Numbered from the stretch's first letter, positions 1 to 50,091 are shown. The stretch: DNA of 50,091 nucleotides from Candidatus Hydrogenedentota bacterium (GCA_019695095.1 JAIBAQ010000021.1:1-50091), one strand, 5' to 3'. Made by a program: numbers and translations. The notes: generated by a model from the letters alone, not told the origin.

Positions 1-580
1 TCATGTTGGCGGGTTCATTGTAGAGGTCCCAGATCTGCACACGCTTGTCGTTTCCGAAGCGCGTGAGAAGCCCTTTGACGTATGGTTCGAGTTGGTCCAC
101 TTTCGCGGGGTCTTTCAGCACGTCAATGCTCGGGCTTTGCACCCAACCGGAATTGTGCACGTGGGGTTTGGGGTCGCGCTGCTTGCCAAGCTTGGGATAG
201 GGGTCCCATACGGAATCGAACGGCACGAACATCACGCCAATACCGTGCTTGTCGGCGATGGATAGAAACTGGTCGATCCGGTTACAGAAGCCTTCGGCGT
301 CCTGCTGCCACAAGAGGTCGTGCAGGAACACGCGAATGCTGGTAAAACCCAGGCTCTCGGCATAACCGAGTTCGCGGTCGATGGTGGCGGGGTCGAAGGT
401 GTCGGCCTGCCACATTTCGAGTTGGTTGATGGCCGTGCTCGGGCTGAAGTTGCAGCCCACCAGCCACGGTTGTGCGGCATACCATGTGTTGGCTTTTTCT
501 TCTGTCCAACGCGGGGCGGGGCCTTGCGCCAACGCCATCGCCACTACCGCCGCCGTCACTCCGGATGTCATCGCAAACAT
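1..580 (-). CDS. Secreted glycoside hydrolase (cellulase/xylanase-like TIM barrel), 5' part only
   Basis: The gene starts at 580 and runs off the left edge, so only about 193 residues are seen. A GGGGAG ribosome site lies just upstream of the ATG. The first ~20 residues form a short signal peptide ending near ALAQG. The mature part begins with RWTEEKANTWYAAQPWLVG, followed by FSPSTAINQLEMWQ, AESLGFTSIRVFLHD and, near the window edge, IWDLYNEP. The order of a beta-strand with SIRVF and a strand ending in NEP is that of clan GH-A (GH5-like) barrels, in which the Glu of NEP is the acid/base. The substrate cannot be told from this part. It is divergent from the blaI-like gene across a 254-bp spacer. 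Confidence 0.8.
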   Translation of the reverse strand, partial: MFAMTSGVTAAVVAMALAQGPAPRWTEEKANTWYAAQPWLVGCNFSPSTAINQLEMWQADTFDPATIDRELGYAESLGFTSIRVFLHDLLWQQDAEGFCNRIDQFLSIADKHGIGVMFVPFDSVWDPYPKLGKQRDPKPHVHNSGWVQSPSIDVLKDPAKVDQLEPYVKGLLTRFGNDKRVQIWDLYNEPANM

Positions 581-772
581 GACTTCTCCCCTCAACTCTG
601 CCTAAGTGGTTTCGACTTGCCCCCCGACTTACGATGCACGAAGCAACCCAATTTCGCAAGTTGGTCGCTTGGTCTGCCATCGATGTGGCGCAGCCGGGCG
701 TCCACTTCCTCGTAGCGCCCGACTTCCACGCCTGGTACTGCGATTCGGTATCGCCCTCCCCCTCCGTACCGC

Positions 773-815
773 TTGACATCTACTATGCTCATAGTAGATA
801 CTATATTCATAGTAG
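773..815 (+). promoter_or_regulatory. Promoter with two adjacent BlaI/MecI-type operator dyads
   Basis: TTGACA at 773-778 and GATACT at 797-802 (18-bp spacer) make a plausible sigma-70 promoter. Two contiguous 18-bp dyads overlap it. The first (780-797) is CTACTATG-CT-CATAGTAG, a perfect inverted repeat. The second (798-815) is ATACTATA-TT-CATAGTAG, with 6 of 8 arm positions matched. TACTA/TAGTA half-sites are of the kind bound by BlaI/MecI repressors. The position between -35 and the start of the downstream repressor gene implies autorepression of the blaI-M56 operon. Confidence 0.8.
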
Positions 816-834
816 CAAAACGAAAGGCGTTGCC

Positions 835-1236
835 ATGAAGTCAGCTAGCCGGCCTTCCGAACTGGAACTCCAAGTCCTGGCCCTCATGTGGGAAAACGGC
901 CCGCTGACGGCCCGGGAAGTGAGTGCGCTCATGCCCGACGGAAAGTCGCGGGCGTACACGACGGTGTTGAGCGTGCTTCAAGTAATGGAAAAGAAGGGAC
1001 TCGTATCGCACACGCAGGATGGACGGGCAAATCGCTATGCGGCGAAGGCCGCCAAGCGCGCCGTACTTGGACCGATGTTGAGACAGATGGTCGCAAATGT
1101 GTTCGGAGGAAGCCCGTCGGCGGCAGTGCAGCACTTGTTACAGGAGACAAAAGTCTCAGCTGACGAACTGAGCGAGATTCGCAAGGTCATTGCGGAACAT
1201 GACACGGCCTCAAAGCGAGGAGGCAAAGCCAAATGA
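835..1236 (+). CDS. BlaI/MecI/CopY-family transcriptional repressor
   Basis: This is a 133-residue winged-helix repressor. The sequence runs SELELQVLALMWENGPLTAREV, then RAYTTVLSVLQVMEKKGLV, then YAAKAAKRAV. This is the family pattern: a winged helix in the first ~75 residues, then a helical dimerisation tail with the protease-sensitive region. The start at 835 fits the family length and is preceded by AAAGG. A longer reading from 634 would overrun the promoter and operators. The stop overlaps the start of the M56 gene by 4 nt (ATGA), so the two are translationally coupled. It probably binds the dyads at 780-815 and is inactivated when the partner M56 protein senses a signal. Confidence 0.93.
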   Translation: MKSASRPSELELQVLALMWENGPLTAREVSALMPDGKSRAYTTVLSVLQVMEKKGLVSHTQDGRANRYAAKAAKRAVLGPMLRQMVANVFGGSPSAAVQHLLQETKVSADELSEIRKVIAEHDTASKRGGKAK

Positions 1237-4200
1237 TCGATCTCGCCTCGCTGTGGAGTCCAACGCTATGGGCACAATTGCCCATGGCGCTGCTGCACAC
1301 GATTTGGGAAGGCACGCTCATTTCCGTGCTGCTTTGGGCAGTGCTCCGTCGTCTCCCGGCGAAGCATGCAGACCTTCGATACGGCGCGAGCGTGGCAGCG
1401 ATGGCGATAGTCGTGGCAACGTGGTGGACCACATGGGCATTGCTAGGTTTTGAGGCATCAAATTCGGAAGTCATGAACGATGCCACGAACGTCGCCGCAA
1501 CCGCACCGTCCGCTTCCTCCATGACGCGCGCCGAGACGCCTGCACCAACTTCGAAGCCTACGCATTCGAGTATCCCGTGGCAACAGTGGACCACGTATGC
1601 GTGGCTCGCAGGAGTGGCCGCAATGACGATTCGTACCGCCGCGTTGCTCACGGGCGCGGGCCAATTGCGCAGAGAAAGCGTGCCGTGTACCAACGAGGCC
1701 GTTCTCGCGTTTGCGGAAGATATACGCGAAGCTATTGGCGTAGGACGCCGGGTCGCGCTGCGCGTGTCGCAAACGGCAACGAGTCCGTTTGCGATGGGTA
1801 TTCTGTGGCCGGTGGTCGTGCTTCCCGCGCACATCGCTACGGGAATGCCGCCGGAATACCTCCGTGCAGTGCTTGCGCACGAGTTCGCACACATTCGCCG
1901 TTGGGATTATCTCGTCAACCTGATGCAGTTGCTCGTGGAGTCGTTGCTGTTCTTCAACCCCGCCGTGTGGTGGATTAGCCGGCAGATTCGGATTGAGCGG
2001 GAGGCCTGCTGCGACGCGATGGCCATCCGGCATTGCGGCAACGCAGTGGAATACGCGCGCGTGCTCGCCGACGCGGCTGAGCGAACCAATGCGTCGTTAG
2101 CTGCCGTCATGGCCATGGGTGGACCTCTGCCCGAGCAATCGCTGCTTGAGCGGGTGCGCCGTTTGCTTGCGCCGAATCATCGCCCCATCCTGTGCCTTCC
2201 CTGGTACACGTTTTCAATCTTCCTGCTCGTATCTACGATCTTGCTGGCAAGCCTCGGCGGCACCACGTTCTTCGCGGTGACGTTTATTGCCCAGGCTATG
2301 AAGCCCGAAGAGCGGATTGCGAAGATGGCCGAAGTGCAACAGAAGACCAGAGAATTGCACTTTGATGATTCTGCGCGCGTCGTAGTCACCGGTACCGTGC
2401 AAACCGAGGATGGTACGCCGCTCCCAAAACCGCTGAATATTAGTTTTGAGAGCATTACCGACTGTAGCTCCTGCTATGACTCGGCGCCTATTCATGACGG
2501 GCACTATGAAAAGGAGATACTGCCGGGGTTCGTTTTGGCGTTCTGCAGGGTAGATGGGTATGCCCTCTCTTTTGCGGAGCCAACGCTGGTCACACCGGAG
2601 CAGTCACCGCGGGAAATCAACGTCGTGTTACGGCGTGGCCGCACCGCGCAAATCCATTGTATGGACAACAACGGAACGTCGGTTGCCAACGCACGCGTCG
2701 TGTGGAACTTACCGCTTGTCATACCGACTCGCCAAAAGAATGCCCTCTGGTTTCCCGGAGGAGAAGCCGTCTCCGATGCCGAGGGTATGATCCAAGTTGA
2801 GCATTGCTGGGATCGGCCGCTCAAACTGGAGGTCATAGCACCAGGCTACCAAATGCGGCGAATACCGGAGGCCGCCATACCCACAAACGAAGCTTTCACG
2901 TGTATGCTCGAGAAGGCACGACCTGCGCGCATCATCGTCAAGGATCGCGTAACCGGCGCGCCCATTGAAGGAGCAGAATTGCTGCTCTTGGTGTCAGAAG
3001 GTCTGTATTTCTACCAATGCGACCTTCAGAATGGTCTGAACCCAGCACGCGACGCAATGCGGCTGGGAGTCTCGGACCCAAGCGGGCAAATCCTCTTCGA
3101 CACCGCAAGCGAGGGCACGCGCTATTGGTGCGGCATCGCGGCTCCAAATGGCCGCAAGATCATTTTGGATCGCCCTATCGTCGCTGGGCAAGAAACGATA
3201 GACGTCGAAGTCGGTCCGCCGCTTTCTGTACGCGGCACGATATTCGCTCCTCCCGATACCAGCGACGTGTGGAATGGTCCGCATGAAGTTGGATACGAGT
3301 TCATCCTACGTATTGCTCATCAGTCCCATGGGTTAATGGGTAATTTTGACGCGGTCTTCAAAGACGGTGTGGCGGAATTCTTCTACTCGAATCTCTGGCC
3401 CTGTGGGATCGTGTTGTACGGTGGAGAAGACCGGAACGTGATCGATCTGCGAGAACCGGTGGACAATGTAGAACTCAGGCTTGCACCGAAAGTCCTAAAG
3501 ACTGAGCAGGCCAAACGCAAAGTAGTCGTGCACTTCGTTGTGCCCGAAGGCAATCCGGCGCCACAAGGCACATTTCGGCTCGACCATATCGCCCGCCCCG
3601 GCGACACTCACTATACAATCAGGACATTTCCTATTCTCTTTGGCGAAGTTCATACCGAGGTACCGGTACCTACGAAGCTTGCTTACCATATGGACCGCAC
3701 TGCAGGGTATTGGATCAAACAAGCTTCGGAGATAGTGGTTGATGCGGGGGATGAACCATTTCGGCTGAATGTGCCCACTCTGCCAGCGGGCGCGATTCAT
3801 GGAAAAATATCCGGGAGCCATTCGAGAGGCCTGAACTTAACATTGAAAGAACTTGAGCAAGCGCCAAGTGTAGATACGCAGTCATTAGATGTTCAGCCCG
3901 AGTACAATGCCGATGGAGAGTATTCGATTAGCCCGCTGCCGATTGGCGGAGTCTATTGCGTCATGGCCTGCGCAGACGCCACGACAGTGATCAGTGATTC
4001 CATCGCGCTGACGGAGGCCGAGCCTATACACGAAGTGAACCTCACCCTACCTGAGGGGAAAACCATCTCGGGGCAAGTGACTCTGCCAGATGGAACCCCC
4101 TTGGCTGGCTGTACAGTAATGCTGAAACTCGCGCACCCCAAAATGTCTTCGTCGAATTCAACGTTAACGGATGGGCAAGGAAAGTTCCGATTCGAGCACG

Positions 4201-4607
4201 TAAACCCAGAGTGGGGCATGAGCTATTCTCTTGAGATCAGATCGAGAGCAGACTTCCAGCCGCTGTATCGCAAGGTGAAGCCAGGTGCAATCGTTGACCT
4301 CAGGCTAGAACACGGCAAGGTCCTTGAAGGTACGTTGATTGAAGATGCAAGCGGCCTTCCAATCCCCGGCGCTCAGGTTTGTGCAATCTCGTTGAAACAG
4401 CATGGCCTTGTGGAAGCAGAAGTCAAGACGGACAAGCACGGGAAGTTCCGCTTCAGTACGCTGAGCGATGGGGAGTACCGGCTCAGCGCGCGCGATGCAC
4501 GCGAAATCAAGGAGATGTTGGTTACGCCCGACACTGGTAAACCGGTCGAGCTACGGGTGACATTAGCCGACTGGAGTACGTTGAAGCCTGCTAAAAAGAG
4601 TCAATGA
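1233..4607 (+). CDS. BlaR1-type M56 membrane protease with long carboxypeptidase-regulatory-like sensor region
   Basis: 1124 residues. N-terminal membrane segments lie near residues 18-38, 48-70 and 112-130. They are followed by an M56 zinc-protease core with HEFAH (H216, E217, H220) and the downstream EREACCD motif carrying the third ligand. A further membrane helix lies at about 323-350. In BlaR1 the next part is a penicillin-binding domain. Here residues ~385-1120 instead form a series of beta-sandwich CarboxypepD_reg/Cna-B-like repeats, for example GTVQTEDGTPLP, ISGQVTLPDGTPLAG and LEGTLIEDASGLPIPGA. The protein likely senses something outside the membrane and cleaves the BlaI-type partner. 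The ligand is unknown, and no beta-lactam-binding serine motif is seen. Confidence 0.9.
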   Translation: MIDLASLWSPTLWAQLPMALLHTIWEGTLISVLLWAVLRRLPAKHADLRYGASVAAMAIVVATWWTTWALLGFEASNSEVMNDATNVAATAPSASSMTRAETPAPTSKPTHSSIPWQQWTTYAWLAGVAAMTIRTAALLTGAGQLRRESVPCTNEAVLAFAEDIREAIGVGRRVALRVSQTATSPFAMGILWPVVVLPAHIATGMPPEYLRAVLAHEFAHIRRWDYLVNLMQLLVESLLFFNPAVWWISRQIRIEREACCDAMAIRHCGNAVEYARVLADAAERTNASLAAVMAMGGPLPEQSLLERVRRLLAPNHRPILCLPWYTFSIFLLVSTILLASLGGTTFFAVTFIAQAMKPEERIAKMAEVQQKTRELHFDDSARVVVTGTVQTEDGTPLPKPLNISFESITDCSSCYDSAPIHDGHYEKEILPGFVLAFCRVDGYALSFAEPTLVTPEQSPREINVVLRRGRTAQIHCMDNNGTSVANARVVWNLPLVIPTRQKNALWFPGGEAVSDAEGMIQVEHCWDRPLKLEVIAPGYQMRRIPEAAIPTNEAFTCMLEKARPARIIVKDRVTGAPIEGAELLLLVSEGLYFYQCDLQNGLNPARDAMRLGVSDPSGQILFDTASEGTRYWCGIAAPNGRKIILDRPIVAGQETIDVEVGPPLSVRGTIFAPPDTSDVWNGPHEVGYEFILRIAHQSHGLMGNFDAVFKDGVAEFFYSNLWPCGIVLYGGEDRNVIDLREPVDNVELRLAPKVLKTEQAKRKVVVHFVVPEGNPAPQGTFRLDHIARPGDTHYTIRTFPILFGEVHTEVPVPTKLAYHMDRTAGYWIKQASEIVVDAGDEPFRLNVPTLPAGAIHGKISGSHSRGLNLTLKELEQAPSVDTQSLDVQPEYNADGEYSISPLPIGGVYCVMACADATTVISDSIALTEAEPIHEVNLTLPEGKTISGQVTLPDGTPLAGCTVMLKLAHPKMSSSNSTLTDGQGKFRFEHVNPEWGMSYSLEIRSRADFQPLYRKVKPGAIVDLRLEHGKVLEGTLIEDASGLPIPGAQVCAISLKQHGLVEAEVKTDKHGKFRFSTLSDGEYRLSARDAREIKEMLVTPDTGKPVELRVTLADWSTLKPAKKSQ

Positions 4608-4647
4608 CTCTGCGCCGAGGCACGATCAAGCGCTAATCACTCTGCAG

Positions 4648-5016
4648 TCATTTCGACCCTGTATCGAGTTCATGTATCGCCTTGGCAATCGCTTCTTTGA
4701 ATCGCAGGTCCGTTTCGTACGTCACATAGTCTGCATTCTGGAATTGGGTGAGTACTTCGCTGACATTGGCGACGTCGGACTTCTCCAGCGCATACACTAT
4801 GGCCCGCACAAAGTCGCTGACGGCCCGCGTGTGGTCGTTGTTCGCCTTGTACCGTGCTGACGTGTTTGCGACCACCCCGGAGATGAGATTACCGAGTAAC
4901 AGCGCGAGGAGTGTGTACCCGATCAAGACTCGCCGGTATCCTGAACGTAGTAGGAAGTACCACCCTGCACCGAATACGATCGTCAAGATCGCCGATACAA
5001 TCCAGATTTCCGACAT
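4648..5016 (-). CDS. Small membrane protein of unknown function
   Basis: I do not recognise a family. 122 residues from the ATG at 5016, which has a strong GGAGGAGG site directly upstream; an in-frame start 11 codons earlier would lie beyond that site and is unlikely. Two hydrophobic helices lie near residues 4-24 and 31-52, separated by the basic turn RSGYRR. A charged helical tail of about 65 residues follows (HTRAVSDFVRAIVYALEKSD). The topology suggests a membrane-anchored helical domain. It lies 54 bp downstream of the dehydrogenase gene on the same strand and may be cotranscribed. Confidence 0.65.
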   Translation of the reverse strand: MSEIWIVSAILTIVFGAGWYFLLRSGYRRVLIGYTLLALLLGNLISGVVANTSARYKANNDHTRAVSDFVRAIVYALEKSDVANVSEVLTQFQNADYVTYETDLRFKEAIAKAIHELDTGSK

Positions 5017-5070
5017 GCAGCCTCCTCCTCCCCCGAAGTCTGAAGCCAATGTGATTCGCCCTGAGTTGAT

Positions 5071-6120
5071 TCACCGCCCCGCTTCGTTTACATACAGCAC
5101 TTTGTTCGAAAGCTCGGTGCGGTCGCGCATGCGTTTCATGGCGTCGAAGAGGGTATCGAGGCCGACGCGGTGAGTGATGAGGCGTTTCAGGTTGAGTTTT
5201 CCGGAGGCCATGAAATCGAGCGCGAGTTTCCATTCGTTGCGCGGCAGGTTGCTGTAGCTGGAATTCCAGGTTCCGAACACTTTCAGTTGCTTGCGGAGGA
5301 TCGCCCAGTAGGCATTCTGGGAGAGGCGCATATCGCCGTCGGGATTGCCCATGAGCACGACGCGGCCGAACGTGCGCGCGGCGAGCATGCATTGTTCGAA
5401 GGCCGCGGAACTGCCGGACGCCTCGACGACGAGATCGGCCCCGTCGCTGGTTACGCCGCTCAGCCACGCGGTGAGTTCGGTTTCGCGGACGTTGCAGGTA
5501 TTGTCGAATCCGATGTCGCGCGCGAACGCGAGTTTCTTCTCGTCGATGTCGGCCAATAGCACCTTGCCCGCGCCCCAGGCCCGCGCCCACATGCCGAGCA
5601 TGAGTCCGATGGGACCCGCGCCCATGATGAGTACGGCATCGCCAATATCGATCCCGGCTTGGCGCAGCGCATGCACGGCCACGGCGGCAGGTTCGGTCAT
5701 GGCGGCCTCTTCGCTCGACACACCGTCCGGAAGCGGCAGGAGATTCCACACGGGCACGCGGACGTATTCGGCGAAGCCGCCGTCGCATCGCGACCCCAGG
5801 TAGTCGTAGTCGGCGCATTGTGCGTATTCGCCCACTTCGCACAACGCGCACGCGCGGCACGGGATCAATGGAAAGACCGCGGCCGCTTTGCCTACGAGCG
5901 CGGTATCGACGCCGTCGCCAACGTGTTCGACAACGCCCGCAAGTTCGTGGCCGGGGATCGTCGGGAAACGGTAAGTCCCCTTCACAAAAACGCGCGGGAT
6001 ATCCGACCCGCACACGCCACACGCGCCGACGCGCAGCAGCACTTCGCCTGCGGCAGGCTGAGGCGTAGGCACGCTCTCATGGCGCAAGTCGCCGACCGCG
6101 TGAAGGACACAGGCTTTCAT
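5071..6120 (-). CDS. Zinc-dependent medium-chain dehydrogenase, galactitol-1-phosphate 5-dehydrogenase-like
   Basis: 349 residues, full length for the MDR family. Catalytic zinc ligands are C37 (CGVCGSD) and H58-E59 (PGHE). The structural zinc site has four cysteines at 88, 91, 94 and 102. The Rossmann fold carries GAGPIG near residue 170, followed by an acidic DID that suggests NAD(H). The N-terminal pattern (CGSDIPRVF, GTYRFPTIPGHE) closely resembles GatD-type galactitol-1-phosphate or related polyol dehydrogenases, but no sugar transporter or other hexitol genes are nearby, so the substrate is only suggested. An AGGAG site precedes the ATG. Confidence 0.85.
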   Translation of the reverse strand: MKACVLHAVGDLRHESVPTPQPAAGEVLLRVGACGVCGSDIPRVFVKGTYRFPTIPGHELAGVVEHVGDGVDTALVGKAAAVFPLIPCRACALCEVGEYAQCADYDYLGSRCDGGFAEYVRVPVWNLLPLPDGVSSEEAAMTEPAAVAVHALRQAGIDIGDAVLIMGAGPIGLMLGMWARAWGAGKVLLADIDEKKLAFARDIGFDNTCNVRETELTAWLSGVTSDGADLVVEASGSSAAFEQCMLAARTFGRVVLMGNPDGDMRLSQNAYWAILRKQLKVFGTWNSSYSNLPRNEWKLALDFMASGKLNLKRLITHRVGLDTLFDAMKRMRDRTELSNKVLYVNEAGR

Positions 6121-6199
6121 AATCTATGCTCCTCGGGCTTGCCGCGAAAGGCAGTGGCTATACACTGTCGAAAAGAAAGTCTGACGGGAATAACTGTCA

Positions 6200-6427
6200 T
6201 CACTTCAGCCGCAGAAAATCGTCAACACTAAATCCCGCATCCCTCAAGATGCGTGCGGTCAAACCGCGGCCTAGGTCGCAATGGGAATGGATGGGCACAG
6301 TGACCGCCGTCTTCTTTTCTTCGTGCCAAAGCGTGAGATGACTGCCCGATTGCCGGTCCTCTACGAAACCCTGTTTGCGCAGAAAGCGGACAAGCTCCTG
6401 CGCCGTGAGCTGCGGCATCCGGCTCAT
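6200..6427 (-). CDS. hicA: HicA-family mRNA interferase toxin
   Basis: 75 residues with the double-stranded-RNA-binding-like HicA fold: a helix with QELVRFLRKQGF, then RQSGSHLTLWH containing the catalytic-type GSH histidine, then PIHSHCDLGRGLTARILRDAGFSVDDFL. The start overlaps the stop of the upstream antitoxin gene by 4 nt (ATGA), so it is translationally coupled. HicA toxins cleave translated mRNA and are held inactive by HicB. All family landmarks are present, so the toxin looks intact. In this locus the antitoxin gene comes first; the reverse order is also common. Confidence 0.9.
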   Translation of the reverse strand: MSRMPQLTAQELVRFLRKQGFVEDRQSGSHLTLWHEEKKTAVTVPIHSHCDLGRGLTARILRDAGFSVDDFLRLK

Positions 6428-6663
6428 TCAGGGATTCCGACAGTCAATTCTTCGACGTGAACGAGCCGTTCTTGTTGTTCAATCTTCTGACCGTGGGTTC
6501 TCAGGGTGGCCAAATGTTGCTGAACTGCTTCGCGGATGTTCCGCTTGGCCTCTTCGATCGTAGAACCATTGCTGAAACAACCCGGTAAAGTTGGGCTATA
6601 CGCGAAGTACCCTTCATCCTCAGGCTCTTTCTCGATCACAATCTCGAATGTGTAGAAACGCAT
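6424..6663 (-). CDS. hicB: HicB-family antitoxin
   Basis: 79 residues from the ATG at 6663, which follows a GGAG site; the reading frame is open for 23 more codons upstream but those look non-coding. The partial-RNase-H-like fold is visible: a strand FYTFEIVIEKEPEDEGYFAYSPTLPGCFS (about residues 3-31), then STIEEAKRNIREAVQQHL. Antitoxin activity comes from this domain covering the HicA active site. The protein is of the short type with no clear C-terminal helix-turn-helix or ribbon-helix-helix, so autorepression through this protein is uncertain. Next upstream is dispersed repeat copy 1. Confidence 0.9.
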   Translation of the reverse strand: MRFYTFEIVIEKEPEDEGYFAYSPTLPGCFSNGSTIEEAKRNIREAVQQHLATLRTHGQKIEQQERLVHVEELTVGIPE

Positions 6664-6754
6664 CGGATGTCTCCGTGGCCGATTGGTCCCGTGCCAATAA
6701 TCAGTATGAGGAATTGGCACGGATCGAGGCAAATGGCATTCAGTAACGTTCTAC

Positions 6755-6945
6755 CCCGGATTCCTCACGAACACATTTGAACCTCTCTCGTAACAAGAGA
6801 GTTTGCGAGATTTGGGGCCAAGAAACAAAGCGGTTCTCCAAGAGCAGAGTGTGTTCGAGAGAAATCCTCGTGGCACAACCTCAAAGTCTTGCACGTGAGC
6901 AATTTGCGTCGGCGCTCAATCGCGCCGGTGCAAATTGCGGACTAC
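6755..6945 (+). repeat. Dispersed palindromic repeat, copy 1 (full length, ~190 bp)
   Basis: This copy matches 18640-18821 (opposite orientation) along its whole length, and 18088-18149 at both ends. Order of parts: GGATTCCTCACGAACACA near 6758; its imperfect inverted partner near 6849-6867 (GTGTGTTCGAGAGAAATCC); a short stem around 6872-6892; and a strong hairpin at 6899-6938, whose arms GCAATTTGCGTCGGCGC and GCGCCGGTGCAAATTGC match at 15 of 17 positions. The right edge GCGGACTAC contains the stop codon (6942-6944) of the neighbouring minus-strand gene. There is no convincing ORF inside. Confidence 0.85.
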
Positions 6946-8018
6946 TGTTCCGAATTCTTCTTGCGTGGCTTTGGCATATCGAAGTGTTCGCCCCAGGACA
7001 ACACGACCGTGCTGCCTTTCTTCGCGGACAACGCCAGGTAAGCGTTGGAGCGTGTAAAGGGCGATGCGTTGCCATAGTCCTCGCCGGCGGAGCGATGCTC
7101 GAACTCCCAGTTGTGGCCCGGCGCCCAAACCGGCGCCAGCAGCGCGTCTATTTGTTTGGTCAGGTTGACTCCCCGCCAGTAGATGGGACTTCCGACCATC
7201 AGGTCGATACTCTTTCCACCTTCAACCAGCACATTCAACCAGCCGTACCACTGCAAGGCGCAGTTGATGTCGCCTTTGGTGGCGACAGTCATTCCCTCGG
7301 GCGTCGTGATCACGTAGGCGTTGCATGGCGTGCCGGAGGAATGCTCCGCGTTGTTCCATTGATGGTCCCACAGCACGTCGACTTTCAGTTTGCCGACATC
7401 GAGCGGCGTCCCCAGCGTTTGCTTGAGCGTTACCAATTTTTCGGCCCAGGGTTGATCCCCCCACATCTTCTTGTTGCTCTCCGTCACGACGACGGTCTTT
7501 CCTTTCTCAATAAGCGCGCGCGTCAACTCGTAGTCGATATGGTCGGAGTGCTCATGCGTGTGGAAGGAGACGTCGATAAGACTCGTCAGCTTATCGACCT
7601 GTTCGTCCGTCATGCAGAAGGTTTCGCCTTCTTCTTCCGGCGTCTTGTGCAAGTCTTTGTTGGGGCCTTGGTCAAGATCGATGGCGAAGACAACCGACGG
7701 CGTCTGGATGATCTCGGAACTCGAATACAACTGGAAATACCGGATGCCTTGCTTTGGACGTTCTTTTGAAAGCAGGTCAATCACGTGGTCAACCGAGCGG
7801 CGATAGTACGCAATCAACTCCGGACTCTTCTCCGAATCGGGGATAGCAATCCAGTCGTCCAGCGCCTTCAACGCGGCAAGGCGGGACTCCGATTGTGGTA
7901 TGGATGGCGGCGCATCCGTTAGCGCCTGCCACAGGGCGGAACCGTCGTCGGCTACAGCGCAATACGCTATGGCCAGAAACATACAAACCGGCCAAGGCAG
8001 TCGAATCTTGACGTTCAT
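6942..8018 (-). CDS. Exported metallo-beta-lactamase-fold hydrolase of unknown substrate
   Basis: 358 residues. An N-terminal signal peptide (about residues 1-23, ending near AVADD) predicts export. The MBL signature HTHEHSDH lies at 153-160 (H155, H157, D159, H160). Later candidate metal ligands are in TKGDIN (Asp) and APGHNWEFEH (His). The first ~100 residues are helical and unlike any domain I can name. It is therefore a periplasmic or outer metal-dependent hydrolase, with the substrate undefined. Its TAG stop lies inside the right edge of repeat copy 1, and the repeat's strongest hairpin follows the stop directly. Confidence 0.85.
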   Translation of the reverse strand: MNVKIRLPWPVCMFLAIAYCAVADDGSALWQALTDAPPSIPQSESRLAALKALDDWIAIPDSEKSPELIAYYRRSVDHVIDLLSKERPKQGIRYFQLYSSSEIIQTPSVVFAIDLDQGPNKDLHKTPEEEGETFCMTDEQVDKLTSLIDVSFHTHEHSDHIDYELTRALIEKGKTVVVTESNKKMWGDQPWAEKLVTLKQTLGTPLDVGKLKVDVLWDHQWNNAEHSSGTPCNAYVITTPEGMTVATKGDINCALQWYGWLNVLVEGGKSIDLMVGSPIYWRGVNLTKQIDALLAPVWAPGHNWEFEHRSAGEDYGNASPFTRSNAYLALSAKKGSTVVLSWGEHFDMPKPRKKNSEQ

Positions 8019-8093
8019 GAAGTACCTCCAGGCGCATTAACGCGATGCGGAGGTATTTTGCCCGAAAGGACTGCGCGGAGAACAGTGCGAGAA

Positions 8094-9353
8094 TTACTGC
8101 GCCTTGTCGGCTTCCGGTTTTACGATATGTACAGGGCACTCTTCGGGAAGGGCATAGCCGCCTTCCGTGGCTACCGTGTCTCCCGCCGAGATACCCGCTA
8201 CAATCTGGACAACTCCGGGGGCGTGGGCGCCGGTCTTGACCACAGTCTGGTAGGCCTTGTCATCACGGATGAGTGTGACCACGGATTCGCCATTGCGATC
8301 CGCCACCGCTGCGGTCGGAACAACAAGCGCATTGGGAATCTCCGGCAACGCAATACTCACACGACACGCAAGTCCGGGACGCAATGCGCCGTCCTTGTTA
8401 TCGATGCGAACAAGCGTCTCGACGTCGCCGGTGCTTTCATCGGCCACTTTCCCGACACGCGCCACGGCGCCTTTGTACTCCGAGCCGGACGTGCCATCAA
8501 GTGTGACCTTTGCCGTAGCGCCTTCCGTTACTTGCGCAAGACTGCTCGCCGGGACCCGAACGCGCGCATAGACAAACGATAGATCCACGACGGTGGCAAC
8601 TTTTGAAGTCATGTCGAGGGACATGCCTTGACGAACAAGCAACTGCGTGATGACCCCGTCTATGGGAGACGAAATGGTGCTGAGTTCAAGGTTCAACTTT
8701 TGCGCGGCCAGCTCACTCTCCGCGGATTGAAGCTGGGCCTTAGCTTGTTCAATGGCCTCGGGACGCGTCCCGGCCTCCGATACCTTCAAGCGTTGCGCGG
8801 CAGCCTGACTGGCAGCGTCGGCCTCATCGGCGGCGGACTTCGCCATCTCAAACTGAACGTCGGCAATTTCCCCGTGTTCGTGCAGGGGTTGAAGCGCTTT
8901 GAGTTTGGCGCGTTGGGCTTCGGCGGCAGCGAATGCATTTCGCGCATCTTGCCGCGCGGCTTCAATCTCGGCGCGCAACGGACCCTTCTGAAGCAAAGCA
9001 ACATTGGCCCTTGCTTCTTCGACGGCCGCGGCAGCCTTGCTCACGTTGGCTTCAACCATGCGCGAATCCAGCAATACTACGGGGTCGCCCGCTTTCACTG
9101 CTGCGCCTTCTTCAATGCAGACACGGCTGACAAATCCAGCTACTTGCGGACACAGTTCCACGGTGCGTTCGGGGGCAGCAATAAGGGCTCCCATGAGATC
9201 GAGCGACGGACGCAGAGTTGTGGTTTCCACGGTAGCTGCCGAGACTTCGACGGGTGCACGTTCCTCACCCTCGCCTTCGATCGCCGTGTTGCCACCGCAA
9301 CCCGCAGTCATCGCCGCCACGCATGCAATGCACACCAGAATCCATGTCTTCAC
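8094..9353 (-). CDS. RND efflux periplasmic adaptor (membrane fusion) lipoprotein
   Basis: 419 residues from a GTG at 9353 that overlaps the RND gene's stop (GTGA) and follows GAGGAA. A lipoprotein signal ends at TAGC with C19 as the lipidated residue. Next come a lipoyl/barrel-sandwich half (CPQVAGFVSRVCIEEGAAVKAGDPVVLLD), an alpha-helical hairpin rich in Ala, Gln and Glu (about residues 100-205), the second lipoyl half (ISSPIDGVITQLLVRQGM) and beta-barrel and membrane-proximal domains. This is the standard adaptor that joins an inner-membrane RND pump to a TolC-like outer-membrane channel; both partners are encoded just upstream. Confidence 0.93.
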   Translation of the reverse strand: MKTWILVCIACVAAMTAGCGGNTAIEGEGEERAPVEVSAATVETTTLRPSLDLMGALIAAPERTVELCPQVAGFVSRVCIEEGAAVKAGDPVVLLDSRMVEANVSKAAAAVEEARANVALLQKGPLRAEIEAARQDARNAFAAAEAQRAKLKALQPLHEHGEIADVQFEMAKSAADEADAASQAAAQRLKVSEAGTRPEAIEQAKAQLQSAESELAAQKLNLELSTISSPIDGVITQLLVRQGMSLDMTSKVATVVDLSFVYARVRVPASSLAQVTEGATAKVTLDGTSGSEYKGAVARVGKVADESTGDVETLVRIDNKDGALRPGLACRVSIALPEIPNALVVPTAAVADRNGESVVTLIRDDKAYQTVVKTGAHAPGVVQIVAGISAGDTVATEGGYALPEECPVHIVKPEADKAQ

Positions 9354-12300
9354 GTCGAATTCCTCGCGGTTCTGCTTGGATGAAGCGCCTTCATCAGTGC
9401 GTAATACACCGTTGGTGTAGCAATCAGCGACAGCACAAGCGAAACACACAAGGCGCCGATCACGCCGATCGCGAGAGGACGCAGCAGGTCCGCGCCTGCG
9501 CCAATTCCGTAAGCAAGCGGCAACAATCCGAGAAATGCCGTTAACGAAGTCATAAGAACGGGGCGCAGTCTCCTGCGCCCCGACTGCACCAGGGCCTCTT
9601 CCAGCGAGTATCCGCGGCGCTGCAACTGCTCGACGAAGTCGAGCATAAGGATGCCGTTCTTGGCGACAATGCCAAATCCGATGATGGCCCCGAGAAAGGA
9701 GACGATGTTCAACGATGTCCCCGTAACCCACAGAGCGCCGACGACACCGAGAAGAGCAAGGAGAGCCCCAATCACGATGGCGATGGGATGTGCGAACGTT
9801 CGGAATTCAAAGATGAGAACCGTGAGGACGAAGAAGATCGCCATGGCGAGTACTCGCGCGAGGTTAGCAAAGGACTCCTGTTGCTGCTGGTACAAACCGC
9901 CGTACTCAATGCTTACATCAGCGGGCAGATTGACATGCTCTTTAATTGCGCGCTGAATGGCCTTCATGCCGCTGCGCGTGTCGATGCCGGAGAACCGTGC
10001 CGAGACGGCAATCAATTGCCGCTGATCCTCGCGGTGCATTTCAAGCAGCCCAGGTTCATGTTCCAGGTCGGACACTTCGCCGAGTGTAACGCGCGGTCCA
10101 CTTGCACTGGTCAGCGGGACGTTCTGAATCTTTCGCTCGTTCTCGCGTTCCTTTTCATCCATGATCACGCGAATGCCCACGATCCGGTCGCCTTCCAGGA
10201 CGTACGATGCCTCTTTTCCGAGCAGCGCAGATTCGACTTCATCGCCAATCTGCGCCGCCGTCAAACCGCTGCGCAGAGCATCGGCTGTGTGGACACGAAA
10301 CGTCAGGGATGGTCCTGCAACGACGAGACCGTCATTCACGTCGACAACGCCGGGGATCTTCTCGATCTCTTCGGCGATCTGCGGCGCGACGGTCTTAAGA
10401 GACTCGACATTGGAACTAAAGATCTTAATCTCGACCGGTTCCGGAGACCAGGTCAAGTCACCGATCAGGTCCGCCAACACGCCGGGAAACTCGACTTCCA
10501 GCGCAGGTTCAGCAGCCTCCACCTCCTCGCGGACGGCGTCGACGACTTCATCGGTGTCGCGTTCCCGATCAGGTTTTAGTTTCACCAAGAAGTCGCCAAT
10601 GTTGGGCTCCGTCGCTGCGAGTCCCAATTGCGCCCCCGAGCGCCGCGAGTAGCTTTCAATCTCGGGCGTCTTTCGCAGGATGGCTTCGATATGCCGCATC
10701 ATGCGATCGGTCTCGGTGAGGCTTGTGCCCTCGGGACTGACATAGTCCAACACGAACGCGCCTTCGTCCATGTGAGGCAGAAAGTCACTGTCGAGCCGTT
10801 GGTAGAGCACGGTCCCGAGAAGAAGCACGAATGCCATGCACATGAGCGCCAACGCGGGATGGCGCAGAGAGACGCGTACCACGCGCTCGTAAAGACGAAT
10901 CAATCGCCGCAGTATGAATCCACCTTGCTCCAATTCGTCCTGCGTCTCTCCGGGATGCCGCCGCAATAGAGCAATACCGAGCGCGGGGGTCAAGGTGAGC
11001 GCAAGAAGAAGCGATATCAATAAAGAGGCGGCCATGGTAAAGGCGAGGGCACGGAAGAACACACCCGGCACGCCTTCGAGGAACGCCAGTGGAAGAAAGA
11101 CCACTACGGGAGTAATCGTGCTTCCCACCAGCGCATGGCCAACCTCTGAGAGCACCTCATGTATGGACTCGCGCAGGTCACGTCCCGCGCACATCTTTGT
11201 GTGCATCGCCTCAACCACGACAATGGCGTCGTCGATGATCAGGCCAATCGCCGCGGCGATTCCGCCGAGCGTCATCAGATTGAAGGTCATTCCCAAGGCG
11301 TACATGCACGTCAACGTCATCAGCAGGCACATGGGAATTGCCAGGATCGCTACAAATGTCGTTCTCGCGTTTCGCAGGAAGAGATACATCACAAGAACCG
11401 ACAGCAGCAGGCCAAAGCCGATACTTTCCCACACACTTCGGCTTCCTTCACGCACGAACAATGACTGGTCGTAGAAGAGCGCCAACTTCATGTCCGGCGG
11501 CAGGGTCTTGCGCAGAGCACGCAATTCATCGTGCAGCGCGGCCGCAATGCCTACCGTGTTCCCGTCGGGCTGGCTATAGACATTGAGGAGAACCGCGTCA
11601 ACGCCGTCCGCCGACACGATATTGTATTTGGGAGCCTCGCTACGCACGACCATCGCCACGTCGCCCACCAAGACCGGCGCGCCGTTGACCCATGCCACGG
11701 GGAGCTTCTCAACGTCCGCGGCTTTCGCGACGCGTCCATCGACCAGGGTGAGGTAGAGTTGGCGGTTCTCTTCGTGGAGTCCCGCGGATACGAATGTGTT
11801 GGTCTGAGTGATGGCGTCAGAAACCTGCGCCAGTGTCAGGTGATGCGCGTCGAGTTTGGCAGGATCAACCACAACGTGATACTCAGGCTTCTTACCGCCA
11901 ACAATGTTCACGCTGGCAACGTCATTGATACGGAGTAGCCTTGGCTTAATCTCGTATTCGGCCTTTTCCCACAGCTCGGTGATATTGCGTGTAGTACTCG
12001 TTAGGCTGAAACCCAGTATTGGAAACGAAGAGAACGTCAATCGATTCACGGTGTACTCTGCCGTGTCGGGTAAAGAGCTTCGAATTTGCGACAATTGGGC
12101 CAACACGTACAGTTCCGCCTGAATCATGTCTGTCTTCCAGTCGAAGAAGACATTGACCTCCGCGGAACCGCGTCCCGTTGCGGACCGGATGTTGACCGTT
12201 CCAGGGGCGTTTTTCATGGCCTCTTCGATGGGCCGCGTGATGGTTGCCATCATCTCGTCCGCGGGCATCACACCGTTGTCAACCAGAATTACGATGCGCG

Positions 12301-12472
12301 GGAAATCGGTCTGAGGAAAGACAGAAGCGGGCATACGGTACGCCGCATAGATACCGGCGACGCAAAGCGCAAGGGAAACAAACAGAATTGTGCTTCCATG
12401 TCGTACAACGTAGCTGCTTCGTCCGTTCTGAAGGGGCGTACTGGCGGCCGATGATGTTTGCTCAGTATTCAA
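9350..12472 (-). CDS. RND-family efflux permease (HAE1/AcrB-like)
   Basis: 1040 residues, the usual RND length. Features are a first membrane helix near residues 28-48, a large periplasmic loop starting FPQTDFPRIVI, a bundle of helices at ~340-500 including GGIAAAIGLIIDDAIVVVE with the two adjacent aspartates of the proton relay near residue 412, a second periplasmic loop, and a helix bundle at ~860-1020. The double Asp fits proton-driven drug or amphiphile pumps (HAE1) better than metal pumps (HME), which usually carry one Asp there. The gene starts 13 bp after the TolC-like gene and ends overlapping the adaptor start, so the three are one operon. Confidence 0.93.
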   Translation of the reverse strand: MNTEQTSSAASTPLQNGRSSYVVRHGSTILFVSLALCVAGIYAAYRMPASVFPQTDFPRIVILVDNGVMPADEMMATITRPIEEAMKNAPGTVNIRSATGRGSAEVNVFFDWKTDMIQAELYVLAQLSQIRSSLPDTAEYTVNRLTFSSFPILGFSLTSTTRNITELWEKAEYEIKPRLLRINDVASVNIVGGKKPEYHVVVDPAKLDAHHLTLAQVSDAITQTNTFVSAGLHEENRQLYLTLVDGRVAKAADVEKLPVAWVNGAPVLVGDVAMVVRSEAPKYNIVSADGVDAVLLNVYSQPDGNTVGIAAALHDELRALRKTLPPDMKLALFYDQSLFVREGSRSVWESIGFGLLLSVLVMYLFLRNARTTFVAILAIPMCLLMTLTCMYALGMTFNLMTLGGIAAAIGLIIDDAIVVVEAMHTKMCAGRDLRESIHEVLSEVGHALVGSTITPVVVFLPLAFLEGVPGVFFRALAFTMAASLLISLLLALTLTPALGIALLRRHPGETQDELEQGGFILRRLIRLYERVVRVSLRHPALALMCMAFVLLLGTVLYQRLDSDFLPHMDEGAFVLDYVSPEGTSLTETDRMMRHIEAILRKTPEIESYSRRSGAQLGLAATEPNIGDFLVKLKPDRERDTDEVVDAVREEVEAAEPALEVEFPGVLADLIGDLTWSPEPVEIKIFSSNVESLKTVAPQIAEEIEKIPGVVDVNDGLVVAGPSLTFRVHTADALRSGLTAAQIGDEVESALLGKEASYVLEGDRIVGIRVIMDEKERENERKIQNVPLTSASGPRVTLGEVSDLEHEPGLLEMHREDQRQLIAVSARFSGIDTRSGMKAIQRAIKEHVNLPADVSIEYGGLYQQQQESFANLARVLAMAIFFVLTVLIFEFRTFAHPIAIVIGALLALLGVVGALWVTGTSLNIVSFLGAIIGFGIVAKNGILMLDFVEQLQRRGYSLEEALVQSGRRRLRPVLMTSLTAFLGLLPLAYGIGAGADLLRPLAIGVIGALCVSLVLSLIATPTVYYALMKALHPSRTARNST

Positions 12473-12485
12473 CGAAGTACTGCCT

Positions 12486-14066
12486 CTACTTCACCGGCGC
12501 CGGCGAATTAGCTGCAGCGTCTTCGAGCGCGCCACCCACTGCCTTCTCAAGATCGGCAAGCGCGGAGGCGTAGTCGGCAGCAAACCGCGCACCGGCTTCT
12601 TTGTGGTCGTTGAGCGTTTGCTGCGCCACGAGCAAGGTCAGGATATTCTCCTCACCGGCCTCATACGCCCGCTGGGCTGTCGCGATGTTCTGCTCCGCGA
12701 GAGGGATTGCGTCGCGGCCGGACAGTTCGAGCAGACTCTTAGCCGCTTGCAGCCGGGCCACGGACTCACGAACGTCTTGCATGACGCCAAGCGCCATTTC
12801 TTCGTAGTCTTTTTGCTTCTGCGCGTACTTGAAGCGGGCTTTGGCGATTTGCGCCTTGTTCTGATCCCAGATCGGAAGCGTAACTTGAAGGCTGGGGCCT
12901 AGAATCATGTCGATGGTTTGGCGCTTCTCCAATTTTCGGCCACGCCAATTGTCGAGCTCCTGCAACGCCAGGTCCTTGGCATTCTGCCTGCCCGCCTGAG
13001 CTTGGCCGCGGCCAACCTGGGCCAACTGCGTGATGGCCTCATTGATACTTTGGCTTGCCGTAACGCCGCTGAGATCGGGTTTCTGCGGTACCGGAGGCAG
13101 TGGTTTCAGACTTCGGGGCGCGCGTGCCTCGGGGCGTTCTCCCTCAATCCCGAGAACAAGGCTCGAGAGTATAGAGCGGCGCTGATGCTTTATTTCGGCT
13201 TCCGCGGCGTCCAAATCAAGGGCGGCCATCCGGACATCCAGTCGCGTGTCCAGAGCACGCTTTACCAGAGCCGCCTCATCGGGACAGTCCGCTGTCACAC
13301 GCGGGAGCGGGTCTGTTAGTCGAACACCAGCCTGCTCGAATGACAACCCCAGCAGCCGTTCAAATCCCGCTCGCGCGACATCTCGATCTCGTCGCGTGGA
13401 TTCCAATCGCATTTGACCTTCGAGAACACTGGAGGCGACAAGGTTCACGTCGAGGATGGTGGCCTCGCCCGCTTCAAACCGGTTTCTAGCGAGTTGCTGT
13501 GCATGCTTGAGTAAATCGAGGTTTCCGGCCAATACGCGTTCTGCCTCTTCTTGCGAACACACGTCGAAGTACGCGCGCCGGACTCTCGCGGTGAGGTCTA
13601 CAGCCGCATTCACGACGTGAAAGACTGTTTGCTCCAGTTGGTCTTTCGCGATGCGCTTGCGGACAGGTATCTGCCACAAGTCGGCGATTTCCTGAGCGAA
13701 GCCCACGCTGAGGTTGCTGCGTCCACCGCCTTCGGGAAAGCGGGCGCTCAGGGAAAGGGATGGATTTGACAGCAATGCCGATTGCGCCACATCCGCCCGC
13801 GATACGCCGATCTCTTGAAAGATCGACTGAAATGCGCGGTTGTTGAGCAGAGCCACGCGAATGGCCTCTTCCTGCGTCAACCCGCCGTCAAGCAAGGCGG
13901 CGACGCGTTGCTGAACGTCAGACTCAATCGTGGGGCTATACACAACGTTTGAGCCCGTACGCTGCTGGATGAGTTCGCCGGCCCTCGTATAGTCCTTCTC
14001 CGGCTTCACAGTGCCGCATCCCGCGAAAGCAAGGATGAGAATAGGTAAGGCTATTCTTCTTCCCAT
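12486..14066 (-). CDS. TolC/OprM-family outer-membrane efflux lipoprotein
   Basis: 526 residues from the ATG at 14066. The first 17 residues form a lipoprotein signal ending in AFAGC (C17). The rest is the duplicated helical-coil and beta-strand pattern of TolC proteins: FQSIFQEIGVSRADVAQSAL, NPSLSLSARFPEGG and ARNRFEAGEATILDV in the first half, and GPSLQVTLPIWDQNKAQIAKA and AQRAYEAGEENILTLLVAQQTL in the second. The start is uncertain: an ATG at 14099 is in frame 11 codons earlier, and neither has a strong ribosome site; a still earlier ATG at 14153 would overlap the methyltransferase gene. It forms the exit duct for the RND pump. Confidence 0.9.
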   Translation of the reverse strand: MGRRIALPILILAFAGCGTVKPEKDYTRAGELIQQRTGSNVVYSPTIESDVQQRVAALLDGGLTQEEAIRVALLNNRAFQSIFQEIGVSRADVAQSALLSNPSLSLSARFPEGGGRSNLSVGFAQEIADLWQIPVRKRIAKDQLEQTVFHVVNAAVDLTARVRRAYFDVCSQEEAERVLAGNLDLLKHAQQLARNRFEAGEATILDVNLVASSVLEGQMRLESTRRDRDVARAGFERLLGLSFEQAGVRLTDPLPRVTADCPDEAALVKRALDTRLDVRMAALDLDAAEAEIKHQRRSILSSLVLGIEGERPEARAPRSLKPLPPVPQKPDLSGVTASQSINEAITQLAQVGRGQAQAGRQNAKDLALQELDNWRGRKLEKRQTIDMILGPSLQVTLPIWDQNKAQIAKARFKYAQKQKDYEEMALGVMQDVRESVARLQAAKSLLELSGRDAIPLAEQNIATAQRAYEAGEENILTLLVAQQTLNDHKEAGARFAADYASALADLEKAVGGALEDAAANSPAPVK

Positions 14067-14127
14067 CGTCACTGAGTTTTTGCTCCCAGCCTGGCTCATG
14101 TCTTGGCAGCTCACGATCGACACCGCC

Positions 14128-14685
14128 CTACCCGAAGAACTCCTTTGCGACAAGTGGAATCACGAGAAGCAGGCAGTGCGCTTCGGCCACAAGGCTGGGC
14201 AATAGGAATCGCCGCGCCATCTCGGGGCGGAGGCCTCTGCTGCCGAAGCGGGGCACCCAACGAGAAGTTGTTTGAAGATAGGAAACGTACGGCGCCCCGT
14301 ATTTCTCGGTGAGGTGCGCTTCTTCTCTCCGCACCACGAACCGGTACACAAGCACGCACCAGGCGAGCATCAGCGGCAGAAACCAAATCAATTCGGAAAC
14401 CACCGTCAGACCGAGCAGCATCGTCGTGTTCGCAATGTAGATCGGATTGCGCACAAGAGAATAGGGACCGGTGGTTGTAAGTGTTTTGTGAATACGTAAC
14501 CGGTAGTGAAGATGTACTTGCGCCCACACCCGAATGGCAACGCCAATAAAGAAGACCGTAAGCCCTATCGGCCAGATCACGGCATCGTGCTCGGTCTCCC
14601 CGGCAAATACAAGCAAGCAGAATAGGTAGGGTGGCGCCATCAACACCCCGCGAAAACGATAAGCGCGTTCAAGCCAAACGTTCAT
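14128..14685 (-). CDS. Isoprenylcysteine carboxyl methyltransferase (ICMT)/PEMT-family membrane methyltransferase
   Basis: 185 residues with four to five hydrophobic helices. The conserved C-terminal half has TGPYSLVRNPIYIAN, then REEAHLTEKYGAPYVSYLQTTSRWVPR, the S-adenosylmethionine-binding pattern shared by ICMT-like, phospholipid N-methyltransferase and NnrU-type proteins. In bacteria the substrate is usually unknown. The gene is first in the efflux operon and lies 61 bp before the TolC-like start. Its product may modify an envelope lipid or protein relevant to the pump, but nothing in the sequence fixes the substrate. Confidence 0.85.
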   Translation of the reverse strand: MNVWLERAYRFRGVLMAPPYLFCLLVFAGETEHDAVIWPIGLTVFFIGVAIRVWAQVHLHYRLRIHKTLTTTGPYSLVRNPIYIANTTMLLGLTVVSELIWFLPLMLAWCVLVYRFVVRREEAHLTEKYGAPYVSYLQTTSRWVPRFGSRGLRPEMARRFLLPSLVAEAHCLLLVIPLVAKEFFG

Positions 14686-14782
14686 ATGTAAAGCTACCTC
14701 TTTCGATGCCGCGTGGACACACCTGCCCGCGGCGTACCTCCATGAAGTGTAGAAGACAGGCGCTTACCGGATGCTTGCCGAA

Positions 14783-14878
14783 ACATTACCGTTTGGCAAT
14801 CTTGAGGAAAGCTGCAAACTCCTGTCGCTCCTTGAATTACGCTTATCCCGCATAGCGAAGATTGCCAAATGGTCATGT
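14783..14878. repeat. 21-bp imperfect inverted repeat around a 54-bp centre in a divergent intergenic region
   Basis: The left arm 14783-14803 (ACATTACCGTTTGGCAATCTT is the full 21-base arm; its core TTTGGCAATCTT is exact) and the right arm 14858-14878 pair at 19 of 21 positions. The element lies between the divergent efflux operon (start 14685, minus) and the outer-membrane-protein gene (start 14989, plus). It could be a looped operator pair, a structured leader RNA or the ends of a small insertion; the sequence alone does not decide. A separate short dyad, AACGG-ATC-CCGTT, lies at 14938-14950. No gene is seen in 14686-14988. Confidence 0.7.
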
Positions 14879-14988
14879 ACAGGTAATCTCCGGGTTAACT
14901 CGTGCTTGTTATGCTGAATGGCGTGTCCAATGATCAGAACGGATCCCGTTACAGATATACATAGCCAAAACACGGAGCGTTGATACCT

Positions 14989-15768
14989 ATGAGCCGAAAT
15001 CGATCTTTCCAGGATTCGATCGCGCCTTTAGTTGTAGGCACCATTCTCGCCCTAGCACCGTTCTTGTTCAGTGCGCCCGCCCATGCCGTTGATCCGACTT
15101 CGCTGGAGCCGGCAGAAGCGTTCACGCCTCGGACTCTTGAACTCGAACTGGAGACCGCGTACGAAAAATACGAGGATGCCGAGTTGGAGCTTGAAGCGAC
15201 TGTCGGCTATGCGTTCAGTGAGAGGTGGAAATTGGAGGCGGCGCTGCCTGTCGAGTACGAAGAAGGAGACGGAACCGAGGTTGGCGATGCTTCACTGAAA
15301 CTCATCCACACGTTTAACCCGGATACAGAGAAGTGGCCGCTCCTAGGCCTCTCGCTTAAGCTGGCCTTTCCAACTGGCGATCACGGTGATGAGGATCACG
15401 GAGGCATCGATACCGAATTGATGTTTTATGCGATGCAATCGCTTGGCGGTCCCGACAGCAAGCATCAATTGCATCTGAACCTGGGCGGCACATTCGTGGG
15501 TGGCGCGTCCGATGAAGAGCGCGACTTCAGGTACTCGGCCCTGCTCGGATACTCCTATGCGCTCAATGAGCGAACGACGTTAGTCGCTGACTTCATACGC
15601 GAAGAGCTCGAAGAGAATGGCGAAGACTCGAATATGCTTGAGGTCGGAGTGAAGCGTCAGGTGAACGATTCCGTGGAAGTCGCGGCGGGAGCGGGGATTG
15701 GCCTTGGCGAGGATTCTCCGGATTTCATGGTGAAGGCGGGCATCGGTTTCAAGACCGGTCAGAAGTAA
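14989..15768 (+). CDS. Outer-membrane beta-barrel-like protein (transporter/MetA-like)
   Basis: 259 residues from the ATG at 14989 (GGAG lies 12 bases upstream; a TTG three codons earlier is in frame). The signal peptide is about residues 1-34, ending at APAHA. The mature part is rich in alternating hydrophobic strands separated by acidic turns: LELELETAYEKYEDAELELE, KWPLLGLSLKLAFPTG, HQLHLNLGGTFVGG, DFRYSALLGYSYALNERT, and a final strand MVKAGIGFKTGQ. This is the pattern of small barrel proteins annotated as transporter or phenol MetA-like. It may be an outer-membrane partner of the neighbouring efflux and two-component genes; the function is unproven. Confidence 0.7.
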   Translation: MSRNRSFQDSIAPLVVGTILALAPFLFSAPAHAVDPTSLEPAEAFTPRTLELELETAYEKYEDAELELEATVGYAFSERWKLEAALPVEYEEGDGTEVGDASLKLIHTFNPDTEKWPLLGLSLKLAFPTGDHGDEDHGGIDTELMFYAMQSLGGPDSKHQLHLNLGGTFVGGASDEERDFRYSALLGYSYALNERTTLVADFIREELEENGEDSNMLEVGVKRQVNDSVEVAAGAGIGLGEDSPDFMVKAGIGFKTGQK

Positions 15769-15784
15769 CTCCAAGCGACGAATC

Positions 15785-17191
15785 TCAGGCCGTTGCTTTC
15801 GGCAATGCGATCGTGAAAGTGCTGCCCTTCCCGAGCATGCTGGTTACAGAAATGGTGCCACGATGTGCTTTCACGATCGCCTCTGCAAGGCTTAGTCCTA
15901 GTCCATTACCCGGTTGTGACCGGCTTTCGTCGGCGCGGTAAAAGCGCGAGAAGATCCCGGGCACATGTTTTTCGGCGATGCCGACGCCGGTATCGGTCAC
16001 GGTGACGCGGACCTCAAGGGCGCTTTCCGAAGTCTCTACGCTCACTTCGCCACCAGCTTCCGTGTACTTGACGGCATTGTCGATGAGTTGCGCTACAGCG
16101 CGCCGTAGGCGATGAGGGTCGCCCCGAAACAGGGCATCGCCGTTTGATCGCACGTTAAGCCGTATCCCCTTGTCTTCCGCCGCAGGCGCAAACAGATCGG
16201 CGACGTCGTGAGCCAGGTGCGCCATGTTGAATTCCGACGTGGTGAGACGCGCCAGTCCCGCTTCCGTTTCCGAAATCTCAAGCATCGTATTGATCAGCGT
16301 CAACAAGGCGTCGCAGTCCTCAACAATGCTCCCCAATACGGAACCCTGGGCCGAGGTATGATCCGTTTCGTCAAGGGCGACTTCCGCGGTGCCACGGATT
16401 CTCGTGATGGGTCCGCGCAGATCGTGCGCGATATCGTCGGATACTTCTTTCAGGTTCTTGATGAGCCGCTCGTTGTGCTCGATCATCCGATTGAAAGCCG
16501 TTGCCAGGTCGGCGATTTCGTCTTCGTAGCCGGATACCTGCACGCGCTGACTCAAGTTACCCAATTCGATGCTTGTAGCGGCATAGGTGACTTGCTCCAC
16601 GCGGCGAAGCGCGCGCCGCAGCATATACCAGGCTCCGGCCGCGGAGAAGGGCACGATAACGATTATTCCCCCGAGAAAGACCCAGCGGAACGTGTTCATG
16701 ATGGCATCGTTCGCTTCGGTGGATACGCCCATTTGGAAAATGATGTCGCCGTTGAGGGGCGCGGTCATAACGCGCGTTTGAGGGCCGGTCGCTGTTGTGG
16801 TCAACGTCTCGAACGCGGGTTCGTTTTTCGCCGGCACGCGAATCTGAGAACCAGTGGACTCGAACTCGGGCCACGCGTGCATGCTGGTTGTACCAACGAC
16901 AGATCCTTGCATATCAAGCAAGCGAAAGAACAGTCGGTCAGTACCCTCTGACATGGCTTCACCATTCAGCACGTCCGTGAGCACGGAAATGCCTCGCGAT
17001 TCGAGCAGGGCCGAGTATTCTCCGATTTCATTGATCATTGACTGATCGAGGCGGCTGTCGAGGCTGGCGCGCAATACGTAATAACCGATTGCCAGGACTG
17101 AGGCAAAAGACATCGCGAAGACAACCGCAAACCAGCACGCCATTCTGAAGGCAAGGCTTTTCGTGGCGCGTCTATTGGGACCGAAGAACAT
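15785..17191 (-). CDS. Membrane sensor histidine kinase
   Basis: 468 residues. A helix near residues 15-35, a periplasmic sensor of about 140 residues and a second helix near 175-195 are followed by a HAMP linker. The HisKA phosphoacceptor is H256 in SDDIAHDLRGPI. The catalytic domain has DNAVKYTEAGG (N box), DTGVGIAEKHVPGIFSRFYRAD (G1/F boxes) and GNGLGLSLAEAIV (G2). The architecture is that of EnvZ/CusS-like kinases. It overlaps the 3' end of the response-regulator gene by 20 bp and converges with the outer-membrane-protein gene. The signal is unknown; proximity to the RND operon suggests an envelope or efflux stimulus. Confidence 0.93.
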   Translation of the reverse strand: MFFGPNRRATKSLAFRMACWFAVVFAMSFASVLAIGYYVLRASLDSRLDQSMINEIGEYSALLESRGISVLTDVLNGEAMSEGTDRLFFRLLDMQGSVVGTTSMHAWPEFESTGSQIRVPAKNEPAFETLTTTATGPQTRVMTAPLNGDIIFQMGVSTEANDAIMNTFRWVFLGGIIVIVPFSAAGAWYMLRRALRRVEQVTYAATSIELGNLSQRVQVSGYEDEIADLATAFNRMIEHNERLIKNLKEVSDDIAHDLRGPITRIRGTAEVALDETDHTSAQGSVLGSIVEDCDALLTLINTMLEISETEAGLARLTTSEFNMAHLAHDVADLFAPAAEDKGIRLNVRSNGDALFRGDPHRLRRAVAQLIDNAVKYTEAGGEVSVETSESALEVRVTVTDTGVGIAEKHVPGIFSRFYRADESRSQPGNGLGLSLAEAIVKAHRGTISVTSMLGKGSTFTIALPKATA

Positions 17192-17846
17192 ATCCCACCC
17201 CTCTCACGGTGTGGATCAGGGCGTTGCCGAATCCTTTGTCGACTTTGTCCCTCAAGCGGCTCATCCGCGCTTCGACCACATTCGTTTGCGGATCGAAGTT
17301 GTACCCCCAGACATGCTCCATAATCATGGTCTTCGATACGACCCGGCCGGCGTTTCGCATCAGGTATTCGAGCAGCGAGAATTCGCGCGGCTGCAGTTCG
17401 ATGGGCTTACCCGATCGCACTACTTCACGCTTGAGCAAGTCCATCTCCAGATCGTCGTAGGTGAGCGCAGTCGGCTCCGCCACGGCGCGCGCCCGCCGTA
17501 TGAGTGCCTGTATGCGCGCCAACAACTCGGAGAAAGCAAAAGGCTTCGTGAGGTAATCGTCGCCACCCGATTGAAGACCGGCGACTCTGTCACTTACCGA
17601 TTGCTTCGCGCTGAGGATAAGCACGGGGACATTGACGCCCTGCCGCCGCAAGTCCTCAATCAAGCTGATGCCGTCAAGCTTCGGAAGCATTATGTCGACC
17701 ACAGCCGCGTCGTAGGACTCCGTCGTAGCCAGATGGAATCCGTCCAGGCCGTTGGTTGCGTGATCGACCGTATACCCGGATTGTTTCAGGCCTTTCACAA
17801 CAAATGCCGCGATTTTGGCGTCGTCTTCGACCAACAAGATGCGCAT
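17172..17846 (-). CDS. OmpR/PhoB-family response regulator
   Basis: 224 residues from the ATG at 17846 (MRILLVEDD); the 27 codons open upstream do not resemble a receiver. The receiver domain has acidic D8/D9, phosphoacceptor D51 in VVDIMLPKLDG, and the conserved Lys in YLTKPF. The C-terminal winged helix has LQPREFSLLEYLMRNAGRVVSK and then VVEARMSRLRDKVD and HTVRGVGYVL. It is the cognate partner of the kinase encoded by the overlapping gene. Likely targets are the efflux operon or the barrel-protein gene with the 21-bp inverted repeat upstream; this is inference from position. Confidence 0.94.
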   Translation of the reverse strand: MRILLVEDDAKIAAFVVKGLKQSGYTVDHATNGLDGFHLATTESYDAAVVDIMLPKLDGISLIEDLRRQGVNVPVLILSAKQSVSDRVAGLQSGGDDYLTKPFAFSELLARIQALIRRARAVAEPTALTYDDLEMDLLKREVVRSGKPIELQPREFSLLEYLMRNAGRVVSKTMIMEHVWGYNFDPQTNVVEARMSRLRDKVDKGFGNALIHTVRGVGYVLRSQ

Positions 17847-18087
17847 GGACTGCAATATGCCCTGATGTTCTGTATTTGAAGACACGGCTCTTCGCAACAG
17901 GCAAAGGACCTGCTGACATTGTGCCACAGCGCGGCGGATTGCCGTTACTTACGCAAGATCCGGTCGCGTGCCGACCCGAGAGCGCGAACAGGACATGCGG
18001 GTCCGCTTCGGCCTGTGCCGATGGTGATGAACAGACGTTGTTCTCGCTCTTACGGAAACGGGGATCGCGGCGAATGAAGTGCCTAGT

Positions 18088-18149
18088 CCGGATTTCTCGT
18101 GAGCAATTCGCGTCGGCGCTCAATCGCGCCGGTGCAAACTGCGGACTAC
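18088..18149 (+). repeat. Dispersed palindromic repeat, copy 3 (short, internally deleted)
   Basis: This 62-bp copy keeps the left end CCGGATTTCTC and joins it directly to GTGAGCAATTCGCGTCGGCG and the rest of the terminal hairpin through GCGGACTAC. The ~130 internal bases present in copies 1 and 2 are missing. As in copy 1, the right edge CTA is the TAG stop (18146-18148) of a minus-strand gene. Confidence 0.85.
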
Positions 18150-18457
18150 GCGGCTTTGCTGTTGGTCGTCGCGAGCGATCTCGCCGAAACGGCCGTCGGC
18201 GCGTTCGTTTCGACAGGAACTGCCTCAAGCACTACGGGCTCGGGAAGTCTGCTCTCAATGAAGCGAACCAACGAAAGCATGATTCGGCGCAGGCCGCGTG
18301 CCGCGGCGGTGAAGAGCATGTCTCCGGCATAGACGACGGCCGGCACGGGCACGAAGGTATCGCCGTTGCGGGTAGCCACCCATACGCCCATGGACGCTTC
18401 CGCAGACGGGAACCCTCCCATGGAAAAGTTAGAGGTATCCTGTTCTGTCTTGTTCAT
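18146..18457 (-). CDS. Hypothetical protein, 103 residues
   Basis: I do not recognise the family. The ATG at 18457 begins MNKTEQDTSNFSMGGFPSAE; AGGA lies 12 bases upstream, and a longer reading to 18622 looks non-coding. The middle contains GVWVATRNGDTFVPVPAVVYAGD and a moderately hydrophobic amphipathic stretch (AARGLRRIMLSLVRFIESRL). The C-terminus is Ala/Thr/Ser rich. There is no signal peptide. Its stop codon is provided by the edge of repeat copy 3, so the natural C-terminus may have been altered by the repeat. It could be a real small protein or an eroding one. Confidence 0.45.
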   Translation of the reverse strand: MNKTEQDTSNFSMGGFPSAEASMGVWVATRNGDTFVPVPAVVYAGDMLFTAAARGLRRIMLSLVRFIESRLPEPVVLEAVPVETNAPTAVSARSLATTNSKAA

Positions 18458-18639
18458 GTGATGCGTGTATCCTATCGCCCGGAAAGGCTGCGGTTGGTCT
18501 ACAAAAGTCCTATATGAACGCTTGACTGCATGCATACATTCCCCTGCGCCGTGCGCTGCAGGATTGCTTTCGCAGCCTGAGCTGGCGGGGTTTGCAACGC
18601 GCATGCATTCTGCCGGCCGCACGTTACGGCGGCATTAAT

Positions 18640-18821
18640 CCGCAATTTGCACCGGCGCGATTGGGCGCCGACGCAATTTACTCACGTGCAAAACGTTGAG
18701 GTTTTGCCATGAGGATTACTCGCGAACACACTCTGTTATTGGAGGACCGCTTTTTTCACCGCACGTCTCGCAGACACGCGGGTTACGGGAGATGTTCAAG
18801 TGTGTTCGTGAGAAATCCGGG
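18640..18821 (-). repeat. Dispersed palindromic repeat, copy 2 (full length, inverted)
   Basis: Read on the minus strand this copy follows copy 1 (6755-6945) part by part: CCCGGATTTCTCACGAACAC, the region with CCCGTAAC, GCGGTCCTCCAA, CAGAGTGTGTTCGCGAG, CCTCATGGCAAAACC and finally the GC-rich hairpin ending GCAAATTGCGG. Differences are scattered substitutions, so the copies are old relative to each other. The short stem GCAAAAC-CTCAAC-GTTTTGC is perfect here. It lies in a 452-bp gene-free stretch (18458-18909) just upstream of the HAD gene promoter. Confidence 0.85.
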
Positions 18822-18849
18822 TTAATGGCGTGTTTTAAGTGTGTATAAT
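18821..18849 (+). promoter_or_regulatory. Candidate promoter of the HAD phosphatase gene
   Basis: A perfect TATAAT lies at 18844-18849. The matching -35 region (GTTAAT at 18821-18826, 17-bp spacer) is weak and abuts the edge of repeat copy 2. A transcript would start near 18856, which rules out the in-frame GTG at 18841 as a start and allows the starts at 18865 or 18910. Confidence 0.5.
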
Positions 18850-18909
18850 CCCGTGACCCGTGAAATGGTTCCGCCCCTGGCGGAGTGTACCAAGGAGACT
18901 CCGACCGTC

Positions 18910-19632
18910 GTGCATATTTCGCAGTTTCAGGCCGTACTCTTCGATCTGGATGAAACGCTCCTGGAGAATACGCGTTCGTTTCAGGACATGGCCTACGACA
19001 CGTACTTCCAGTTCCGGACTGACTTGGACCCGGTTTCCGCTGACGATTTCTGGCAGGTCTTCTGGAGCAAGGCCGTGGACATGTGGTACATGATGATAGA
19101 CGGCGTCATCACCGGCGATGAGGCGCGTCTCTACACCTTCGTGAACACGTTGCGGGCGCTCGACGCCGATTCCGGTCTCGCAAAGCCCATGTTGGAAGAC
19201 TCCCATGCGCGTATCGTGAACGCGACCAGGTTGTTTGAAGATACGATTCCGGTGCTGACCCGCTTAAGGGAAGCGGGCTTGCGGCTGGGCATTGTCACCA
19301 ATGGCTATGCCACCACGCAGCACGGAAAGATCGCGCGACATTCCCTTCGGCCTCATGTGGATTTCGTGGTCGTCTCCGAAGAGGTCGGTTCGCACAAACC
19401 CGATCCCGCCATCTTCGGGGCGGCGGTGTCTTTGGCGCAGTCGGCCCCGGCGAGAACGCTTTTTGTAGGGGACACGTTCGTCAACGATATTGAGGGAGCG
19501 CTGGGGGCCGGTCTACGCGGCGTCCTGGTCGACCCTTCCGGCCGGATGGCAAGCGGGCCTTCGTTTCAAGGTGAGTCAGTGCCAAGTGTGCGCTGCCTCG
19601 CCGAATTGCTGCCAATCCTCGGGCTCGAGTAA
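18910..19632 (+). CDS. HAD-superfamily hydrolase (subfamily IA phosphatase)
   Basis: 240 residues from a GTG at 18910 that follows AAGGAG (18892-18897); an ATG at 18865 is an alternative. All four HAD motifs are visible: FDLDET with nucleophile D12 and D14, IVTNGYAT (motif II), the lysine in GSHKPDPAIF (motif III), and FVGDTFVNDIEG (motif IV). A helical cap lies between motifs I and II (about residues 25-100), as in YjjG/phosphoglycolate-phosphatase-like enzymes. It dephosphorylates a small metabolite, with the substrate not determined. The gene is followed by two stem-loops at 19646-19721. Confidence 0.9.
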   Translation: MHISQFQAVLFDLDETLLENTRSFQDMAYDTYFQFRTDLDPVSADDFWQVFWSKAVDMWYMMIDGVITGDEARLYTFVNTLRALDADSGLAKPMLEDSHARIVNATRLFEDTIPVLTRLREAGLRLGIVTNGYATTQHGKIARHSLRPHVDFVVVSEEVGSHKPDPAIFGAAVSLAQSAPARTLFVGDTFVNDIEGALGAGLRGVLVDPSGRMASGPSFQGESVPSVRCLAELLPILGLE

Positions 19633-19645
19633 CCCCAAAAAGGAG

Positions 19646-19680
19646 TTGCGGCGTCTGTGATGGCGGGTCAGACGCCGCAA
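19646..19680 (+). terminator. Strong stem-loop downstream of the HAD gene
   Basis: TTGCGGCGTCTG (19646-19657) and CAGACGCCGCAA (19669-19680) form a perfect 12-bp stem with an 11-base loop, 13 bp after the stop. Outer flanks AACCCC and GGGGGTT can extend the pairing. There is no uridine run, so it may end transcription by another route or protect the 3' end. Confidence 0.6.
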
Positions 19681-19695
19681 TGGTGGGGGTTCAAT

Positions 19696-19721
19696 CGCGT
19701 CCAAGTGGGGAGTAGGACGCG
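19696..19721. other. Second stem-loop after the HAD gene
   Basis: CGCGTCC (19696-19702) pairs perfectly with GGACGCG (19715-19721) across a 12-base loop. Together with the stem at 19646-19680 it makes a tandem hairpin pair. Its role is unknown. Confidence 0.5.
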
Positions 19722-20253
19722 TTAGGAGGCTAATTGAGTTCTTGGCGCAACTGGCGCCGTAGGTCTAGGAGCTGGCAATAACCCAAGTGGTCGCATACAA
19801 CACAGAACCCAGCATGATGCAGCGTGGCCGCACCCGGCTGTAAATCACCCGCTTACCCTGAATTTTCGTCAGGTACCACATTTTGAATCGGGACGTTGTG
19901 GTGGTTCGGTGTCGCATGATCTCCTCTCTCCTCGGTTCAGCTTTTGTCTTCTTCGAGCGGTCATCTATTGACAGAGCAAGCATAATGCCAATCTTATAAA
20001 AGGGCACGACTGCGAGTTTTTCTAGTTTTCCTGCGGAAAGATTTGGATTCTTCGCCCTTGTAACTCATTGAAGTTGTTCAATTTCGTTGCAGGATACGCC
20101 CCCGCGTTCATAAATGGACGCCCAAGAGCGATGCAAATTGAGTGGCAACAGTTTTCTAAGTTACGACAAGCCCCGAATTTCAAGACTCAGCGTCAGAACA
20201 GGAGGGAATTAACGAAACCAAGGAGGTCAATGAGGGGGAAAAAGGATATCAGG
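19722..20253. other. Intergenic stretch between convergent HAD and NUDIX genes
   Basis: No recognisable gene. Its base composition is more AT-rich than its surroundings around 19975-20070. A possible 50-codon minus-strand ORF (19765-19917) and a 16-codon plus-strand ORF with a perfect AAGGAGG site (ATG at 20230) are present; the latter runs into the NUDIX 3' end and is not called. Confidence 0.4.
19765..19917 (-). CDS. Possible small basic protein (50 residues)
   Basis: The ATG at 19917 is preceded by a purine-rich GAGGAGAGAGGAG stretch, a strong ribosome site. The product starts MRHRTTTTSRFKMWYL, is very basic, and ends in a hydrophobic segment (CIMLGSVLYATTWVIA) that could sit in a membrane. 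No family is recognised. The call rests on the ribosome site alone and could be wrong. Confidence 0.3.
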   Translation of the reverse strand: MRHRTTTTSRFKMWYLTKIQGKRVIYSRVRPRCIMLGSVLYATTWVIASS

Positions 20254-20730
20254 CTACTGTTGCTGGGCCTGCTGAGCTGATTTTCGCAGCCACTCTGCGG
20301 CCCGCAGGGCAAAATCGCGTTCAGTTTCGTACGTGAGCATGCTGGTGGCGCTTTGCAGGGATTCGGCCCATAGAGGCGAGAAGAGTGCTTCCTCTGACCC
20401 TGGTGCAGCGTGGATGGGTCTTCGCTCGGCGGACCGCAGGCGCATCAGGTAGTAATGCTCGTTACGGTGGTAGTGGACGTTTTCGAAATCGTATTCGCTG
20501 ACTGACTCGCCGAGGTCGGCAATCACGTCGAGTTGGCAGTATCCGGTTTCCTCGCAGGTTTCCCGGACGGCCGCTTCAGCATCGGTTTCGCCAGGGTCGA
20601 TATGACCCTTTGGCAGGCGAACCTCGTGGATTTCGCGGTTATCGCGAACAACGTGCCGCTCGATAAGCAAAACGCGCAGGGAAGAGTCTAGAACGATTCC
20701 GCCAGCGGCACGATATCGTCTGGTCTTCAC
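20254..20730 (-). CDS. NUDIX hydrolase
   Basis: 158 residues from a GTG at 20730. The Nudix box is complete: GHIDPGETDAEAAVRETCEETGY, matching Gx5Ex7REUxEExGU with the metal-binding glutamates present. It is preceded by RAAGGIVLDSSLRVLLIER. The core strand order and the DFENVHYHRNEHYYLMRL segment resemble diadenosine-tetraphosphate/Ap4A-type or general nucleotide pyrophosphohydrolases (MutT-like). It starts 3 bp after the stop of the zinc-ribbon protein gene, so the two are cotranscribed. The substrate is not determined. Confidence 0.9.
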   Translation of the reverse strand: MKTRRYRAAGGIVLDSSLRVLLIERHVVRDNREIHEVRLPKGHIDPGETDAEAAVRETCEETGYCQLDVIADLGESVSEYDFENVHYHRNEHYYLMRLRSAERRPIHAAPGSEEALFSPLWAESLQSATSMLTYETERDFALRAAEWLRKSAQQAQQQ

Positions 20731-20733
20731 GGT

Positions 20734-21537
20734 CTACTGGACGGCCGGTTCCGTTATAACGGGCGACCCGTCCGGCATCTCCGGAACGTGGTAGGCGATG
20801 GCCTCAATCAGGGTATCGCTACCAACGGCATATCCGCCGCAGTAGAGCTGCCCAGGAGAGACTTGAGCCATTCCATAGGCATCGATGTACTCTTCACCGG
20901 TTTTAACGCCGACGTATTCCGCATCCAACTGGGTCGGGCTGCTGAGCTTTGCTTCACCCCTGAACTCGTAATTCCCCCCCACGGTGGCGACGAAATAGAC
21001 ACTATCGCCCTGGGTCTCCACAATCGCCTGGCCGATTACCGGGGCAAAGGGTTCTTCACTGCGCTTCAGGACATAGCGCCCATCGAATCCATTGGTCAAT
21101 TGGTACTGGCTTAACGCGATCTCGGTTTCCGAAGGTGAAACGGGGTGTTCAACCAGCTTTTTGGCCAGTTCCTCGTAGATAGCCGAAGAAGAAGTCCAGA
21201 GCAACTCCGGATCCGACTCGGAACCTGTGTCTTCGAATCCTTGCGTGAGCATGGACTCGATCGACGACACGTTGAAGGCGACCCAGAGAACAACCAAGAG
21301 GCCCAGAACCATCAGGAGACTGGAGAGAACTCGCCGGGGGTGGATTTTTTCCTCGATGGGAATGACAGGACCTTCGCTGGAGAGGCGCCTGGTCCGTTGA
21401 TCGCGCAGGTTATTGCCGCACATTTTACAGAGCAATGTGCCGGGAGGGTTAACCGTGCTGCACTGTTCGCACACGGCATCCGCATCAATATGCAGATCGG
21501 AGTGCTCCGCGATTCCCTCTCGTCCGCTCGGTTCCAT
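20734..21537 (-). CDS. Zinc-ribbon membrane protein of unknown function
   Basis: 267 residues. An N-terminal zinc ribbon (about residues 22-42) has CEQC and CKMC pairs. A linker of ~25 basic and polar residues follows, then a single membrane helix (VLSSLLMVLGLLVVLWVAFNV, about residues 70-90) and an extracytoplasmic domain of about 170 residues (EIALSQYQLTNGFDGRYVLKR, VYFVATVGGNYEFRGEAKL). The outer domain is not recognised. With its ribbon inside and its domain outside it resembles other zinc-ribbon/TM proteins of unknown role. It forms a two-gene unit with the NUDIX gene. Confidence 0.75.
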   Translation of the reverse strand: MEPSGREGIAEHSDLHIDADAVCEQCSTVNPPGTLLCKMCGNNLRDQRTRRLSSEGPVIPIEEKIHPRRVLSSLLMVLGLLVVLWVAFNVSSIESMLTQGFEDTGSESDPELLWTSSSAIYEELAKKLVEHPVSPSETEIALSQYQLTNGFDGRYVLKRSEEPFAPVIGQAIVETQGDSVYFVATVGGNYEFRGEAKLSSPTQLDAEYVGVKTGEEYIDAYGMAQVSPGQLYCGGYAVGSDTLIEAIAYHVPEMPDGSPVITEPAVQ

Positions 21538-21866
21538 TGACGCTCATACCTCCACACGGGTTTATGCCGAATCGTCTGTCGATTGCATGACTCACCGGTA
21601 CCCGCTACCCCGGCAGCGGGCTATGAACGCATCGCTTGTCGACACAAAGCGCCCCAACCCATTGTGTCACAGAGCAACTCGTGTGTCCAGCGGAACGTTA
21701 CTCTTGAACCGCTTGATGAGGCTGGCGGCGATGCCGTCGGCTGTGTGCCGCATTGGAAAGGGCGTTTGCATGGTGTAGACTTCGTGGGTGCATGAGGCCG
21801 TCTTCGCTCGCTCTGCTGCATCGGGGCGAGTTTCAACACTAGGCTGGGACAAGGGAGTAAGTTAGG
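21538..21866. other. Divergent intergenic region, no gene seen
   Basis: 329 bp between the zinc-ribbon gene (minus) and the UbiB-like gene (plus). Promoters for both must lie here, but I see no near-consensus -35/-10 pair, riboswitch or repeat. Confidence 0.5.
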
Positions 21867-23540
21867 GTGCCGTATCGCACGCTCGCACAACGCGTGGGCA
21901 ATGCCGTACGCCTGGCGGAAGTGGTCCAGGTCTTGGTTCGCCATGGTTTCGCCGACCTGGTGCGGCGTCTGGGTCTTCACGAGGGGTTGCCTGCCAAAGT
22001 CCTGCACAGTCTCCGCCTCATAGAGGCGAACTCGGCCCCACCCGAGACGATTGGCGCGCGATTGCGCGAAGCGCTTATGGAGTTGGGGCCCACTTTCGTA
22101 AAGTTCGGACAGATTCTCAGCACGCGCCCCGACATCATTGGCCCACAAATCTCCGGTGAACTCAGCCAACTCCAGGATCGCGTGACCGCGTTGAGCTTTG
22201 CCGACATGCGCCTCGTGATCGAAAAGGAACTCGGCGGTCCGGTTTCATCGCTTTTTGCGGAGTTCGAGGAAACGCCCGTCGCGGCAGCTTCGCTCAGCCA
22301 AGTGTATCGGGCGCGCACCAAAGAGGGGCATCCGGTCGCAGTCAAGGTGCAGCGGCCCGGCGCGCGAAAAGTCATTGAATCCGATCTCAGCCTGCTGATG
22401 GGCATCGCGGAATGGGTCGGCGAACACGTGTCGGATGTGAAGTGGATGAACCCCGCGGGCATGGTAGGCGAGTTCGAACGGTCCATTAAGCGCGAACTGG
22501 ATTTCACCATCGAAGCGCGGACCATCGATCGTTTCCGAGAAAACTTCGGCGCAACGGAAACCGTGTTCGTGCCGCTGGTTTACGACGCGTTGTCGAGCGC
22601 GCGTGTGCTCACCATGGACTGGATCGACGGAGTCCGTATCGACGATGTCAGTCAGTATGCCGAGCGCAACTGCGATCCGAAGACCATAGCGGCAATCGGT
22701 TGCGACGTGTTGTGCAAGCAGGTGTTCGAGTATCACCTCTTTCACGCCGATCCGCATCCCGGCAACGTGATGGTGACGTGCAACAATCAAATCGCCTTTC
22801 TCGACTACGGCATGGTGGGGCATCTCGAGAAGCACGATGTTCATACGATGGCCGACCTGTTGCACGCCGTGTTTAACGAAGACTCCGCGCGGTGCGTTCA
22901 GGCGCTGCTTGCATTCACAACTACCGGCGACGCGCCCGACGAACGGGCGCTCGAACATGAGATTGCGCAGTACCTCGCGTTTGAAGCGCAGGCCGTTCTC
23001 GGAAAAGCCGACATCGGCCGCGCGTTGGAACAGATCACGGGAATCTTGCAGCGGCACCAATTGCAGTTGGCGCCTCGTTTCTCGCTGTTGCTGAAATCGC
23101 TCGCAACGATTGAATCCACGGCACGCGTTCTCGACACCGAGGCCGATATGGTTCCGGTGATACGCCCGTACGTCGAGCGCATGGTGCTTAATCGTTTTGC
23201 GCCCCAGAACCTGGCCCTGGAGGGCCAACAAGGTCTTGCGTCCGCGATGCGGATGTTCCGAGAAATGCCCACCGATCTGCGCCACATCGTACGCATGATT
23301 CGCACGGGCAAGCTGCGCCTTCAAATGACCCACGAAGGATTCGAAACGCTCGCAAATGTGCTCGATCGCGCCAGCAATCGCATCGCGTTCAGCGTAATTG
23401 CCGGTTCGTTGGTGGTCGGCTCGAGTCTATTGCTTTCTACGGAAGCAGGCGCAAAGACCTTGGGGCTCGCGGGATTCATGATTGCCGCAGCGTTGGGGCT
23501 GGGCCTTCTCATTTCGATTATTCGATCGAAGAATTACTAG
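21867..23540 (+). CDS. ABC1/UbiB/AarF-family atypical kinase
   Basis: 557 residues from a GTG at 21867 with GGGAG upstream. Family landmarks are the KxGQ motif in GPTFVKFGQILSTRPD, the alanine-rich nucleotide loop AAASLSQVYRA, the lysine in VAVKVQRPG, catalytic HADPHPGNVMV and the metal-binding FLDYGMVG. Two C-terminal membrane helices lie at about 500-520 and 532-552. Proteins of this family support ubiquinone or menaquinone biosynthesis and lipid handling at the membrane. No other quinone gene is nearby, so the specific pathway is open. Confidence 0.93.
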   Translation: MPYRTLAQRVGNAVRLAEVVQVLVRHGFADLVRRLGLHEGLPAKVLHSLRLIEANSAPPETIGARLREALMELGPTFVKFGQILSTRPDIIGPQISGELSQLQDRVTALSFADMRLVIEKELGGPVSSLFAEFEETPVAAASLSQVYRARTKEGHPVAVKVQRPGARKVIESDLSLLMGIAEWVGEHVSDVKWMNPAGMVGEFERSIKRELDFTIEARTIDRFRENFGATETVFVPLVYDALSSARVLTMDWIDGVRIDDVSQYAERNCDPKTIAAIGCDVLCKQVFEYHLFHADPHPGNVMVTCNNQIAFLDYGMVGHLEKHDVHTMADLLHAVFNEDSARCVQALLAFTTTGDAPDERALEHEIAQYLAFEAQAVLGKADIGRALEQITGILQRHQLQLAPRFSLLLKSLATIESTARVLDTEADMVPVIRPYVERMVLNRFAPQNLALEGQQGLASAMRMFREMPTDLRHIVRMIRTGKLRLQMTHEGFETLANVLDRASNRIAFSVIAGSLVVGSSLLLSTEAGAKTLGLAGFMIAAALGLGLLISIIRSKNY

Positions 23541-23552
23541 TCTGCAAAAGAA

Positions 23553-23587
23553 AACGCGCGCGAGGCTTCTCGTTCCTCGCGCGCGTT
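23553..23587. terminator. Bidirectional terminator between ubiB-like and asd genes
   Basis: AACGCGCGCGAGG (23553-23565) and CCTCGCGCGCGTT (23575-23587) form a perfect 13-bp stem with a 9-base loop. T-rich sequence follows on the plus side and the complement of AAAAGAAAA follows on the minus side, so it can stop both converging transcripts. Confidence 0.9.
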
Positions 23588-23608
23588 CTTGCGTTTGTTG
23601 TGTGGCGC

Positions 23609-24613
23609 TTACAGGACTTCGGCGATCTGCACGGCGTTTAGCGCGGCGCCCTTGAGCAGGTTGTCCGACACGATCCACATGAGAAGGCCGTTCTTGTAGG
23701 AAAGGTCTTCGCGGATACGGCCGACAAAAGTCTCGCCTCTTCCCGCGGCGCGCGTGGCCAACGGGTAGAGCTGCTTGGACGGATCGTCTTCCACGATCAC
23801 GCCGGGCGCTTTCGAGAGAAGTTCGCGCGCCTGCTGAACCGTCAGCTTGTCGCGGGTGTCGATGTTCACGGACTCGCTGTGTCCCGTGTACACGGGGACG
23901 CGCACCGTGGTGGCAGCGACGCGGATCGAATCGTCGCCCATGATCTTCTTGGTCTCGTTGACCATCTTCATTTCTTCGGAGGTGTAGCCGTTGTCGCCGA
24001 ACGCATCGCTCTGCGGGATCTGGGGAATGCAGTTGAAGGCGATTTGGTGCGGGAACACGGAGCATGCCGGCTCTTTGCCTTCGAGCACGGCGCGTGTCTG
24101 GGCGTGCAACTCATCGAGGGCTTTGATGCCCGCGCCGGACACGGCCTGGTAGGTGGAAACTACGACGCGCTCGATCTTTGCGGCGTCGTGGAGCGGTTTC
24201 AAGACGACGACCATCTGGATGGTTGAGCAGTTGGGGTTGGCGATGATGCCTTTGTGCCACTTGATATCGTGGGCATTCACTTCCGGCACGACCAGCGGCA
24301 CTTCCTTGTCCATGCGCCAGGCGCTGGAGTTGTCAACGACCACGCATCCGTCTTTCGCGGCACAAGGGGCAAACTTCTTGCTGGTTCCACCGCCCGCGCT
24401 GAACAAAGCGACGTCCACGCCTTTGAACGAGTTTTCGGAGAGTACTTCGACAGGAATCTCTTCGCCCTTGAACGTAACCGTCTTGCCCTTCGAGCGTTCG
24501 GACGCGAGTGGCTTGAGCGACTTTACCGGGAAATTACGCTCTTCAAGGACGCGGAGCATTTGACGCCCCACAAGGCCGGTGGCTCCGGCGACAGCTACGG
24601 TTTTCGGTGTCAT
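23609..24613 (-). CDS. asd: Aspartate-semialdehyde dehydrogenase
   Basis: 334 residues from the ATG at 24613 (MTPKTVAVAGATGLVGRQML), which gives the normal N-terminus; AAAGGA lies upstream. The NADP-binding GATGLVG is at the start. The active-site cysteine is in NPNCSTIQM and the catalytic histidine in HSESVN. The SAGGGTSKKFAP segment is also typical. The enzyme reduces aspartyl-4-phosphate to aspartate semialdehyde, feeding lysine/diaminopimelate, threonine and methionine synthesis in the cytoplasm. It is the last gene of a same-strand run after the two thioredoxin genes but separated by 121 bp, so it may have its own promoter. Confidence 0.95.
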   Translation of the reverse strand: MTPKTVAVAGATGLVGRQMLRVLEERNFPVKSLKPLASERSKGKTVTFKGEEIPVEVLSENSFKGVDVALFSAGGGTSKKFAPCAAKDGCVVVDNSSAWRMDKEVPLVVPEVNAHDIKWHKGIIANPNCSTIQMVVVLKPLHDAAKIERVVVSTYQAVSGAGIKALDELHAQTRAVLEGKEPACSVFPHQIAFNCIPQIPQSDAFGDNGYTSEEMKMVNETKKIMGDDSIRVAATTVRVPVYTGHSESVNIDTRDKLTVQQARELLSKAPGVIVEDDPSKQLYPLATRAAGRGETFVGRIREDLSYKNGLLMWIVSDNLLKGAALNAVQIAEVL

Positions 24614-24734
24614 GGCGGTACACAATCCTTTCTGACTAATAACGGACCCTAGTTCTATGCCCGAGTATGCATACGGTCCCATGCGAAGGCATGGATGCCC
24701 GGTTCAACGCTACGTTGCGCCCCCTACTCCCCCA

Positions 24735-25235
24735 TCAACCTTTCAGCAGCGCGCGCAATTCATCCGTCGAGTGATATCCCACTTCCATCCGAACCACCTT
24801 TCCTTCCCGAAAGATAAGAAGGGTGGGAACCGATTCCACCTGGTGCCGCTCGGCCAAATCGGGTGCCAAGTCAATATCCACGACGGCCACTCGACTTCCT
24901 TCCAAGGCGATCGTATTGACGTTGGGTGACATAGCCCGGCACGGGGGACACCACGTTGCGTAGAAATCCACCAATACGGGCTGCCCCTGCGCCTCAGCCA
25001 CGAATGCGTCCAGTTTCTCCGCGGAGTCAATCTGCGTAACCGATTGAGACCACTCGACTTTGTTTTCCACGACGGTCTGCGCAATCCCGAAGGCCAGCAG
25101 ACCTCCAATTACAGCCATGGTCACGGGGTCGTGGTAGAAGACGGTACTTTTTCGCGGAGCGTCGCGCCTCAAGAGAAGGGCGAGGGCCGCGCCAAGTGCC
25201 ACACCGAGTACTGCTATCGCTAGTTTCGCTGGCAT
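24735..25235 (-). CDS. Membrane-anchored thioredoxin-like protein
   Basis: 166 residues from the ATG at 25235 (GGAAG just upstream). Two hydrophobic helices lie at ~5-22 and ~37-56. A thioredoxin fold follows with DFYATWCPPC (C96, C99) and the cis-proline in ESVPTLLIF. CPPC instead of CGPC suggests a different redox potential. The topology is ambiguous: with two helices the thioredoxin domain could be on the same side as the short N-terminus. It lies 52 bp downstream of the trxA gene and probably belongs to the same transcript, which suggests a cytoplasmic-membrane thiol exchange pair. Confidence 0.85.
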   Translation of the reverse strand: MPAKLAIAVLGVALGAALALLLRRDAPRKSTVFYHDPVTMAVIGGLLAFGIAQTVVENKVEWSQSVTQIDSAEKLDAFVAEAQGQPVLVDFYATWCPPCRAMSPNVNTIALEGSRVAVVDIDLAPDLAERHQVESVPTLLIFREGKVVRMEVGYHSTDELRALLKG

Positions 25236-25287
25236 GTCTTCCACGTTGCCGGCTCAGTCCGGCGCGGGCCACCCGGCTGCAAGGACG

Positions 25288-25608
25288 TCAACCTACGGCG
25301 CTGTCGATCGCGGCTTTCAAATCGTTCTTCTGCGTCACGCCGACGAAACGCTTCGAGATCTGCCCGTCTTTGAAGACGATGAGCGTAGGAATGCTCGAGA
25401 CTTCGAATTTCATGGCCAGATCCGGCTCGTTGTCCACGTTCACTTTGCGGACCTTCGCCTTATCGCCGTAGTCCTTGGCCAGATCGTCCAACACCGGGCC
25501 CATCAAGCGGCACGGTCCGCACCACTCCGCCCAGAAGTCCACCAAGGTTACGCCAGCCCCGACCGTAGAATCGAAGTTGCCCGCCGTCAGTTCAAGAGCA
25601 CTGCTCAT
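25288..25608 (-). CDS. trxA: Thioredoxin
   Basis: 106 residues from the ATG at 25608, which has a textbook GGAGG site; a longer reading to 25740 is non-coding. The active site is WCGPC (C30, C33) within LVDFWAEWCGPCRLMGPVLDDLA. The cis-proline loop is SIPTLIVFKDG. Length and motifs are those of a standard cytoplasmic thioredoxin, the general dithiol reductant of the cell. It is the first gene of a minus-strand run with the membrane thioredoxin. Confidence 0.95.
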   Translation of the reverse strand: MSSALELTAGNFDSTVGAGVTLVDFWAEWCGPCRLMGPVLDDLAKDYGDKAKVRKVNVDNEPDLAMKFEVSSIPTLIVFKDGQISKRFVGVTQKNDLKAAIDSAVG

Positions 25609-25853
25609 CAGATTGCCTCCTACACGTTCCAGTGGGGTTCGCCCCTGCCGTTCTGGAGGGGTTACGCCTTCGGCATTGTATCCGTTTGATGCGCAAAGCC
25701 ACCGCCTCGCCGGGGCTGCCGGCGAAATGGCCTCCGCCAAATGGACACCGATTATACCTACAAGCGGATTGAACCCGCAATTTTACCTTTTCCGGCGTGT
25801 CGCACGTGTTGACGGGTGCATTTACCGGGCGGTCAGGGCAATCTCGGGAGCAG

Positions 25854-25913
25854 CACGGACTCACACGGACAGGCACGGACAGGCACGGATGAGCATGGAC
25901 AGGCATGGACGGA
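25854..25913. repeat. Short degenerate tandem repeat, six 10-bp units
   Basis: Six consecutive decamers vary on CACGGACAGG: units start at 25854, 25864, 25874, 25884, 25894 and 25904, the last two beginning CATGGAC. It lies in the 460-bp gap between trxA and the tRNA gene. The remainder of that gap (25609-26068) shows no gene. Confidence 0.85.
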
Positions 25914-26068
25914 ATCCGAATCTTCGCTCGCATCTGCGCACCCGCACAGCCGTCCTAAAGAAACTCATTGAATTCAGCCTTATCCAACGCATAAAATCAG
26001 GAGTTTTCTGCTAACCATGGATTCGCTTAGATCGGGTGCCGTTGGCGCCCGCACGCATCCACAACCGC

Positions 26069-26160
26069 GGAGAGATGGCCGAGTGGTTGAAGGCGCACGC
26101 TTGGAAAGCGTGTGTACTCTTAACGGGGTACCGCGGGTTCGAATCCCGCTCTCTCCGCCA
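26069..26160 (+). tRNA. tRNA-Ser (anticodon GGA)
   Basis: The cloverleaf is complete. The acceptor GGAGAGA pairs with TCTCTCC; the discriminator is G and CCA is encoded at 26158-26160. The D arm is GCC...GGC. The anticodon stem CACGC/GCGTG holds the loop TTGGAAA (anticodon GGA). A long variable arm (TGTACTCTTAACGGGGTACC), typical of serine tRNAs, precedes the T arm GCGGG-TTCGAAT-CCCGC. It reads UCC and UCU. Confidence 0.97.
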
Positions 26161-26195
26161 TCTTTATGCCTTAACCGGTGGGACAAGCGCTGCCT

Positions 26196-27239
26196 ATGAT
26201 GGGAGGCGCTCCGCACATCCTGATTGTCCGGCTCAGCGCCATTGGCGACGTGGTGCGCGTGTTGCCCGCACTGCAAATCATCCGGCAAGCCTTCCCGTAT
26301 GCCCAAATCGATTGGGCCGTTGAACGGAAAGCCGTTTCGGTGCTGGAGGGACATCCCGCGTTGGATGCGCTGGTTGTTTTCGACCGGCCATCCGCCACTG
26401 GAAAGGCCGTCCGGGAATTCTATACTTTCTGCCGCACCATACGCCGGTCGCGCTACGACATCGTGCTGGATTTTCACGGCATTCTTAAGAGCGGTCTGCT
26501 GACCGGCTACTCGGGCGCCAAGCAACGTATTGGCTTTGCCCGGCCCAGGAGTCAGGAAGGCAGCAGCCTGGTGACCAATCAGAAGGTGCGGCTTCCTCAT
26601 CAGCCGATTAACCGCGCCGAGGAAAACTTGTTGTTGTGTTCGGCCTTGGTGCCGAACAGCGAGTGGCCGAGTGTTTCGATCCACGTGCCCCACGATGCGC
26701 GCGAGGTAGTGGACGAATTTTTCGAACGGGCATTCGACGGCAACAAGCGGGTTATTGCAATGCATGTGCCGGTGGACCGCCCGGAAAAGCAGTGGCCATT
26801 CGAACACTTCGCCGCGCTCTCGGATATGCTCATCGCGGACGGGCGGTTCGACGTCGTGTTGACCTGGGGACCGGGCCAGTTCGATTCCATCGAACGGGTG
26901 CTCGCCCACACCAAACGCCGGCCCATTGTTGCGCCTGAAACAACAGACTTGAAGCACTACGCGTGGCTTGCGTATCGGGCATCGCTCTACTTCGGCGGCG
27001 ATACGGGGCCGATGCACATCGCGGCAGCGATGGGAACGCCGGTAGTTGCCGTGTTTGGAGGAACCGACCCGGTTCGCCATGCTCCATTTCGGATGCCGCA
27101 CATTGCGCTGATAGCGGGAGATAAGCCCGGGTCGCTCGCGGAGAGCCCCGGTATGCTTCGTGCCGTAACGCCCCAAATGGCGTACGAGGCGTGTGTAAAG
27201 CAGGCGCTCGCCGACACGCGGACCCGGCGAATCGACTAA
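26196..27239 (+). CDS. Glycosyltransferase family 9 (lipopolysaccharide heptosyltransferase-like)
   Basis: 347 residues from the ATG at 26196 (an in-frame GTG at 26178 is less likely; neither has a strong ribosome site). The N-terminal Rossmann domain begins ILIVRLSAIGDVVRVLPAL, the GT9/WaaC-WaaF signature. The C-terminal donor-binding domain has LYFGGDTGPMHIAAAMGTPVVAVFGGTDPVRHAP, with the conserved DTGPMH and FG-TDP motifs for ADP-heptose-type donors. It probably adds a core sugar to lipopolysaccharide at the cytoplasmic face. It begins 35 bp after the tRNA gene and is followed closely by the M20 peptidase gene. Confidence 0.9.
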   Translation: MMGGAPHILIVRLSAIGDVVRVLPALQIIRQAFPYAQIDWAVERKAVSVLEGHPALDALVVFDRPSATGKAVREFYTFCRTIRRSRYDIVLDFHGILKSGLLTGYSGAKQRIGFARPRSQEGSSLVTNQKVRLPHQPINRAEENLLLCSALVPNSEWPSVSIHVPHDAREVVDEFFERAFDGNKRVIAMHVPVDRPEKQWPFEHFAALSDMLIADGRFDVVLTWGPGQFDSIERVLAHTKRRPIVAPETTDLKHYAWLAYRASLYFGGDTGPMHIAAAMGTPVVAVFGGTDPVRHAPFRMPHIALIAGDKPGSLAESPGMLRAVTPQMAYEACVKQALADTRTRRID

Positions 27240-27280
27240 TGCATCTCGCCGGCGCCATGCCGGCATTACGGGAGGAAGCC

Positions 27281-28648
27281 GTGAATCAGGCTATCGACTA
27301 TGCGCGTTCGAACAGCGAGCGTTACCTTGAGGAATTCAAAGCGCTGCTGCGCGTCCCGAGTGTATCGACGCTGCCGGAGCATAAGGACGATGTGGAGCGT
27401 ACGGCGCGGTGGCTTGCGGTAGAGTTGCAGCGCGTAGGTATTCCGCACGTCGAGATTCTTCCCACGGCGGGCCACCCGGCTGTCTTTGCCGAGATTCCCG
27501 GGCCGAAGGGCTCGCCAACCGCACTCGTCTACGGGCACTACGATGTGCAACCGGTCGATCCTGTTCACGAGTGGGTGTCTCCGCCGTTTGAGCCAACGGT
27601 TCGCGGCGACTACTTGTTTGCGCGTGGCGCATCCGACATGAAGGGACAGATCTTCGCGCAGATCAAGGCGATGGAAGCGCTGCTCAAACATGGCTCGGCC
27701 CCGTGCACGATCAAGTACCTCATTGAGGGCGAAGAGGAAATCGGATCGCCCAATCTGGGTTGGGTGGTTGATACCTATATCGACAAGCTGCGGTGCGATT
27801 TCGTGCTCAATTGCGACGCGGGTATTCACAAGCCGGATGTTCCCGCAATTACGTATTCGCTTCGAGGTCTCGCATACTTCGAAGTGGAGGTGTTCGGGCC
27901 GTCGAAGGATCTGCATTCGGGTTTGTTCGGAGGCTCCGTGCACAATCCCGCGCAAGCGTTGTGCGAACTCATTGCGGGGATGCACGACGCGGAAGGCCGC
28001 GTGACGCTTCCCGGGTTTTACGACAAAGTGCGCGCGTTGGACATTGAGGAACGCGAGGCGTTGGCGAAGTTGCCGCATTCCGACGAAGAATGGAAAGCGA
28101 TGACGGGAGCGCCGGCTTTGTGGGGCGAGAAAGGCTACACCACGATCGAACGGGTGGGCGCGCGGCCGACACTTGAGGTCAACGGCATTCTGAGCGGGTT
28201 TACGGGCGAAGGCTCGAAGACCGTGTTGCCCGCGAAGGCCATGGCGAAGATTTCCACGCGTCTGGTCGCGGACCAGGATGGTGCGGAGGTTCATGCGCAG
28301 TTGTGCGAGTACCTCAAGCGGAACGCACCGCCGACCGTCCGATGGGAAGTGCGTGAATTGACGCACGGCAAGGGTGCGATCATGGATCGTCGTTCGCCGT
28401 GGATGCAGAAGGCTGTTGCAGCGCTGGTTACAGTGTTTGGCAAAGAGCCCATCTTCAAACGCGAAGGCGGCAGCGTGCCCGTCGTGAGTCTGTTGCAGCA
28501 AAAGCTCGGGGCGGACTCCGTTATGCTGGGTTTTGCGCTGCCGGACGATGGCATTCACGGGCCAAACGAGCGTCAACACCTACCGACGTTCTACCGCGGT
28601 ATCGAAACGTATATCCGCTTCCTGAGTTCCCTGGGAACGGCGGACTGA
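27281..28648 (+). CDS. M20-family zinc dipeptidase
   Basis: 455 residues from the GTG at 27281, chosen because GGGAGG lies just upstream and the product then begins VNQAIDYARSNSERYLEEF like family members; an ATG at 27239 overlapping the previous stop is also in frame. Metal ligands are visible in VYGHYDVQP (His, Asp), ASDMKGQ (Asp), EGEEEIGSPN (catalytic and bridging Glu), NCDAG (Asp) and a final His in DDGIHGPNE. The lid domain includes DLHSGLFGG. This is the peptidase V/carnosine-dipeptidase-like branch that splits dipeptides in the cytoplasm. No signal peptide is present. Confidence 0.93.
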   Translation: MNQAIDYARSNSERYLEEFKALLRVPSVSTLPEHKDDVERTARWLAVELQRVGIPHVEILPTAGHPAVFAEIPGPKGSPTALVYGHYDVQPVDPVHEWVSPPFEPTVRGDYLFARGASDMKGQIFAQIKAMEALLKHGSAPCTIKYLIEGEEEIGSPNLGWVVDTYIDKLRCDFVLNCDAGIHKPDVPAITYSLRGLAYFEVEVFGPSKDLHSGLFGGSVHNPAQALCELIAGMHDAEGRVTLPGFYDKVRALDIEEREALAKLPHSDEEWKAMTGAPALWGEKGYTTIERVGARPTLEVNGILSGFTGEGSKTVLPAKAMAKISTRLVADQDGAEVHAQLCEYLKRNAPPTVRWEVRELTHGKGAIMDRRSPWMQKAVAALVTVFGKEPIFKREGGSVPVVSLLQQKLGADSVMLGFALPDDGIHGPNERQHLPTFYRGIETYIRFLSSLGTAD

Positions 28649-28654
28649 CGCAAA

Positions 28655-28670
28655 AGCGCCACGTTGCGCT
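28655..28670 (-). terminator. Weak terminator candidate at the end of the gsp operon
   Basis: On the minus strand AGCGC-AACGTG-GCGCT is a 5-bp stem with a 6-base loop followed by TTTTG. It lies 21 bp beyond the gspM stop and just inside the gap to the converging M20 gene. The stem is short, so its strength is doubtful. Confidence 0.4.
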
Positions 28671-28690
28671 CGGGGAGTGACTGGTCCGCC

Positions 28691-29206
28691 TTACACTCGG
28701 GGCGAGACGAAGGTCATGCTGCAATCAAGCCCTCTGGAGTCCTTCGCCGGACGGATGAAGTCGACCTTGTCGAGAATGATGAGGTAGTCGTTGGCGTAGA
28801 TGCGATACAGGACTTCCACGAGCTCCTGCCTATTGACGCCGTTTAGGCGCAGTTCCACGGCTGACACCTTGCTATCGGTTGGCGAGGCGGCACCGAGTTT
28901 GCTGGCGATATCGGCGCGCGACCCAAGGGACAACGCCTTCACAACGCCGTCGATATGCGACCACAAGTCGAATCCGCCTTGCTGCACGATCATCTTCTTG
29001 ACCGAATCGACTTGTTGCCGCGCGGTCTCGATTTCCGCGCTCCAGAGTTGGGCCTCTTGCAGGCGGAGCTTCGCGGCGCTGAGCTGAGTGGCGGATCTCC
29101 GGTACTTTTCCAAGGGACCCTGGCTAACCAGAAACAGCACGATGAACAGCAAGGCCATCGCGCCTACTCCCAGGAAGACTTTTTCTCGTTGTTGAAGCTT
29201 TGGCAT
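28691..29206 (-). CDS. gspM: Type II secretion system protein GspM
   Basis: 171 residues from the ATG at 29206, which follows GAGG; a GTG overlapping the gspL stop is five codons upstream. A short cytoplasmic start (MPKLQQREK) precedes one membrane helix (about residues 12-30, FLGVGAMALLFIVLFLVSQG). A coiled-coil (YRRSATQLSAAKLRLQEAQLW) and a ferredoxin-like periplasmic domain follow (VSAVELRLNGVNRQELVEVLYRIY, then LIILDKVDFI). This is the GspM/PilO layout. The protein pairs with GspL in the inner-membrane platform. It is the last gene of the operon. Confidence 0.85.
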   Translation of the reverse strand: MPKLQQREKVFLGVGAMALLFIVLFLVSQGPLEKYRRSATQLSAAKLRLQEAQLWSAEIETARQQVDSVKKMIVQQGGFDLWSHIDGVVKALSLGSRADIASKLGAASPTDSKVSAVELRLNGVNRQELVEVLYRIYANDYLIILDKVDFIRPAKDSRGLDCSMTFVSPRV

Positions 29207-29217
29207 GAATTTCCTCG

Positions 29218-30711
29218 TCACAAGCTCGCGGTGAAAGTGAATAGGGTCTTTCCCAATTTCTGTGAACGAACCGGCTCGTCTTCGACGTGCAGAATGGCAG
29301 ACTGTTTTAGACCCTCGAAGATCTGTGTGAATGCCTGAGTGTCCAGCAACTCGCACGACACCGAGACCATTCGCTTCTGCCCGGTTGACGGTCTAATCTT
29401 GACTTCGGTTACAAGCACCTTGTCTTGCGGAAGTTTCTCGCTCAGTTCTTTCAGAATGTCCAGCAACGGCGGTCTGGATAGCATGTCCGCGGAGATTTGC
29501 GATCCTGCCTTGGAAGTCTCTTCATACTCGCTGCGGAATAGTTCCGCCGTCTGTATGCCTCCGAGATCGTTTGCAGCACGGCCGCTCTTGACACTTTCGG
29601 AATTGGGGAACGACTTCGCGTACAGATCCCAAATCTGATCGCCAATCTGCTTAACTTCGGCCATGTTCTTGCGGTAGTCAACCACGCAGTAACCGACATA
29701 GCCAGCGACGACCAGCAGCACCAGGACGGCGGAAAAGACTGCGTGTAGTATGAGTCCGCGCCTGCCCCCGGGAGCTGCGAGTTCGTCCTTGCGGAATTCG
29801 AACGCAACACCACCGCCTGCCGCGGAGACGGACACGCCAATACAGGGCAGCCAGGCATCGACATTACTTTCCGGAAGGCAATTCGCGCCCTTGATTGACT
29901 CACCCAAGTCTTCGAAAACAACGGGCGTCTGCACTACAGAACAGAAGGCGTCGCGGTCAGCCGGATCCGGCGAAATACCAGTCACGGTCAGGTCTTCCAG
30001 AGGCGATTCACTCTTCCAATTCGCAAGGAACGCACGGATACAGTTCTGGACTTCGCGGGCCGCCGCGCCGGGGTCTTCCTGAAATCGCTCGGGCGTGAAC
30101 GTCAATTGGCGAAAGTAGGCCAGCGCTTTGTTGTACGTCACGCTGAAGATTGCGCCTGTACCGAGCAAGTGCACTTGTGCATGCAAACCGGAATTGCTCT
30201 TGCGCGAGGAAAGCCACATTGTCGATAGACCGGCGACATCGAGGTTGATGCTTTCAATCTCGACGCCGGCGGCATCGGCAATGGCGACATGCTCTTCCAG
30301 CATGGCCCGGCGCACGCCTACCGCGAGCACCTCGGTCTTGCCGTCTACTTCGCGGATTGCCCCGAAATCGACGATAAGTTCATCGATGGGAAATGCGAGA
30401 AAGGGTTCCAACTCAAATGGCACCGCGGCGGCGACGCGGGTATGCCCGCGGAAGGGAACTGTGATGGTGCGCGCCACGGCGCTCTGGCAGCTTTCGCAGA
30501 GCACAAACAGAGACGGCTTCGATTTGATTGCGCCAACGGCTTCACGCAGCGCCTGCGCAACGGCCTCCGTACGCTGCGACTCGTCCGCGTAGACGGCGCG
30601 CGCGGAGTGCGCCTCCAACACCGTGGGGCGCGCCCCACCGGTCTTGACCACGACGACTCGAACGCCGTCGGCGTCAAGCTCAACACACCCGATTTTTGCT
30701 GACAACTTCAC
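29218..30711 (-). CDS. gspL: Type II secretion system protein GspL (PilM-like domain plus periplasmic domain)
   Basis: 497 residues from a GTG at 30711 that overlaps the gspK stop (GTGA) and follows GGAG; a TTG five codons earlier is possible. Residues ~1-310 form the cytoplasmic actin-like fold (KIGCVELDADGVRVVVVK, PFELEPFLAFPIDELIVDF). A membrane helix lies near 322-344 (LILHAVFSAVLVLLVVAGYVG). A coiled-coil and a ferredoxin-like periplasmic domain (VLVTEVKIRPSTGQKRMVSVSC) follow. GspL connects the GspE ATPase to the inner-membrane platform with GspM and GspF. Confidence 0.9.
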   Translation of the reverse strand: MKLSAKIGCVELDADGVRVVVVKTGGARPTVLEAHSARAVYADESQRTEAVAQALREAVGAIKSKPSLFVLCESCQSAVARTITVPFRGHTRVAAAVPFELEPFLAFPIDELIVDFGAIREVDGKTEVLAVGVRRAMLEEHVAIADAAGVEIESINLDVAGLSTMWLSSRKSNSGLHAQVHLLGTGAIFSVTYNKALAYFRQLTFTPERFQEDPGAAAREVQNCIRAFLANWKSESPLEDLTVTGISPDPADRDAFCSVVQTPVVFEDLGESIKGANCLPESNVDAWLPCIGVSVSAAGGGVAFEFRKDELAAPGGRRGLILHAVFSAVLVLLVVAGYVGYCVVDYRKNMAEVKQIGDQIWDLYAKSFPNSESVKSGRAANDLGGIQTAELFRSEYEETSKAGSQISADMLSRPPLLDILKELSEKLPQDKVLVTEVKIRPSTGQKRMVSVSCELLDTQAFTQIFEGLKQSAILHVEDEPVRSQKLGKTLFTFTASL

Positions 30712-31766
30712 CGGACTTCTCTCCAATCCAGAATACGAAACCCATCGGGACCGCCCTGAGTGTCTCTGCGAACAAATGCTTCGATGCGGACCTTGCTGCG
30801 GCCCGACATCCCGTTTCCTTGTATACGAAATGCGCTACTGGCGATTACAAAGGGACGAAACTGCACTTGGCCTTCTTCCTCGCGGGGTTGTTGAATGCCG
30901 CGCGTCTCGAGATCGGACATGGACATGAAGGGCGCCGTCTCGCGTTCTTCGAGAATGATGTCCGCGATACCGGGTTGTCCGATGGCCTCGCCGACGGCCA
31001 CCAAGAGCTCGTGCTGCGCGGTATTGGCATTGACGCGCCCGCTTCGGTGCCCATAGACCGTCAGCAGCTCCGTCAGCGGCAACTGGTCAACGGTGCCGTT
31101 GCCGAAGAAGAGTTCAGGAGTGATGCCGCGGACCAGCAACAGTTCTTCAACCGAACTCATGGGGCCGTTCTTCGCGCGGTAGGGTACGGGCATCTGCTGA
31201 TAGTAGTCCGATTCGGCTCCCATCGGCTGGGGATCGTCGTCTTCGTCCAGCCAATCGATGATCGCATCGACAACGCTGGGGTCGCCTTGGCGCGCTTCAA
31301 TCAAACGCCGCAGAATCTCTACAACGTCTTCGCGTGGTTCCTGCGCGCGCGAGTTGAAAAGCGCGTTGAGATTCAGCTTGCCGAATTCGTCTTCGATGGA
31401 GCATTGCATCACGCCGTTGTTGATCTTCTGAAACGGAGTGCCCAACGCCCACACCTCGTCCAGGCTGTCGTACAATTCGGCGCCCTGGCGCTCCGACTCG
31501 CTGCCGCTGTCTTTCTTCGTGTCGTTTTGCTGCCCGGTCACTCCCAGGATGAGATCCTGGATGAGGAGGGACATGCCCGATGCGACACCGGATTTCGCGG
31601 CTATCAGCGCGTCGAAGTCATTCACGTTTGCCGAGACCTGGGATGTCTCGACCTGCGTCTCGTAGGTGAACTCAATGACCAGGGCCATCAATATCGCCAC
31701 AAAAAGCAACACGATCAGGAGGGCAATCCCCTCTTGTCCTTTTCTGCTTCGGGTGTGCGCGGTCAT
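30708..31766 (-). CDS. gspK: Type II secretion minor pseudopilin GspK
   Basis: 352 residues, much longer than other pseudopilins, as usual for GspK. A basic leader ends at RKGQEG, with processing after G13; the mature start is IALLIVLLFVAILMALVIEF. Mature GspK characteristically lacks the Glu at +5 found in other pseudopilins, and so does this one. The globular part includes DEFGKLNLNALF, VVDAIIDWLDEDDDP and GRVNANTA, the SAM-like helical insertion seen in GspK. It caps the pseudopilus tip with GspI and GspJ. Start and stop overlap gspJ (ATGA) and gspL (GTGA). Confidence 0.93.
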   Translation of the reverse strand: MTAHTRSRKGQEGIALLIVLLFVAILMALVIEFTYETQVETSQVSANVNDFDALIAAKSGVASGMSLLIQDLILGVTGQQNDTKKDSGSESERQGAELYDSLDEVWALGTPFQKINNGVMQCSIEDEFGKLNLNALFNSRAQEPREDVVEILRRLIEARQGDPSVVDAIIDWLDEDDDPQPMGAESDYYQQMPVPYRAKNGPMSSVEELLLVRGITPELFFGNGTVDQLPLTELLTVYGHRSGRVNANTAQHELLVAVGEAIGQPGIADIILEERETAPFMSMSDLETRGIQQPREEEGQVQFRPFVIASSAFRIQGNGMSGRSKVRIEAFVRRDTQGGPDGFRILDWREVR

Positions 31767-32710
31767 TGCTTACTGTCCCCAACTCCCCTGCGGGCACGCT
31801 CCATGTCTCGCTGTGTCACAGGGTCGCCTACGCCGTAATCGCGACCAGGGTCATAGTTGGGATCGCCGGGTTTCGGTATGCCTTGCTCGTCGAGCTCCGA
31901 CATCTCTTCGAACGAGCTGATGCTTCCTCCGTCCGCGGTCCGACCCAATCCGATGGGTAGCGGAACGACCACTTCAAAATCCGGTTCGTCGACGATACTG
32001 AAACGTTGTTCGGCTTCCTCGGCGAGTTGCGCTTCGGTTCGCGCAAAATTGATCCGAACGCGAATACACCAGGGCATCATGCCCAGCGCGGACGAGTCCC
32101 ACTCGGGTTGCCAATCGACTCCATCGTAGTATGAGATGTCCAGTGTACGAATCGGAACCGACCAGGAGGGAGCCTTCTCAAGCGGATTGGAGACGTCCTC
32201 GCGCTCGATCAGGGAATCTTCGGTAACGATTCCCCCGGTTTCATCGTCAAGTTCAACGACATTGCTCGCGACCAACGGTGTTTCAACGGCTTGAAGTTTG
32301 CGCTGTGCCATATCCAGCGTGTTGAGCACATTGGCGTTCATGGCGCTGGTGTCTGCGCCGAGCACATCGTAGCGCACTTCCTTGAGGTCGCCGGGCAACC
32401 CGGTTCCTCCGACCAGCGGCGCCATGGAAACAAAACGCAGGGAGTCGGCGGGGCCATCGGGACTCTCCTGGTCCATTCCCACAAGACGGAACAACGGGTC
32501 GCGTTGATCGCGATCGGTGTGCAGCGCGGAAAGATTGGTGCGAAGGCTGCGTTCGAGGAATTGGCGCAAACGCATTTCTTCGGCACTCACGCGGGTAGCG
32601 GCCATCGTTGTCGTGACGCCGGAGAAACTGGCATAAATCGCGGCCACGACGATCACAAGTATTGACGTCGCGATAAGCACTTCTATCAGGGTGAAGCCGC
32701 GAGTCTTCAT
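31763..32710 (-). CDS. gspJ: Type II secretion minor pseudopilin GspJ
   Basis: 315 residues from the ATG at 32710 that overlaps the gspI stop (ATGA). The leader is MKTRG with cleavage after G5; the mature start is FTLIEVLIATSILVIVVAAI, with Glu at +5. The body contains RTLDISYYDGVDWQPEWDSS and MPWCIRVRINF, the GspJ-type beta-rich core. It is long for GspJ: the last ~70 residues are a polar acidic tail (EEMSELDEQGIPKPGDPNYD). It forms the pseudopilus tip with GspI and GspK. Confidence 0.9.
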   Translation of the reverse strand: MKTRGFTLIEVLIATSILVIVVAAIYASFSGVTTTMAATRVSAEEMRLRQFLERSLRTNLSALHTDRDQRDPLFRLVGMDQESPDGPADSLRFVSMAPLVGGTGLPGDLKEVRYDVLGADTSAMNANVLNTLDMAQRKLQAVETPLVASNVVELDDETGGIVTEDSLIEREDVSNPLEKAPSWSVPIRTLDISYYDGVDWQPEWDSSALGMMPWCIRVRINFARTEAQLAEEAEQRFSIVDEPDFEVVVPLPIGLGRTADGGSISSFEEMSELDEQGIPKPGDPNYDPGRDYGVGDPVTQRDMERARRGVGDSKQ

Positions 32711-33345
32711 TCTTGCGCTCCTGGCAATTTGAAGTTGCCAGATTGCATCTGGCGGCGAATGTTTGCCGGGATTTGGCCCAGATTCGGCATGTTGCCGCCG
32801 TTCTGGCGTATCAACTCTTGCAGTTGCTCTTGCGTCATGCCGCCGGGGAGCTTTCCTCCGCCGCCCTGTTGCATAAGCTGCTGCATTTGCTCTTCCGTCA
32901 GCGCGCCCTGCGCCTGGAGACCTTCCAGGAGCGTCTGTGAATCCCTGGTCATCACAAAGATCTGGCGTTCTCGCGTTTCCTTCGGACCTTCCACGCGCAC
33001 CATGACATCGTACAATCCGGGGAAGCTTTCGCCCACGAGCTGCGCTTCGAACGAGTAGGAGAAGCCGGGATAACGGCGCCCAAATTCCTGGCTGTCGGAG
33101 AGCTTGGCGGTAGCCACGGACAATTCGGCGTAACCGATGGCCTCTGACATGAGGTTGCGCATCTGAACTTCTTCGCGAAGCGTATCCTGCGCGCGCAACG
33201 AACCGTAGTGCGCCTCCAACAGCACGAAAATGGCTGTTCCGAGCACGGCAAGCGCAATCATGACCTCTACGAGGGTAAAGCCCGCGGAACCGCACGCGCG
33301 AATTGTGTGGAGTCGTTTGAGATTGAAGGTTCGCGTCTTGCTCAT
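32707..33345 (-). CDS. gspI: Type II secretion minor pseudopilin GspI with Gln/Gly-rich tail
   Basis: 212 residues from the ATG at 33345, which overlaps the gspH stop (ATGA) and follows GGAG. A long 22-residue leader ends RACGSAG; the mature start is FTLVEVMIALAVLGTAIFVLLE. GspI proteins are typically near 120 residues. Here about 90 extra residues follow (from around residue 125), rich in Gln, Met and Gly: LTEEQMQQLMQQGGGGKLPG and GGMTQEQLQELIRQNGGN are two related units. The extension is unusual; its function is unknown. Confidence 0.9.
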   Translation of the reverse strand: MSKTRTFNLKRLHTIRACGSAGFTLVEVMIALAVLGTAIFVLLEAHYGSLRAQDTLREEVQMRNLMSEAIGYAELSVATAKLSDSQEFGRRYPGFSYSFEAQLVGESFPGLYDVMVRVEGPKETRERQIFVMTRDSQTLLEGLQAQGALTEEQMQQLMQQGGGGKLPGGMTQEQLQELIRQNGGNMPNLGQIPANIRRQMQSGNFKLPGAQE

Positions 33346-34116
33346 ACCGGCTGCTCCTTGCCGCGCCGCAGGTGGGAGTTTCCAGTAATGGGGTCCCACG
33401 TGACGGTGACGTATTCGCCGGACGCGTCGCGAAGCGTAAAGACGACAAACTCGTTGAGCCCGGCGGGAGTCACTTCGATCTCGACTTGGCCTTGCGTGTA
33501 GTCCACCGTTCCCACCCGAACCGATTCGATAACGACGTCGTTCGGCAACACCGTGCGTTGAAGCAGCGAAGTGACCACTTCTTCCCGGTCGTCTTCTTCG
33601 TCTTCGTCCAGCTTGAATTCTTTGTCGAACAAGGGGCCCACGTCGGAAAGGATGGAGTTGCGATTGACCGTGCGCGCGCGCGCCTCCAACGAGCGCATGA
33701 ACGACCGGTCGAACTGCGCCTTCACCTGAAGCGCGTAGTCGGACATGGCGTCGCCGTTTTCTGTGGCGAGCGCGAGCAAATCCTCAACAGTGGGATCCGC
33801 GGGCAGAGCCTGTTCTGCATTCTCCTGGCCCGAGTCGTCGAAAAGCTTGTTGGTTTCTTCGAGCCAACGAAGTGTGAAGTATTGCTGGGTCTGCAGATCG
33901 ACAACGACAGTCGCACTTTCCTGTTCAAGCGCGGTGTAGGCGGTGACAGAGCGCCCATAGCCCGCGACATGTCGGGCAGCCGAATCAAGTTGGCCAAAGG
34001 CGAGCGCCACCGACAGGCGCGGCATCGCGATAGCAATCGCCATGGCAATGATGCCGCAGACAATCACCAGTTCGATAAGTGTGAAGCCCAGGTCTCGACG
34101 CGACTTCGTGTTCCAT
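33342..34116 (-). CDS. gspH: Type II secretion minor pseudopilin GspH; no in-frame start codon, probable 1-base frameshift after ATG
   Basis: The frame continues past the stop of gspI's partner overlap and encodes GFTLIELVIVCGIIAMAIAIAMPRL then ~230 residues, ending VTWDPITGNSHLRRG. Upstream of GFTLIE the frame reads NTKSRRDL, a typical basic leader, but contains no ATG, GTG or TTG; the first in-frame GTG (34067) would remove the leader. An ATG at 34116-34114 is followed by one extra G (34113), after which the frame gives AAC ACG AAG. Removing that G yields MNTKSRRDLGFTLIEL. The protein is also long for GspH, with an acidic insertion (KLDEDEEDDREE). Functional only if the start problem is an assembly error or is bypassed. 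Confidence 0.75.
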
Positions 34117-34144
34117 GACGTCGAATCGGCCCGCGCTTCGCAAG

Positions 34145-34591
34145 CTACTTTTGCGCCTGAAGGTTCCAGCTTTCGATGTCCGTGTTGTATTCGGTGCCGC
34201 CTGGTGCGCCATCAGCTCCAAATGAGACAACTTCGAAATCGTGCCCTTTTGTCCCTGGGCACGTGTATTGATACGGATTGCCCCACGGATCGCTTGGCAC
34301 GTTGTCTTCATTCAAGAAGTTCTGCTTTTCGTTGCTCACGAGCGCTTGCAGTCCTTCGCTGGTACCGGGATAGCGTCCGAACTTGAGTTTAAACATGTCG
34401 AGCGCGGTGCGAAACGAGTGAATCTGAGTTTGGGCCGCTCGCACCTTGGCATCGTCCGTGGCGCCGATCATGCGCGGAACCACTACAGCCATGAGCAAAC
34501 CAAGGATCACGATTACGACCATCAATTCGATGAGCGTGAATCCTTCCCGGTTCGTGAGCCGCTTTGCGGAGGTGTTTGTCGCGCCGTTCAT
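34145..34591 (-). CDS. gspG: Type II secretion major pseudopilin GspG
   Basis: 148 residues, normal length. The leader MNGATNTSAKRLTNREG is cleaved after G17; the mature protein starts FTLIELMVVIVILGLLMAVVVP with Glu at +5. The globular domain has AQTQIHSFRTALDMFKLKFGRYPGTSEGL, then DPWGNPYQY and EVVSFGADGAPGG, the GspG calcium-site region. GGAG precedes the start. It is the main building block of the pseudopilus that pushes substrates through the secretin. Confidence 0.96.
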   Translation of the reverse strand: MNGATNTSAKRLTNREGFTLIELMVVIVILGLLMAVVVPRMIGATDDAKVRAAQTQIHSFRTALDMFKLKFGRYPGTSEGLQALVSNEKQNFLNEDNVPSDPWGNPYQYTCPGTKGHDFEVVSFGADGAPGGTEYNTDIESWNLQAQK

Positions 34592-34618
34592 GATTTCATC
34601 TCCTTTGCCGGGCCGCCA

Positions 34619-35833
34619 CTAAACGCCCGAACTCATTTCGAAAATAGGCAACAGGATGGACATGACCAAAGTTCCTACCAAGGCGCCCATCACCAATATC
34701 ATCATCGGTTCTAACAGGCTGACGATGCCGTTGACCGTCAGTTCGATGTCTTCGTCGTAGGTATCCGCGACCTGCGTCAACATGCTCTCCAACTCGCCGC
34801 TTCGCTGGCCCAGTTCGATCATGTGAATCAACATGGGCGGGAAGTAACCCGTCTCTTGCAGTGGCGTGGCGAGATCGCGGCCCCGGCGGACGCTGCTTTT
34901 GACGTCGTCCATCAGTCCCTCGATGACGCGATTCTGCACGACCGTCTTCACGACATCGAGCGCGGTCATCATGGTAAGCCCGCTTTGCAGCATTGTGCCC
35001 AGCGTGCGCGCGAAGCGCGCGCTGGTCATCTTCACGTAGAGCGGACCAAGCAGAGGCAAGCGAAGTTTCAGCTTGTCCCATTTGAGACGGCCATCCGGGC
35101 GCGATACCCACATGCGCCAGAGCACGTACGAGCCGATCGCGGCGGCAATAATCAGTATCCACCAGTCCTTGATGAAGTAACAGGTGCCCATCATCACTTT
35201 GGTGATGGTGGGTAGTTCCCGATCCTGTTTCTCAAAGATTTGAACAATCTTGGGGACAATGAAGGCCATTAGAAAGGTCACGACGCCAAAACCGACGAAG
35301 GCCATCAGCACGGGATACGCGAGCATGGATGTTATCTTGTGCTTCATGCGGACGTTGCGCTCGGTAATGTCGGCCAAGCGCGCCAGCACGCTTTCGAGCG
35401 CGCCGCTCGATTCGCCGGCGCGAATCATGTTCACGAAAAGCTCCGAGAACACCTTCTGATGCGACGCCATCGCGTCGGCAAGCGAAACGCCTTCGTTGAC
35501 GCGGTCGCGAACGTCGAAAATGATCTTGCGCAGGCGCGGGCTGCTGGTTTGCGCGATGAGCGCCGTGAGCGCTTCGACCAGCGGCATGCCCGCCTTGAGC
35601 AGCACGGCAAGTTGGCGGGTCATCAGCGCGAGATCGCGTTGGCTGATGCGGGACAACCCCGCGCCGCGCTCTTCGCGGCCCGTCGCGCTCTTCTCGAACG
35701 TGGCCTCGATGCGTGTCGGATGCAGTTCCTGTTCGCGCAATTTGCGGCGCGCGGCGGCAGGCGTGTCCGCGTCGATGGTTCCACGCACCGTCTTGCCGGT
35801 CTTTGCCAGAGCTTGGTATTCGAAAACAGCCAT
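34619..35833 (-). CDS. gspF: Type II secretion inner-membrane platform protein GspF
   Basis: 404 residues. The N-terminus FEYQALAKTGKTVRGTIDADTP is the family signature. Two repeated GspF cytoplasmic domains (about residues 70-190 and 275-395) carry LMTRQLAVLLKAGMPLVEAL and FARTLGTMLQSGLTMMTALD, each followed by helices and the GE..G motif (GESSGALESVL, GQRSGELESML). Membrane helices lie near 175-200, 220-240 and 375-397. It anchors the pseudopilus assembly machinery. It begins 4 bp after the gspE stop. Confidence 0.96.
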   Translation of the reverse strand: MAVFEYQALAKTGKTVRGTIDADTPAAARRKLREQELHPTRIEATFEKSATGREERGAGLSRISQRDLALMTRQLAVLLKAGMPLVEALTALIAQTSSPRLRKIIFDVRDRVNEGVSLADAMASHQKVFSELFVNMIRAGESSGALESVLARLADITERNVRMKHKITSMLAYPVLMAFVGFGVVTFLMAFIVPKIVQIFEKQDRELPTITKVMMGTCYFIKDWWILIIAAAIGSYVLWRMWVSRPDGRLKWDKLKLRLPLLGPLYVKMTSARFARTLGTMLQSGLTMMTALDVVKTVVQNRVIEGLMDDVKSSVRRGRDLATPLQETGYFPPMLIHMIELGQRSGELESMLTQVADTYDEDIELTVNGIVSLLEPMMILVMGALVGTLVMSILLPIFEMSSGV

Positions 35834-35837
35834 GAGA

Positions 35838-37580
35838 CTAGTCCGTCACCTCGAGAAGGATGTCATCACGCGTAACGCGCAAGACCTCCTCGATGGTTGA
35901 CACACCCTGGAAAACCTTGGCCGCGCCGTCTTCGCGAAGCGTGCGCATGCCTTCCTTTTTGGCTTCGCGCTTGATGACGTTCGAGTCGGCTCCGCGCACG
36001 GTGAGGTCTTGGATTTGCGGTGTCATCACCAGGAGTTCAAAGATTCCCGTTCGTCCGTAGTAGCCGCGGCCTTGGCACTTCTCGCAGCCCTTACCCCGGT
36101 AGGCCACGCGGCCCTTTGCGGTATCGCGCGGGATGCCGAGCTCAAGGAGGCTCTCCAGTTCGGGTTCGTACGGCTCTTTGCAGTGTTTGCAGATATTGCG
36201 CACCAGGCGCTGCGCCATGATCGCAATGGTGGACGAACTGACCAGGAACGGTTCGATGCCCATGTTCACAAGACGCGTGACGGCGCCGGCGCTGTCGTTC
36301 GTGTGCAGCGTGGAGAACACCAAGTGACCTGTCAACGAAGCCTGAATCGCCATGTCGGCCGTTTCGAGGTCGCGGATTTCTCCGATAAGTATGACGTCAG
36401 GGTCTTGGCGCAGGATGCTGCGCAGTCCGGCGGCAAAGGTCAGGCCAATCTTCGGACGTACTTGAATCTGACCAATACCGGCCATCTGATATTCAATAGG
36501 GTCTTCGACGGTGATGATGTTCTTGTCGGAAGAATTCACGCGCTGAATGGCTGCGTACAGCGTGGTGGACTTTCCGGAACCGGTGGGTCCCGTGACAAGC
36601 AGGATACCGTGCGAACTTTGAATCAACTTGTCGAACAGGCCGTAGTCGTGCGGATCCATACCGAGTTGTTCGAGACTGAACAGGAAGTTTCCCTTTTCCA
36701 GGATACGCATCACAACGCGTTCGCCGTAGGCAACGGGGATCACGGACACACGGATATCGATTTCTTTGCCGCTCAGACGAATCTTGATGCGTCCGTCTTG
36801 CGGGAGGCGGTGTTCGGCGATGTTGAGATTCGCCATGATCTTGATGCGCGATGTAATGGCCGCCTGCTGCGACTTGGGCACCGTTAGCTTCTCGTAGAGC
36901 ACACCGTCGATGCGGTACCTGACGCGCACGTCGCGTTCAAATGGCTCTACGTGGATATCCGAAGCGCGTTCTTTCACGGCGCCGGAAATCAACAGATTGA
37001 TGAGCTTGATGACGGGCGCTTCGTTGGCCAGATCGAGCAGGTCGCGTTCGGAATCGAGCGCATCCAACGTCGCGACCTCGCCTTCGTCTTCGTTTCCCGA
37101 TAGGACGATGGTATCGATCATGTCGCGCGCATTCTCGCCCTGCTGATCGAAGTAGCCGTCAATTACCGCTTGGATCTCTTCGTCGCGGCACAACACGGGA
37201 AGCACGGGGCCGCCTAGTAGCAGCCGCAGATCGTCGAGCGGCAACAGGTTCACGGGGTCGTTCAGTGCGACGTAGAAAGCCGTGCCGTTCTTTCGGAAGG
37301 GCACCATGCGGTATTCACGAATGAAGTTGATGGGGGCCTTGGTCGAGAGCGAACTATCGAGCTGACCCTTGATATCGCGCTCGAAGGGAATGGCAAATTG
37401 CCGGCTGAGCGCTTCGAGAACGTGGTCCTCCTCCACGTACCCGAGATCCATGAGGATTTCGCCGATACGTTTGGGCCGGATCTTCTGCAGTTCGAGCGCC
37501 TCGGCAACTTGCTCCTGATGGACATGACCCAATTCCAACAGGATCTCGCCGAGCAATAGCGCTCGTTGCGTAGCAGGCAC
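35838..37580 (-). CDS. gspE: Type II secretion ATPase GspE
   Basis: 580 residues from a GTG at 37580 with AGAGG upstream; a start at 37619 would run into gspD. An N-terminal MshEN/GspE-N domain includes LLLGEILLELGHV and RIGEILMDLGYV repeats. The ATPase core has Walker A GPTGSGKST (from residue 331), an Asp box VEDPIEY, Walker B DPDVILIGEIRD and the His box LVFSTLHTNDSAGA. The zinc module has paired CxxC motifs (CKHC and CEKC). It powers pseudopilus assembly from the cytoplasm through GspL and GspF. Confidence 0.97.
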   Translation of the reverse strand: MPATQRALLLGEILLELGHVHQEQVAEALELQKIRPKRIGEILMDLGYVEEDHVLEALSRQFAIPFERDIKGQLDSSLSTKAPINFIREYRMVPFRKNGTAFYVALNDPVNLLPLDDLRLLLGGPVLPVLCRDEEIQAVIDGYFDQQGENARDMIDTIVLSGNEDEGEVATLDALDSERDLLDLANEAPVIKLINLLISGAVKERASDIHVEPFERDVRVRYRIDGVLYEKLTVPKSQQAAITSRIKIMANLNIAEHRLPQDGRIKIRLSGKEIDIRVSVIPVAYGERVVMRILEKGNFLFSLEQLGMDPHDYGLFDKLIQSSHGILLVTGPTGSGKSTTLYAAIQRVNSSDKNIITVEDPIEYQMAGIGQIQVRPKIGLTFAAGLRSILRQDPDVILIGEIRDLETADMAIQASLTGHLVFSTLHTNDSAGAVTRLVNMGIEPFLVSSSTIAIMAQRLVRNICKHCKEPYEPELESLLELGIPRDTAKGRVAYRGKGCEKCQGRGYYGRTGIFELLVMTPQIQDLTVRGADSNVIKREAKKEGMRTLREDGAAKVFQGVSTIEEVLRVTRDDILLEVTD

Positions 37581-37590
37581 GTCGATACCT

Positions 37591-40281
37591 CTACTTGCTG
37601 GGCGCGTCGCCGCGCTCAAAGCCGTCTTTGCTCTTCAGTTCTTGAACAACGGCATCCGTGGGCCGGTATTCATTGCGCATGTATCGCTTGCGGTCGATCT
37701 TCTTGATCAATCCCTTATCGAAAAACACGTCCAGATTGGCCTTGTGCATTTCATCCATCTGGGATTCGGTAAAGCGGTCGTAATCGATACCGTCTTTCAC
37801 AATGTGCGGCGTTACCAGGACCACGAGATTGCGCTTGCGGCGCGCATCGTCTTTGCGCCGGAACAGCCATCCCAAACCGGGCACGTCGCCCAGCATGGGC
37901 GTCTGCCTCCGGTTGCGGTCTGTGGTTTCGCTGATCAAACCGCCCACAATTCCCGTGGAGCTGTCTTTAATGACCACTTCGTTTTTCACATTGGACAGCG
38001 ATAGCGTTGGACCTACAAGGTTCGGGTCCAGGCCCACATCGCTGGCAATCGTGGAGGAGACTTCCACCTCCAGCTTCATGTTGACGTAGTCGCCTTCGCT
38101 GATTTGAGGCGTTACCGTGAGCTTAATACCGACCTCTTCGCGGTCTACGCTGTTGTATACGCTACCCACGCCGCCAATGTTACCGCCCAGTGACTGCTGG
38201 GACCCGCGAATAAATGGCACCTTTTGACCAACGGTGATCTTCGCTTCCTGGTTGTCGACCGTGGTCAGGCTCGGACGCGAAAGCACATCAAGCGCCGTGA
38301 GCGATTCGAGCGCTGTCATAAGCAACGGCACGTTCGGAACCACCTGTTCCGTGGTTACTCCCGCGCTATCCGTCGTGCGGATGGTTGTAGTGCCGTCGAT
38401 GAGACCGAAGTTGAACAGGCTCGAATCGGACGAACCGGTCAGGGACAACGGCCCCTGCGTAAGCACGTTCGCAAGGTTGACGACGTTGTTCAGTGCGAAG
38501 TAGTCGTTGGCGGTAAGGCCGGCGCTTTCTACCGCCAATTGGTAGCGGTCCGTGATTCCGACTTCCATGATGATGGCCTCGACGTGCACCTGGCGAGAGG
38601 GCAAATCGAGCTGCGCAATCAGGGAGTCGATGACTTTGTAGTCTTGCGGCGAAGCGATGATAAGCAACGAGTTGGTTTGGTCATAGCGCGTTATCGTGAC
38701 CCGCTTCTCAAAGGGTTGAATGTCGCCCAAGCCGCCTGCGCCAACACCGCCACCGGAAGGCGCCTGCATGGGTATGGCGCCGCCGCCCCCGCCGCCTTGC
38801 TGGCCGGAGGAGGTACTTCTGCTGCTTTGGCGCGGCGTGTTTCCGGTGAGCGGAGCCAGGGCCGCCTCGACGTCTTCGGCGTCGGCGTGAAGTAGCTGAC
38901 GAACGTGCATGGTGTTGGACTCGCTGGGCGTCGGCGAGTCAAGGCGATCAATCAGATCGCGGACTTGCACCATCAAGGGCTGTGAAGCCACGACTACGAG
39001 CGCGTTCAAGCGTTCATCGGGCACAATGCGCAACGTGAGGGGCTCTGAGCCAACGATAGTCTGTTGACGTTGCCCTGGCACAGCGCCACGCGTTGGGGGA
39101 CGCTGAATTGCCGCTGCGGGCTGGCGGATGACTGGGTTTTGCGCACCAGGCGCGCCGGCGACTCCTCCCCCTTGGTCGCCCATGAGCACCTGTTGAATCT
39201 GTTGCGCGATTACTTCAGCGCGGGTGAATTCCAAGGTGAAGAACTCGACGACCTCGTCGTAGCCAGGGATATCGACTTCCTTAAGGAATTCGAGCATCTT
39301 CCGGATGCCCGCGGCGTTGTCATAGAGAATAAGGGTGTTGGTCTTGCCGTAGGCATCGACTTGTGCCTGCTTCGAACCCAACACCTTCAGAACCGTCGCC
39401 AATTCTGCGGCGTCCGCATGTTCCACCTTGATGATGTGCGTCGAGTACGAATCGTAGCCTTCAACGGATTGATCCGCGCCCGTTTTGAGCGGCGACTGCT
39501 CCGGATCTTCACCGACGGGCCGTATGCGTATCAGGTTGCCGCCCGCGGATGGCACCATCTGAAGGCCACGGGTGGCCAGGACGGATTCAAGCACTTCATA
39601 CACCATGTCCGGTGGAATGGGCGTATGTGTGATGATGGTGACCTTCTGCGTAGCCACAGTGGGATCGATGTCGAAGTTCTTGCCCGTCATCGGCCCCAAT
39701 GACTGAATGACGTTGCTCAAGTCGGCGTTGTCGAAGTCGAATTTGACGGGTTCCGTGGGCACGCCGCCGTTCTTGGGACGGGATTCGTTCACAGGGAGTT
39801 CGCCGGGAGCGAGCGGCTGAGAAGCCATGCTCGGAGGAGGCGCACCCTGCGGACCGCGGGCTGAAGGAACCGGCAGTCCACGACGAGGAGCGCGCACCTG
39901 CGGGGCTCCACCTGCTGGAGGTGCAGGCGGCGCGGGCGGCGGCGTCTCCGCGGGAGGTTCGGACTCGACGGTTTCCGCCTCATGGGCGGTAGCGCCTTGC
40001 TCAATCGCGTTGGGATCGACAGCGCCTTGGTCAAGGTTGGCTGCGCCGTCTTGCTGCGGATCGGCGGGCGGCTGCTCGGCATCTGCCGCGTGTGCCGCCC
40101 CATCCTCGGGCTGCACCTGCACCAACTGGACACGGTCTCGCCGAGGAAGTCGCTGGGGCTCCTCCGATTGGGCGCTGGCCTGTCCGTTGAAGCACAGGAG
40201 TCCTGCTGTAAGCATGGCCGCCGTTACCCAGTTTGCCACGGTCTTGGCCTGATTCCCCATCCGCATAGTTGTTGATTCCAT
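37591..40281 (-). CDS. gspD: Type II secretion outer-membrane secretin GspD
   Basis: 896 residues. A signal peptide (about 1-38, ending GQASA) is followed by a long linker rich in Pro, Ala and Gln (~40-165; ETPPPAPPAPPAGG). N0 begins PVKFDFDNADLSNVIQSLG; N1-N3 repeats follow with a Gly/Ser/Gln-rich loop in N3 (SSGQQGGGGGG). The secretin core contains RPSLTTVDNQEAKITVGQKVPFI and the late VPGLGWLFRRKDDARRKRNLVVLVTPHIV. A short C-terminal tail follows but no clear S-domain. It forms the outer-membrane gate. The Pro-rich linker before N0 is unusual. Confidence 0.96.
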   Translation of the reverse strand: MESTTMRMGNQAKTVANWVTAAMLTAGLLCFNGQASAQSEEPQRLPRRDRVQLVQVQPEDGAAHAADAEQPPADPQQDGAANLDQGAVDPNAIEQGATAHEAETVESEPPAETPPPAPPAPPAGGAPQVRAPRRGLPVPSARGPQGAPPPSMASQPLAPGELPVNESRPKNGGVPTEPVKFDFDNADLSNVIQSLGPMTGKNFDIDPTVATQKVTIITHTPIPPDMVYEVLESVLATRGLQMVPSAGGNLIRIRPVGEDPEQSPLKTGADQSVEGYDSYSTHIIKVEHADAAELATVLKVLGSKQAQVDAYGKTNTLILYDNAAGIRKMLEFLKEVDIPGYDEVVEFFTLEFTRAEVIAQQIQQVLMGDQGGGVAGAPGAQNPVIRQPAAAIQRPPTRGAVPGQRQQTIVGSEPLTLRIVPDERLNALVVVASQPLMVQVRDLIDRLDSPTPSESNTMHVRQLLHADAEDVEAALAPLTGNTPRQSSRSTSSGQQGGGGGGAIPMQAPSGGGVGAGGLGDIQPFEKRVTITRYDQTNSLLIIASPQDYKVIDSLIAQLDLPSRQVHVEAIIMEVGITDRYQLAVESAGLTANDYFALNNVVNLANVLTQGPLSLTGSSDSSLFNFGLIDGTTTIRTTDSAGVTTEQVVPNVPLLMTALESLTALDVLSRPSLTTVDNQEAKITVGQKVPFIRGSQQSLGGNIGGVGSVYNSVDREEVGIKLTVTPQISEGDYVNMKLEVEVSSTIASDVGLDPNLVGPTLSLSNVKNEVVIKDSSTGIVGGLISETTDRNRRQTPMLGDVPGLGWLFRRKDDARRKRNLVVLVTPHIVKDGIDYDRFTESQMDEMHKANLDVFFDKGLIKKIDRKRYMRNEYRPTDAVVQELKSKDGFERGDAPSK

Positions 40282-40292
40282 TGTGGTTTCCG

Positions 40293-41207
40293 CTACTCCA
40301 ATCCGACGGTAAGCATTTGAGCCGCTCCACCGCGTACTATGCCCAGACGAATGGTTTTCGAATTCGAGTACTTGTTGAATATTTCCGCAAGGTCTTGTTC
40401 GCTTCGTATCTTCGTGCCATTGACGCTCTCGACAACATCGCCGTCTCTGAGACCCGCTTGCTCAAGCAACGGTATGCTGCTCATGCTGTCGGAGGTGATC
40501 CCGAGGACGTTGCCCTGGTCGTCCGTCTGAAAGCGTGGATTCAACTGCGACGCCAAATCCTGGTAAGAAGTCGAAAGCACTTTGGCGACTTCTTGGCGTT
40601 GAATCACGGGATGCGCGGGAGCCATCGCCGCGGCCCCTCCGGCGGGAAGACCGGGCTTTCCTGTGTTCGGCAAGGTTTGCGCTGTCATGAAGGTATCTGC
40701 CATCGCAAGTTCTTCTCGCTGATTCTTTGCCTTATTCAGCAGAATGACCCTCCTCGGGTGAACTTCGAGCAGCGTAAGTTCGTCGGTCACGGCTTGTCCC
40801 AGATAGTAGGTCTGTACTTTGACCAACGTTTTGGCGGCTGCGTTTTCGATCACGGCGGTTCCGAGCGGGTCGGTAGGTGTGGAGGCGGCCGTTCCGTATA
40901 GCTTGAGCGAGGCCGAAGTTGGAACGACCACATTGTTGGCGGGTAGCTCTGCGTCCGCAGGCTTTCCCGTACTCCCCGCAGCCCCGAATAGACCACCGTT
41001 TACGATCGCGTCGTAGGTGGTACGTTCCGCAACACGCCGGAACTCGAGCGGTGTCGTCGCCGCAGGAGCGCTTTCAACGGGAGTTTTCGCGATAGCGCTC
41101 GTGTCGAGCATCTTCGCGCTGACCATGTAGATCACAAATGCAACAAGCAACGCCAATGACAGGTCGACTGCCATGAAGAGTTGCCGTATGAGCAAACCTT
41201 TGACCAT
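40293..41207 (-). CDS. gspC: Type II secretion protein GspC (with PDZ domain)
   Basis: 304 residues from the ATG at 41207 (AGGGG upstream; an adjacent GTG at 41210 is in frame). One membrane helix lies near residues 10-33. A linker leads to the homology-region domain (~70-165; YDAIVNGGLFGA, LKLYGTAAS, GTAVIENAAAKTLVKVQTYYLGQ). A PDZ domain lies at ~215-304 (GITSDSMSSIPLLEQAGLRDGDVVESVNGTKI). GspC links the inner platform to GspD and helps select substrates. It is the first gene of the operon; no promoter of strong consensus is visible upstream. Confidence 0.94.
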   Translation of the reverse strand: MVKGLLIRQLFMAVDLSLALLVAFVIYMVSAKMLDTSAIAKTPVESAPAATTPLEFRRVAERTTYDAIVNGGLFGAAGSTGKPADAELPANNVVVPTSASLKLYGTAASTPTDPLGTAVIENAAAKTLVKVQTYYLGQAVTDELTLLEVHPRRVILLNKAKNQREELAMADTFMTAQTLPNTGKPGLPAGGAAAMAPAHPVIQRQEVAKVLSTSYQDLASQLNPRFQTDDQGNVLGITSDSMSSIPLLEQAGLRDGDVVESVNGTKIRSEQDLAEIFNKYSNSKTIRLGIVRGGAAQMLTVGLE

Positions 41208-41961
41208 CACTGGCCCCTACCAACAACCGAAGCTATGCAACAGCTTTCGCGACATCGCGAAGCCGCGCGGTTGGATATTATGATATGACACCATTGGCTT
41301 GATCCGGTCACTGAAGAGAGTCTTTCGTCTCTGCTTTGGCCAACCTGCGAGTCGGATCTCACATATTCCCCTGTCGACACCTTGGTGTCTGCAACGCGGG
41401 CTCAAGTTGTGCGATTCCAACACGTTCCGACCTAATTGACTAACGCCCCCCAAGGCGGCATGGTTGACGCTAGCCGGTTTGACGACACTCACAGAAATGA
41501 CCTGGAACCGAGTCCGTAGCTGAGAAAAGAGTCTACCTGAGCCTCGAAATCGAAGTAAAGCAACGTCTGCAATTTTCGCGATGAAACGTTCTGGCTTTTG
41601 ACCACGCTGAGGCTTCCAATTGGTGTTTTCACGAGCGTGCGCGAAGCCGTCTCGTACCAGAGCGTGGTCGTGATTGGCATAGTCTCAACGTCGCACGCGT
41701 GAACATGCTGCGTCGGCGCAGAATGCTCTCTCCCACGTTCCCGCTAGACCTGCGGCAACCGTCCAGGTGCAGGGAGATCCTAGGATTTCTTCTCAACTGG
41801 GCCGTGACGGCGCCCACAGGTTGCGGCTGCACAACTGGGCTTACATACCATATACGGTAGAGTTTGGTCTCTGAGGTTGAACCCACCCTGTCGTCGGTTG
41901 TTCCCTGCCTTAAAGCGCGTGCCAGGCCCAATACTCGGATGCAACCAGCGTTTAACGAGAA
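41208..41961. other. Gene-free region upstream of the gsp operon
   Basis: No convincing gene. A tight dyad TTCGCGA-CA-TCGCGAA lies at 41246-41261, in what would be the 5' leader of gspC. An AT-rich patch at 41270-41285 offers a weak minus-strand -10 (CATAAT or TAATAT) without a good -35. The operon promoter should lie in this stretch because the upstream gene has its own terminator at 41962-41987. Confidence 0.5.
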
Positions 41962-41987
41962 TCCCCGGAAGCGGTCACCTCCGGGGA
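41962..41987 (-). terminator. Terminator of the 42020-44374 gene
   Basis: TCCCCGGA (41962-41969) and TCCGGGGA (41980-41987) form a perfect 8-bp stem with a 10-base loop, 32 bp beyond the stop. On the minus strand it is followed by TTCTCGTT. It separates the upstream gene from the gsp operon transcriptionally. Confidence 0.7.
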
Positions 41988-42019
41988 CTTGATGATGCGT
42001 GTGTTGAGGAAGATAGCTT

Positions 42020-44374
42020 CTATTCTTGCTTCTTCTGCTCTTTATCGACTGTACGGATATACGACTTGAAGTTCTCCAGATCTACTAAAAGGCGGCCATC
42101 CTGCGGGGAAGAGGCGTCTTTGGTCTTACCGTCCGCGCCGACGGTCTTTAGTTTCAGGCCGTGCTTTTCCATTTTGGCCGATTCTTTGACAAGGCGGTTG
42201 TACGCGGGAAGAACTGTGGGAGTCACGTACTTCTCGCCGGTTTCGGCGTCGGTTTTCACGGCGAACTTGCCGACCTTTCCGCCAATACACACGTTGTCGT
42301 AGACGCGATCATCCTTAAGAAACAGGAATACGTCTTCACCTTGCTTGAACTCGGGCAGTTCCTGCGATGAGCGGCCAATTGCACCAACTCTGCCCGTAGG
42401 AAGACGTAAGTGAATCGAACCGTTCTTATTGAGTTTTCCCTTGGCTGTATCCGTCACCTTTACGATTACATCCGTGTATATCTGGAGACCGTCGTCGGTT
42501 GCAAACGTATTTGTCGACTCGACCGTACCTTCAACTATGTTGTCTGAAGCCGCTACGATGTCGGAGACATCCTCGTACGGTACGAGTTGTGCGTTCGCCA
42601 AGGGTGCAAGGGCAAACAGCAACAGGGGAAGGACCGCAGCGGAACGGCGCAATCTGCGTCCTCGTGCAACCATCGATGCCAAAAGTCCCGCCATGGCAAC
42701 ACTGAGCCATTCTGCGTGTACGACTACCCACTCAAGCCCTTTCATTAGCATTCTTGTCAGGGCCAATATCGTATCGTGGCGCGTTAGGAACTGCGCCAGC
42801 GTCGGCGCAACCCGGTAGTACGCATCCATGACGGCGGCGCCAACCGCATTGGATAGCAGGACCTGGTCGCGGAATTCGCGTAGCATTTTCGGCGCTTCAA
42901 TGACGTTGATTCCCGAAACCACTACGTTGAGCGGGCAGGTCTGATTTTCGTCTCCGAACATCGGCCTTCCGGAAGCCAACAAGACATCCAACGTCTTGCC
43001 GGTCGTATTACTCACGATCTTTCGGGCATTCAAGTCATACCGAAGAGGCGTCCCCTGGTTGACATTTGTTAGGCCGAATATATTGCCGTTCTCACCTTCA
43101 CGAAAGACTTCCGCAGGAAACTGCGAATCAAAACCAAACCCTGCACCGCGATGAATCTCATCATAGACCCCGCGCTCATCACCGCCAAAGATATCCGGAA
43201 GAAACTCACTGGAAGAGATGGTGTATGTGGGCTGGAACGTGGTTTGGCTTATCGTCTCCAACTGCTTGAATAGACCCTTCAGCCTGAAGTGACCTCGGAA
43301 ATCGGTATTCACGGCGTTCTCATAGTACCCGGTGAACGTGTCAACAAACGGGACGCGTGATGTGCCCGAATTGTTGTCCGCATCGCACCACGCCCGAATC
43401 CAGGCGCCGGCAATCGGTTGCGACGGTAGATTCTGACGTGTTTGGGTCCGTACGCGCTGGTCTAAGTTGAAGAAGATATCCACGTCGGTGCGTGGATACA
43501 TGAAGGTGATTCCGGCAATATCATCGGGTGCCAAGTCTTGATGTGAATCGGTAAAAGCTCCGCTTTCTTCCTTGTAGTACATGAAATCGTTGTACATGGT
43601 TGGCGTCACACCGCGTAAACCAATCGATCCGTCAAAATTCCGCAACGCCACGACCCGGTCTTCAATATTGACGCCTGCCTGGGCAGAATCGGTTGGGTCA
43701 AAATTGTTGAGAGGACTCCATCTCAGGCCAGCCACTTCTCCGCCGGCAAAAACTCCAACTCCCTTTATGATGGGACCCAAGCTCGTTGCTTCCGTGTCTC
43801 TGGCCTTTTGAGCAACCACTGTGTCGACATCAATCATCTCGCCGGCATCATAGTTGACGGTGGAATTCCCGATGACTATGGTCGTCGCTTCAAACGTATT
43901 CGTCACCAGGGTAGCGACCATCGATCCGCCAACTATACTGCCGTTATCTTCGGCGTCTTGAGTGGATTCAAACACCACCACATTAAAGGCATCGATCTGG
44001 GTAAGGTCGGCAGTTAGCTCGACAGGATCGACAATATCCTGTCCTCGAAAGAATGCCATGTAGGCCGTTGAAACCTGCTCCCACTCTTCGAATCCGGCAA
44101 AAACTTTGTCCACTTCACTGGAACTGAAACCGTCTTCTCCGTTGCCCGTTTCGAAGTTGAGCTCGACGCCTTCGTCGTCGCCGCTCACGTCTCCGTCGCC
44201 GTTCACGTCAAGCACGTCGAGCGGCCACTTGATGAACGTTAGAGCGCCTCCATTGAGAGTGTCAAAAAAGCCGTAGGGATAGAAAGCGAATGCGTGGGAC
44301 GTCAGCATCATCGCCGCCATCACGCAAAATGCCAGGCGAAAGAATCTCTGGGGGTTGCTGCTCACTGTACGCAT
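42020..44374 (-). CDS. Exported matrixin-like pseudoprotease with internal degenerate CFI-box tail fused to a second exported domain
   Basis: 784 residues from the ATG at 44374 (AGAGGAA upstream). The signal peptide is residues 1-29. Residues ~30-280 follow the matrixin pattern: FAGFEEWEQVSTAYMAFF, AFNVVVF, GEMIDVDTVV and LAPDDIAGITFMYP. The usual HExxHxxGxxH is replaced by FAGGEVAGLRW (209-219), although TMY with M260 is kept. A CFI-box-CTERM-like block starts at C480 and continues REFRDQVLL, AVMDAYYRVAP, a membrane helix and RGRRLRR. In frame, M568 then begins a second signal-like segment (VLPLLLFALAPLANAQ) and a ~190-residue domain (VEGTVESTNTF, GEDVFLFLKDD). It lies between the large CFI-box gene and gspC. 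Confidence 0.8.
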   Translation of the reverse strand: MRTVSSNPQRFFRLAFCVMAAMMLTSHAFAFYPYGFFDTLNGGALTFIKWPLDVLDVNGDGDVSGDDEGVELNFETGNGEDGFSSSEVDKVFAGFEEWEQVSTAYMAFFRGQDIVDPVELTADLTQIDAFNVVVFESTQDAEDNGSIVGGSMVATLVTNTFEATTIVIGNSTVNYDAGEMIDVDTVVAQKARDTEATSLGPIIKGVGVFAGGEVAGLRWSPLNNFDPTDSAQAGVNIEDRVVALRNFDGSIGLRGVTPTMYNDFMYYKEESGAFTDSHQDLAPDDIAGITFMYPRTDVDIFFNLDQRVRTQTRQNLPSQPIAGAWIRAWCDADNNSGTSRVPFVDTFTGYYENAVNTDFRGHFRLKGLFKQLETISQTTFQPTYTISSSEFLPDIFGGDERGVYDEIHRGAGFGFDSQFPAEVFREGENGNIFGLTNVNQGTPLRYDLNARKIVSNTTGKTLDVLLASGRPMFGDENQTCPLNVVVSGINVIEAPKMLREFRDQVLLSNAVGAAVMDAYYRVAPTLAQFLTRHDTILALTRMLMKGLEWVVVHAEWLSVAMAGLLASMVARGRRLRRSAAVLPLLLFALAPLANAQLVPYEDVSDIVAASDNIVEGTVESTNTFATDDGLQIYTDVIVKVTDTAKGKLNKNGSIHLRLPTGRVGAIGRSSQELPEFKQGEDVFLFLKDDRVYDNVCIGGKVGKFAVKTDAETGEKYVTPTVLPAYNRLVKESAKMEKHGLKLKTVGADGKTKDASSPQDGRLLVDLENFKSYIRTVDKEQKKQE

Positions 44375-44446
44375 TTCCTCTCTCTCGCTTTTGGTCCAGG
44401 CCGCACGCATGCCGTAACTGAATCGTCCCATCATGACAAGGATGGG

Positions 44447-47400
44447 TCAGGAGGCGCAAGCCGCCCGGCGCAACTTGCGCCGAACGGCTCGGCCAATTAC
44501 AAACCCAAGGGTCAACATCAATAGCAGCGAAGGCATCTCAATCGCCCACGCAACGGGAGTCAGAACCAGACGGACTAACCAGGCCAAGAATGGCGACTGC
44601 GCGACCGTGTCGGCGATAGCCGGGCTGGCCGTGTAGTACGCGTCAACCAAGGCCGTGCCGGCAGACGATTTCAGCAACACGGCGTCGCGGAACCACCGGA
44701 ACGCGTCCAGATGTTCGCTGAACGGCGTACCGAAGGCAGCCGTGGCGATAAAGCAACCGCCGCCCGGCAAACCACCACCGCCCTGGAATCCACCACCGCC
44801 GCCGCCCGGAGAATTCACGTACGTGAATCCGTCGGTCAGCGTGGTCGACAGCAGCGTAGGCTGGTTTTGAACCGTTATGTCGAGTGCTCCCGTCGTCGGG
44901 AGGCCGCCCACCGGGAATCCCACGATAATCTGATTGGCCGTATACGACTGAACCGGCATCAGCGTACTGCCGAAGTACACCTTGGGATCGATAAATCCGC
45001 TTCCCGTGATGGTCACTGGGAACACGGAACTGGTACCCGAAGACGGATTGACTCCGGTGATGGACGGCGCTGTACCTCCCGAACCTCCGATGGTAAACGC
45101 GGCGTACAAACCGAACTTGCTGTTTGACGTGTTCGTAACGCGCAACGTAGCCACTGAATTGTCGTCCGGATCCATGGTCGTGCCACCCGGAATCGTCGCC
45201 GTGATGGACGTGCTACTGGAAGTAATAATCGTCAAGTTCACGCCGTCGATGGCCGCCGTCGGCGCAGTACCAAAGTTCTGGCCGGTGATTTGGATGTTCA
45301 ACCCGCCCGCGGAAATCGTCTTGGGAAGCTGGTTCGGCACGACCGCGGTGATAATGACGTCGTTAACCTGCCCTTGTTGCGTTGCGGCGGTCACGGTCCG
45401 TGTCTGCTCGGACTTGTTCACCGTTGAACGCACCCAATTAAACCCGCTGTTGTCCACTTCGGGATATTGCTTGTAGTACTGCTCGTCCTCGAAGAACGTG
45501 ATCAGGCCGACGGCCCGCGCTCCCCACGGGAATTCGCTGAACACATCGAACTCGCCGACACGCGTAGCCGGAGGCGGCGGGAACGTATCGGGATCGGGTT
45601 CGGTGGGCGTGTTGGGACCCCACGAGACGATACCCACACTGAAGTCGTCGCCCGCTTCAAGCCCGTCGGAGGTGCGTATCACGACGAAGAAATCGTCGCC
45701 GGTGGCGGGGTCGTTTGTGCCGGAACCGAAACTGTCGGGCACCCATTGGCGATGCCGCGTCTGCGACACGCGCGGCATGGGCACGTTGTCCGTTCCCGGC
45801 GTCGAGAACACGAACATGACTTGCGTGCTGGGTTCACCCGCTTGACCGATCAAGAATGGCTCATAATCGACCTCAACGGGAATGTCGGCGCTGTCAAACA
45901 CGCCGTTCACGCCGTCGTAGTCGTTGTCGCGGTAAATCGCTACGCCGCTCTTCTTCGGATCTTTATTGAACGGAAGCAAGTCGTCCAGGATATTAAACTT
46001 TCCGTCGTTGCCTACGTCGTAGAATTCGACAATCAACTGCTCAAGGAACGTTGGATCTCTTACGATGCGGTACGGGCCGTTCTGGGGCGTGCCGCTTTCC
46101 AACGTCAGCGTGTTGGAGGTGTTTCCGGTAATCAAGAACTGCTCGAACTTGCGGTCTATCAGGAAGTACCCGGTAAAGGCGCCGGAACTCCACGCGGCGC
46201 CAGGCACAGAAAATGTCCCCAATGCCCCGTTGCCCAAGGCTCCTTGCGCCGCGGTTCCGACAGCATCGCCTCGGTTCGTGCTGATGCTGACACCGAGGAC
46301 GGCCGTATCGGCGCTGTTCTTGACGATAGTCTGGCCCGTGCCCGTGAGACCTGTGATCTTCACGCCCACATTCGCTTCGAGCATGTCGAAACCGAAGGGG
46401 TCGGGGCCCCAATACTTCGCCACGGGACCTTCTTCCGGCTGGGCCTTCTCGTAGATGGCTGTGCTGATGGGCATCTGAGGTGTCAGTTGCAGCCCTGCCA
46501 GCTTATCGGATGCCGTGGTGCGCGTAGGCAGTGTCGACGGCACAAGAATCCGGAACTGCTCGAAGCGCTTGATGGTTTCCGACGTACGGACAATAACGAA
46601 AAGGTCGTCGCCGCCGTTGCCCGAGGGACCGATGGCTTTCGTCGTCACCGTATTCGGGTCGGACCCATCCTCCTTAAGTTGGTACATCTGAGGCTTCTTG
46701 CTCCAGAACCCATCGCCGGCAGGCGTCGGATTAACGGCGGATACCAGGGACCCGTCTCCGCTGGCGCTCGGGCGAAGCAGACTGTCTTCGCTCTGAGTGG
46801 CTGACTTATCGGCCTTCACGGCTGTCTCTGAAGAGAGAGACTTGGTCGCCGTGCCCACGTTACCACCTTCGGCGTCGATTACTGGCAATTGCCAAGGCGA
46901 TGTTGGCCGCAGCCGCAACACCCAGGCATTGTCTGCCGAGGTTACGACGCCATCGCCGTTCAGGTCGTCTGCAACTCCGTCGCCGTCCAAGTCGATCGGT
47001 TCGGCGGCGGTCTTCCATGCCAGCCCGGTCAAGGGGACCACGGAATCCACCGTCAACTCATCAACAGGTGCGGCTTGGATGCCGAATACGCCGTCGCCAT
47101 TCGTGTCTTCCACAAGGGCCACGCCAGAGCTTGTGCTAATGCCCAGAGGATCGAGCGTCTGTAGATCCGAAGGCGTGAAGTTGGGGCCCCAGAAGGCTAC
47201 GGTCAACTGCTGCATCTTGATCCGCGCGAACTGGTTGACGACCGAATCGTCGGCGCCGCACAGATTTACGCCAAGCATAGCCACGGGCCGGCTCAGTATT
47301 TCAACGTGCTGTTTTAGGTAGCGAGCCCTTCTGTTGTTCAGGCTCCAATTGAACTCTTCCGGATACTCATCCGGCAGCAAGCTCGCAGGCCAGGTGACGT

Positions 47401-50056
47401 ACCGCGGCAGCGTGGGCAGCGCGGGCGGCGTCGTGAAGAACGACGAGCGCGGTCCGTAGGGAGGCAGATCCCAGTCGCTGCTGAAGAAAGGCACTGTTTC
47501 ATACGGATACTGGAACGAATCGAGCTGCTGATCGTCCACCAACGTACCGTTGACAGTCTTGTAATAACGTGTACGATAAACACCGATGGTGTGATAGTCG
47601 AGGAAGCGCGCGCTCGATAATCCAAAAGGATCGAGCCACGTGTCAAAATTCGTAAGAACGGGATCCACGTTTCCGAAGATATCGCGCGGGGAACCGAGCC
47701 CCAGCATGCGGAAGCCCCCACCAGTCGCCAGTTCCGAATCTGACTCGCCGTACGCCAACTGCGTCACGCGCGCATACAAATTGTTCGTCTCGTAGTTGAG
47801 AACCAGGTCATGGAACTCAGCGCCCGAGCGGACAGGCTTCGTGTTGCGCGACTGCTGAGTGCGTTCCGGCCAGAACGGTTCCGCCGACAACCAACGCGCG
47901 TCGTCCTGCCAGCTCGCGCCAAATAGGACTCCCTCACCGATCAGTGAATCCTCGGGAACCATGGGGGTCGCATAGATACCGCCGTCCTCGTGACCCGCGA
48001 GCCCGTTGGAATCCTGATAGTTCGGGTTGAAGCGGCGAGGTTCGATAAACGCGCGGAAATCCGCGCCCATGGTCAATCCAATGCCATCGCCGGGGTTGCC
48101 GGAAATGTCGGCATAGCCGCTGTCGGGTCTCGCCACAACGAAGTAGTCGCTTTGGAACGAGCTCGTATCGGAGAACTGGCCAATCTCATGCTTGCTTTCG
48201 GAAGTAGGCTCAAGATAACCCGTTGGGAGTTCCTCGGGCGCGCGTCTTCTGTCGCCCCAAAGGCGCAGCCTAATCTTCCACCACGGGTCTCCTCCACCCG
48301 GCGGATTCGGAATGTACTCCCATTGAGGCAAGCCAGGGTTCACTTCGTCGGGATCCTCAAATACCCTGTTGCCCTCGGTGTACATGGGATGGTCGGTGAA
48401 AGTCACACCGGGGAACGAAGGTGTTGGCACATCGAACTTTCCGTTGCCGTTCGTATCGTGATAGACGCTCAGCCCGTTGAAGGCATAGTCCAGCCCGAAC
48501 GCGCTGTGCGCACTATTAACGCCCGTGTCTGTAAAACCCTCTAGCCCCTGTGTCGGATTGAATCCTCCGTTTCCGGGAGGGCCATTGGGATCGGCACCGA
48601 TATCCGTAAGAACTACGTTCACCTCGGTCATGGCGCCCACCCCGCGAACCGTAGACGGTCCGTGAATGTTGATCCCGATCAAAGGAATGAATTGTTCCGT
48701 GGGTATGAGCCTGCGCAGGTCCAGGCATTCACCGGCCACAAAATCGAACGCGCTGCCACTTACGTCGAAACGCGGACGGCGGTATTCGCCGATGGGCGTG
48801 TAGACATGGTTGACCCAGTTCCACATATTCGAGTCGTCCATGGTCACGTCGCTGAAGTAGCCGCCCGTGATGTCCCAAACACCAAACGATGATGCGTAGG
48901 AAGCGCATATCAGTTCACTGAAGTACCCACCGTCGCCTGCAGGGTCGTAATTGTCGAGGGGGCCTCCGTCATCTTTTAGCGGAAATTGCCATGTGTCCCG
49001 TACCACGGCAGTGACACCGTAGACGCGGCAACTCAATGTCAGGGCATGCCGCCATCTGGCCGCTGTGCGGACTAGCAATATGTACGCTTCCCCACCGGGT
49101 CGATACAAACCATCTTCAGGCGCCGTCCCACCAGTATACTGATGCGTGGACATCCAGAAGTCGGGGACCGCGCCGGGCGGCGTTCCAAAAAGATTCCATT
49201 CATATCGGAAGATATGGTTCGTGTAATCCGAAGTCACGGTAATGTTCGCGGGCTTGCCGTCCAGGGGCGTCCCGTCTGGCGCGAAGTAATGCAGCGTGTC
49301 CGTGTCATCATCGGTGTAACGGCCCCACAGATCTTCGGGGTCGTCGTGAGTCCCCTCTCGCACCCACTTGAACTCAAGCAGGTCTGAGAGCGCTAATTGG
49401 CCCTCAAACGCGTCGTACGGCCGCCCGCCCGGCGGTTCCGTCTGGTCCTCGCGAATTTCCCATGCAAGGCTACGCATCAGACGAAATCCGATGTTCTCGT
49501 CCTCGTTGGACGACTTCATCGCGACACGAAACAGCGGTACCCAATCGTTCAGCGGCAACAGGCACGCTGTGTCCGGAATCATATCGGTAACGGTGATGTC
49601 CACCGAAGGCTGTTCCGTGATCTTCACGTACGCCTCTTTGGTAATCGATTCGATACTGCTATCGGTATAGACAATGGACATTGTGACTTTGTAGTCGCCA
49701 GGCTTCAGAAAATAGACTTCTGCCCAAGTCGTACCGAGCGTAGGGTTGGTCGCCGCGGCTGCGTCAGTACCGAAATCCCAGAAGACTTGACTTATCGTTT
49801 TGCCCGGACTTGGAATCGGCTCGAAGAATAGCCATCTCGGCGCTTGAGCCGTTACATATGGATTGCCCGATTCGTCTGACAGCACGGGCAGTTGAAAGTA
49901 CTGTCCCGAATCGGGCGGGAATTCCTTGAATACCTTAAAAGATGCTTGCGCATATGCGGCGCTAGAACCCACAAACGTCAACGCACACACCGCGCTCATC
50001 GCGACAAGAAGGGACCGCACCGCGCGAACCGATCGGTTGCTTGTATTAACGCGCAT
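44447..50056 (-). CDS. Giant exported protein with IPT/TIG domains and C-terminal CFI-box-CTERM tail
   Basis: 1869 residues from the ATG at 50056 (an adjacent GTG at 50059 is closer to GGAGG). The signal peptide ends near SSAAYA. A PKD-like domain is at ~60-130 (QVFWDFGTDAA, FLKPGDYKVTMSI). A long unassigned region contains dockerin/EF-like turns (DTNGDGVFG, DLDGDGVADDLNGDG) and a thrice-repeated FVVxRTS-G..GDDF module near residues 635, 1150 and 1455. Two IPT/TIG domains lie at ~1545-1740. After a Gly-rich spacer, CFIATAAFG (C1768) opens the CFI-box-CTERM tail: FRDAVLL, VDAYYTASPAIAD, a membrane helix and a basic end RRKLRRAACAS. It is likely a surface-anchored or processed secretion substrate. 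Confidence 0.88.
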   Translation of the reverse strand: MRVNTSNRSVRAVRSLLVAMSAVCALTFVGSSAAYAQASFKVFKEFPPDSGQYFQLPVLSDESGNPYVTAQAPRWLFFEPIPSPGKTISQVFWDFGTDAAAATNPTLGTTWAEVYFLKPGDYKVTMSIVYTDSSIESITKEAYVKITEQPSVDITVTDMIPDTACLLPLNDWVPLFRVAMKSSNEDENIGFRLMRSLAWEIREDQTEPPGGRPYDAFEGQLALSDLLEFKWVREGTHDDPEDLWGRYTDDDTDTLHYFAPDGTPLDGKPANITVTSDYTNHIFRYEWNLFGTPPGAVPDFWMSTHQYTGGTAPEDGLYRPGGEAYILLVRTAARWRHALTLSCRVYGVTAVVRDTWQFPLKDDGGPLDNYDPAGDGGYFSELICASYASSFGVWDITGGYFSDVTMDDSNMWNWVNHVYTPIGEYRRPRFDVSGSAFDFVAGECLDLRRLIPTEQFIPLIGINIHGPSTVRGVGAMTEVNVVLTDIGADPNGPPGNGGFNPTQGLEGFTDTGVNSAHSAFGLDYAFNGLSVYHDTNGNGKFDVPTPSFPGVTFTDHPMYTEGNRVFEDPDEVNPGLPQWEYIPNPPGGGDPWWKIRLRLWGDRRRAPEELPTGYLEPTSESKHEIGQFSDTSSFQSDYFVVARPDSGYADISGNPGDGIGLTMGADFRAFIEPRRFNPNYQDSNGLAGHEDGGIYATPMVPEDSLIGEGVLFGASWQDDARWLSAEPFWPERTQQSRNTKPVRSGAEFHDLVLNYETNNLYARVTQLAYGESDSELATGGGFRMLGLGSPRDIFGNVDPVLTNFDTWLDPFGLSSARFLDYHTIGVYRTRYYKTVNGTLVDDQQLDSFQYPYETVPFFSSDWDLPPYGPRSSFFTTPPALPTLPRYVTWPASLLPDEYPEEFNWSLNNRRARYLKQHVEILSRPVAMLGVNLCGADDSVVNQFARIKMQQLTVAFWGPNFTPSDLQTLDPLGISTSSGVALVEDTNGDGVFGIQAAPVDELTVDSVVPLTGLAWKTAAEPIDLDGDGVADDLNGDGVVTSADNAWVLRLRPTSPWQLPVIDAEGGNVGTATKSLSSETAVKADKSATQSEDSLLRPSASGDGSLVSAVNPTPAGDGFWSKKPQMYQLKEDGSDPNTVTTKAIGPSGNGGDDLFVIVRTSETIKRFEQFRILVPSTLPTRTTASDKLAGLQLTPQMPISTAIYEKAQPEEGPVAKYWGPDPFGFDMLEANVGVKITGLTGTGQTIVKNSADTAVLGVSISTNRGDAVGTAAQGALGNGALGTFSVPGAAWSSGAFTGYFLIDRKFEQFLITGNTSNTLTLESGTPQNGPYRIVRDPTFLEQLIVEFYDVGNDGKFNILDDLLPFNKDPKKSGVAIYRDNDYDGVNGVFDSADIPVEVDYEPFLIGQAGEPSTQVMFVFSTPGTDNVPMPRVSQTRHRQWVPDSFGSGTNDPATGDDFFVVIRTSDGLEAGDDFSVGIVSWGPNTPTEPDPDTFPPPPATRVGEFDVFSEFPWGARAVGLITFFEDEQYYKQYPEVDNSGFNWVRSTVNKSEQTRTVTAATQQGQVNDVIITAVVPNQLPKTISAGGLNIQITGQNFGTAPTAAIDGVNLTIITSSSTSITATIPGGTTMDPDDNSVATLRVTNTSNSKFGLYAAFTIGGSGGTAPSITGVNPSSGTSSVFPVTITGSGFIDPKVYFGSTLMPVQSYTANQIIVGFPVGGLPTTGALDITVQNQPTLLSTTLTDGFTYVNSPGGGGGGFQGGGGLPGGGCFIATAAFGTPFSEHLDAFRWFRDAVLLKSSAGTALVDAYYTASPAIADTVAQSPFLAWLVRLVLTPVAWAIEMPSLLLMLTLGFVIGRAVRRKLRRAACAS

Positions 50057-50091
50057 CACGTCTTAGACCTCCTGATACGAACAGAAAAACC

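Follow-up and report, generated by a model that had tools for sequence, protein, structure and literature searches.

Why should two large exported proteins related to the CFI-box-CTERM family be encoded at the head of a type II secretion operon, and is the CFI-box what marks them as cargo? The question is raised by a 50,091-nucleotide stretch of DNA from a Candidatus Hydrogenedentota bacterium (GCA_019695095.1), hereafter the window, which forms contig C21 in a draft genome of 6.77 Mb that belongs to family f1 (family codes f1–f11 and genome handles G000–G067 are those of the genome searches). The two CFI-box-related genes, located 5′ of gspC, are labeled cfiA and cfiB here. A sequence-only reading of the window had proposed, by analogy with tripartite tails that mark type II cargo for C-terminal processing in other systems, that the CFI-box tail designates a cargo class recognized or retained at the membrane before or during export.

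The minus strand of the window, on which all of the features below are located, carries in order cfiA, cfiB, gspC, D, E, F, G, H, I, J, K, L, and M. Curated NCBIfam cut-offs were exceeded by the genes for the secretin GspD (37591–40281; TIGR02517, 440 bits v. a cut-off of 351), the ATPase GspE (35838–37619; TIGR02533, 681 bits v. 630), GspF (34619–35833; TIGR02120, 462 bits v. 424), and the major pseudopilin GspG (34145–34591; TIGR01710, 144 bits v. 89). With C and K–M present as well, the genes constitute a type II secretion (Gsp) operon. Pfam cut-offs were passed by gspC (40293–41210; PF11356, 44 bits, with a PDZ domain), gspK (30708–31766; T2SSK, 84 bits), and gspL (29218–30726; PilM_2, 34 bits, with a weak match to T2SSL). 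HMM support was weak for gspM (28691–29356; T2SSM, 20 bits, below the cut-off, and assigned by position) and for the minor pseudopilins. The latter comprise gspJ (31763–32725; N_methyl motif, T2SSJ match of 16 bits that is below the cut-off), a gspI-like gene (32707–33399; N_methyl motif), and a gspH-like gene (33342–34067), which had no Pfam match and was assigned by gene order and by its likeness to pseudopilins and relatives. The prepilin peptidase gene, gspO, is absent from the operon itself. A search of the 810-base gap between cfiB and gspC found no terminator, promoter, or structured RNA. Only 32 bases of contig precede cfiA, which leaves the beginning of the operon out of view. The HMMs and the gene order thus confirmed the proposed gspC–M set (28691–41210) with two large exported proteins encoded upstream on the same strand.

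An exported protein of 1870 aa is encoded by cfiA (44447–50059); it features a signal-peptide-like start, repeats, a CFI-box, a membrane segment, and a basic end. The C-terminal part contains IPT/TIG and choice-of-anchor-Z repeats followed by the CFI-box, with the choice-of-anchor repeat directly preceding the tail. The full CFI-box (about 44552–44755, residues 1768–1835, containing CFIATAAFG) matched positions 1–68 of the CFI-box-CTERM model NF041770 at 76.5 bits (83 bits in the genome search). The gene product therefore exceeds the 40-bit cut-off of this model and has the CFI Cys motif in its C-terminal region. The related segment of cfiB (42740..42889, residues 516–564) matched only positions 17–65 of the model (17–66 for the segment as annotated), at 51.7 bits (55 bits in the genome search). 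Although this score is also above 40 bits, the Cys motif is missing and the match is internal, with about 240 residues beyond it. The sequence-only reading was accordingly right about a complete tail on cfiA and an aberrant, Cys-less copy in cfiB, but the latter copy is not a tail. Given E-values of 1e-21 (cfiA) and 6e-14 (cfiB) and an arrangement that recurs across the phylum, neither match is due to chance.

The open reading frame of cfiB (42020–44434; 804 aa) was characterized by HMMs, alignment, and Foldseek. Its order is a signal-peptide-like start, a matrixin-like domain, the Cys-less CFI-like helix, a membrane hairpin, an AxA motif, and a C-terminal domain like those of TIMPs and other NTR proteins; this order is conserved in the alignment of relatives. 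An assembly or frameshift artefact was considered as the source of the long frame and rejected, since it is a single frame with the same domain order in nearly all relatives. Pfam Peptidase_M10 (PF00413) was detected in 14 of 26 cfiB members (best E-value 4e-7), and Foldseek matched the first domain to serralysin and matrix metalloproteases. In the window, the zinc site is broken, with FAGGEVAGLRWSP in place of HExxHxxGxxH; the latter motif is intact in 24 of 50 genomes and lost in the other 26, and five changes of the site were placed on the cfiB tree. Beyond the CFI-like helix, a membrane segment is followed by an Arg-rich turn and another hydrophobic segment, and then comes the AxA signal-peptidase motif (ANA in the window), which 25 of 26 relatives have at the corresponding alignment position. 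The domain that follows the internal ANA (42020–42586) is predicted to fold well on its own (AF2 pLDDT 92.5). The first 17 PDB matches from Foldseek were all of the NTR type (probabilities of 0.97–1.0, E-values of 1e-3 to 0.08) and included the PCOLCE1 NTR domain, TIMPs, agrin NtA, and complement C345C, with TM-scores of about 0.5 to the target. PDB sequence searches with cfiB and with its C-terminal domain yielded nothing useful. No Cys is invariant in this domain (alignment A4), and the cysteines that form the TIMP disulfides are not conserved. Because of the lack of conserved cysteines, the E-values of only about 1e-3, and the TM-scores of about 0.5, a fold rather than a function is claimed for the domain. 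Its retention where the zinc site has been lost speaks against a simple pair of protease and inhibitor.

The internal hydrophobic stretch of cfiB has a counterpart between genes. Two genomes (L093 and L101) carry an in-frame fusion of cfiA to cfiB, in which the Cys tail of cfiA is followed by an Arg cluster, a hydrophobic stretch, AxA, and mature cfiB. This junction is of the same kind as the one inside cfiB, which supports the view that the internal stretch is a captured signal peptide. Judging from the motif, signal peptidase would cut CfiB at the internal AxA.

The arrangement was followed through the phylum. The 34 named loci that encode cfiB are nearly all labeled Hydrogenedentota or Hydrogenedentes. 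Both cfiB and gspD were found in 51 genomes, 32 of which have them on one contig. In 31 of the 51, from nine families, cfiB is directly upstream of gspD on the same strand at a distance of 1.6–2.9 kb (room for gspC), although these linked cases are not independent events because of their common ancestry. The two genes are on separate contigs in 19 genomes, in some of them at contig ends. Family f10 and a single f9 genome (G032) truly have the pair away from gsp, so the linkage is not obligatory; the f10 genomes retain gspD and both genes of the pair despite the separation. Wherever contigs permit, the cfiA-like and cfiB genes head the gsp operon, and this order is kept even though cfiB identity falls to about 30 percent across relatives. 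Upstream of cfiA, among the few loci with sequence there, no gene recurs save between two close relatives. From genome length, we infer that chance would bring cfiB and gspD so close together in far fewer than one of every thousand genomes of this size. Thus, cfiA-cfiB-gspC-gspD is a real unit, and the tie of the two genes to the gsp operon is borne out through most of the phylum by order, strand, and distance. This gene order gives good support to a link between the pair and type II secretion. A search of the accessible literature on “CFI-box” and on type II secretion in Hydrogenedentes found nothing relevant.

The tail of cfiA, as opposed to its place, is variable. The orthologues read in f2, f3, and f5–f11 have no CFI-box. 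The same TIG-like repeat is instead followed by a short tail in which Cys is invariant (17 of 17 aligned tails) and Asp nearly so, with a membrane segment and basic residues after them; all complete tails that were read have the Cys, the membrane segment, and the basic end. On the cfiB tree, which is unrooted and gives no direction, one change separates the CFI-box type from the short-tail type. A single exchange accounts for the two tails. Seven short tails were compared with the named CTERM models at E-values up to 10, and no match was obtained; there was one weak match to a MYXO-anchored protein family. A model of the short tail (E ≤ 0.01) gave 162 matches in 43 genomes outside f1, with no more than 10 per genome and cfiA included, and 15 weak matches in the 25 f1 genomes. 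Other carriers include large proteins with choice-of-anchor D/Q, LapB, or OmpL47 domains. Because the short tail recurs on other large proteins, it looks like a real sorting class, one that is nearly missing in f1, whose cfiA has a CFI-box in its place. Family f4 is mixed, in that two of its genomes (G035 and G027) combine a cfiA that carries a CFI-box with nine or ten short tails elsewhere. Together with the position of the pair at the operon head in most lineages, the exchange of the cfiA tail implies that the link to secretion is real and that the CFI-box itself is not a secretion tag.

This last point bears on the idea that type II cargo is tagged by the CFI-box, which a dedicated protease would then cut. 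The idea is favored by cfiA, in which a full CFI-box, a membrane helix, and a basic end adjoin gsp, and by the precedent of the GlyGly-CTERM and MYXO-CTERM systems. However, a plasmid search located CFI-boxes in a haloarchaeon, Acinetobacter, Burkholderia, Xanthomonas, Paracoccus, a cyanobacterium, and others. A Haloquadratum restriction/WYL-like protein (84 bits), an Acinetobacter plasmid TPR-like protein (83 bits), and a Burkholderia cold-shock protein (87 bits) all end in CFI-boxes that outscore that of cfiA; the N-terminal parts of the first two were named by reading the sequence. The three carriers read (P0001, P0002, and P0003) have neither a signal peptide nor a membrane helix by hydropathy, and Archaea are not known to have a type II secretion system. 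Within Hydrogenedentota, CFI-box proteins are few per genome, and the cfiA/cfiB locus alone adjoins gsp; the further proteins, one family of about 1270 aa and another that is shorter and serine-protease-like, are encoded elsewhere. Moreover, cfiA lacks the box in most families yet is still gsp-adjacent. The sequence-only reading had held that wide occurrence of the box apart from type II secretion would tell against it, and such occurrence was found in part, i.e. in the haloarchaeon and in cytosolic proteins without signal peptides. On the cytosolic and archaeal carriers, the CFI-box was rejected as a general type II tag; as a general rule, the notion is largely refuted, and overall we regard it as very unlikely. 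A tripartite tail does end the gsp-linked protein in other families, in Cys-helix-Arg form, but the CFI-box is not the marker. The most fitting view of the box is that of a small, general domain which a single lineage has made part of an anchor. No processing enzyme was found among the candidates checked against the short tail. Rhomboids are present in all 18 genomes tested and do not track it, and exosortases do not follow it. A single CPBP group partly tracks the tail, being present in 7 of 10 genomes that bear it and in 0 of 8 others, but the EE, H, and HxxxN residues are lost from those of its sequences that were read, which makes it an unlikely tail protease. None of the three fits cleanly. 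CfiB with an intact zinc site could itself be imagined to trim Cys-tailed proteins, given that HExxHxxGxxH is intact in nearly all gsp-linked short-tail families and lost in most of f1, where the short tail is nearly absent. Nevertheless, the five zinc-site changes on the tree are too few to carry this correlation, the site is missing from f10, which has short tails, and present in some f1 genera, which lack them; we consider such trimming highly improbable.

The reading that we prefer, with about an even chance of being correct, is that the type II operon of Hydrogenedentota includes cfiA and cfiB as a two-gene module, which encodes a dedicated, anchored surface cargo and a protease-like partner. 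It was weighed against two further readings. The neighborhood could reflect descent only, in which case the genes encode surface proteins that are functionally unconnected with the secretion system; all carriers belong to one phylum, and f10 separates the genes from gsp without losing either. Against this stand the preservation of order and strand across nine families at cfiB identities of about 30 percent and the lack of conservation upstream of cfiA (in the few loci showing it), which leave descent alone an unlikely explanation. The constant place of the genes at the operon head and their persistence as a pair would also suit accessory machine parts, e.g. a surface cap or an assembly factor, instead of cargo. 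Yet the length of cfiA varies from about 1750 to over 2600 aa, its anchors are exchangeable, and the pair is apart from gsp in f10 although gspD is kept there; a role as machine parts is therefore also judged improbable.

As cargo of the adjacent type II system, which it likely is, CfiA would be a very large surface protein that is first exported by Sec, then kept in the inner membrane by its C-terminal tail, and finally carried to the cell surface by the neighboring machine. Its anchor would be exchangeable, either a short Cys-helix-Arg tail or a CFI-box with a membrane helix. Cleavage of CfiB by signal peptidase I at the internal AxA would yield a protease-like half tethered to the membrane and another half free in the periplasm, and CfiB would most likely serve the maturation, folding, or release of CfiA. 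Because the zinc site is lost in the window, CfiB is proposed to act there only by binding. This scheme takes gene order, tail exchange, domain make-up, the AxA motif, and zinc-site loss from the sequences; the membrane topology is predicted, and any action of CfiB on CfiA is putative. A more specific version, which we put forward tentatively and think doubtful, is that CfiB is a bacterial polyprotein of a matrix metalloprotease and a TIMP-like domain, separated by signal peptidase, that matures a type II surface protein with a Cys tail of an unnamed Hydrogenedentota sorting class.

Known systems offer partial parallels. In Myxococcus xanthus, the arrival of MYXO-CTERM proteins, which have Cys-helix-Arg tails, at the surface reportedly depends on the type II system (PMC11980579). 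The short-tailed relatives resemble these myxosortase substrates in being large, Sec-exported surface proteins with a Cys motif, a membrane helix, and an Arg-rich end, and the internal MYXO-CTERM that arose by gene fusion in MXAN_5598 (PMC11980579) parallels the cfiA-cfiB fusion. However, the short tails do not match the MYXO-CTERM model, no CPBP protease with a complete set of catalytic residues was observed to follow them, the tail in the window is a CFI-box, and cfiA sits beside gsp. The GlyGly-CTERM/rhombosortase system of Vibrio likewise places a tripartite tail on type II cargo, but neither the window proteins nor the seven short tails matched its model, and rhomboids do not track the tail. 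Both cfiA and cfiB exceed the NF041770 cut-off, whereas the cfiB segment is internal and lacks the Cys part, and the domain is a general one that is also cytosolic. The halves of CfiB resemble matrixins (M10) and the NTR/TIMP fold by Pfam and Foldseek; they differ in the broken zinc site of the window, in the absence of the TIMP cysteines, and in the joining of both halves in one frame with a membrane hairpin between them.

Genes for type II cargo are usually scattered in the genome, and predicting the cargo is difficult. Across this uncultured phylum, gene order appears to point out the main type II cargo. The natural exchange of tails on one protein reveals which part is the anchor and which part is constant, so that a common function of Cys-helix-Arg tails from unrelated families can be put to the test. 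The notion that the CFI-box is a sorting tag is corrected as well. In CfiB, finally, a protease-like domain and, by likeness of fold, a TIMP-like domain are fused in bacteria.

The cfiA and cfiB reading frames were found fused into a single ORF at two of the relatives' loci, encoding products of 2697 aa (L093:4328-12418, + strand) and 2779 aa (L101:4109-12445, + strand). At both fusion junctions, the cfiB signal peptide began directly where the Cys tail ended. Stand-alone relatives of the TIMP/NTR-like domain of cfiB were located at L261:1747-2403 (- strand) and L262:1064-1933 (+ strand), each having its own signal-peptide-like start. The cfiB-gspC gap in the window (41211-42019) spanned about 810 bases, and that of most relatives was shorter (mostly <520). 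A terminator, a promoter match, and an Rfam hit were all sought in this gap, and none was found.

A second conserved CFI-box family was represented at eight loci located away from gsp (L056, L057, L058, L060, L061, L068, L070, and L075). Its proteins were ca. 1260-1590 aa long, with GGPCFIATAAYG and a membrane end; an HMM search returned no member in the window's genome. An exported serine-protease-like protein of 529 aa (L035:4866-6455, + strand; G000:C48) had at its C-terminal end a CFI-like segment that lacked both Cys and a membrane helix, and proteins of 530-580 aa resembling it were present across Hydrogenedentota. The record for Clostridioides phage pCD1602_4, which carries no annotation, also contained a CFI-box (CP069348.1:30720-30926, - strand), matching at 41 percent identity across 69 residues.

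Several Hydrogenedentota genomes carried an extra, high-scoring GspD-like secretin outside the main operon, on G017:C17, G020:C135, G004:C168, G014:C642, and G027:C628 (genome:contig); two of these second secretin genes contained an in-frame TAG.

The CPBP-like membrane proteins (L173, at G040:C28:17515, and L174, L175, L176, L177, L178, and L179) were 311-342 aa in length, the ORF of genome G037 being longer. The group had lost the first Glu of EExxxR and both His motifs. It was found in seven of the 10 genomes with the short Cys-membrane-Arg tail, compared to none of the eight other genomes examined.
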